Of a stretch of DNA of 32,753 bases, positions 1 through 32,753 are shown in pieces. How positions within the stretch are numbered: the first letter of the stretch is position 1; the number at the start of each line of letters is the position of its first letter. The stretch covers positions 1-32,753 of the forward strand of contig NZ_WJSP02000012.1 in the NCBI RefSeq assembly GCF_009720255.1, given 5' to 3'. This DNA comes from Agromyces humi. Lineage in GTDB: Bacteria; Actinomycetota; Actinomycetes; Actinomycetales; Microbacteriaceae. The notes beneath the pieces were generated by a model. The model made no database searches. It was not told the origin of the DNA and saw only the letters and a program-made list of their open reading frames with translations. A program made the position numbers and the translations under genes.

Positions 1-176
1 TCCGTGTCACTGATGACGACTGAACCTTCTTTGCAGGCGGTCAGCTTTGACACGTCTGCTGCCTTGGCCTGTGCGACGCCGGTCGGCCCGCATGGTGGCG
101 GCGCTGCCGTCGCTACGCCAGCCTGCGTCACCACAAGCAGCAATCCGGCGACGGCACCGAGCATGATCTTTCGCAT
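1..176 (-). CDS. secreted protein, N-terminal part only (runs off left edge)
   Basis: Reading leftward from ATG at 176, 58 codons are visible before the window ends, without a stop. The protein starts MRKIMLGAVAGLLLVV, a classic signal peptide: basic n-region, hydrophobic core at about residues 4-18, then an A-rich stretch TAGVATAA-like at about 19-25 suitable for signal peptidase I. The mature part contains two Cys residues in the visible segment. The start is well supported by a GGGGGGA ribosome-binding site six bases upstream. It is divergent from the gene at 333. A GCCGCATCAT sequence related to the shared upstream motif lies 14 bases before the start. Function cannot be assigned from 58 residues; next to transfer genes it may be a secreted or cell-surface protein, but that is inference. 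Confidence 0.7.
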   Translation of the reverse strand, partial: MRKIMLGAVAGLLLVVTQAGVATAAPPPCGPTGVAQAKAADVSKLTACKEGSVVISDT

Positions 177-190
177 ATGTTCCCCCCAGA

Positions 191-200
191 ATGATGCGGC
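191..200 (-). promoter_or_regulatory. weak copy of shared upstream motif (GCCGCATCAT)
   Basis: On the minus strand the seven-base core GCCGCAT is intact, but the last three bases (CAT) do not fit RYC. It lies 14 bases before the ATG at 176, closer than the strong copies. It is listed as a possible family member only. Confidence 0.25.
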
Positions 201-292
201 GCGGCCAAATCTAGGGTGACGAGCGTTGTGGCGTCAAGGACATCTGGTCCAGAGCCTGTGCTTGGTCATCGGTCCCCGCACAGGGAGAAGTT

Positions 293-302
293 GCCGCATG
301 TC
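293..302 (+). promoter_or_regulatory. shared upstream motif, copy A (GCCGCATGTC)
   Basis: GCCGCATGTC lies 30 bases before the ATG at 333, the first gene of the transfer operon. The identity with copy E (29623-29632) extends to TGCCGCATGTCTTCC, then two mismatches, then GTACCC. That makes this the longest shared block in the set. Its role (promoter, operator or mRNA leader element) is unknown. Confidence 0.55.
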
Positions 303-332
303 TTCCTTGTACCCGCGAGCCAAGGAATACAC

Positions 333-1010
333 ATGACTGATCTGACGACCCCGGAATCGCCCCGGTTCGGACACCAGGCGCCGGAAATCGACCTCGACCT
401 GTTCGCGCAAGCGGCCGCCGAGCAGCCGCAGCAGCGCACCACCCCGTGGTCGAACGCTCCTGCGCTCCCTGCTGACGAGGATGTGTACGCGGCCGCGTAC
501 GACACCGACAGCACCGCCTCCACGAACACGGTCGACGACCACGACCCGTTCGACGATGAGCCCAACGAGCCGGCCACCGCCGGTACCCGGAAGCCTCGGA
601 ACCGCGACCGCGCGAACCTTCGTCGCGGGATCGCGAAGTACGACCAGCTGCTCACCGCACGCCCGGAGCTCCGCGCCGCCCTCGCCGCTGTGCTCCGCGT
701 CCAGGACAGCGCCCGCGACCTCACCTTCGCGATCATGGCCGGTCAGCGCACCGCCGCCCGGGCGATCGACGATGTCAGGGAGCTCAGCTCGCTGGCCGAG
801 ACGCCCGTCGACGCGCTAATCGCGGCGGTCAGCCTGCCGCGCCACCGCATGAAGGCGGTGTGGGCGCTCCTCACCGCGCTCGACCACGCCCGCGGCCCAC
901 TCCCGCAGGCAGACGTGAAGGCCGGAGCGCTCCTCATGAAGCACGCCACCCAGCTCACCGACACCGACCTCGAGGAGCTCGCCGCCGTTCACGAACTGGC
1001 GAGGCGCTGA
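333..1010 (+). CDS. hypothetical protein, first gene of the transfer operon
   Basis: 225 residues. The ATG at 333 is chosen because AAGGAA lies just upstream and the protein (MTDLTTPESP) starts cleanly there; the longer reading frame to the left crosses the promoter region. Residues 1-95 are low-complexity and acidic, rich in Ala, Pro, Asp and Thr, and probably disordered. From about residue 96 a basic stretch (RKPRNRDRANLRRG) leads into a helical, Ala- and Leu-rich C-terminal domain. No transmembrane segment or catalytic motif is seen. It is separated from the next gene by one base, and with it forms the front of an operon leading to TcpC-like and VirB4-like genes, so a role in or regulation of DNA transfer is likely but unproven. 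I do not recognise the family. Confidence 0.75.
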   Translation: MTDLTTPESPRFGHQAPEIDLDLFAQAAAEQPQQRTTPWSNAPALPADEDVYAAAYDTDSTASTNTVDDHDPFDDEPNEPATAGTRKPRNRDRANLRRGIAKYDQLLTARPELRAALAAVLRVQDSARDLTFAIMAGQRTAARAIDDVRELSSLAETPVDALIAAVSLPRHRMKAVWALLTALDHARGPLPQADVKAGALLMKHATQLTDTDLEELAAVHELARR

Positions 1011-1011
1011 C

Positions 1012-1350
1012 ATGGCCCGCTGCAAGTCGTGGCGGCCGAAGCGTCACGCGAAGCACCCCGTGCCGACGAAACCGGGGGAGTGCCGCGGCTGCTGGACCGT
1101 CTGCCGCAGCCGCATCGAGCCCGGCACCGTCCGATGCGATATCTGCCTCGAGGCGCTCATCACCCACCCCGACCCTGAGGTGCGTCGCGCACTCGTCGTC
1201 GAGGAGGGAACCGACCTGAACACGCTGATCCGCCTTGCGTCCGACGACGAGTACTCCGTTGCGCTGGCCGCCGAAGGGGCGCTCGAAGAGCTCGACAACC
1301 AGACCGTCCAGACACCCGACCCGGGCTACGACCCGTGGGCAGACCGATAG
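1012..1350 (+). CDS. small Cys-rich (zinc-finger-like) protein in transfer operon
   Basis: 112 residues beginning MARCKSWRPK. The N-terminal half is basic and carries C24-x2-C27, C31 and C42-x2-C45 pairs (CRGC, CDIC), a layout expected for a zinc-binding module. The C-terminal half (about 50-100) is acidic and Ala/Leu-rich, resembling a short helical or HEAT-like segment (PDPEVRRALVVEEG, then ALAAEGALEEL). It starts one base after the stop of the preceding gene, and its stop overlaps the ribosome-binding site of the next gene, so it is translated within the same operon. A DNA- or protein-binding accessory role in transfer is a guess; I do not recognise the family. Confidence 0.7.
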   Translation: MARCKSWRPKRHAKHPVPTKPGECRGCWTVCRSRIEPGTVRCDICLEALITHPDPEVRRALVVEEGTDLNTLIRLASDDEYSVALAAEGALEELDNQTVQTPDPGYDPWADR

Positions 1351-1357
1351 GAACACC

Positions 1358-2383
1358 ATGGCGAAGAAGAACCGACACTCCATCTGGGACGACACCAACC
1401 TCGTCGAGGCGGAGAACACCAGGTCGAAGCCGGTCCAGTCCAGCGAGACGAGCCGTCGATTCGTCCGCGGCTACACGAAGCTCGCCACCTACTCGTTCCC
1501 GCTCGTCCTCGTCATGCTCGGCGTGATCTGGACGGACATGCCGACCCCGGAGGACTTCGTCCAGGCGGAAGCGTCTGAGCAGATCGACTCGCCCGGGAAG
1601 GCTGAGGCGTTGCTGGCTCAGGATGCGTGGCTCGAATCGGTGCCGGCGCCGCTCTCGAACGGCCGGGTGCTCTCATGGGACGGCTTCGACGTCGTCCCCG
1701 AACCTAAGCTCGACGAGGTGGTCGCGAAGGCGGTCACCACCCCGGAGTACGACATCGAACTCCACCACTTCACCCTCGTCGACGGCGCCGGCAACCGGTA
1801 CCTCTCCGACGTCGCGGTGGCCGTCACCGAGAAGGAAGGCGCGACGGCGCTCAGCACCCCGTCGCTCAGCCCGATCGCGCCGGCGGCCAGCGGTTGGGCG
1901 ACGAACGGTGCCTGGTACGGCCTGAAGAGTGCCACTCCCTCCGACGCGGTTCGCGTCGCCGTCTCCGACTGGGCTGTCGCGTTCACGTCCGGGGACGCGG
2001 AGGTGCTCGGACAACGAGTCGGCGATGAGGCGGAGAACCACGAGTACATGCCCCTCTACGGTGTCGCGTCCGTCGAAGCGAACGTCGTCTCCGCAGCATC
2101 CGTCCCTGTCGTCGAGGACGGCACCGTCTCGGACGCGAAGCCGAAGCAGCTCGTCGCCCAGGTCGAGCTGAAGCTCACGTGGCTGGGCCCCGACGGTAAA
2201 CCGCAGGAGAGCGTCGTCGGTGGCGGCCACGGCAACAGCGTCATCACCTACGACGTGCTCATCAACGCCGCGAACACGAAGGCGCCGAAGGTGGTCGCCT
2301 GGGGTGGCCCGGGCACCGGCACATCCCTGAAGGAGTACCAGAACGCGGTCGTCGACCGTGAGCTCACGGAGGCAGGCAACTGA
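1358..2383 (+). CDS. TcpC/VirB8-like conjugation channel protein
   Basis: 341 residues from ATG 1358, preceded by AGGAA. There is a short cytoplasmic tail (1-41), one transmembrane helix (about 43-58, YSFPLVLVMLGVIW) and then an extracytoplasmic region. That region contains a segment typical of NTF2-like folds in the TcpC family (about 225-260, AVRVAVSDWAVAFTSGDAEV) and a second beta-rich region near 270-340. This topology matches TcpC of Clostridium perfringens pCW3 and the VirB8-like scaffold of Gram-positive type IV secretion systems. In those systems the protein helps assemble the membrane channel with VirB4 and VirB6 homologues. The stop and the start of the next gene share one base (TGATG), indicating coupled translation with the VirB4-like ATPase. 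The family call rests on topology, length and neighbour; sequence similarity is only moderate by eye. Confidence 0.72.
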   Translation: MAKKNRHSIWDDTNLVEAENTRSKPVQSSETSRRFVRGYTKLATYSFPLVLVMLGVIWTDMPTPEDFVQAEASEQIDSPGKAEALLAQDAWLESVPAPLSNGRVLSWDGFDVVPEPKLDEVVAKAVTTPEYDIELHHFTLVDGAGNRYLSDVAVAVTEKEGATALSTPSLSPIAPAASGWATNGAWYGLKSATPSDAVRVAVSDWAVAFTSGDAEVLGQRVGDEAENHEYMPLYGVASVEANVVSAASVPVVEDGTVSDAKPKQLVAQVELKLTWLGPDGKPQESVVGGGHGNSVITYDVLINAANTKAPKVVAWGGPGTGTSLKEYQNAVVDRELTEAGN

Positions 2384-4878
2384 TGGCACGCACCCCGAAG
2401 GTCGCAGACACCGCGGCGAAGTCGACACCTGACTTCCCGACGATGGTGAAGAAGCGGTTCCGTGACGGCCGCATCGTCGGCATCGACGACAGCGTCTGGC
2501 TGTACCGGGCGGTCCCGCTCGCCCCGGTGTCCGAAGCACGCACCGCCGAGGACGCCGTCAACGCCGGCCACACCATCCAGCAGGCCCTGAACGGTCTCGC
2601 CGGCATGGTCCGGCTCCGCAACAAGCAGCGGAACATGAACAAGGCGGGGTACCGGCAGGTGCACATGCTCCTGGTCAACATCCCGCAGTACTACGAACCG
2701 CCGGCCGACCACCCGAACTACGCGTACCTGAAGGAGGGCTACGCGGACCTGCTCACGTACCGTCGTGCGCTTGTGTTGGGTGTACGCCTCAACGCCCAGC
2801 TCGGCAACGGCTCCCTCCGCTCCGCGTTCGACTCGGCCGTCGAGTCGATCGTCCGAGGCGGCACGCCGATGTCCGACTACGACCAGGACTTCGAAGCCGT
2901 CGACCAGGTCCTCACACGTGCCGGCCTCTTCACACCGAACCCGGCGGACTTCCGCTACCTCAACGGGTGGTTCAACTACGGGATGAACTCCGACGTCCCG
3001 ATCGTCTACCACGACAACCACGTCCACTTCTTCCAGTCCGGACCTGCCGCCCGCGCCGCCGCACGCGTCGGCCTCGACGACTGCGACAGCTGGCTCGACA
3101 TGCACGGTACGCACGCGCTCACCTTCGCGGCAGTCGAGTCGTTCGAGCTCCCGTACGTGTCCGTGTACGAAGACACCGGGCGGTGGGCGTCCCGGCTCAT
3201 CGAGTCGGACGTCACTGCGATCTCCATCCGCGGCAAGGTCGAACCTCCTCAGGTGACACGCGAGGTCATGCGGAAGCAGATCGTCGACTACCGGCAGGAG
3301 CTCGAGGAGCGCCGCGAGAAGAACAAGCTCGACCGCGCCGAACTCGACGAGAAGTCCAACGAGCTGCAGCAGGTGGAACGCGACTACGCGTCCGGCGCCG
3401 CCCCGGCAACCCTCATCGACGCCTCCGTCGTGGTTGCCATGCCCGGCATCGTCGACGACGTCAACGCCACCTCGGCAGCAAGCGTCGTGCAGATGAGCGC
3501 GATGCAGAACCGACAGCCCGGCGCCCTCGCCGAGATGATGCTCGCCTCGTCGATCGGCGCGAACCCGTACCTCGAGGACCTGCCCGCCACGACGATCGCG
3601 TATTCCGGCCTCCCGTCGCTCTCGAATGTGGGCGACAAGGACGGCGTGCTGTTCGGTGTGACGGAGCGCGACCGGCAGCCGGTGTATCTCAGCCACACAG
3701 CTGTGTCGGACGAGGACACGCCCCCGCTGATGCTGGTTGCGGCAGGCTCAGGGTCGGGCAAGACGATGCTGCTGCTGAACCTCGCCGACCAGCAGGCGCG
3801 AGCGGGCGTGCCGAACGTGATCGTGGACCCGAAGACCGGTTCGGACCACTCGGCGGCGGTGCTCGCCTCCGGCGGCCAGGTCGTGTCCCTCGACGACCTC
3901 GTCTCATCGGACGGTGCGCTCGACCCGCTCCGCTTCGCCGCGTCCCCAGAGGTCGGCGTCGACATGGCGGCTTCCGCGCTGCTCACCGTGAACCCGTGGG
4001 GACCGGAGATCCACCTCTACGAGGTGCCGCTGTACACGGCGATCGCACGAGGCGTCTCCCTCGGCGCCACCTGCACCGGCCAGGCGCTGCAGCTTGCGTA
4101 CCAGGCGGAGCAGGATCCGAGGCACCGGGAGCTGCTCGAGCGCGTCATCGGCCCGATCTTCCGCCTCGCAGAGCAGAGCGCGCTGGTTCGCGCGTTCTTC
4201 GGTATCAACCCCTCGACGCGGGCCCTCCGGGTCGCGAACGGCATCACCTACATCAAGGTCGGCGACTACCGGCTGGAGCTGCCGACACCCGGGACGCCGA
4301 GAGAGCACCTCACCGTTCCCCAACGTCTCGCCGTCGCGACCGTGAAGATGATGTTCACCGGCGCCGGCATGGCGCTCACCGGCCGCGACGGTGTGCTCCA
4401 CATGGACGAGGCATGGGTGGTGACCGGCACGACCCCGGAGGAGGCGGAACGCGCCGGCCGACTCGCGCGCTCTCAGCGATTCCTCCCCATCCTGTATTCG
4501 CAGGACATGTCCGGCGCCATCAACGCGAACCTGATGAACCACGTGAGCCGCATGGCGATCGGCCCGCTCGACGATGCGAACCAGGCTCGGATGGCGTTGC
4601 AGATCGCGAAGCTCGAGGAGACGAAGGAGCGGATCGACCGGATCACCGCCCGGAAGACCATCGGTGTCGCCGGTGACGAGGTCGCCCCGAACTGGCACTC
4701 GCTCCGTCCGCTGTCCGATCCGAAGACGCGGCAGAACCTTCGAGGCACGATTTTCATCTTCTCCGACCTCGCCGGCCGTGCCGTCCCGACCGAGGTGAAA
4801 CTGTCTCCACAGTTCCTGGCGAGGGCTTCGACGAACCGTATCGACGTAAATCTCAGAAACCAACAAGCGGGCGTCTGA
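2383..4878 (+). CDS. virB4: VirB4/TraC-like conjugative ATPase
   Basis: 831 residues, normal for VirB4 proteins, which power type IV secretion channel assembly and substrate transfer at the inner face of the membrane. A Walker A motif GSGSGKT lies at 455-461 and a Walker B motif VLHMDEAW with D675-E676 in the C-terminal ATPase domain. A strongly charged, probably coiled-coil segment sits at about 300-345 (ELEERREKNKLDRAELDE). The N-terminal 250 residues form the variable VirB4 N-domain. No transmembrane segment is obvious, consistent with a peripheral membrane ATPase. It is coupled by a one-base overlap to the TcpC-like gene and followed by a strong hairpin. VirD4 coupling proteins also have Walker motifs, but the length, N-domain and TcpC neighbour favour VirB4. 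Confidence 0.88.
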   Translation: MARTPKVADTAAKSTPDFPTMVKKRFRDGRIVGIDDSVWLYRAVPLAPVSEARTAEDAVNAGHTIQQALNGLAGMVRLRNKQRNMNKAGYRQVHMLLVNIPQYYEPPADHPNYAYLKEGYADLLTYRRALVLGVRLNAQLGNGSLRSAFDSAVESIVRGGTPMSDYDQDFEAVDQVLTRAGLFTPNPADFRYLNGWFNYGMNSDVPIVYHDNHVHFFQSGPAARAAARVGLDDCDSWLDMHGTHALTFAAVESFELPYVSVYEDTGRWASRLIESDVTAISIRGKVEPPQVTREVMRKQIVDYRQELEERREKNKLDRAELDEKSNELQQVERDYASGAAPATLIDASVVVAMPGIVDDVNATSAASVVQMSAMQNRQPGALAEMMLASSIGANPYLEDLPATTIAYSGLPSLSNVGDKDGVLFGVTERDRQPVYLSHTAVSDEDTPPLMLVAAGSGSGKTMLLLNLADQQARAGVPNVIVDPKTGSDHSAAVLASGGQVVSLDDLVSSDGALDPLRFAASPEVGVDMAASALLTVNPWGPEIHLYEVPLYTAIARGVSLGATCTGQALQLAYQAEQDPRHRELLERVIGPIFRLAEQSALVRAFFGINPSTRALRVANGITYIKVGDYRLELPTPGTPREHLTVPQRLAVATVKMMFTGAGMALTGRDGVLHMDEAWVVTGTTPEEAERAGRLARSQRFLPILYSQDMSGAINANLMNHVSRMAIGPLDDANQARMALQIAKLEETKERIDRITARKTIGVAGDEVAPNWHSLRPLSDPKTRQNLRGTIFIFSDLAGRAVPTEVKLSPQFLARASTNRIDVNLRNQQAGV

Positions 4879-4884
4879 GCCCGT

Positions 4885-4920
4885 CGAGACCGTGTCAGCC
4901 GTATGGGGGACACGGTCTCG
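4885..4920 (+). terminator. hairpin terminator after virB4-like gene
   Basis: A perfect 12-bp inverted repeat, CGAGACCGTGTC at 4885-4896 and GACACGGTCTCG at 4909-4920, with a 12-base loop, lies seven bases after the stop codon. There is no long T run, as is common in actinobacterial terminators. Confidence 0.75.
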
Positions 4921-4968
4921 GCGCGTGCGGTGTCAAATCGAAGAGACGTGATCAGGGCTCATCTCTCA

Positions 4969-4987
4969 GTTGTAGATGACCTACAAC
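4969..4987. promoter_or_regulatory. operator-like palindrome GTTGTAG-N5-CTACAAC
   Basis: A perfect 7-bp inverted repeat with a 5-base spacer lies in the 183-base gap between virB4-like and the next gene. The size suits a dimeric repressor site. No cognate regulator can be named. Confidence 0.45.
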
Positions 4988-5016
4988 GAATCAGCCCGAA
5001 TACACACCAATAACAA

Positions 5017-5036
5017 GCAAAATCCTGCGATTTTGC
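5017..5036. promoter_or_regulatory. tight hairpin GCAAAATC-CTGC-GATTTTGC
   Basis: A perfect 8-bp stem with a 4-base loop lies 26 bases before the GTG at 5062. It is AT-rich compared with its surroundings. It could be a cruciform/operator, or an RNA hairpin in the leader of the downstream gene. Next to it TGACGCGC is directly repeated at 5043-5050 and 5052-5059. Confidence 0.45.
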
Positions 5037-5061
5037 CCATATTGACGCGCATGACGCGCGG

Positions 5062-6225
5062 GTGCAGACCACTCTCACCAACACCCACGCAGACCAAATC
5101 TCAACGGACCTGGCGCGCCGAGCCATAGCAGGAGAGGTTTCAGAAGCCGAAGCCCGAAGGGGCATCGCCTGGAACCTCGAAGCAACCGGCGTCGCAACAG
5201 AGGTCACTCGCGAGGCGCGCCACGGCGATCTGAAGCCGATGACTAAAGTTCGTCTCGTCGACGAGCTCAACAACCTCATCCATGGAAAAGCTGTCGGCGA
5301 GAACGGCATGAAGGCGAGCCTCGACCTCAAGCGCATCGCCGACGGCGCCTCCGCCACCGGCTGGGCCCGCAACCTCCTCCGCGTCGCCATGCCGTCGAAG
5401 ATCCGCGACATCATCCACAACGACGTCGAGTACACGTTCTCCACCGTCGCCGACGACGAGCAGGCAGACACCAGCGCCATGAACGTCTTCGACGCCGCCC
5501 ACCTCGAGCTCTCCGCCGAAGACGCGTTCACCGAGGACCGGTTCGCGTCCAGCTTCGAAGCCCTCGCCGGCCACAAGAACCTCCGCCACACCGGCCAGGC
5601 CAAGCAGAACGCCCACCATCTCCGCGCCGCCTACGACATCACCGCCCCCATCGTCGTCCCCGAAAGCGAAGCCGACCGCGAATGGGTCCAGGCGCAGCTC
5701 GAAGAAGACGAGATGCTCGCCTACCGCTCCCTCACCCAGTGGCTCGCGATCGTCACCTCCCGCGGCCGCGCCGCCAACCCGATCGACGACCGGCTCCTCG
5801 GCCTCTGGGACGACTTCACCGCCGAGCAAGCCGAAGACCTCGCCGAGTACCGACCCGGCTTCGCGCACACCGTCGCCCTCGCCGCCGTCATGCTCAGCCC
5901 CAAGCCGTCCCGCGACGTCGTAAACCAGGCCGTCAAGATCGTCACCATGGCCTCCGTCAACGAGGACTGGGAGTCGCACGCCAACGCACTCGTGCAGTCC
6001 TGGGTCGCCCGCGAATGCTCGCCGTTCTCCGAGTTCAAGTCCAAGTCCCGCGGCGACGAGAACGAGCAGCTCGCCCAGCACAAGATGGCAGCCGCCGCCT
6101 GGCCGGAGCTCGCGAAGACCGCAGCCGACTGGCACAAGCAGCCGCTCGGCGGGACCGTCGACGAGGTCCGCGACCGCATCGGTCGGATCTTCACGAGCGT
6201 CGACCCGGCGAACTTCCCGGCCTGA
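5062..6225 (+). CDS. hypothetical 387-aa protein
   Basis: The frame starts with GTG at 5062. No ribosome-binding site is visible, and no ATG, GTG or TTG lies between the in-frame upstream stop at 5011 and this codon, so a leaderless start is plausible. The protein is soluble, acidic and mostly helical, with no transmembrane segment and no signal peptide. Residues about 58-125 (MTKVRLVDELNN to VAMPSKIRDI) are the most conserved-looking part and may form a helix-turn-helix-like bundle. The rest is rich in Ala, Asp and Glu and includes a polar region rich in Lys, Ser and Glu near 325-345. It stands alone behind a gap with two palindromes and a direct repeat, suggesting its own regulation. I do not recognise the family; a plasmid-encoded DNA-binding or replication accessory protein is one possibility. 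Confidence 0.7.
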   Translation: MQTTLTNTHADQISTDLARRAIAGEVSEAEARRGIAWNLEATGVATEVTREARHGDLKPMTKVRLVDELNNLIHGKAVGENGMKASLDLKRIADGASATGWARNLLRVAMPSKIRDIIHNDVEYTFSTVADDEQADTSAMNVFDAAHLELSAEDAFTEDRFASSFEALAGHKNLRHTGQAKQNAHHLRAAYDITAPIVVPESEADREWVQAQLEEDEMLAYRSLTQWLAIVTSRGRAANPIDDRLLGLWDDFTAEQAEDLAEYRPGFAHTVALAAVMLSPKPSRDVVNQAVKIVTMASVNEDWESHANALVQSWVARECSPFSEFKSKSRGDENEQLAQHKMAAAAWPELAKTAADWHKQPLGGTVDEVRDRIGRIFTSVDPANFPA

Positions 6226-6246
6226 ACGGCGGGGGAGACCCACTTA

Positions 6247-6265
6247 GGTAACGGAACGGTAACGG
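6247..6265 (+). promoter_or_regulatory. direct repeat GGTAACGG x2, 11 bp apart
   Basis: GGTAACGG at 6247-6254 and again at 6258-6265 are one helical turn apart, 40 bases upstream of the methyltransferase start. This is a typical arrangement for an activator or repressor binding in tandem. Confidence 0.35.
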
Positions 6266-6272
6266 TGTTCGG

Positions 6273-6295
6273 GTGTGCGGAATCCGCCGCACACA
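6273..6295 (+). promoter_or_regulatory. hairpin and variant shared motif (GCCGCACACA)
   Basis: GTGTGCGG at 6273-6280 and CCGCACAC at 6287-6294 form a perfect 8-bp inverted repeat with a 6-base loop just before the methyltransferase gene. The right arm contains GCCGCACACA (6286-6295). It shares ATCCGCCGCACAC and a following TAC with the site at 28762-28771 upstream of another gene, and looks like a variant of the GCCGCATRYC element. Confidence 0.45.
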
Positions 6296-6304
6296 TACGC
6301 CACC

Positions 6305-7369
6305 ATGCCCCACCCCGCACCGGCAATCCATCGCTCCGACGACGCAATCACCATCTGGAACGGCGACAGCCGGGACGTACTTCGTCAGCTTGAAGACAAC
6401 AGCGTCGACCACATCGTGTGCGATCCGCCGTACGAAATCGATTTCACTAGGCAGCAGCGTGGAGTGTCCTGGGACCGCACGGGAATCGCCTTCGATGTCG
6501 AGTTCTGGAGTGACGCACTCCGCGTCCTGAAGCCCGGTGGGAACCTGGTCGCCGCGGGCGCCGCGCGCACCTACCACCGCCTCGCTGTAGCCGTCGAGGA
6601 CGCCGGGTTCGAGATCCGGGACAGCATCGTCTGGTGCTACGGGCAGGGAATGAGCCTTGGATCGGCCGACGTCGCGCACGAGCTCCGCAAGGCCGGTCAT
6701 GGCGACATCGCGGACGAGTATCAGGGCTGCGAGACCCGGCTCAAGCCCGCCTACGAGCCCTGGGTCGTTGCACGCAAGCCGCTCGAAGGCACGGTCGTCG
6801 AGAACGTCCTCGAGTGGGGGACTGGGTTCATGAACATCGATGCGGTCCGCATCCCGACCGACGAGGATCGGAGCCGCCGCAACGGTGACACTGATGCGTC
6901 GACCTGGAAGGTCGAGCGCGCCACCGAGCGCACCGAGTCCCACGCTGGCGGACGGTGGCCGACGAACATGATCCTGAGCCACGCCGAGGCGTGCGGCGAG
7001 GATGGTCCGTGCATCGACGACTGCCCGGTGCAGATGATCAAGGCCCAGGGCAAGAAGTCCGACTCGTCGCGGTATTTCCCGATCCTGCGGTACGAGAGCA
7101 AAGCCCGTGGCGCCGAGCGACCCCAGAAGGGCTCCAGGGACGAGCACTCCACGATGAAGCCGATCGCGCTAATGCGATGGCTCGTGCAGCTGGCCGCTAT
7201 GCCCGGCCAGACGGTTCTTGACCCGTTCCTCGGATCCGGGACGACCGCTGAGGCATGCATCGACTCTGGCGTGGACATCATCGGCATCGAGCTCGAGGCG
7301 AAGAACATGCCGGCGATCGATGAGCGGATCGATCGGGCGTTGGCGCGCAAGCTCGAGGCTGCAGCCTAG
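6305..7369 (+). CDS. solitary DNA methyltransferase (DPPY type, beta class)
   Basis: 354 residues from ATG 6305; a GTG at 6275 would add ten residues but lies inside a hairpin. The catalytic motif DPPY is at 40-43 (HIVCDPPYEIDF), and the AdoMet-binding motif DPFLGSGTT is at 306-314. Catalytic motif first and AdoMet motif last marks the beta group of amino-methyltransferases. DPPY usually goes with N6-adenine methylation, whereas SPPY is typical of N4-cytosine. Between them a region of about 190 residues is the likely target-recognition domain. No restriction endonuclease with an obvious match lies beside it, so it looks like the orphan methyltransferases of phages and plasmids that protect incoming DNA or mark the element. 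The substrate is double-stranded DNA, cofactor AdoMet; the recognition sequence cannot be read from the sequence. Confidence 0.9.
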   Translation: MPHPAPAIHRSDDAITIWNGDSRDVLRQLEDNSVDHIVCDPPYEIDFTRQQRGVSWDRTGIAFDVEFWSDALRVLKPGGNLVAAGAARTYHRLAVAVEDAGFEIRDSIVWCYGQGMSLGSADVAHELRKAGHGDIADEYQGCETRLKPAYEPWVVARKPLEGTVVENVLEWGTGFMNIDAVRIPTDEDRSRRNGDTDASTWKVERATERTESHAGGRWPTNMILSHAEACGEDGPCIDDCPVQMIKAQGKKSDSSRYFPILRYESKARGAERPQKGSRDEHSTMKPIALMRWLVQLAAMPGQTVLDPFLGSGTTAEACIDSGVDIIGIELEAKNMPAIDERIDRALARKLEAAA

Positions 7370-7453
7370 AGCTCGAGATCCGTCGCCCGACATGTGAACA
7401 GCTCCGGGAACAGCGGCCCCCAGGTGCTGGCGGACCCCGCTCGGCACTAGGCC

Positions 7454-7503
7454 GATAATGATTCTTATGTCGGTTTGATCGTGCGTTATTGCATCAGATG
7501 CAA
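7454..7503. promoter_or_regulatory. AT-rich operator region: Fur-like half site and TTGCATC-A-GATGCAA palindrome
   Basis: GATAATGATTCTTAT at 7454-7468 has the first nine bases of a Fur-type box (GATAATGAT) followed by a poor second half. At 7489-7503 there is a perfect 15-base palindrome, TTGCATC-A-GATGCAA. A third palindrome, ACCGTACGGT, is at 7551-7560, six bases before the chosen start of the next gene. All lie between the methyltransferase and the small gene at 7567. Regulators are unknown. Confidence 0.4.
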
Positions 7504-7566
7504 TCGCAAGCCACTCTCCTGCTCGCCGACGGAAAGCCGGTTCAGTCGGTACCGTACGGTTGTCGC

Positions 7567-7881
7567 ATGGAGATGCAGCAGGTCGATGCAGCCGCGCTTG
7601 TCGGAATGGTCAATCAGCGCCTGGCCAACAACGGAACCGAGTTCCTGTCTGCCAGCGAGATGCCTGTCGGACCATTCGGCACATCCGTGTTCGGGACGAT
7701 CAAGGGCCGTCCCGTACGGCTCGATTTTGTCATCAACCCTGAGAACGATCGTCGGGCAGTTCATCTCTTCGACGTACGCACGAAGCAACCTCTCGCCGAG
7801 CGCCTGATGGCTGCCACATTCGAAGAAGCGATCGATGATTACCCGTGGACCGCGACGATCGCCGCACTCGTCCTGACCTGA
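7567..7881 (+). CDS. small hypothetical protein, 104 aa
   Basis: From ATG 7567 the product is 104 residues, starting MEMQQVDAAALVGMVNQRL. It is soluble and mixed alpha/beta, with a hydrophobic core segment GTSVFGTIKGRPVRLDFVI and a C-terminal helix. There is no ribosome-binding site. TACCGT at 7550-7555 could be a -10 element giving a nearly leaderless transcript. The frame stays open upstream to ATG 7498 (adding 23 residues), but that would place the two palindromes partly inside the coding region. I do not recognise the family. It is followed head-to-tail by the convergent gene ending at 7903. Confidence 0.55.
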   Translation: MEMQQVDAAALVGMVNQRLANNGTEFLSASEMPVGPFGTSVFGTIKGRPVRLDFVINPENDRRAVHLFDVRTKQPLAERLMAATFEEAIDDYPWTATIAALVLT

Positions 7882-7902
7882 CCGCTCGTCCGTGACAGCT
7901 GC

Positions 7903-8484
7903 TCACCAGGTGGGGATGACTCGTCTCCACTCGTGACCTGTCGGCAATCCAACGCGCTCGTCTAACGCGAGGTTGCGGTAGGCAGGTGGAAGCAGCACGG
8001 GTGCGTAGCTCTGGTCGATCTCAAGCAGATCCCATCGATCTTCGTAGCTCGCGAAGACTCCGAGCAGCACCCGCGCGCGTTCGACAGATGCGTTGCGTTT
8101 CCCTGCGGGTGCCAGTGGATCTGTCAGCCAGTCCATGTGCGAGATCCACGCGGCCGCGGCGACGTGGATCCTCGGGACGACGAAGCATCTCGGATGCTGG
8201 CTGAGATCAGTCGGGATGGCCACCAGAACGAAATACTCGCGTCCATGGAGGCTCGGGGCCTGTGACTTCGGCCCGATGGGCCAGCTGATCGAGTCCATCT
8301 TCGCGCCGCGCGCGCCCTTGACCTGGATTTCGACGAGTCGACGGTCGCTTCCCTCCGTCATCACGGCAAGAATGTCTGTTCGTTCGAGCCCGTCCCGGGT
8401 CATTGCGGGCGCCCAGCCTCGCCGCGCCAACTCGGCGGCGACATGGTGCTCGCCGATCGTTTTCGTCTGCTTCGTGTCGACCAC
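7903..8484 (-). CDS. PD-(D/E)XK-like nuclease-fold protein
   Basis: 193 residues from GTG at 8484. The N-terminal half has the layout of the PD-(D/E)XK fold found in Holliday-junction resolvases, restriction enzymes and DUF4365-type proteins. A first helix (GEHHVAAELARRGW, about 11-24) is followed by an acidic residue D37 in ERTDILAV, then a strand with E52-I-Q54-V-K56. The QxK variant of the (D/E)xK signature is common in this superfamily. The C-terminal half contains IDQSYAPVLLPPAYRNL and has no recognised domain. The likely activity is metal-dependent cleavage of DNA, or DNA binding if inactive. It lies divergent to the FtsL-like gene at 8640 with 155 bases between them. A restriction partner for the methyltransferase 600 bp away is conceivable, but the opposite orientation and the intervening gene make this weak. 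Confidence 0.6.
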   Translation of the reverse strand: MVDTKQTKTIGEHHVAAELARRGWAPAMTRDGLERTDILAVMTEGSDRRLVEIQVKGARGAKMDSISWPIGPKSQAPSLHGREYFVLVAIPTDLSQHPRCFVVPRIHVAAAAWISHMDWLTDPLAPAGKRNASVERARVLLGVFASYEDRWDLLEIDQSYAPVLLPPAYRNLALDERVGLPTGHEWRRVIPTW

Positions 8485-8562
8485 GATCTGAGGCTACTGT
8501 GCACGGCCGACGTGGCCCGAGCGTGCAAGTTCCAGGTTCCGTCGTCGGCTTCCTCCATGTCC

Positions 8563-8572
8563 GCCGCATGCC
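8563..8572 (+). promoter_or_regulatory. shared upstream motif, copy B (GCCGCATGCC)
   Basis: GCCGCATGCC lies 67 bases before the ATG at 8640 in the divergent gap between the nuclease-like and FtsL-like genes. It is the copy most distant from its start codon. Confidence 0.45.
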
Positions 8573-8639
8573 TTATCGACGTGCTCTCCCTGCTTCACCA
8601 TCGGCGTCTCCGCTCCCCTCGCCCGTCCGGAGGTTCCGA

Positions 8640-9227
8640 ATGCTGACCGCCCGTCAGTTCGCCGATACCGTCGCTGAGGTTGCACCCGCGCGCCGGCACC
8701 TGAGGGCGGTCGTCCACGAGGTTAACAAGCCGAAAATCCGCAGGCGCCAACGGATGGTCGCCACGGTGCTCGGGGGCCTGGTCGCGATCGGTGCGCTGCA
8801 GCTGACGTTCAACCTGGCGATCGTGCAGGGCGCGTATGAGCTCGACGCGCTCGAGGTCCGTTCAGCTTCGCTGTCGAAGGAGATCGAGACGACCTCCGAC
8901 GCGCTCACCGTCTTGGAGTCGCCGCAGTCGCTTGCCACGAAGGCCGCCCAGCTCGGGATGGTTCCGACGAGCTCGGCGGTCTTCATGGACATCGCGACCG
9001 GTGCGACAGCTGGCGTGCCGGCGCCGGCGTCCGAGGATGCTGAACTGACGGACGGATACGTGCCGAACCAGCTGCTTGAGAACGGCGAGGCGAACGTCGA
9101 GGTCGCCGACCCGGTGGTCGCACCGGTCGATGCTGCGCCTGTACCCCAGGATGCCAAGTCGGCTGAGTCTTCAGCCGCTACTGCCCGAGCGCCGAAGGGC
9201 GTGATCCCCACCCCGAAGACTCACTAG
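8640..9227 (+). CDS. FtsL/DivIC-like bitopic septum protein with extended tail
   Basis: 195 residues from ATG 8640, with GGAGG eight bases upstream. The layout is a basic cytoplasmic tail (1-39), one transmembrane helix (about 40-62, VATVLGGLVAIGALQLTF), a short coiled coil (about 65-95, ELDALEVRSASLSKEIE), then SPQSLATKAAQLGMVP at 94-109. This matches the FtsL/FtsB/DivIC family, in which the coiled coil pairs divisome partners and the segment before GMVP ends in a conserved turn. Chromosomal actinobacterial FtsL proteins show the same ordering. After about residue 120 this copy has a low-complexity acidic, Ala/Pro-rich tail of some 75 residues. An element-borne copy far from a cell-division cluster is unusual. 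It could modulate division, localise a transfer apparatus to the septum, or have been recruited as a membrane scaffold. The 3' end overlaps the convergent gene by 50 bases. Confidence 0.72.
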   Translation: MLTARQFADTVAEVAPARRHLRAVVHEVNKPKIRRRQRMVATVLGGLVAIGALQLTFNLAIVQGAYELDALEVRSASLSKEIETTSDALTVLESPQSLATKAAQLGMVPTSSAVFMDIATGATAGVPAPASEDAELTDGYVPNQLLENGEANVEVADPVVAPVDAAPVPQDAKSAESSAATARAPKGVIPTPKTH

Positions 9228-9486
9228 GCTCCGACTCCCCTTCGATGAAACTGAGGAACTCTTGCCACTTGGTTTCTGCCTCGGCTCTCGTGGCCACCGA
9301 CGCGATCCACGAGTCGATGATCGGCATGCCCTCGACCTTCAGCCTGGCGTGCAGGTGAAGCTCAGGTTCGATGCCGGAAAATCGAGGTTCGAGCCAAGAT
9401 ATGTGGTCGACGTTGACCCACTGCATGTGCGGGTACGGGCCGCTCGGCGGCTTCTCACCGTGAAGCGCGAGGAAGCGTGCCGGCAT
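9178..9486 (-). CDS. hypothetical 102-aa protein
   Basis: Start at ATG 9486 with AAGGGGG upstream. The product begins MPARFLALHGEKPPSG and reads like a small folded protein: QWVNVDHISWLEPRF, then HLHARLKVEGMPIIDSWIAS, then a charged helix RAEAETKWQEFLSFIEG. The C-terminal 20 residues are Ser/Gly-rich and encoded in the stretch that overlaps the FtsL-like gene on the other strand (50 bases, tail to tail). No family is recognised. The leader of this gene contains two mutually exclusive hairpins (9560-9598), which hints at regulated expression. Confidence 0.6.
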   Translation of the reverse strand: MPARFLALHGEKPPSGPYPHMQWVNVDHISWLEPRFSGIEPELHLHARLKVEGMPIIDSWIASVATRAEAETKWQEFLSFIEGESEPSESSGWGSRPSALGQ

Positions 9487-9915
9487 CGCGACCCCCTTCC
9501 CGGCGGAACCGGTGTTCGGACAAGCATGTCGGAAGCGGTTACCGAAGGGCAAGCAACTCGGTGCAGGGGTCACACTGACCCCCATTACGGGGGGCACCTG
9601 TCATAGCCGTGAATCATGCCGCGCTCCCCCATCCTCGGCGGTTCCCCCATTAGATGCGGGAACCCGCACCTTCCACATCGTCGTGTCCCCCGACGGGTGG
9701 AGATTTTGCGCTTTGGACATGTGCAACCCCAACTGCTTGAATCGCTCCCAGACCGAATGCGAAACGGACGGGAAAGGCCTCTCCCTGGGGGACGTTTCCG
9801 CTGAGGTGGCATGAGACCTCCATGGGGGCGGGCTCAAGCCGAAAGTTCTTTCCGCCATACGCGACCCCTACCGTCGCGGATGGCGGTTCACTCCGAACCT
9901 CAGGGAATCACGACC
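9487..9915. other. 429-base gap with structured leader; no convincing gene
   Basis: This gap separates the minus gene at 9486 from the HA-repeat gene at 9916. It holds the competing hairpins at 9560-9598, a GCGGG-AA-CCCGC inverted repeat at 9656-9667, and TCCGCCATACGC at 9850-9861, which weakly resembles the shared upstream motif. A 39-codon minus-strand frame (9601-9720, starting MSKAQNLHPSG) exists but has weak start signals and is not called. Confidence 0.5.
9560..9598. promoter_or_regulatory. mutually exclusive hairpins, attenuator-like
   Basis: GGGGTCA at 9566-9572 pairs perfectly with TGACCCC at 9576-9582, but the same C-run (9579-9583) can instead pair with the G-run at 9589-9594 across ATTAC. 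An outer stem GGTGC (9560-9564) with GCACC (9594-9598) can close the whole element. On the minus strand this lies about 75 bases before the ATG at 9486. The arrangement resembles a two-state attenuator or riboswitch expression platform. Confidence 0.4.
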
Positions 9916-11745
9916 ATGTCTGGCGCAGCCACCTCAGTAATCACCATGCCCACAACACGTGAACGGGACTGGGAACAGATGGCAGCGACGGTGGCCGGAT
10001 TCCGGCTCGCGAACGGCCACCTCCCGGCAGCCGCAACTGGCTGCGACGACGCGGAGCGCGCGATGTACCGATGGCTTCGCACGCAACGAGAGCTTCACCG
10101 CCAGGGCCGGCTCAACTCGGCCAAGGTGGAATGGCTGGACCTGTACCTTCACGGGTGGTCTGCTCCCCTCGAGGACAACTGGAAGAACTCCGCGATCGCG
10201 GTGACCCGGTACCGCCTCGACCACGGCCGTCTCCCCCAGGCGAACGCCAAGGACGAATGCACCCGCCGTCTCGGCATGTGGGTTCGGACCCAGCGCCGTG
10301 CCGACCAGGCAGGCAAGCTGTCCGCCGCACGCAAGGCATGGCTCGACAGCAAACTCCCGACGTGGAACGACCCTGCCGCCGACGCCTGGTACTCGAAGGC
10401 GGACGTCGCCATCGCCACCATGCGCCGGCTCGGCCGGAACCCCGACCCCTCCTCGACTGACCGTGCAGAGCGCGACGCCGCCCAGTGGTTCCGCGCTCAG
10501 CGATCGGCCCACCGGAACGGCGGCCTCAACTCCGACCGCGTCCAGTACCTCGAAGCGCTCAGCCCGAAGTGGCACGATGAGGCGCTGTTTACCTGGTTCG
10601 CGCGCTCCCAGTCCGTCCAGCAGTTCTTCACCACTACCGGGACCCTCCCCCGCAGCACCTGCGAGTCCGCCGAGGAGCGACGCCTCGGTATCTGGCTGAC
10701 CAAGCAGCGCTCGACCGTCGCGAGCAAGGGCATGCCCCTGGACCTCATCGACTGGCTCGATGCGAACATCCCGGGCTGGCAGAGCCCGCAGACGAACACG
10801 TGGCTGGTCCGCGCCGCCGACGTCGTCGCCTTCCAGAACCAGCACGGCCGTCTCCCGGAGCGTCGCACCAGCAGCATCCCCGGCGAACCGGAGCTCGCAG
10901 CGTGGCTCAGCACGCAGCGAGCCGCCCGCCACACAGGGATCCTCCAGGTGGACCGGAAGGACTGGCTCGACGCGAACCTCCCGAAATGGTCCGAGCGCAA
11001 GCACTACCGATGGGTGGAGGACGCCGAATCAGTCGCACGGTTCGAGAAGGAGTTCGGGCGTCTCCCCGGCGTCCTCGAACCCGACCAGGAAGGCCGACGC
11101 CTCGGCATGTGGCTCTCTAGGCAGCGCCGCGCAGCGAAGGAAGGCCGGCTCAGCCCCACCAGGCACAAGTGGCTCGAGCGAAACCTCACCGAATGGCAGT
11201 CGCCGTACTTCAACGTCTGGCTGTCCACAGCCGCCAAGGTGGAGGAGTTCGTCGCCATCCACGGCCGCTTCCCCACCCGGAGCCGCACCGCCGGCGCCGA
11301 CGAACGCGAGCTCGGCATCTGGCTGAACAATCAGCGGACCGCGCACAAGACCGGGAAGCTCCCCGACGAGCGCCGTGAGTGGCTGGACGCCAGGCTCCGC
11401 GAATGGGTCGACCCGCACTTCGCACAGTGGCTGACCAGCGCGCGAGCGGTCGCCGCGTTCCGCCGGAAGTCAGGTCGCTTCCCGTACTTCCGATCCAACG
11501 ACGCAGTCGCCCGACGCCTCGGCATCTGGCTGAACAACCAGCGATCGGCGCTGAAGAGCGGCACCCTCGAGGACAGACGGAAGCAGTGGCTCGACACACA
11601 CCTCGCCGGGTGGTCCGGGGTCGCAGCGACCGCTGACTCTCGCCACCTCATTCCGTCCGGAGCTCACGCCGTGGGTCGCACGGTCGAAGACTTGATCTCG
11701 TCGGTCTCGAGCATCTACTCCGGCAGGACGCCGATCAGCGCCTAA
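9916..11745 (+). CDS. protein of eight tandem helicase-associated (HA) repeats, no helicase domain
   Basis: 609 residues from ATG 9916 (AGGGAA upstream). After about 20 residues the whole protein is a tandem array of roughly 70-75-residue units. Each unit carries a hydrophobic helix ending in HGRLP or similar, then a G-x-W-L-x-x-QR core, then a K/R-W-L-D helix and a W-x-x-P linker. The eight core motifs read YRWLRTQR, GMWVRTQR, AQWFRAQR, GIWLTKQR, AAWLSTQR, GMWLSRQR, GIWLNNQR and GIWLNNQR. This is the helicase-associated domain normally found as a C-terminal array behind DEAD/DEAH-type helicases of Streptomyces and relatives, where it is thought to bind nucleic acid. Here no Walker motifs or helicase core precede it in either frame, so it is a free-standing repeat protein. 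DNA or RNA binding along several sites is the likely role. It ends four bases into the convergent EspR-like gene. Confidence 0.85.
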   Translation: MSGAATSVITMPTTRERDWEQMAATVAGFRLANGHLPAAATGCDDAERAMYRWLRTQRELHRQGRLNSAKVEWLDLYLHGWSAPLEDNWKNSAIAVTRYRLDHGRLPQANAKDECTRRLGMWVRTQRRADQAGKLSAARKAWLDSKLPTWNDPAADAWYSKADVAIATMRRLGRNPDPSSTDRAERDAAQWFRAQRSAHRNGGLNSDRVQYLEALSPKWHDEALFTWFARSQSVQQFFTTTGTLPRSTCESAEERRLGIWLTKQRSTVASKGMPLDLIDWLDANIPGWQSPQTNTWLVRAADVVAFQNQHGRLPERRTSSIPGEPELAAWLSTQRAARHTGILQVDRKDWLDANLPKWSERKHYRWVEDAESVARFEKEFGRLPGVLEPDQEGRRLGMWLSRQRRAAKEGRLSPTRHKWLERNLTEWQSPYFNVWLSTAAKVEEFVAIHGRFPTRSRTAGADERELGIWLNNQRTAHKTGKLPDERREWLDARLREWVDPHFAQWLTSARAVAAFRRKSGRFPYFRSNDAVARRLGIWLNNQRSALKSGTLEDRRKQWLDTHLAGWSGVAATADSRHLIPSGAHAVGRTVEDLISSVSSIYSGRTPISA

Positions 11746-12170
11746 TCTCGGTGCGGATCATCTAACGCTTGCAGCACTCGCTGTAGTTCGCCCGGGGCGA
11801 TGTCCGTCAGGTTCCGTATGGCGTGGTCTCTCACTCTGCGGATCCGCGCTGCGCGAAGCACTTCCTCGTGTGGTGCTACGACGTCGGGCATGGTTTCGGA
11901 CCCGTTGACGAGGTAGTCGTAGCTGACATCGAAGACATCGGCGATCGCCTGCAGCAGGCGGCTGTCGCGTACGAGTGGACCTTCGCCGTTCAGCATGTAT
12001 GCCCATCGGGATCTCGACAGGATCACGCCTCGTTCCGCCACCAGCGTTGCGAACTCGGAGAAGGTGACGTTTCGTCCGTACTCGATGGCCATGACGTCCA
12101 TCAGGATCCCGAGCCTGCGGGCCAGCCGTTGCTGTGACGAGCTGTGGTCGGGAGACGTTTGATATGGCAT
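11742..12170 (-). CDS. EspR-like helix-turn-helix regulator
   Basis: 142 residues from ATG 12170, with GAGGA nine bases upstream. An N-terminal helix leads to TFSEFATLVAERG (about 36-48), then ILSRSRWAYMLNGEG (50-64) as the turn and recognition helix, then LLQAIADVFDVSYDYLV (72-88). This follows the XRE-like fold of the mycobacterial nucleoid-associated regulator EspR. The C-terminal helices (AARIRRVRDHAIRNLTDI and GELQRVLQALDD) correspond to the EspR dimerisation tail. It is transcribed away from the operon of four small genes starting at 12384. The 213-base gap between them is the natural place for its operator; AGTG-AC-CACT at 12269-12278 is one short inverted repeat there. Likely a DNA-binding repressor or local organiser of the element. 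Confidence 0.78.
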   Translation of the reverse strand: MPYQTSPDHSSSQQRLARRLGILMDVMAIEYGRNVTFSEFATLVAERGVILSRSRWAYMLNGEGPLVRDSRLLQAIADVFDVSYDYLVNGSETMPDVVAPHEEVLRAARIRRVRDHAIRNLTDIAPGELQRVLQALDDPHRD

Positions 12171-12383
12171 TCCTGGTCCTCAGCGCATGGTTCTGCCGGC
12201 TCTCGGGTGGCAGAAGTTCGGAGCTCAACGACTGGGGGTGTTGCCGCACTAGTCAGAATACCCGCCAAAGTGACCACTCCCCTGCCCACTTGTCGGTGCG
12301 CCGAAACCCTGAGCATAACCTGAACGCCGACTGTGGAGAGTTCCGCGCATGGGAGCGATGACCACCCCTACGGAGGAACCATC

Positions 12384-12677
12384 TTGAACACCCTCGCCAC
12401 ACCTGACACGGAACAGACCGTCGAGCCTGCACCGCGCGAGCTCACGGCCGCCGACCGCTGCGACGCCTGCGGTGCACGCGCCTACGTCGAGGTGGCGATC
12501 GCCACCGACAAGCACGACGACCAGTTCAAACGAATCGTCGTCCCTCTGTTCTTCTGCGCGCACCACTACAACGAGCACGAGCCTCGGCTGGCGATGTCGA
12601 CCGCCGTTCGCGGGATCAACGACCAGCGCGACAAGCTCTACGAGGAAGAGGCATCTCGAACCAAGGGATATGAGTGA
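12384..12677 (+). CDS. DUF7455-like small protein
   Basis: 97 residues from TTG at 12384. This start is chosen because GGAGGAA ends five bases before it, whereas an upstream ATG-led reading runs through the promoter region without a ribosome-binding site. The core LTAADRCDACGARAYVEVAIA, then LFFCAHHYNEHEPRL, has a CxxC pair and a CxHH group spaced like a zinc-binding site. This pattern is typical of an actinobacterial small family known as DUF7455, common in chromosomes and phages. Molecular role unknown. Its stop overlaps the GTG of the next gene (GTGA), so the cluster is translationally coupled. Confidence 0.75.
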   Translation: MNTLATPDTEQTVEPAPRELTAADRCDACGARAYVEVAIATDKHDDQFKRIVVPLFFCAHHYNEHEPRLAMSTAVRGINDQRDKLYEEEASRTKGYE

Positions 12678-12874
12678 GCGCCAGCACCGAGATCCATATC
12701 CGCGCCGTCAACGCCGGCATCAGCATGCTCGGCCGGGTCCGCGACCTCGAAGGACTCCGCGCAGTCGTGGAAGGTGACCGAGTGCTCGAACGCCTCGTCG
12801 ACCGGGAGCTTGAGGACGCAGAGCGAACGGTTGTCAGCGTGATGCGCAGCGTCCTCAGCCTCGATCCTGCATGA
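12674..12874 (+). CDS. hypothetical 66-aa helical protein
   Basis: GTG start at 12674 overlaps the preceding stop by four bases; AAGGGA lies upstream. The product (MSASTEIHIRAVNAGISML) is one or two amphipathic helices rich in Arg, Glu and Val. Its stop overlaps the next start (ATGA), showing a coupled operon. No family recognised; the tight overlaps on both sides and absence of stops support it as a real gene. Confidence 0.6.
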   Translation: MSASTEIHIRAVNAGISMLGRVRDLEGLRAVVEGDRVLERLVDRELEDAERTVVSVMRSVLSLDPA

Positions 12875-13119
12875 CCGACTCCGCACCAGCCACGTCGCAC
12901 GCCGAGTTCCTCGAGGAGGCCGACGGGACGATCATCTCCTGGTACTGCACGGACTGCAGCGAAGAGCTCGGCGCCGACCCCACCCGCCCTCAGGGCGAGC
13001 CGTCCAACTGCTCGAGTTGCGGCGGCCGCGACCTCGCCTGGGAAACGCGGAATGTCGAGACGGACCCTTCGTACCCGCACCCTGTCATCAGCGCCGACCC
13101 AAGGAAAGGCTTTGGTTAG
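12871..13119 (+). CDS. small zinc-ribbon protein
   Basis: 82 residues. ATG overlaps the preceding stop by four bases. CTDC at about residues 27-30 and CSSC at about 47-50 form two CxxC knuckles about 20 residues apart, the signature of a zinc ribbon. N- and C-terminal tails are polar. Likely a small DNA- or protein-binding accessory factor of the element; no specific function can be given. Confidence 0.65.
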   Translation: MTDSAPATSHAEFLEEADGTIISWYCTDCSEELGADPTRPQGEPSNCSSCGGRDLAWETRNVETDPSYPHPVISADPRKGFG

Positions 13120-13151
13120 TCTCCCCCTGTCCGCCGCCGGCCAGGCAGCAG

Positions 13152-13167
13152 GGGCGGGCAGCCGCCC
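13152..13167 (+). promoter_or_regulatory. hairpin abutting a start codon
   Basis: GGGCGG-GCAG-CCGCCC is a perfect 6-bp stem with a 4-base loop ending at the base before ATG 13168. It would hide the purine-rich stretch that could serve as ribosome-binding site. This suggests translational control, or that a downstream start (ATG 13240, preceded by AAGGAA) is used. Confidence 0.35.
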
Positions 13168-13503
13168 ATGCTGAGATCGCCGCTGAGCGGTGCCACCCGC
13201 GCGGAGATCCGCCTCTACCGCGCTTTCGCCAAGGAACGCATGCGCTGGGAACGACGCATGGTCTCAGGCGATCTCGCACGCCCCGTCATGGAGCGACCCG
13301 CCGAGTGGCGTGGGCTGCCGTTGCCGCTGTACGACCGATTCGAGCTCCGCGCGATCCGTCATCTGAAGCGCCGCGGCGACTGGGCTCAGATCATCGAACG
13401 CTGGGCGTCAGCGCACGACAAACAGGACCAAACGCGGGGGCTAGACAGACGAGCGCTCCGCCGAGAGATCGTGCAGCTGCAGCGTGAGCGGACCCCCGTC
13501 TAG
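13168..13503 (+). CDS. hypothetical basic 111-aa protein
   Basis: ATG 13168 follows the hairpin directly; an alternative ATG at 13240 has a clear AAGGAA upstream but would drop 24 residues that look like a natural helix (AEIRLYRAFAKERMRWERR). The protein is very basic and helical, with RHLKRRGDWAQIIERWASAHDK in the middle and LDRRALRREIVQLQRERTPV at the end. No transmembrane segment. It is last in the small-gene cluster and converges on the degenerate recombinase gene, whose stop lies 50 bases away. No family recognised; a nucleic-acid-binding role fits the charge. Confidence 0.6.
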   Translation: MLRSPLSGATRAEIRLYRAFAKERMRWERRMVSGDLARPVMERPAEWRGLPLPLYDRFELRAIRHLKRRGDWAQIIERWASAHDKQDQTRGLDRRALRREIVQLQRERTPV

Positions 13504-13552
13504 ACGCCTCGCATCGTCCCGGTGCTTCATCGGTCGGCGCCACCCGGCGGGG

Positions 13553-14458
13553 TCAGCTCGCCTCGTCCTCGCCGGCGATGCGGCCGAGCAGGTCTCGGCT
13601 GTCGTCGAGCACCGCTTCCGCCTGCTTGAGCAGCTCGGTGAGCCGCGCGTCGACGTCGTCGTAGGCATCCGCAAGATCCTCGAGGGTCGCGTCGGCGAAC
13701 CGTTCGGACACCACTCTTCGCCGAACCTCAACCTCTCGGGAACCCATGAGTCGCTGCGACTGCTTCATCACCCGTGAGATGGAGAGCCTTCCGAGGGGTT
13801 GGCCCGTCTGAACCCATCCGTGGGTGTCGACGGCGACGGTGAGCGCTGGCACGTCGCGCCACAGCTCTGCCGGTCTGCGGTCGCAGTCGTGATCGACCGG
13901 AGGGGCGTCCGGGAGCATCAGCAGCGTTTTCAGGTTCATCCGCCACCCGTAGTGCGCTCGGCCGACGACGTCGAGCCACCGGATCGCAGCGCACGCCGGA
14001 CACTCCCCCGGCTTGACGGTCCGCGGGACGGTGCGACCGGCGACCCGAACCCCATGATCGAGCTCGACGTCCTCCGGGCTGACGGATGCCGCCTGCCGTC
14101 GGGACATGCCGAGGACCGCGATGAGCACCAGGATCCACGCGTCTCGACGACCGCGGAGCCCCGCCGGGTACCGGTACCGCGGCAACTGCTCAAGCGCCTC
14201 CCCTACTGTCGCCCAGGCGTCGCCGGTTCGGACGGTCGTGCTCGGCTGGGCTGGCTCGTCCCAATCGAGGTCGAACCCGTGCTCGGCGAGGCCGTACCGG
14301 ATCGCGCGGACACGTCGTTTCACGGTGGATCCAGTGGCCGGAACCTCACGGAGGAACGACTCGACCATCTCCCGGCGCGCTGGAACGGGCTCGGCGCCAA
14401 CCGAACGGCACCAATCCGCGAAGAGATCCCAGTCCCGCCGTTGCGCATCGGTGAGCAC
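13553..14458 (-). CDS. degenerate tyrosine-recombinase paralogue, partner of integrase
   Basis: 301 residues from GTG 14458, two bases after the integrase stop, so almost certainly co-translated. An N-terminal helical domain (1-60, RRDWDLFADWCRSVGAEPVP) resembles the core-binding domain of tyrosine recombinases. GRRDAWILVLIAVLGMSRRQA (103-122) aligns with HRDAAILVMGLAGAFRRSE in the integrase, and keeps the arginine-box position (R120). ECPACAAIRWLDVV (152-165) aligns with VCPPCAFARWVRVL. After that the catalytic HxxR, H/W and Tyr are missing, and the end is an acidic coiled coil (DDVDARLTELLKQAEAVL). It therefore looks like a catalytically dead recombinase kept as a partner, for example to build a heteromeric complex or give directionality. 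Confidence 0.72.
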   Translation of the reverse strand: MLTDAQRRDWDLFADWCRSVGAEPVPARREMVESFLREVPATGSTVKRRVRAIRYGLAEHGFDLDWDEPAQPSTTVRTGDAWATVGEALEQLPRYRYPAGLRGRRDAWILVLIAVLGMSRRQAASVSPEDVELDHGVRVAGRTVPRTVKPGECPACAAIRWLDVVGRAHYGWRMNLKTLLMLPDAPPVDHDCDRRPAELWRDVPALTVAVDTHGWVQTGQPLGRLSISRVMKQSQRLMGSREVEVRRRVVSERFADATLEDLADAYDDVDARLTELLKQAEAVLDDSRDLLGRIAGEDEAS

Positions 14459-14460
14459 GC

Positions 14461-15648
14461 TCAGAGCCCCAGCTTGGTGACCGCGTTGTGACGGAGAGGA
14501 TCCCGTTCGCGTGAGTACACCTCGACGCTGCCGACATCCTTGTGGCCCGACTGGCGCATCACCTCGTGGTGGGTGGCGCCCTCACGGAACGCCTGGGTGA
14601 TGAAACCGGCGCGGAGTGAGTGACCGCCGAACTCGGCGCCGTTGTACCCGGCGGCTTCCACGCGTCGTTGCAGCATGTCGTTCACCGTCTGGCCGCCGAT
14701 GTGCCGCGGTGTGATCGTCCCGTGCTTCGTGACAGGTCGGAACAGCGGAGCGGTCGCAGGCAGCTCCGCGAGTTCCGGCAGCGGTTCACGGCAGATGTGA
14801 GTGCCAGTGGGGCTGAGCCGCACGGTTCGCATGAGGTCAGCTCTCCCCCGCTCCGCAGCGACGAGGACTCGTACCCATCGCGCGAACGCACACGGCGGGC
14901 AGACGAACGGGCTGACCCCGAACGGCAAGCCCTTCACCATCCCCACGCCTTCCTGGTCGGTCTTCGACTTCGCCAGCGTGACGACCAGACCGTCCTCCGG
15001 GTGCCGGCGGACGTCCCGGATGCGGAGCCCCGCGATCTCCGAACGTCTGAACGCCCCGGCGAGGCCCATGACCAGAATCGCAGCGTCACGGTGGCCGATC
15101 ACCCCGGCCGGCCAGGAGTTCTGGTCGATCAACGCCACGGTGTTCTTCAGGTCGGACACCAGCAACGGCGTCTTCCGGTCAGTAGGCCGGGACCGCTCGC
15201 GCTTGATACCGGCGATGGTGGCCGCGACGTCGATGTGCTCGCCAGGCTTAGGGTGTCCGGCGTAGACGTGAGCCTTGTTGATCGAGGCGAGACGCCTGGC
15301 GATCGTTCCGGGCGCGTAGAACGGGTCACCGTGCTCGTCGAGGAGGTTCGCCATCCACGACAGATGCGACGCCACCGTCAACGGGTGCGCCGGCAGCTCG
15401 TCGACGCTACGCTCCCGGCACCAGGCGGTGAACGTCGCCCAGTCCATCTCGAAGCCACGGCGAGTGTTCGCCGCGACCGACGCCTCCTGGAACTTCCGCA
15501 CGTCAGCGAGATCGCCGAGATCCAGCGCGAGCGCACTCCCCCGCTGGGCTGGGTGAAGCTTCGAGCGTCCGTTGTGGCGGCGGCTACCCACTCCCCCGGC
15601 CGACGGCACCCGCGTCAGCTCGAGGCGGAGCTCGCTGGTGTCATCCAC
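14461..15648 (-). CDS. tyrosine recombinase / integrase
   Basis: 395 residues from GTG 15648, chosen because AGGAGG lies six bases upstream; an ATG at 15705 adds 19 residues but has no ribosome-binding site. Core-binding domain is at about 50-150, catalytic domain at about 175-395. All catalytic residues are visible: R201 (AFRRSEIAGL), K229 (KSKTDQEG), H343 and R346 (GGHSLRAGF), H369 (SGHKD) and nucleophile Y378 (VEVYSRERD). A CPPC motif at about 250-253 is an extra, family-specific feature. It cuts and rejoins DNA through a 3'-phosphotyrosine link; on this element it may integrate it, resolve dimers or invert segments. A degenerate paralogue follows two bases downstream. No attP core can be read directly. 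The 270-base gap upstream (15649-15918) holds no tRNA and no obvious repeat. Confidence 0.9.
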   Translation of the reverse strand: MDDTSELRLELTRVPSAGGVGSRRHNGRSKLHPAQRGSALALDLGDLADVRKFQEASVAANTRRGFEMDWATFTAWCRERSVDELPAHPLTVASHLSWMANLLDEHGDPFYAPGTIARRLASINKAHVYAGHPKPGEHIDVAATIAGIKRERSRPTDRKTPLLVSDLKNTVALIDQNSWPAGVIGHRDAAILVMGLAGAFRRSEIAGLRIRDVRRHPEDGLVVTLAKSKTDQEGVGMVKGLPFGVSPFVCPPCAFARWVRVLVAAERGRADLMRTVRLSPTGTHICREPLPELAELPATAPLFRPVTKHGTITPRHIGGQTVNDMLQRRVEAAGYNGAEFGGHSLRAGFITQAFREGATHHEVMRQSGHKDVGSVEVYSRERDPLRHNAVTKLGL

Positions 15649-15918
15649 AAGCGCCCTCCTCTCTTCCGGCAAACGTGCGAAGCCAAACCGAATTGAGGTG
15701 ATCATGACACCGACCGATCACGCGTGGGAAAAGGCGCTCCGATCTCAGTCTTGATTCTTGGCGAAATCATCGGTTAGCGGTCTAGGGGCATCGAGGCATG
15801 ACTCGTCCTCCTTGAGCACGCCCGCTCGCTTGCCCAAGCGCGGTACGACAAGGGTCTTGGGCCCGAAACAATGCAGGCACGTCGGCTCATGCGCCGTGTT
15901 CGGCCCCGCGGTTATGAC

Positions 15919-16878
15919 TCACACGATGGTCGGCGGTCCAACGTCAGGCGGGTTGGCCTCCGGCTTCTCATTCAGGTCCAGTCGAATGACCTGGCTCGGA
16001 TCCCGCGTGATCAGGTTCGTCGCCCACCGCTCGTTGAATCCCGCAATGAAGCCCACCGCGCCCCAGAAGAAGAAGCTCGAAACCCGAAGCAACTCATCGG
16101 TCGCGTCGGTTGAGAGATCCGCCGTTCCCTCAGGGAACACTCCGAACAGAATCCCGCCCTTGATGAAGAACACGACGATCGCCCCAAAGAACCACCCGAG
16201 GGCAATCCGGTAAAAGGCTGTTCCTTGGTTCACCGCCTCGACAGTGATGTTGTTCACTCGGTGCAGTCGAAGAAGGACGCTCACGCATGCCCCCGCGGCG
16301 CCACCCGCGATCGCCACAAGCGTGTCGCGGAGAGCGTCGACGTGCTCCGGGGGGATATCGACGCTGCCGCTTCTCCCCCCGGCACGCCAGAACAGCCACA
16401 ACCACATGACGAGATACATGACTATTCCAAGCACCAGCAGTATCGCCAGGCTCCAGCCTGCGCCGCGCAGGAGGCCGCGGGCGTAGAGGCGACGCGCCAT
16501 CTCCCCTTCACGCCTTCGGAGGGTGACGACGGCAAACTCCACTCGGGCGTTCAACGCCTCCAAAGCGTTTGCATCCAGGGCCCCTTTGCCGTCTAGGCGT
16601 TGCGCCGCCGCCTCGACCCCATCTGCGATCGTCGCGCAGATGTATGCGGCGTCGTCATGGTCGAGGACATGCTGGGCACGAAAGTACGCCTCACTCAGCA
16701 GGTTGAATTGCTTCGGCGCAGCGATCGACACCTTCGTCGCCGCTGCGTTGAGTGTCCCATCCTTGGACTCAAGGATCCCGAGGACCGGAGCTGCGTCGGT
16801 CGTCCGGCCGTTCCTCTTCACGTTCCAAACCGCGAATGGTGGCTGGCGCCCTTTGGGTCCGGCGGTTGCGTCGATCAT
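15919..16878 (-). CDS. four-helix membrane protein of unknown function
   Basis: 319 residues from ATG 16878, with GAGGGGG just upstream. The N-terminal 140 residues are cytoplasmic and helical (AAPKQFNLLSEAYFRAQHVL, then a segment rich in Ala and Glu). Four transmembrane helices follow: about 148-171 (LAILLVLGIVMYLVMWLW), 190-212 (LVAIAGGAAGACVSVLL), 233-255 (ALGWFFGAIVVFFIKGGIL) and 275-295 (VSSFFFWGAVGFIAGF). It ends in a short tail after NERWATNLI. The last helix followed by a GFNERW turn is common among bacterial membrane proteins of unknown function. No enzyme motif. It stands alone, divergent from the zinc-finger gene at 17158. Coding GC is slightly lower than in neighbours, which may indicate separate acquisition. 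Confidence 0.7.
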   Translation of the reverse strand: MIDATAGPKGRQPPFAVWNVKRNGRTTDAAPVLGILESKDGTLNAAATKVSIAAPKQFNLLSEAYFRAQHVLDHDDAAYICATIADGVEAAAQRLDGKGALDANALEALNARVEFAVVTLRRREGEMARRLYARGLLRGAGWSLAILLVLGIVMYLVMWLWLFWRAGGRSGSVDIPPEHVDALRDTLVAIAGGAAGACVSVLLRLHRVNNITVEAVNQGTAFYRIALGWFFGAIVVFFIKGGILFGVFPEGTADLSTDATDELLRVSSFFFWGAVGFIAGFNERWATNLITRDPSQVIRLDLNEKPEANPPDVGPPTIV

Positions 16879-17157
16879 TCGATTCCCCCTCGCCGTAGCT
16901 GCTGATGGGGCGACTCCGAACACTTCCTGGCGCAAACATGCCGGAGCCAGATGATGGGACAAGTCATACTCCGGTCATGTTGTGGCGAGGAGTCCTCATT
17001 AATGGGGACAGCATGAGCAAACTCAGGCCTTGGAGAACGATGGCGCGGTAGCGACGCGGCCACCGGGCCCTCATAGCCGGCGATCCGCCACGGCTAGTTC
17101 GCACAGCCCACAGAATCGCTGGCAGGATCATGAGCCACTGCTCACAATGGAGGCCCG
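16879..17157. other. 279-base divergent gap with imperfect palindrome
   Basis: This divergent region separates the membrane protein gene (-) and the zinc-finger gene (+). It contains TAGCCGGCG-ATC-CGCCACGGCTA at 17074-17096, an inverted repeat with a two-base bulge. It also contains a possible 12-codon leader frame ATG 17012 to TAG 17050 (MSKLRPWRTMAR). No convincing gene is present. Confidence 0.4.
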
Positions 17158-17850
17158 GTGGAGATCCCAACCCGCGCGATCGACGACTTCGACGACATCC
17201 TTGACGCCGGTGATCGGCTCCTCGAGGCGCTGCGCGCCTTCCGCGCCGCGGAAGGCGAGTACGGCGGCGCGATCAAGCTCACCCGCGCGTTCTCCGATGC
17301 GTTCCTCAGCGTGACCATGGTTGAGCTCGAGCTCAGCGAGCTGCGCCATGCGGTCAAGGTCGTGCGCGAGGGCGCCCCGATCGCCCGGGCAGACGACCGT
17401 GGCGTGATCTGGAAGCGACCGCTCACCCCGCGCGAGATCGCCCTTCACGCCGCCCTGGCAGATGAAGGCGATACCAACTACCTCGCCCAGCTGGCGGACG
17501 TGCTAGAGACGGAACGTCAGCGCGCCGCACTGATCAACGCCGACCTCGACGTGAAACGCGGCCGCGGGAACGACTGCCGCAACTTCCGTGTCTACTGGCC
17601 CGGCCGAAGCCACGCCGAAGCGCCCGCATGCTGGAAGCACCTCGCTCCAGAAGAGGCCGCGTCGCTCGAGCAGCTCTACGATCGGGCGATCGCCGGCTAC
17701 GCCTGCCCCGGTTGCATCGCCACACCCGGCGAGGACTGCAGCCAGGAAGCCAGCGAATTGAAACTCATCGACGGCCGCTGGCCGCGGGTGAAGTCGTTCC
17801 GAGGGCGGCGCGTGCACCCTGCGCGGCTCGACGCCTCCGTCGGGGGCTGA
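17158..17850 (+). CDS. phage-type zinc-finger protein
   Basis: 230 residues from GTG 17158, with GGAGG five bases upstream. The N-terminal 100 residues are helical (DFDDILDAGDRLLEALRAF). The middle (about 115-150) is charged. The C-terminus holds YACPGCIATPGEDC at about 180-193 followed after 25 residues by GRRVHPARLDA. CPxCxAxPGxxC plus a downstream HxARL is the signature of a zinc-binding domain widespread in actinobacteriophages and actinobacterial plasmids, usually next to replication or regulation genes. A second Cys/His group earlier (NDCRNFRV, CWKHL) may add to metal binding. Likely a DNA-binding accessory protein; substrate unknown. It lies just upstream of the giant pilin pair but has no shared-motif element of its own. 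Confidence 0.65.
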   Translation: MEIPTRAIDDFDDILDAGDRLLEALRAFRAAEGEYGGAIKLTRAFSDAFLSVTMVELELSELRHAVKVVREGAPIARADDRGVIWKRPLTPREIALHAALADEGDTNYLAQLADVLETERQRAALINADLDVKRGRGNDCRNFRVYWPGRSHAEAPACWKHLAPEEAASLEQLYDRAIAGYACPGCIATPGEDCSQEASELKLIDGRWPRVKSFRGRRVHPARLDASVGG

Positions 17851-17904
17851 CGCAGCCGACGGCGGCCCCTACACCGCCCGCTCGCGAGCACGACGACGCA
17901 TTTC

Positions 17905-17914
17905 GCCGCATACC
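17905..17914 (+). promoter_or_regulatory. shared upstream motif, copy C (GCCGCATACC)
   Basis: TCGCCGCATACCTA lies here, with 45 bases between the 10-bp core and ATG 17960 of the first giant pilin gene. Copy D, before the second giant pilin, has the identical 14 bases (TCGCCGCATACCTA) at almost the same distance. Confidence 0.6.
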
Positions 17915-17959
17915 TATCCAGTGAGAGATCCATCTCGATCACCGGTTAGGGGCCCGGAA

Positions 17960-20107
17960 ATGAACAGGATGTTCGCACGCCACCGCCAGATCATCACACG
18001 GCGCGACGGCCTAACCTCGTCGATCCCCGAGACGCTCGTCGGTGTGCTCGTCAAGCTCGCCGTGGCGTCCATGATCGGCACCCTCCTCGTGGGCGTGTTC
18101 ACGTACAGCTCCACCGCGTCCGCCTCGACCAACGTCTCCGCAACCGCGCAGGCTGCCTCGATCTCCTTCGCCGACCAAGCCCGCAACGCCGATCGAATCT
18201 TCGGGCGCGACACCAACAACGTCTTCTTCGTCAAGTACGACGGCGCCGGCGGATGCTCCGTCGACTCATGGAAGACCGTCGCCACCGGGTCCAGCAACAC
18301 CCTCACCCGCGGCCGATTCACACTCACTGGCGCCCAGTGCGACAACTCGAGCGCCGTGTTCACCGCATCCGCGAACGACAACCCCAAGCCGGTCCTGCGG
18401 AACCTCGGCACTGTCACCATCACATATGCGAACGTCGCCGGGCGCGTCGTGACGTTCCCTGGCGGCGTCCCAACCCTGGCGTCCGGGACACAGCCCACCA
18501 ACGTCACCAAGGCAGAGTGGGCGTCCACCAACCCGGAATCCGTCGAGCTGACCACCACCGCGCTGACAGGAGGAGTTCTCGCTTCAGCAAAGCCGGTCGT
18601 TCTCTCCGGCCGCGCACCAGTAGTCGTTGCAGCCCCCGCCACCGGCAACATCGTGACCCCGGACACCACGGCGCCTGCACCCACAGCCGTCACCGTTACC
18701 GTGGCCCGCTCAACGACGACGGGAGTCTCGTACGGCGGCCTTCGCGAGGCCATCACAGTCAGCTTCACCGGCGGGATCTGCCCCGGCCCCACCACCTACG
18801 CAGCGAAGTTCGTTCCCACCATCCCCAACGCAGCCGACTATCGCGTCTACACCGTGCAGACCGCAGAGTTCACCGGCACACTGACGGGCGCCGCCGTCCC
18901 GATGGAACTCGATGGCGTTCCGAACGGCGCTTCGGGAGACGCAATCGTCGAGGCGAAGTGCGCCCCGGATGCCGCCCAGGCCTCCGGCGTGAAGCACTAC
19001 CACCAGTCGATGCCGACGCCAACCTGGGCGAAGTCGGTCGACCCGACTTCCCCCGAGACCCACATCATCACCGTCAACAACGTCGTGTCGAGCGCGCGGG
19101 TCTTCTACCGCATCGGCCAGAGCCCGCTCGCACCTCTCCGCTTCGAGACACTGGACACCGGCGTATCCGGCGGCGGCGGCGACGGCAAGTGGTACTACCG
19201 CGAGACGGAGACCATCCCGTTCACGGTGACCTACCCGCTCGGCACCGCATACGGCCTTAACCTCGACTACTACGTCCGTGCGTTCATCCCCGGTGCCGAC
19301 TACCCGTCGGGTTACATCAACCAGACCATCACCACGCCGATCACCGTCCCAAACGCGATCAACTGGACTTGGACCGGTGGAAGCAAGACGGCCGCACCAT
19401 TCGACGGGTACCTTTCCTGGTACGCGTTCCCGATCGGGCCGACAACCTGCCCGGCCGGCACAACGCTCATGTACCACCCTGTCGCCTACGACGACACCAG
19501 CGTCACTCCGTACATCCGGAACACTGCGGCACCACTGATGGATCTCGGTTGGACATCGGCCACATCGAGCCCGACTCTCCTGACCGGGACGCAGCTGCAC
19601 GTCTACTACCCGAACCAGCAGCTCCAGCTCGAGTTCCCAACCGCCTGCCGTGTGGACCTGAACGGGCGCATGATCCTCAGCACCGCCGGCGCCGGGTTCG
19701 TCAAGAACACAGCTTGGGCCACGCCGACGATGCCCGCCTGGGCTGGATCGACCACTTGGAAGAAGACCGAGTCGCCGACCACATCGATCTTCGACATCTG
19801 CCGCAACCTCGGAACGGTGACGTGTACGAAGTCGAGCTACGGTGACTCCATCGTCCCTGGCTGGGCGACACCCACCTGCCCAGCCAACCACGATCTGACG
19901 TCTACGAGCATGGATATCACCGACTGGAACGGCGTGAAGACGACCGCGGCATGGGGTACCGCCATGGGCTTCGAAACCGGAGGCGTGACCAAAACGGTCA
20001 AGTTCTCCAACTTCAAGTGGGTGTGTAAGCCGCGCCACTACTCCGGGCCCATCACCTTCGGGAACCCCAGCGGAACGATCACGGTCACAATCAACCCGCT
20101 GCCATAG
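17960..20107 (+). CDS. giant pilin-like surface protein 1 (prepilin leader plus large ectodomain)
   Basis: 715 residues from ATG 17960, the start aligned with its paralogue at 20207; GTG 17921 would add 13 residues without support. The N-terminus MNRMFARHRQ-IITRRDG ends in R-R-D-G17, followed by LTSSIPETLVGVLVKLAVA and a hydrophobic helix to about residue 49. This is a type IV prepilin leader and stalk like that of the small pilin at 31700-32215 (RRDG-IEVSIPN). The remaining 650 residues are beta-rich, Thr/Ser/Pro/Gly-rich and extracellular, with scattered Cys pairs. They end with a conserved module (SIFDICRNLGTVTCTKS and TAAWGTAMGFE). Ordinary pilins are 130-200 residues; this size resembles tip adhesins such as PilV of IncI thin pili or non-core pilins. 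Likely processed by the prepilin peptidase at 32293 and displayed on the fibre tip to recognise partner cells. Function is inferred. Confidence 0.75.
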   Translation: MNRMFARHRQIITRRDGLTSSIPETLVGVLVKLAVASMIGTLLVGVFTYSSTASASTNVSATAQAASISFADQARNADRIFGRDTNNVFFVKYDGAGGCSVDSWKTVATGSSNTLTRGRFTLTGAQCDNSSAVFTASANDNPKPVLRNLGTVTITYANVAGRVVTFPGGVPTLASGTQPTNVTKAEWASTNPESVELTTTALTGGVLASAKPVVLSGRAPVVVAAPATGNIVTPDTTAPAPTAVTVTVARSTTTGVSYGGLREAITVSFTGGICPGPTTYAAKFVPTIPNAADYRVYTVQTAEFTGTLTGAAVPMELDGVPNGASGDAIVEAKCAPDAAQASGVKHYHQSMPTPTWAKSVDPTSPETHIITVNNVVSSARVFYRIGQSPLAPLRFETLDTGVSGGGGDGKWYYRETETIPFTVTYPLGTAYGLNLDYYVRAFIPGADYPSGYINQTITTPITVPNAINWTWTGGSKTAAPFDGYLSWYAFPIGPTTCPAGTTLMYHPVAYDDTSVTPYIRNTAAPLMDLGWTSATSSPTLLTGTQLHVYYPNQQLQLEFPTACRVDLNGRMILSTAGAGFVKNTAWATPTMPAWAGSTTWKKTESPTTSIFDICRNLGTVTCTKSSYGDSIVPGWATPTCPANHDLTSTSMDITDWNGVKTTAAWGTAMGFETGGVTKTVKFSNFKWVCKPRHYSGPITFGNPSGTITVTINPLP

Positions 20108-20149
20108 CTTGCCGCCGGAGGGACGACGCCTGCCGACCGAGGGACACTC

Positions 20150-20159
20150 GCCGCATACC
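20150..20159 (+). promoter_or_regulatory. shared upstream motif, copy D (GCCGCATACC)
   Basis: GCCGCATACC lies in the 99-base gap between the two giant pilin genes, 47 bases before ATG 20207. The second gene therefore probably has its own copy of the control signal rather than relying on read-through. Confidence 0.6.
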
Positions 20160-20206
20160 TAACAGGTAAGGACGGGTCTGCTGACCCGACGGCAGGAGGC
20201 CTCCGG

Positions 20207-22387
20207 ATGAACAAGATGTTCGCACCGCACCGCCGGCTTCTCACCCGGCGCGATGGTCTCACCGCATCGATCCCCGAGACGCTCGTCGGCACGCTCGTGA
20301 AGCTCGGTGTCGCCACGATGGTCGGGTCGCTCCTCGTCGGTGTGTTCACGTACAGCTCGACAGCATCCGCAACGACGACCACTTCCGGGCTCACCCAGGC
20401 GGCAGCCATCACGTTCGCCGACCAGGCCCGCAACGCCGACAAGATCGTCGGAAAGGGCACCGGCCAGGTCTCCTTCCTGCACCAGACCAGCTCCGGCGAA
20501 TGCTCGATCGACACCTGGCGTGGAGTGCCGGCAGGGTCGTCCACCGTCGACCTGGTGCTCGGCAACTACCTCATCCCCGGCACCGACTGTGACCTGCTTA
20601 CACCCGCCCAAGTCTTCACTGCCGTCGCATCCGACACCCGCAGACCAGTGGTCGAGCAGGTCAACGCCGTCCAGATCAGCTACCAGAACGTCGTTGGCCG
20701 CGAGCTCACATTCCCGACGAACGGCATCGCGCAACTCGCCGCTGGCTCTCAGCCGAGCGACGTGACCGCAGCCGAATGGGAGTCGCTCGAGCCGGAAACC
20801 GTCAAGCTCGAGACGGCCGCGGCTTCCACCGGAGTCATCGCCGACGCCAAGCCAGTCATCCTGACGGGGCGAGCCCCGGTCGTGGTTGACCCGATCATCG
20901 CTGGTGCCGTGGTCACCCCTGACACGTCCGCACCGGTACCTTCGACGATCAAAATCACCGCGGTCGCACGGTCTACGACCCTTGGGAACCTTGTCGGTGG
21001 CGTTCGCGAAGGCGCCAAGGTTACATTCACCGGCGGAATCTGCGCCAATGACACCTACTTCACGGTCAAGTTCACGCCGGGTAGTCCTGACGCTGCCACC
21101 TACGGTGTCGTCGAATCCGTGATGACGTATTCGGCGAAGCTCACAGCCACCACGATCAGGGATCTCCCCGGCATTCCGAACGGCGCAGGCGGCAACATTT
21201 CGGTCTTCGCCACCTGTGATCCAAACGCCACCGAAGGCGTCGGCGCCCAGACGTGGTTCGTTCAGACGCTCCCCAACCTGAACTGGACCAAAGCGACAGA
21301 CCCGGCGCGTCCAGAGAGCCACATAATCACGATCCCCACCGGGCTCTCCAGTGCCTCACTGCGATACATGATCATCGCCGGCGACAACAAGCCGGTCCCA
21401 TCATGGTTCCCCTACGACGACTGGCAGACGACCACTCCCGGATGGGACTACTTCATCACGGACCAGACGACGGTCCGCCTCGACTGGCCCGATCACACCG
21501 TCTACGGCATGCCGATCAACTACGGCGTCCGCGGCTTCATCCCCGGTATGACGTACGGCGACGGTACAACCAAGGTGACGACCTCGACGTTGTTCACGAA
21601 CATTGTCACGCCGGCGTTCGCAGTCCCCGCAGTTACGGCGGCGGTCACATGGACGGGTGGAGCGAAGAAGGTCGCCCCGTTTGACGGAACCCTCTCCTGG
21701 CCAGCCGCTGTCGGCACCTGCCCGGCCGGGATGACCCTCTGGTACCACCCGTTCTACTACACGGACACGACGGCTGTTCCGGACGTCGTCGACCGCAACA
21801 ACCCGCTCTGGGATGGCGGCTGGACCCAGTCGCTCTCCTACCCCTCAACCATCACCGGTGCATCGATCAAGGTCCTCTACCCATACCAGTCGTATCTGTT
21901 TGAAGTGGAAACCTCGTGCCGGTCAAGCATCAGCGGAAAGGAATGGAAGCAGGCTGGCACACCGGTAGACCAGAAGACCGGCATTCCCCTGACGGTCGCT
22001 TCGACCTGGACTGGGTCGACCTCGTGGATGAAGACTGAATCCCCCGTAGCCTCGCAGATCTTCGACATCTGCCGGAACGGCGGCACGGTGACGTGCACGA
22101 AGTCCGCCTACGGGAACTCTGTGACGGCGAACTGGTCGACGCCGAACTGCATGCCCGGCTCGACCTTGTCCGGCACCCCGTCGATGACGATCGTGGCTCC
22201 GGATGGAAGCACGACCACAGCGGCATGGGGCACCGCGATGGGCTGGGAGGTTGGCGGTGCGACCGGGAAGACGGTGCAGTTCAAGGGGGCGACATGGAAA
22301 TGCCAGCTCTCCCACAGCAGCTCCATTCTGACCTCGACGAACCCGACGAACGTCATCCAGACGCTGACGATCCTGCCGCTCCCGTAG
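20207..22387 (+). CDS. giant pilin-like surface protein 2 (paralogue of 1)
   Basis: 726 residues from ATG 20207, with GGAGG upstream. Similarity to the preceding gene runs over the full length. It has the same RRDG17 prepilin cleavage context, SIPETLVG, VGVFTYSSTASA, ADQARNAD, AKPVILTGRAPVVV, FTGGIC, and the C-terminal SQIFDICRNGGTVTCTKS and TAAWGTAMGWE. Differences concentrate in the middle of the ectodomain, as expected for duplicated adhesins under selection for different ligands. Predicted path: Sec export, cleavage after G17 by the prepilin peptidase, assembly into a type IV pilus-like fibre through the hydrophobic helix (about 27-49). It converges on the ParB-like gene with a 71-base gap. 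The two copies are direct repeats at the protein level, but shared DNA blocks are short (17 bases, ATCTTCGACATCTGCCG), so recent gene conversion is not obvious. Confidence 0.75.
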   Translation: MNKMFAPHRRLLTRRDGLTASIPETLVGTLVKLGVATMVGSLLVGVFTYSSTASATTTTSGLTQAAAITFADQARNADKIVGKGTGQVSFLHQTSSGECSIDTWRGVPAGSSTVDLVLGNYLIPGTDCDLLTPAQVFTAVASDTRRPVVEQVNAVQISYQNVVGRELTFPTNGIAQLAAGSQPSDVTAAEWESLEPETVKLETAAASTGVIADAKPVILTGRAPVVVDPIIAGAVVTPDTSAPVPSTIKITAVARSTTLGNLVGGVREGAKVTFTGGICANDTYFTVKFTPGSPDAATYGVVESVMTYSAKLTATTIRDLPGIPNGAGGNISVFATCDPNATEGVGAQTWFVQTLPNLNWTKATDPARPESHIITIPTGLSSASLRYMIIAGDNKPVPSWFPYDDWQTTTPGWDYFITDQTTVRLDWPDHTVYGMPINYGVRGFIPGMTYGDGTTKVTTSTLFTNIVTPAFAVPAVTAAVTWTGGAKKVAPFDGTLSWPAAVGTCPAGMTLWYHPFYYTDTTAVPDVVDRNNPLWDGGWTQSLSYPSTITGASIKVLYPYQSYLFEVETSCRSSISGKEWKQAGTPVDQKTGIPLTVASTWTGSTSWMKTESPVASQIFDICRNGGTVTCTKSAYGNSVTANWSTPNCMPGSTLSGTPSMTIVAPDGSTTTAAWGTAMGWEVGGATGKTVQFKGATWKCQLSHSSSILTSTNPTNVIQTLTILPLP

Positions 22388-22458
22388 GTCGCTTCGTCAG
22401 CGCCTCTGGCTCTTGTCCGGCGGGCGTCGATCCTTAAGTCAGGGGGCGAGCTCCACGC

Positions 22459-23052
22459 TCACGACCCGAGCGGCCGACCCGTCCGGAAGCTGCCGGAGAT
22501 GTTGGGTGGGAACTCCTCGCCGTTATTGAACTCTGCCTCGATCTTCACGAGGAGCTCCTCGAGCGCCGCTTCGATGAGCTGGGTGCGTGAGCGGTACCCG
22601 CCCGGTAGGCCTTGGGTGCGCATGACCGCGGTTTCAGCGCGAAGCTTCAGGGCGGTTCGCATGTCCATCGTCACGGTGGTTTTCGCGTTCGGCGGTATGT
22701 AGATCGTTGGCGCTTCCGGTGCCGGTGCCTCGGCCTGCTTCTTCTCGCGGGTGCGCGCCACCGACTTAGTCCTCGGCGGAGCGGACGCAGCGACCTCCGT
22801 AACTGACGCAGCGGCGGCAGCGTCGCCGCTCGGGCTCACCTCGTCTGCCTGGTCCGCGGCTTCGCCCGTCGGAGTGGTGGACGCGGCGGCGGGCTCGGTC
22901 GCCGCTGGGACTGCCGGGACCTCAGGCCCAGAGCCCTCCGTAGTCGCGGGTGATTGCTGAGCAAGCGAGCTCGGGGTGCGCACCTGCTCGACTTCGGGCA
23001 CCAGCACGATCGGGCTGGATGCCCCGGGACGCTTCCGTTCTGGTCTGGCCAT
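22459..23052 (-). CDS. ParB-like ribbon-helix-helix partition partner
   Basis: 197 residues. Two ATGs stand in tandem; the second (23052) has the better spacing to AAGGAG. Residues 1-115 are a disordered Ala/Pro/Thr/Ser linker with basic patches. The C-terminal fold (about 120-170, KTTVTMDMRTALKLRAETAV, then YRSRTQLIEAALEELLVKIE) has the strand-helix-helix layout of ribbon-helix-helix DNA-binding proteins. Such small RHH proteins act as the centromere-binding partner of type Ib ParA proteins. The gene starts ten bases after the parA stop and is transcribed with it. It would bind the repeat region upstream of parA, both to load the partition complex and to repress the operon. Confidence 0.75.
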   Translation of the reverse strand: MARPERKRPGASSPIVLVPEVEQVRTPSSLAQQSPATTEGSGPEVPAVPAATEPAAASTTPTGEAADQADEVSPSGDAAAAASVTEVAASAPPRTKSVARTREKKQAEAPAPEAPTIYIPPNAKTTVTMDMRTALKLRAETAVMRTQGLPGGYRSRTQLIEAALEELLVKIEAEFNNGEEFPPNISGSFRTGRPLGS

Positions 23053-23062
23053 CATCGACTCC

Positions 23063-23923
23063 TTAACCCGCTACCCGTTCGGTGATCCGGCGCGCAACCT
23101 GGTCATAGATCGCCACCGTCTCGCGACCGCGCTTGTCGTTCCACGCGCTCAGTGACACGGCCGCGGCATCCGCCTCGTCGAACCGTGACCACTCCGGGAT
23201 GTGCTTCGGGGTGATAATCTCCACGCCACGAACCTCGGTCGGGCCTGCCAGGTTCCAGACGAGCTCACCGAACCGATCGGCCAGCCCCGCGAGCTGGAAG
23301 TCCTTCTCCGCGGTGGCCTTCCGCCGGGTGACAACCACTCCCCCGATCTGAAGGGTCGGGTTCGCGAGATCCACCGCGTGCTGCGAGACGAAGTCGCTCA
23401 CACGGATGGCCGCCTCGACACCGTCGTAACCCGGCTCGGTCGGGATGATGACGTAGTGGGCCGCGGCCATCGCCATCTGCACCAGGTGCCCCAGATCAGG
23501 TCGGGTGTCGATGAGAACGAAGTCGTAGTCGTCCACCCAGCCGTCCAGCGCCTTCTTCAGGCGGCGAACGGCGCCGAGGACTCCGGACTCCGACTCCCGG
23601 TTGATGAGGTCGAACCTGGCGGGGAGAACGTCGATCAGTTCAGCCTCGCTCGTGGGGGTTCCGTCCTCGTCCACCCATCCGCATGCGATGACGGCTTGCT
23701 CTCCCGCGCCTTCCGCGTCGGCCTTGATCACTTCTGACATCGTCAGGATCGGAGCAGCTGGATCCCACTCGACCCCGAGCCTCCGGGTCGCGTTCGCCTG
23801 GGGGTCCATGTCGATGACGAGGACACGACTCCCCCGGCGCGCGAGGCCGGCAGCCGTCTGGACGGTGAACTGGGACTTGCCCACGCCGCCCTTGTTGTTG
23901 GAGATGGTCAGCACGATGGCCAT
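23063..23923 (-). CDS. parA: ParA partition ATPase
   Basis: 286 residues from ATG 23923. The deviant Walker A motif KGGVGKS is at 11-17, preceded by the strand IVLTISNN; the Walker A' motif VLVIDMDPQAN is at about 34-44; and the Walker B-like strand DFVLIDTRPD is at about 132-141. The protein lacks the N-terminal helix-turn-helix of type Ia ParA, so it is type Ib-like in architecture. It forms an ATP-dependent gradient on the nucleoid that separates plasmid copies through its RHH partner encoded just downstream. AT-rich repeats (23945-24266) upstream of the gene are the likely centromere and operator. Confidence 0.92.
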   Translation of the reverse strand: MAIVLTISNNKGGVGKSQFTVQTAAGLARRGSRVLVIDMDPQANATRRLGVEWDPAAPILTMSEVIKADAEGAGEQAVIACGWVDEDGTPTSEAELIDVLPARFDLINRESESGVLGAVRRLKKALDGWVDDYDFVLIDTRPDLGHLVQMAMAAAHYVIIPTEPGYDGVEAAIRVSDFVSQHAVDLANPTLQIGGVVVTRRKATAEKDFQLAGLADRFGELVWNLAGPTEVRGVEIITPKHIPEWSRFDEADAAAVSLSAWNDKRGRETVAIYDQVARRITERVAG

Positions 23924-23944
23924 GGATCAACCTTCCGGACAAGA

Positions 23945-24266
23945 AACACAAGACTTTATAGGGTTGGTAGCCTTCCAAGGCTTTCGCTTGTTCGGTACAA
24001 GGATCCCTTCATGCCCCACGCGATGCCTGGAACCTTCTGCGCGTGTCGTCGCTGCCGAGATGGACCGGAAACACAAGCCTTTATTGTCTTTCTAGCCTTG
24101 CTTGGCATGTGTTCCTTTATTGCCTTTGTTGCCTTTGAACCCTTTTCGACTACCTAAACGACGACGTTACAGGGCCACCGCGGTCTTGGCTAGGTGGCGA
24201 GCGCCCAGCAAACACAAGTAACACAAGCCTTTATTGTCTTACTAGTCTTGTTTTTCTTGTGTTACT
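23945..24266. repeat. candidate partition centromere: AACACAAG repeats upstream of parA
   Basis: AACACAAGMCTTTAT occurs at 23945-23959, 24070-24084 and 24220-24234; the last two copies are identical for 21 bases. AGTAACACAAG (24217-24227) and CTTGTGTTACT (24256-24266) form a perfect 11-bp inverted repeat. TTGCCTTT is tandemly repeated near 24113-24135, and AGGCTT-type blocks recur nearby. This is the most AT-rich part of the window and sits just upstream of parA, the usual place for parS/parC. The 24256-24266 arm may also act as a terminator. Confidence 0.6.
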
Positions 24267-24532
24267 TTCGTTTGTTTGAAGGCTTTCAAGGCTTCATCGA
24301 ACGGATGTGTCCAATTAGGAATCCACCGCAGGACGTCGCTGACCTCCAGGTCAGGGCTGGATGACCGAACCATTCCGAAAGGCCGCCAGCGAGGCGTACA
24401 GCGCGTCTGAGAGGCAAACACTTCGGCGGGGGAGGGGCTGGCTTCCCCGATGCGCTCTAGGGCTGTGGGAGACACAGCCGGGCGATCACCCGTGACCTGG
24501 GTCTTGCGAGTAGGCGCGATGAGGTCGATCAT
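24242..24532 (-). CDS. possible small protein upstream of parA, 96 aa
   Basis: This frame (MIDLIAPTRKTQVTG, ending FKQTKVTQEKQD) is open for 96 codons and reads toward parA. Its first two thirds have G/C-rich third positions like real genes here, and LEVSDVLRWIPNWTHPFDEALKAF looks like a folded segment. Its last codons lie inside the AT-rich repeat region. No ribosome-binding site is clear, and its start overlaps that of the divergent pentapeptide gene. It could be a genuine first gene of the par operon or chance. Low certainty. Confidence 0.3.
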   Translation of the reverse strand: MIDLIAPTRKTQVTGDRPAVSPTALERIGEASPSPAEVFASQTRCTPRWRPFGMVRSSSPDLEVSDVLRWIPNWTHPFDEALKAFKQTKVTQEKQD

Positions 24533-25424
24533 CACGCACATGATCCGAACACGGAGCTCGAGGAAGAACGACAACAACCAGGGAAGTCCTGTACCGCCGG
24601 CTTACTCGGCTTGGCGCCGGGTGAAGCGCTTCTTCACGGACGAACCGAACTGGTTCGTGAGTGACGTGATCGTGGCTGTGCTCGTCGGTGGGGTCCTCTT
24701 CGGGATCAGCTTCTACGTTCAGGGGAACGCCGACCGCGCACAGCGAGAGTCGGATCAGCGCGTGTCCGACTCGATCGCTCGCCAGGCGCAGCTCGACAAC
24801 AACCGGCTGTACGTCTACACAATGTCCTCGAACCGTGTGGTCAACGCATCGTTTGACTCGATGGACCTCACAGATCAGCACCTGCCCGGAGTTCACCTTC
24901 CTGGTGCCGAGTTCCGCGGAGCCATTCTGAACGGCGCATCTCTTCGGGATAGCGACCTTCGCGGCGCCGACTTCTGGAACGCAGAATGGGAAGAGGCGGA
25001 CTTCTCTGGCGCCGACCTCACCGGAGCACAATTCGGTCGGATTGGTCTCAGCTCCACCGATGACAAGCCGGCATGGACCTTCTTCGCCGCGAACCTCTCA
25101 CACGCGAAGCTCTTCGGGATGGTCCTCGAGGACATCCAGGCTGCGAACTTCAGCGGGGCTCAACTGTCGGATGTCGACATGACTGCCGTGCATCCAGACA
25201 CCGTGCGCGAGCTCGTCGCAGACGGAGCCTTCACGGGCACATGCTTCTCGAACGTGGCTTGGCCCGCCGGCCTCGCGGACTCCGAGTTGCCGGCATCAGC
25301 TGACCAGTCGACCTGTCAGGCCCTGTGGCTTGCCGACTACTGTGACACTCGGCCACCGGTCGACATCCCGGGGGCGAGCCCGACGTGGAAACCTAGCTCT
25401 CTGTCGTCCCTTTGCCCTGCTTGA
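24519..25424 (+). CDS. membrane-anchored pentapeptide-repeat protein
   Basis: 301 residues from ATG 24519; upstream ATG 24450 and downstream ATG 24540 are alternatives and no start has a strong ribosome-binding site. A basic cytoplasmic segment (RRVKRFF at about 33-39) precedes one transmembrane helix (about 48-68, VIVAVLVGGVLFGISFYV). About 50 linker residues follow, then pentapeptide repeats of A(D/N)LxG type (about 125-170, GAILNGASLRDSDLRGADF, then DFSGADLTGAQF) and a second set (about 185-220, AANLSHAKLFG, then AANFSGAQLSDVDM). Pentapeptide repeats form a right-handed quadrilateral beta helix. The C-terminus has four Cys residues, suggesting disulphides outside the cell. Function unknown. 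Its last 32 bases overlap the 3' end of repA on the other strand. Confidence 0.75.
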   Translation: MRSIITHMIRTRSSRKNDNNQGSPVPPAYSAWRRVKRFFTDEPNWFVSDVIVAVLVGGVLFGISFYVQGNADRAQRESDQRVSDSIARQAQLDNNRLYVYTMSSNRVVNASFDSMDLTDQHLPGVHLPGAEFRGAILNGASLRDSDLRGADFWNAEWEEADFSGADLTGAQFGRIGLSSTDDKPAWTFFAANLSHAKLFGMVLEDIQAANFSGAQLSDVDMTAVHPDTVRELVADGAFTGTCFSNVAWPAGLADSELPASADQSTCQALWLADYCDTRPPVDIPGASPTWKPSSLSSLCPA

Positions 25425-26388
25425 GCGCCTTGCGGCTCTTGAAACCGCCGACGGTGGGCACCGAGGTGCGGCTCGGCTTGAGGACGAGATACCGGTCGGT
25501 GACGTCGATGTTGAGACCGTCATAGACGATCTGCATCGCCTGGAGGTTCTTCACGAACCGCTCCTTGAACGTCCTCGACCTGGCGAACTGCGCGCCGAAC
25601 TGCCCGTTGAGCTGCTCCCACGTGATCCGGCTGGTCTCCTTCAGGTAGAACATCCGATGTGTCAACCAGATGTACTGGTCGATTCGCATGGGGGAGGAGC
25701 CGAGGGCGTTGAGGACGCCGAGATCGACGGGCACCGGCGAGCTGATGATCGACTGGTAGAACTGGTCGGACAACCGGATCCGCGACTGCCACAGCCCGGG
25801 GTTGTCCTTCTCGTCGACGTCGGAGAACCAGAGCTGCACTTCGTCGGCGACCTGGAAGTAGGAGGCGCGGATGCCGGAACGTCCGGTCTCCTCGCTGACG
25901 ACGAGGCCTTCGACCGACATCTGCGATCCGAGCAGACGACGCATGTGATCGGTGAGGCGCTTGGCGTTCTGGCCGTTCGGCTTGATTCCGAGCTTCTCCA
26001 TGAACCCGCGCATGCTTCGGCCCAGGTCGAGCTCAGGGTCCCTGGTCTTCAACGCCTCTGTGGCCATCCACGTCATAGCGTGCCGGGGGATGACCCCGAA
26101 CGGGTAGGCCTCGTGACGCGTCTTGGTTTCCTCGTTGTAGATGAGGGCAGGGCGTACGGTGAGTGTGACGTTGCCGTTCCGTCGTTCCCAGTAGGGGACG
26201 TTCTTCGGTTCCCGGTACGGGAGGGAGACCTGTGCCCACAGCCTGGCGGAGAACCCGCGTTCCGGCTCCGTGGAGTCGAGCTCGCGCATGGTGGCGAAGT
26301 TGATGAGCTTCTGGCGCTCGGAGCTGATGGCGATCGACTTGCTCGCGGCCGGGTCGGGCTGCCGCTGGGATGGCGCGGGGTTCGACAT
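25393..26388 (-). CDS. repA: RepA-type plasmid replication initiator
   Basis: 331 residues from ATG 26388. The segment AYPFGVIPRHAMTWMATEAL, then LGRSMRGFMEKLGI and NAKRLTDHMRRLLGSQM, matches the plasmid-encoded RepA family (PF04796) of alphaproteobacteria and Microbacteriaceae. Further conserved-looking parts are VPVDLGVLNALGSSPMRIDQYIWLTHRM, a winged-helix-like piece that would bind the origin, and the basic C-terminus. The start lacks a good ribosome-binding site. An upstream TTG in an iteron is not believed, because the extra segment crosses the promoter region. Five iteron copies (26482-26590) lie just upstream of the gene, suggesting autorepression. RepA would bind the iterons and recruit DnaA and helicase to open the origin. 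Confidence 0.88.
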   Translation of the reverse strand: MSNPAPSQRQPDPAASKSIAISSERQKLINFATMRELDSTEPERGFSARLWAQVSLPYREPKNVPYWERRNGNVTLTVRPALIYNEETKTRHEAYPFGVIPRHAMTWMATEALKTRDPELDLGRSMRGFMEKLGIKPNGQNAKRLTDHMRRLLGSQMSVEGLVVSEETGRSGIRASYFQVADEVQLWFSDVDEKDNPGLWQSRIRLSDQFYQSIISSPVPVDLGVLNALGSSPMRIDQYIWLTHRMFYLKETSRITWEQLNGQFGAQFARSRTFKERFVKNLQAMQIVYDGLNIDVTDRYLVLKPSRTSVPTVGGFKSRKALKQGKGTTES

Positions 26389-26481
26389 GGAGGGCTCGTT
26401 CGCTCGGATGGTCTCGGTCAGTAGACAGCGTGCTGGGTTAAAGCGCTCCGGCCAAAAGGTGTCGTGCGGCGTGTCGCGTTT

Positions 26482-26590
26482 CGCCACCAAATGATCACAC
26501 TGATTCCGTGACGATTTGGTGGCGCTTCGTGATGGTCTGGTGGCGGCAAGTGTGATGATCTGGTGGCGCGAGTGCGATGGTTTGGTGGCG
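26482..26590. repeat. left iteron block, five copies (one direct, four inverted)
   Basis: One forward copy of CGCCACCAAATGATCACA (26482-26499) is followed by four degenerate copies in inverse orientation: 26508-26524, 26529-26545, 26552-26568 and 26574-26590. The spacing is tight, about 21-23 bases. The block lies directly in front of repA and is a probable operator for repA autoregulation. Confidence 0.8.
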
Positions 26591-26827
26591 CGCTGAGCCG
26601 ATCTGATGGCCTTGGATCCCAGTCGGCAGTAGGCATGGAGGCGGGAAGCTCGGCTTCCCCCTGTAGTTCTTCCTGTGGCTTCTTAACCTGTAGGGGTTTA
26701 AGCGGGTGGTGACCAAACGAGCGGAGCCGTCCTGCTGTGGATAACTCGTCTCCAGGGCTTCCATGGACGGATGTATCGATCTCGAGTTCCTGGTCAGACC
26801 CCGAACTGCAGGTCTGGCGTGATCTAG
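26591..26827. other. origin core between iteron blocks
   Basis: These 237 bases separate the two iteron blocks. They hold the DnaA box at 26736-26744 and a stretch richer in A/T at about 26655-26705, with a CCTGTAG direct repeat. GATCTAGCGC (26821-26830) and GCGCTAGATC (26915-26924) form a 10-bp inverted repeat just beyond. This is the likely unwinding region; no gene is present. Confidence 0.55.
26736..26744 (-). promoter_or_regulatory. perfect DnaA box (TTATCCACA)
   Basis: TGTGGATAA on the plus strand is the exact complement of the consensus DnaA box TTATCCACA. Its position between the two iteron blocks and near repA fits a replication origin. Confidence 0.75.
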
Positions 26828-27713
26828 CGCCACCAAATAGTCACAGCGATCGACAGCGGACGATCCAACCTGGCAACGCTTACGCCGCCACCAAATAGTC
26901 GCACCCGCATTCGCGCGCTAGATCGCGCGGGTGCCACCAAATAGTCACAGTGATGACGGCTTCACTCAGCTGGATGGTTGCCCCGGGGGCCTGCCACCAA
27001 ATAGTCACATTCGGAGCCAGTCGTTGGGTCAGAGCCTGTTCTGGACGGGGGCCGATGCGCCACCAAATGATCACACCGAGCGATATCTGCAGCGCCACCA
27101 GATAGTCACATCCGGCGGGCACGTGGGACGTGGCGTAAGCAGAACAGTAGACCACAGCTATGACAGACCCCGGCGCGCGAGCGCTCCGGATGACTCCGTC
27201 CGAGCGCGCCACCAAATGATCACAACGCGCGTGGCCTGGATGGCGTGGACATGACAGTCGCGGCCGCCACCAAATGTGCACACCGTGCTGGAACACCCTT
27301 GCGAATCAAGGGAAGTATCGCGCCACCAGATCATCAAACCTGAGACAGAGCGTGGGGGCCATACCCGCGCGGGGTGCGCCACCAAATAGTCACACACTGG
27401 CCGAGTCACGCCTGGACGCTGTCGCGGCCTGCGCCACCAAATGATCGCACTTCGTGTGCGTCTCCGTTAGCGAGAGGCGTGGCGATAGAGCCGCCACCAA
27501 ATGATCACGTTGCAGCGCGCAGCGCCGCCCTTATCGTGGTCGAGATGCCGCCACCAAATGATCACGCCTCCAGCGCCACCAAATGGTCACGGATTGCCGC
27601 GAGCGTCGAGCGCGCACGATTGTTCGGTCGGCACAGGGCGCCACCAAATAGTCGCACTCCAGCCGGGATGAAAATCGGGGTGCTGACGGTGCCGCCGCCA
27701 CCAAATGATCACA
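26828..27713 (+). repeat. right iteron array, sixteen direct copies of an 18-bp repeat
   Basis: Consensus CGCCACCAAATRRTCACA. Copies start at 26828, 26886, 26932, 26992, 27058, 27093, 27207, 27265, 27321, 27377, 27432, 27492, 27549, 27574, 27639 and 27696, all in the same orientation. Most starts are 55-60 bases apart, and one gap is 114, twice that, as if a copy was lost. Two flavours occur, AAATGATCACA and AAATAGTCACA. Spacer sequences are unique. With RepA and a DnaA box beside it, this is the replication-origin iteron field, which also controls copy number. The long spacing differs from usual 20-22 bp iterons. Confidence 0.85.
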
Positions 27714-27738
27714 CCCCGTGGGGCGATGCGCGGCGAAT

Positions 27739-28158
27739 CTAGCGGTCGAGGCCGGCCTCTTGGAGTAGCTCGAGATCGCGGTGATCGTCGGTGTCCCACT
27801 CTTCCCAGCCGTCGCCGCTGCCGAACCGGGTCATCAGGCCGGCGCGATCGACGGTGACCCGAATCGTGTCCTCGTCGTCGAAGGTGTCCATGTCCGGGTA
27901 GATGAGGTCGACGCGGTTCTCGTCGTGGACAGCGACGTGAGGCACACCACGGTGGGGGAGTGTGGCGTTCACGCGGACGATGGTGGCCTTGACCCTGTCG
28001 GAGAGGTCAGCCTCCCCGCCGAAGAGGAAGAGCCCGACGTCTCGCTTGACATCGAAGCCCGCCTCAACGAGCGGCACGCCAGGTCGAGTGGATCGGCCAG
28101 CGAAGGCGCCACGGTTGAAGCCTCCGTCGGCTACGACGTTTCCGCGCAGCTGCCCCAT
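27739..28158 (-). CDS. FNRG-motif protein 2 (139 aa)
   Basis: 139 residues starting at ATG 28158, sharing one base with the stop of the upstream gene (TGATG), so the two are translationally coupled. The N-terminus has VVADGGFNRGAFAG, echoing GRAGFNRGQYTW in the upstream protein. The rest is beta-rich and acidic (DLIYPDMDTFDDEDTIRVTVD, then GWEEWDTDDHRDLELL). No transmembrane helix or signal peptide. No family recognised. It is the last gene of the leftward pilus-linked locus and abuts the iteron array. Confidence 0.65.
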   Translation of the reverse strand: MGQLRGNVVADGGFNRGAFAGRSTRPGVPLVEAGFDVKRDVGLFLFGGEADLSDRVKATIVRVNATLPHRGVPHVAVHDENRVDLIYPDMDTFDDEDTIRVTVDRAGLMTRFGSGDGWEEWDTDDHRDLELLQEAGLDR

Positions 28159-28712
28159 CAGAGGTGATCTCCGAGCGACCCGTCGCGAGATGCCGACATG
28201 AGCTCCTTGAACAGTTCCTCGCGGAAGCCTGACATCGGGGTCCAGCGTTCGCCGTCCTCCTCGGAGAAGTTGTCGTAGGTGTTGACGGAGCCGTCGGGGT
28301 TCAGGACGAAGAGCGACCCGGAGGGCTGTTCGATCGGATCCTTGTGCTGCACGTCGATGATCAGGTGCTCGCCGTCGCGGTAGACGTGGCCGGCGACCCA
28401 GTCGCTGGCGCCGCCGAGCTCGCGGATGTCGAGGTCGTGGTCGAGGACCCAGACGTCGTTCACCGCCTGCACGGACGTGCGGAACGCCGCCAGTTCGTCG
28501 TCGGTCAGCAGTTCTAGGGCGACGGACTCGATCTCGCCGGCGTGGACGCGCGCGTGGAGCGAGGTGACGTCGTACTCGTCCGACTGGTAGTTGGCGCTCA
28601 CCTGGAGGACGCCTTCGACCGCGGCGCTCTGATCGCGCCACGTGTACTGGCCACGGTTGAACCCGGCTCGGCCGAGGTGGCCGCGTCGCTGGGCGGTCGT
28701 GGTGGTGGTCAT
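28158..28712 (-). CDS. FNRG-motif protein 1 (184 aa)
   Basis: 184 residues from ATG 28712, with AGGAA upstream. An N-terminal GHLGRAGFNRGQYTWRDQ segment is shared in form with the next protein. The body is acidic and beta-rich (SVALELLTDDELAAFRTSVQ, then HLIIDVQHKD), with a terminal helical part (FREELFKELMSAS). It has no membrane signals. A variant motif site (28762-28771) lies 49 bases upstream. Function unknown. The one-base overlap with the next gene and the shared motif suggest two related subunits of one complex. Confidence 0.65.
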   Translation of the reverse strand: MTTTTTAQRRGHLGRAGFNRGQYTWRDQSAAVEGVLQVSANYQSDEYDVTSLHARVHAGEIESVALELLTDDELAAFRTSVQAVNDVWVLDHDLDIRELGGASDWVAGHVYRDGEHLIIDVQHKDPIEQPSGSLFVLNPDGSVNTYDNFSEEDGERWTPMSGFREELFKELMSASRDGSLGDHL

Positions 28713-28761
28713 GAGGGTGGTTCCTAACGTGTTCGGGGAAGGTGGAACTTCCGCGGGAGTA

Positions 28762-28771
28762 CGTGTGCGGC
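28762..28771 (-). promoter_or_regulatory. variant shared motif (GCCGCACACG)
   Basis: On the minus strand ATCCGCCGCACACGTAC precedes the FNRG protein 1 gene by about 49 bases. It differs at one position from ATCCGCCGCACACATAC upstream of the methyltransferase (6282-6298). Confidence 0.4.
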
Positions 28772-28783
28772 GGATCGCCCAGG

Positions 28784-29587
28784 TCAGGTCACTTTTCCGT
28801 TTCGACGTCGGACCGGTGCATTCGGTTTACGAGGGGCAGGCTTCTTTGACGGCTGCTTCTTCGTCTCCTGCTTCGGCTTCCGCGGCGTCGTACGTTCTGC
28901 TCGAGGGGTGGGAGTTTTCCAGTCCGGTTGGGCTTTCCCGGCTTCGAACTCCATCGGCTCGGAGAGGGTGAGGGTGCGGGCCCACTCAGCCAAGAACGCG
29001 GCAGCCACCTTCGGGTCGTGGATCTCAAGGCCCGTCTCGAGCGATCGCTCGGCCGCGACGGTGAAATTGAACGACCCCGTCCATGCCGCGGTGGGCTTCC
29101 CCTCCTCGAGCCGGACGATGAACTTGTGGTGCATGAGTGGGACAGTGGAGTAGCCGCGGACTGCGAATCCGACAGCGCGGACCGGTTCGATCTCGTCCGG
29201 TGAGCCGGCGATATCGCGAAGCGGTGCCGGGAAGTCCGAACGGCGGAGCCCTCCCTTCAGCTTCGACAACGTTGCCCGGTGTCGGGCCGAGGCGGGCTTC
29301 GTGTCGGTCGTGCGGAGCGACCACTCCTTGTTGACGACCAGGGAGACCGGGCGGCCGGCGAGGGCTTCAACGAGCCGGGTGGAGGTGACCCAGGCGACGC
29401 AGCCGACGATGGCGGGGGAGTCGCGGATGAACCGCTCGAGCTCTGTGGCGACGTCGCCGAAGTGGACGGTCACCTTCCCCGACTGGGCGCCGCGGTCGAG
29501 CTGATCCCAGTCGTATCCGCCCTTCTTCCTGGCGCTCGGCGCCGGGCGAAGGTCATGCAGGCTGGCAGGGCGGGGAGGTCTCGGCAT
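28784..29587 (-). CDS. phospholipase-D-fold protein with a single HKD motif
   Basis: 267 residues from ATG 29587. The motif is H153-x-K155 (LMHHKFIV), then G171-S172-x-N174 (WTGSFNFT), then E185 in SLETGLEI, which is the layout of single-HKD PLD enzymes such as the Nuc nuclease. The canonical aspartate five residues after the lysine is replaced by L160, so activity may be altered. N-terminal 120 residues contain VTVHFGDVATELERFI and VSLVVNKEWSL, typical of the first half of the fold. The C-terminal 45 residues are extremely basic (Lys/Arg/Pro) and probably bind nucleic acid. No signal peptide. It could be a plasmid-encoded nuclease acting on DNA, or a phospholipid enzyme. A strong shared-motif copy lies 35 bases upstream. 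Confidence 0.78.
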   Translation of the reverse strand: MPRPPRPASLHDLRPAPSARKKGGYDWDQLDRGAQSGKVTVHFGDVATELERFIRDSPAIVGCVAWVTSTRLVEALAGRPVSLVVNKEWSLRTTDTKPASARHRATLSKLKGGLRRSDFPAPLRDIAGSPDEIEPVRAVGFAVRGYSTVPLMHHKFIVRLEEGKPTAAWTGSFNFTVAAERSLETGLEIHDPKVAAAFLAEWARTLTLSEPMEFEAGKAQPDWKTPTPRAERTTPRKPKQETKKQPSKKPAPRKPNAPVRRRNGKVT

Positions 29588-29622
29588 GGTCGCTGCTTTC
29601 CGGGGTCACGGGGTACCGGGAA

Positions 29623-29632
29623 GACATGCGGC
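29623..29632 (-). promoter_or_regulatory. shared upstream motif, copy E (GCCGCATGTC)
   Basis: GCCGCATGTC lies 35 bases before ATG 29587, between the PLD-like gene and the one before it. The match to copy A continues as TGCCGCATGTCTTCC, then two mismatches, then GTACCC. Confidence 0.6.
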
Positions 29633-29659
29633 AGCTACTGATGCCGTTGCGAGGTTCTG

Positions 29660-30331
29660 TTATTCGGCCGTCGGGACGGCAGCCGCGAGGACGACAACCA
29701 CGGCCCGGGCGTCATCCGTCGCGACCGACGCGTAGCCGAATTTCCCAGTCCCACTCACCGCTGCGACCATCGCCGCAGCCTCGGTCGTGGACGATAGGAA
29801 CGTGCGGGTGTGAAGGTCGCGCGGCCCAACGGAGTAGCCACCGACAGTGACGATCGCCTGACGCCCACACGCTTCCTCAACCACGGTGCCGCTGACGCCG
29901 TCAGACGTGGCCAGCTTCGACTTGCCCCAGTCGGCCAGGCAGGGGTCGGATTCGACATTCGATTCGCCGGGAGTCTGGGCGCCCTGGTCGGCAAGCAGGA
30001 GCTGCATCGTCGGGAGCGTCACGTCGGTCGTGTCGACGATCTTGACGCCGGCTCCCACTCGCGCCGGGGGAAGCCAATCTGTGGCGAATCGGACCTCCTC
30101 CGCCCCGCCAACCGGCAACTCCGTGCTGATGGCGGGTTCACCGATCGGGACGCCGGCTGCGTCCCGGGGGAGCGATGCCCAATCGTCCGCGGCATTCACC
30201 GCTGTGATCCGGGACTGCTCCACCTCTTCGGCGGAAGGCTGCAGTGTGTTCCAGGTGATCGCGCCGCCGGCAGTCACGACGAGCAGGACGCCTGTGATGA
30301 TGAGGGAGCGCCGGGGTCGGCGGTATCGCAT
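29660..30331 (-). CDS. membrane-anchored protein of the pilus-linked locus, 223 aa
   Basis: Start at ATG 30331 with AGGAG upstream. A basic N-terminus (MRYRRPRRS) leads into a transmembrane helix (about 9-27, LIITGVLLVVTAGGAITW), then an extracytoplasmic domain rich in Ala, Val, Thr and Asp with Cys residues (DPCLADWG and EEACGRQ) that may pair. Its size and single N-terminal helix fit a pilus assembly accessory such as a PilN/PilO-like or minor component, but no signature is seen. It is followed by the PLD-like gene and preceded by a strong shared-motif copy. Confidence 0.65.
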   Translation of the reverse strand: MRYRRPRRSLIITGVLLVVTAGGAITWNTLQPSAEEVEQSRITAVNAADDWASLPRDAAGVPIGEPAISTELPVGGAEEVRFATDWLPPARVGAGVKIVDTTDVTLPTMQLLLADQGAQTPGESNVESDPCLADWGKSKLATSDGVSGTVVEEACGRQAIVTVGGYSVGPRDLHTRTFLSSTTEAAAMVAAVSGTGKFGYASVATDDARAVVVVLAAAVPTAE

Positions 30332-30363
30332 AGTGAAGTCTCCTGAGGTCGAATCACCATCGA

Positions 30364-30373
30364 GACATGCGGC
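30364..30373 (-). promoter_or_regulatory. shared upstream motif, copy F (GCCGCATGTC)
   Basis: TCGCCGCATGTCTC lies 32 bases before ATG 30331 and only three bases beyond the stop of the pilin-like gene ending at 30376. Copy G has the same 14 bases. Confidence 0.6.
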
Positions 30374-30375
30374 GA

Positions 30376-30867
30376 TCAGCCCCCGAGCGTCCAGTACACG
30401 GCAGCGACCGATGCGGGAGAAACGTAGCCCCACTCCGGCGTCACGTTGTCAGGGGCGAAGCCGACGATGTGGGTCACCTCCACCTTGGTGATCTTGACCG
30501 TCTGGGTGGTCATCTTCCCGCGGAACGTTGCTTCGATGGTCAGGGTCTTCGTGAAGGCGTCCGGATTCGCGATCGACAGCACCTTGGTTTGGACCCCGGT
30601 CGAGTCGTTGATGGAAGCAGGGAATCCGATGGGGTCCGGGGAGCTGCCCGGGACAGCTGTGACGTTCAGGGCAGCAGTGAATCGCTCCGCTGTTGCCGTG
30701 ATGGCCTGGTTGACCTTCAGTGCACTCGATGCTTGGAGCGATTGCGCGACGTAGTTCATCACGACGGCTCCCATGGCGATCATCAGGATCATCGACATGA
30801 TGGTGATCGCGAGGGTGGCGGCGAACCCGCGGCGGTCCGTGAGTGTGTTCGTGTAGTTTCGCGTCAT
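30376..30867 (-). CDS. pilin-like protein (163 aa)
   Basis: ATG 30867 overlaps the stop of the upstream gene by four bases (ATGA). The N-terminus MTRNYTNTLTDRRG14 is followed by FAATLAITIMSMILMIAMGAV, a prepilin-type leader with cleavage expected after G14 before F15, then a hydrophobic stalk helix (15-38). The C-terminal domain is beta-rich (VLSIANPDAFTKTLTIEATF). The expected Glu at +5 of the mature protein is absent (FAATL), which in known pilins affects subunit pairing. It probably acts as a minor pilin or priming subunit. Translationally coupled to the preceding pseudopilin-like gene. Confidence 0.72.
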   Translation of the reverse strand: MTRNYTNTLTDRRGFAATLAITIMSMILMIAMGAVVMNYVAQSLQASSALKVNQAITATAERFTAALNVTAVPGSSPDPIGFPASINDSTGVQTKVLSIANPDAFTKTLTIEATFRGKMTTQTVKITKVEVTHIVGFAPDNVTPEWGYVSPASVAAVYWTLGG

Positions 30868-31619
30868 GGTGCCGGGTAGACGGTGAGTTTGGTGAGCTTC
30901 ATGGCCTGGTCTCCAACCACCAGTTGAACGGGCGTTCCCTTGGCGGGATCCACCTCGTAGTCGGTGAACGTCTGAGTGCTGGTCGCACTGACGGGGATCT
31001 TGGCGACGATCGACCCGTTCTGCTTCACGACGATCTGGGTGTCAGCGGTGACGCCCTTGCCGTCGATGGAGAACCGCCACTTCGTCTTCGCTGCCGGCGC
31101 GGCCCTCGAAGCGATGATGGTGCCGGACGCGAGGTTGTTGCCAGTGACCGGGCCTGTCGTCCACGTGACGTACGTTGGCGCAGGGGCAGAGCTCTGGTTG
31201 GCGACGAAGGCAGTGGCGTAGATGCACTCGCTCTTGGTCGTCCGGGTCTGACAGGTCGCGGGGCTGACTGTTGTGCCTCGAGCGACCGCCGCAGTGACCT
31301 TTTTGCCGTACGTCAGGTCCTCCGACCACAAGTACAAATTGACCGCCGGCCCGTTGGGAATTGTCACCGCCTTCGCGATCGGAGTGCCTGTCGTCGCGGC
31401 CAACCACCCAGGCTGCTGTTCAGGTCTGTCGACGACCTCGTTGATGAACTGCGCCCGTTGCACGTCGCTGGAGGTCTTCGACATTGCGCCGACCCCGGTG
31501 ATCACAGCGAACGACACCATGCTGACTAGGCCAAGTGCGATCGTCGTCTCTACGACCGACTCGGCGACCGAGCCACTGCGGTCGGAAAAGACTCGCCGGA
31601 GGTGGGTGGCCAGGTTCAC
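30864..31619 (-). CDS. pseudopilin-like protein (251 aa)
   Basis: GTG start at 31619, with AAGGA five bases upstream. The N-terminus carries DRSG16-SVAESVVETTIALGLVSMVS, a leader ending in Gly then a Glu-containing hydrophobic stalk, with E20 and E24 at mature positions +4 and +8 rather than +5. A large beta-rich domain follows (VTYGKKV-like strands, VTADTQIVVKQNGSIVAKIPV, and FTDYEVDPAKGTP near the end), with two Cys residues (ATCQTRTTKSEC) that may form a disulphide. It fits the minor pilins/pseudopilins of type IV pilus and type II secretion systems. A TadE-like protein is the alternative. A strong hairpin separates it from the main pilin gene. Confidence 0.7.
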   Translation of the reverse strand: MNLATHLRRVFSDRSGSVAESVVETTIALGLVSMVSFAVITGVGAMSKTSSDVQRAQFINEVVDRPEQQPGWLAATTGTPIAKAVTIPNGPAVNLYLWSEDLTYGKKVTAAVARGTTVSPATCQTRTTKSECIYATAFVANQSSAPAPTYVTWTTGPVTGNNLASGTIIASRAAPAAKTKWRFSIDGKGVTADTQIVVKQNGSIVAKIPVSATSTQTFTDYEVDPAKGTPVQLVVGDQAMKLTKLTVYPAP

Positions 31620-31645
31620 TGAGGTCCTTCCGATGTAAACGCGGA

Positions 31646-31685
31646 TGGCCGCCACCGGAGCACCCGTGCAGGGTCCGGCGGCGGC
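31646..31685 (-). terminator. long hairpin between pilin and pseudopilin genes
   Basis: GGCCGCCACCGGA (31646-31658) pairs with TCCGGCGGCGGCC (31673-31685) with one mismatch, and the loop itself contains GCAC-CC-GTGC. It lies 14 bases after the pilin stop, read on the minus strand. It probably terminates or attenuates most transcripts and protects the pilin mRNA, so pilin is made in excess over the downstream minor subunits. Confidence 0.7.
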
Positions 31686-31699
31686 CACAGTTGCTGTTC

Positions 31700-32215
31700 C
31701 TAGCTGAGGTGGTGGAGGAGAGCCGTCGGTTCGACACATCCCGCCGCGGTCACCGCCGCTGCCGCGCCGCTCTTGATCTCGGTGTCACCGGAAACGCCGT
31801 ACCAGATGGTTCCGGTGTCCGAGAGAACGGCCACACAGAAGGCAGCGGTGGCACCGGACCCGGTGGCGGTGATGGTGACCTTCGCCGAGGCGTTCTTCTG
31901 GACGTACTTCGCGGCCACGAGTTGCGGGCCGGTTGCGTACTCACTGAGCCCGTCGTTGTCCGGGTCGGCGCCAGACGCCAGGAAGATCTCCTGGGCAGTC
32001 TTGACCGATCCGATGGTCGACTTGGCGGTGGCGTCGTTGGCCATCGGGATGACGGCCATGGCGCCGACGGCGGCGGCGAGGAGGACGGCGACGGAGATGC
32101 TGATCGCGACGATGATGTTGGGAATCGAGACCTCGATGCCGTCGCGGCGCTTGAGGATGGCGAAGCGTTCGGTCGTTGCCGAACGGAGTGGGGTGCGGGT
32201 TCGGAACGCCTGCAT
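31700..32215 (-). CDS. main small pilin (PilA-like), 171 aa
   Basis: ATG 32215 with AGGAG upstream. The leader runs MQAFRTRTPL to KRRDG26, then IEVSIPNIIVAISISVAVLL as the stalk helix (about 30-54). The RRDG-x3-SIPN context is shared with the two giant pilins at 17960 and 20207. The body has the pilin signature STIGSVKTAQEIFLA, with a C-terminal FCVAVLSDTGTIWYGVSG strand set and a final Cys (AAGCVEP) that can close a disulphide with the Cys of FCVAV. Length is normal for type IV pilins. It lies 77 bases after the prepilin peptidase gene, with shared-motif copy G in the gap. The downstream hairpin suggests a high-abundance transcript. Confidence 0.82.
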   Translation of the reverse strand: MQAFRTRTPLRSATTERFAILKRRDGIEVSIPNIIVAISISVAVLLAAAVGAMAVIPMANDATAKSTIGSVKTAQEIFLASGADPDNDGLSEYATGPQLVAAKYVQKNASAKVTITATGSGATAAFCVAVLSDTGTIWYGVSGDTEIKSGAAAAVTAAGCVEPTALLHHLS

Positions 32216-32266
32216 GTTGTTGCTCCTGTGTGTTGTGGGTAGGCCGCAGGGTGCGGTCACGGTGGA

Positions 32267-32276
32267 GACATGCGGC
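32267..32276 (-). promoter_or_regulatory. shared upstream motif, copy G (GCCGCATGTC)
   Basis: TCGCCGCATGTCTC lies 51 bases before ATG 32215 in the gap between the prepilin peptidase and the main pilin. Confidence 0.6.
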
Positions 32277-32292
32277 GAAAGCGAGGTTCGCT

Positions 32293-32742
32293 CTACAGGA
32301 TCCCGAAGAGGATCGGGGCAGCCACACCGGCGAACATCGCGGGGACGTGGGGGAGTGTCGGCTGGGGGTCCTTCAGCCCGATCCGTACGGCGAGGCTGAC
32401 GACTCCTTGCAGCGCGATCGCGACGGTGAACACCCAGATTCCGAGGATCGGGTTCACAGCGCCGATGACGAGTGCGGGGATCGGCGCGAGGGTGATGTCG
32501 CCGCCGCCGAACCGTCCGAGGACGCCCATCTCGAGGTAGAAGAGGAAGACTGCTGCGGCAGTGAGGATGGCCCAGATCCACTGCTGGACGGTGATCCCGT
32601 CGTACCAGAGCGCCGAGGCGGCGGCGGCCCCGAGCAGCATTGTGGGAAGCCATTCGACGCGGTGTGTCGCGACGTCGGCCGCGGCGAGAACTGCCAGTCC
32701 GATCACGACGATGAGCAGCGCGGTGTACGGGATGACGATCAC
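32293..32742 (-). CDS. prepilin peptidase (A24, CpaA/TadV-like), start may lie beyond the edge
   Basis: 149 residues from GTG 32742; the frame stays open to the window edge without a ribosome-binding site, so the true start may be upstream. Several transmembrane helices are visible. The aspartates of the A24 family are present: D23 in AADVATHRVEWLP, and D82 in GRFGGGDITL (GxGD motif at 79-82). The short length without the N-terminal methylase domain matches archaeal and Tad-type enzymes. It cuts the leaders of type IV prepilins on the cytoplasmic side; candidate substrates in this window are the three small pilin-like proteins and the two giant pilins. Confidence 0.85.
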   Translation of the reverse strand: MIVIPYTALLIVVIGLAVLAAADVATHRVEWLPTMLLGAAAASALWYDGITVQQWIWAILTAAAVFLFYLEMGVLGRFGGGDITLAPIPALVIGAVNPILGIWVFTVAIALQGVVSLAVRIGLKDPQPTLPHVPAMFAGVAAPILFGIL

Positions 32743-32753
32743 AGGTTGATCTG

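Follow-up and report, generated by a model that had tools for sequence, protein, structure and literature searches.

The late promoters of phage T4 consist of a -10 element only and depend on gp55, a sigma-like protein that the phage encodes for itself and that is dedicated to one genetic element. The cin-box of streptococci, a short -10-type box with a weak -35, defines the regulon of the alternative sigma factor ComX/SigX. On plasmids, the closest case is pMP7017 of Bifidobacterium breve, for which the accessible part of the published account gives 19 copies of a motif predicted to drive 56 genes and absent from bifidobacterial chromosomes (PMC10832533). A search of the open PMC literature found no description of a promoter system of the kind proposed below.

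The DNA analysed here, referred to as the window, is a stretch of 32,753 nucleotides from the draft genome of Agromyces humi (G000). With a probability of about 0.6, the word GCCGCATRYC in this window is the core of a dedicated giant-plasmid promoter class, likely read by a plasmid-encoded sigma70-like protein.

The element, its sister words and their replicon

An exact-match scan of the window returns precisely the seven copies, on the same strands and at the same coordinates, that a preliminary description had listed. Dinucleotide shuffles (n=100) hold 0.45 copies on average and 3 at most, and none of them reaches 7. When one mismatch is allowed, 14 matches are seen against 13 expected, and therefore the entire 10-mer matters. 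All seven copies lie on the coding strand and precede a start codon with a ribosome-binding-like site, within the 30-67 nt originally claimed; the gaps from element end to start codon are, in the order below, 30, 67, 45, 47, 35, 32 and 51 nt.

293..302 (+): GCCGCATGTC, upstream of gene 333-1010, the first in the AAA_10 ATPase operon
8563..8572 (+): GCCGCATGCC, upstream of gene 8640-9227
17905..17914 (+): GCCGCATACC(TA), upstream of a giant pilin-like gene with its start at 17960 or 17969 and its end at 20107
20150..20159 (+): GCCGCATACC(TA), upstream of the giant pilin-like gene 20207-22387
29623..29632 (-): GCCGCATGTC, upstream of the PLD-like gene 28784-29587
30364..30373 (-): GCCGCATGTC, upstream of gene 29660-30331
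32267..32276 (-): GCCGCATGTC, upstream of the small pilin-like gene 31700-32215

Related words, here called sister words, occur in the same window.

6286..6295 (+): GCCGCACACA, upstream of the N6_N4 methylase gene 6305-7369
12343..12351 (+): CCGCGCATG, 41 nt upstream of the DUF7455 gene 12384-12677, called with a TTG start
28762..28771 (-): GCCGCACACG, 58 nt upstream of gene 28158-28712

The variants GCCGCACAC(A/G) first noted at 6286(+) and 28771(-) are present, and their word is found again as a promoter-like element in relatives. The GCCGCATACCTA sub-type likewise reappears, as CC[AG]CATACCTA, at 12 sites on C5, a 701-kb contig of the related genome G212. At 6286..6295, CCGC stands 18 nt from the ATG, and GCCGCACACA may be the leaderless promoter of the methylase gene. 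The site at 12343 is not counted as leaderless because the ATG 15 nt past CCGCGCATG opens merely 9 codons; this other word class of the replicon has 108 copies against 5 reversed over the sampled contigs of the G000 replicon.

The window also encodes replication and partition proteins and the large ATPase that served as a marker for finding related giant plasmids.

2383..4878 (+): AAA_10-like ATPase of 831 aa (E 2e-4, below the Pfam cut-off)
23063..23923 (-): ParA-type partition ATPase
25393..26487 (-): RepA-type replication protein (PF04796)

In a protein comparison that took in C5 plus a further 100 kb of G212, 22 of the 31 called window genes match C5; 20 of the 22 fall at 481-524 kb, and 20 are reciprocal. 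The gene order of RepA, ParA and the 831-aa ATPase is common to the window and C5, and the ATPase is 71% identical to its C5 counterpart. The window is probably one contig of a low-GC giant replicon of ~0.7 Mb, and draft-contig synteny and composition suggest that the G000 contigs belong to a single plasmid. A small conjugative plasmid was rejected because synteny sets the window inside a 0.7-Mb relative; the assignment of contigs C112 and C223 to separate mobile elements or to the chromosome was also dropped after protein comparison with C5.

Translation genes accompany the replicon. The first 20 kb of C5 hold 30 tRNAs and a tmRNA, a 6-kb stretch of G000 contig C224 holds 8 tRNAs and a tmRNA, and an A. 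caoxuetaonis plasmid holds 37 tRNAs, with no tmRNA reported. A GCCGCATRYC-class copy lies 30 nt upstream of the first tRNA-Asn in the C224 array; inside the window itself, no tRNA or tmRNA was found. RNA polymerase beta' is absent from C5. C5 also encodes an ECF-like sigma (303087) and a weaker sigma-like ORF (356510).

Proposed promoter architecture and use on giant plasmids

Spacing to start codons gives the element its promoter-like character. Of 99 genome copies, 16 are followed by an ATG at offset 8; no other offset between 0 and 59 has more than 4. The GTG maximum, 12 of the 99, is at offset 6 and likewise places a purine at offset 8. More generally, a purine occupies offset 8 in 52 of 55 copies (those of the 99 that are low-GC and pyrimidine-preceded); at control offsets the figure is 99 of 220. 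Upstream alignment shows no conserved block 15-45 nt before the element in 48 G212 sites or in 52 G000 sites (those of the 99 that are distinct, of low coding score, pyrimidine-preceded and with enough flank), which bears out the early remark that no -35 is obvious. It is the 8-nt spacing to leaderless ATGs, with a purine elsewhere, that makes GCCGCATRYC look like a -10-type promoter core without a conserved -35. The element would span about -18 to -9 and act without such a -35, with RNA polymerase starting 8 nt 3' of the 10-mer. At leaderless genes that position would be the A of the ATG, and elsewhere a purine within a short leader. The preliminary description had offered an operator, an alternative sigma-factor site and a 5' mRNA element side by side. 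The alternative-sigma promoter is favoured because of the 8-nt spacing, the purine at the inferred +1 of most other copies, the coding-strand orientation and the lack of a conserved -35; the other two are less apt because neither alone explains the constant spacing to leaderless ATGs.

The element is one of several words per replicon that share CCRC (-17 to -14). At -17 of ATGs opening at least 80 codons, CCRC is in excess on all five giant replicons counted (224/118, 110/65, 154/78, 119/67 and 126/72, observed/same-phase offsets), versus 58 vs 56 and 10 vs 12 in chromosomal controls. A G212 island of chromosome-like character, in which GCCACATGTC occurs four times, shows no CCRC excess at -17 (6 vs 5.7). 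Gene starts came from a home-made caller, and PGAP starts were used for the annotated-start count only: the element lies exactly at -17 of 5 of 38 independently annotated starts in a pACHL01 stretch and 5 of 60 in a pS16 stretch, with two further PGAP starts at -16 and -15.

Spelling is specific to each plasmid. GCCGCATRYC becomes GCCACATGYC on C5, GCATAG is used in Curtobacterium and CCGCACACATA on Arthrobacter-type plasmids; upstream of pilB, GCCACATGTC-8nt-ATG in G212 corresponds to GCCGCATGTC-8nt-ATG in G000. Class words were picked after inspection of the data. The full word set was counted on five replicons, one word on W05, W06 and W08, and a few sites in short stretches of W03 and W04. 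Script counts cover 400 of the 546 kb of pS16 and pACHL01 outside 340-360 kb and 420-427 kb; CCRC, orthologue and class-logo counts were made without contigs C46 and C152, and the PWM was built with the window and C223 held out.

G212 contains 55 copies of GCCACATGTC (15 in reversed sequence), of which 48 lie on C5, with no comparable excess in 12 other genomes of the same search. A family-wide chromosomal regulator was rejected, the excess of TCGCCGCATGYC being confined to G000 among 249 family genomes: 30 matches there against 1 reversed, followed by G126 (10 vs 4), with the rest at 10 or fewer. In public genome contigs, a candidate species genome with the exact leaderless spelling was also discarded, the search returning 23 stretches with one match each from unrelated organisms.

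Use of the element extends across C5. Of 478 predicted transcription-unit heads, 256 have an element within 200 nt, where shifted controls give 29.9 (max 51); among non-heads, 86 of 364 have one as well. Upstream enrichment, the lack of which would have counted against the original proposal, is clear on C5: of 140 copies, 110 are found in the 150 nt upstream of a called gene start and 12 inside a same-strand gene. More than 100 copies occur per plasmid on C5, W02, W07 and W08, and some form divergent pairs. The initial proposal of one regulon for transfer and pilus genes is too narrow because the element precedes genes across the whole of C5; such genes are included, together with a tRNA array and a sigma gene. 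The sister words would jointly head a large share of plasmid transcription units, and their spelling would drift in concert from plasmid to plasmid.

Orthologues tend to share the element. Among 249 reciprocal pairs, 61 have it in both members, 66 in one only and 122 in neither (odds ratio 7.3, p=4e-12). Conservation inside the window itself is modest: of 20 reciprocal pairs, 3 have it in both members, 4 solely in G000, 1 solely in G212, and 12 lack it altogether. The G212 counterpart of gene 333-1010 has GCCACATGTC at C5:524136(-), 183 nt upstream of the called start. Elements also precede the orthologues of pilin-like gene 20207-22387 (C5:488140+) and of the PLD-like gene (C5:491063+), as well as the best match of pilin-like gene 31700-32215 (C5:484937(+)); none was found upstream of the orthologue of gene 29660-30331.

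Candidate readers

The best candidate for the reader is a divergent sigma70-like protein, encoded on the plasmid and weakly similar to sigma factors.

C129:3663-4742 (-): sigma-like gene of G000, weak sigma similarity

This protein occurs in 8 of 72,556 PLSDB records, exactly the eight related plasmids examined, and also on G212 C5 and G000 C129, hence on 10/10 replicons examined; the co-occurrence is partly circular because a core ATPase was the marker by which these plasmids were found, and any other core gene would show the same pattern. A search of viral contigs did not find the family. Pfam Sigma70_r2 (PF04542) matches four of the ten members (best E 3e-4), and these are the sole Pfam hits below E 0.04. 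In NCBIfam, every hit below E 0.02 is to a sigma factor (best 6e-5), the best PDB match is SigI1 (E 0.015), and hhalign against other sigmas gives a probability of 8%; the G000 member has an NCBIfam sigma hit at E 0.085 and none in Pfam. The nine Pfam families matched by the ten members at E up to 1 include no region 4 model. The reader would be a sigma-like protein with a putative region 2 in some members and region 4 unrecognisable, which would fit the missing -35.

The ten sigma-like genes themselves have CCGC 16-18 nt upstream of the ATG (8 at 17, one at -16), preceded by G in nine. In G000 and G212, the word at this promoter is CCGCACAC rather than CATGYC. Of eight additional homologues, four have no CCRC at -17; one of these four, in a GC-0.74 setting within a one-contig genome, adjoins a FliA-like sigma gene.

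The presence of several words on one replicon may reflect more than one reader. A tentative alternative divides the words among plasmid sigmas: those with a -35 (such as CGGnGAGA ahead of TCCGCACACATA) would be read by RpoD-like, FliA-like or other sigmas, and GCCRC words that lack one by the sigma-like protein. Class logos agree in part, with a -35 block in W02, W07 and G212 CCGC[AG]CATG and none for GCCRCATGYC, but the G000 CCGCGCATG word has no -35 block either, and the base preceding CCGC does not split the classes cleanly in W02 and W07. Every one of the five Arthrobacter-type plasmids encodes an RpoD-like sigma, in two cases within a reading frame of 1016 or 1045 aa, yet no such sigma was found on C5, the sampled G000 contigs or pS16. 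The 1016-aa pACHL01 protein was judged by eye to be a helicase joined to a sigma.

The main single-protein rival to the sigma-like protein is a plasmid-borne sigma of the flagellar cluster.

C223:39473-40246: FliA/WhiG-like (sigma28-type) sigma

Two divergent element copies lie directly upstream of this gene, its G212 counterpart has GCCACATGTC upstream, and FliA-like sigmas occur on C223, C5 and seven of nine PF04542-scanned PLSDB plasmids (W01, W03, W04, W05, W07, W08 and W11). The E. coli sigma28 -10 consensus GCCGATAA, as given in the accessible text of its source, has GCCG in common with the element (PMC2859248). Once the first choice, the FliA-like sigma was demoted because pACHL01 and pYJN5-1 lack the gene while carrying the promoter system, and because flagellar genes mostly lack a GCCGCATRYC-class word. 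Absence from these two plasmids was judged on whole records, the first PF04542 search having covered 40 of 126 matches. Of eight elements at 102-133 kb of C5, two are of the GCCACATGYC class, namely the sigma gene's own and one at the far edge, and the flagellin gene on C223 has no copy directly upstream. Moreover, 83 of 249 family genomes encode FliA-like sigmas, with a clear element excess in G000 only, and no TAAA -35 precedes the element, making this reader unlikely.

A plasmid-regulator site overlapping an ordinary host promoter, as the authors of the pMP7017 study interpret their 34-bp plasmid-only motif in the accessible part of their text (PMC10832533), would accommodate the divergently paired copies but is very improbable, given logos without a TTGACA or TATAAT-like block, a single orientation at constant distance to the inferred start, and more than 100 copies on each of the four plasmids named above.

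Significance and comparison with known systems

Beyond the dedicated promoter class read by the sigma-like protein, it is about as likely as not that Micrococcales giant plasmids run much of their transcription on a private code of hundreds of GC-rich CCRC(-17) promoters served by a divergent plasmid sigma. These promoters would often be -35-less and many leaderless, and the code would have drifted apart between plasmids through coordinated changes at tens to hundreds of sites (GCCGCATGTC, GCCACATGYC, CCGCGCATAG, CCGCACACATA). Such a code, combined with plasmid-borne tRNA sets and, in some cases, a tmRNA, would make these plasmids semi-autonomous expression systems. If so, some very large plasmids carry their own promoter language, not merely host promoters, and their sigma factor is hard to recognise and called hypothetical by annotation pipelines. 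This would explain why promoter finders tuned to a host consensus overlook these promoters, provide a natural series of orthogonal promoter/sigma pairs and a handle on the silent or active state of such plasmids in their hosts, and make the co-change of sigma specificity and hundreds of promoters directly testable.

Like sigma28 (FliA/WhiG) promoters, the element has a GC-rich extended -10 starting GCCG, and a FliA-like sigma is present on most of these plasmids. The sigma28 consensus, as far as its source is accessible, is TAAAGTTT-n11-GCCGATAA, whereas the element has no -35 and does not match the GCCGATAA block beyond GCCG, CATRYC replacing ATAA (PMC2859248). pMP7017 provides the likeness of a promoter motif belonging to one megaplasmid; in the available text, that motif is AT-rich, overlaps a canonical TATACT -10 and is read as a transcription-factor site, whereas the element is GC-rich (PMC10832533). 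pMP7017 also encodes a distant homologue (28% identity) of the 831-aa ATPase and, like some of the giant plasmids here, has tRNAs and a tmRNA; it contains zero copies of exact CCGCACACATA. Compared with the cin-box, which belongs to a chromosomal competence regulon, the code proposed here would be plasmid-wide. Compared with the gp55 system of T4, it would serve a giant plasmid, through a GC-rich word whose spelling drifts between relatives.

Probable promoter anatomy of the element

The 10-bp element GCCGCATRYC very probably marks a plasmid-wide, replicon-specific promoter class, the signal itself being real and strong. All seven copies reported in the window by the preliminary description were recovered at exactly those positions (dinucleotide shuffles average 0.45, and 0 of 100 reach seven), and all seven lie, as described, on the coding strand with a start codon 30-67 nt downstream. 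The variants GCCGCACAC(A/G), also described there, are members of a series of sister words, spellings that share CCRC at -17. The source genome, Agromyces humi G000, is a draft of 812 contigs (4.39 Mb), of which the window is one complete contig. Across G000, 99 copies of the element compare with 64 of the reversed pattern. Copies cluster by contig: C112 has ten, all of them sharing a strand, and C135, C445, and C778 have six apiece; 64 of the 99 are in sequence with less than 68.5% GC. By composition the copy-rich contigs stand apart as a second population at 65-68% GC, while most other sampled stretches fall at 69-72%.

ATG follows the element by exactly 8 nt in 16 of 99 G000 copies, with every other offset at 4 or fewer. 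For GTG the peak is at offset 6 (12 copies), and this spacing likewise puts a purine at offset 8. That purine is present in 52 of 55 low-GC, pyrimidine-preceded copies, compared with 99 of 220 at control offsets. The logo of 52 non-coding G000 copies, T-Y-C-GCCGCATGTC-Y-N7-R, has no conserved block farther upstream, in agreement with the earlier remark that no -35 element is obvious. Read most simply, these positions make the element a promoter core that spans roughly -18 to -9. Transcription of leaderless genes would start on the A of ATG, and that of leadered genes, including the window's seven, on a purine.

The same anatomy recurs in G212, a genome from another genus of the family, whose 701,121-bp contig C5 is syntenic with the window. 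Upstream of pilB, G212 has GCCACATGTC - 8 nt - ATG and G000 has GCCGCATGTC - 8 nt - ATG. Save for this G-to-A change the two logos are the same, with T-T-Y before, no -35, and a purine at offset 8. G212 contains 55 copies of GCCACATGTC (15 of the reversed pattern), 48 of them on C5, and none of the 12 other genomes in the same search has a comparable excess. On C5, a called start follows within 150 nt in 110 of 140 copies, and 12 copies fall inside a gene on the same strand.

A probable megaplasmid and its spellings

The window is most likely a fragment of a megaplasmid. Compared at the protein level with C5 plus 100 kb of remaining G212 sequence, 22 of its 31 called genes match C5, 20 of them inside one 481-524 kb block holding RepA, ParA, and the ATPase; 20 are reciprocal best hits. 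Fourteen further low-GC G000 contigs pair with C5 in the same comparison, and whole-genome searches place the flagellar FlhA and flagellar sigma genes, and pilB, of low-GC G000 contigs there. Synteny and whole-genome placements therefore favour a megaplasmid piece over a 33-kb plasmid, and from the draft contigs we infer a G000 megaplasmid. Window 17960-22387 encodes, in tandem, two giant pilin-like proteins (about 712-726 aa) that have no Pfam match at E 0.001 and share 25-28% identity with a single 673-aa protein of C5. C5:5894-19764 carries an array of 30 tRNAs and a tmRNA, G000 contig C224:11128-17137 (6 kb) one of 8 tRNAs and a tmRNA, and the A. caoxuetaonis plasmid 37 tRNAs; in G212 and on C224, a finding-class element directly precedes the first tRNA-Asn.

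With all words counted (472 elements on C5), 256 of 478 predicted transcription-unit heads have an element within 200 nt upstream, against a mean of 29.9 and a maximum of 51 in a shifted-position control; the figure for non-head genes is 86 of 364. Among 249 orthologous pairs between G000 contigs and C5, an element precedes both members in 61, G000 only in 41, G212 only in 25, and neither in 122 (odds ratio 7.3, p=4e-12). The window's 20 pairs divide into 3, 4, 1, and 12. Word classes were defined after inspection of the data: type 1 words (GCCRC, no -35) include the element, and type 2 words have a -35-like block, CGGnGAGA in the giant plasmids W02 and W07 and CAAAA in G212. The split is unclean in Arthrobacter-type plasmids, and the logo of the G000 CCGCGCATG word revealed no such block.

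Spelling is replicon-specific, because among the genomes searched the GCCACATGTC and TCGCCGCATGYC excesses are confined to their own genomes. Across 249 family genomes, TCGCCGCATGYC is in clear excess in G000 alone (30 vs 1 reversed), and a one-genome-per-species scan returned 23 scattered single matches. Relatives of the window's 831-aa ATPase occur on 15 PLSDB plasmids, the nearest eight (375-608 kb) from Curtobacterium, Pseudarthrobacter, Paenarthrobacter, and Arthrobacter. CCGCACACATA numbers 122, 121, 29, 25, and 20 on the five Arthrobacter-type plasmids, with zero control matches on each, and 1-2 on three Curtobacterium plasmids. In its place, Curtobacterium pS16 uses GCCGCATAG and CCGCGCATAG, and two other Curtobacterium plasmids have CCGCATAG before the ATPase operon. 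Counted at all ATGs opening at least 80 codons, CCRC at exactly -17 is in excess in 5 of 5 replicons (224 vs 118, 110 vs 65, 154 vs 78, 119 vs 67, 126 vs 72); chromosomal loci lack the excess (58 vs 56; 10 vs 12). In agreement, independently annotated starts have an element at exactly -17 in 5 of 38 cases (pACHL01 stretch) and 5 of 60 (pS16 stretch). The word after CCRC varies by replicon, with several in each of three Microbacteriaceae replicons counted. A low-GC island (63-65% GC) at G212:C1:422187-447382 holds four GCCACATGTC copies without CCRC excess at -17; it could be a relative or a satellite of the megaplasmid that has become integrated.

Candidate readers

The putative reader is a plasmid-encoded divergent sigma, a candidate with better odds than any one rival protein. 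This 338-405-aa protein, annotated hypothetical, is found by tblastn on exactly 8 of 72,556 PLSDB plasmids, the eight related ones, and further on C5 and on G000 contig C129, whose neighbouring genes are syntenic with C5. What similarity can be recognised is to region 2 of sigma factors, which Pfam matches in 4 of 10 members (best E 3e-4); its NCBIfam matches below E 0.02 are sigma factors without exception, and its best PDB match is SigI1 (E 0.015). Profile comparison with other sigmas is weak (probability 8%), no region 4 was detected, and the sigma assignment of G000's own member is weak. A leaderless ATG opens all 10 genes, with CCGC 16-18 nt upstream of it and, in nine, a G directly before CCGC; 396 genomes of the order hold eight more homologues, four of them with CCRC at -17. 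Two points favour this protein: alone of the three candidates it was found in each replicon examined, and a sigma lacking region 4 would fit a promoter that has no -35. The plasmids were found via a core gene, which makes co-occurrence by itself weak evidence. Its own element in G000 and G212 is a CCGCACAC word, not CATGYC, so a single reader for all words is less than established.

One homologue, G240:C1:236561-237430, in a one-contig genome of the same genus, lacks the element and is oriented divergently to a FliA-like sigma gene some 0.6 kb away. The protein's N-terminus contains VPKGIPTGGQFAA, an instance of P.G.P.GG(Q/E)F, a short motif common to dozens of otherwise unlike ORFs and possibly a sorting or transfer signal; it is present in 38 stop-to-stop ORFs of pACHL01 stretches, 18 of the A. 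caoxuetaonis plasmid, and one of pS16 (400 kb).

An RpoD-like sigma is another candidate, present on all five Arthrobacter-type plasmids and preceded on pACHL01 by its own leaderless element, but it was not found on C5, sampled G000 contigs, or pS16. In two plasmids it lies within long reading frames:

pACHL01 record 377171-380221: RpoD-like frame of 1016 aa, the remainder helicase-like by eye
pYJN5-1 record near 47289: RpoD-like frame of 1045 aa, similar to the pACHL01 frame

The FliA/WhiG-like sigma of the flagellar cluster on G000 contig C223 is preceded by two divergent elements in G000 and one in G212, yet a PF04542 scan detects none of its kind on pACHL01 or pYJN5-1, which both carry the promoter system; relatives of this sigma are common in the family, at 83 of 249 genomes, with no accompanying element, and few of the flagellar genes themselves have the finding's word. 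C5 additionally carries an ECF-like sigma gene (303087) and a sigma-like ORF of weaker similarity (356510).

Comparison with known systems

Phage late promoters, which are read by small sigma-like proteins, would be the closest functional analogy to the element and its putative sigma-like reader. The sigma28 consensus, TAAAGTTT-n11-GCCGATAA (PMC2859248), has GCCG in common with the element, but the element has neither the -35 nor the ATAA of a sigma28 promoter.

The nearest published case found is pMP7017 of Bifidobacterium breve, which has a 34-bp plasmid-only promoter motif in 19 copies, with 56 genes predicted to be driven by it; the motif was interpreted as the site of a transcription factor at ordinary TATAAT-type promoters (PMC10832533). 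pMP7017 likewise carries tRNAs and a tmRNA (PMC10832533). The giant-plasmid system has another sequence and copy number, a leaderless geometry, and no host-type -10. The published motif includes TCCACATA, which is similar to CCRCA-type words of the giant plasmids and lies at:

pMP7017 stretch, positions 58-66 and 1896-1904: TCCACATA-containing motif

TCCACATA may be a remote form of the giant plasmids' promoter core.
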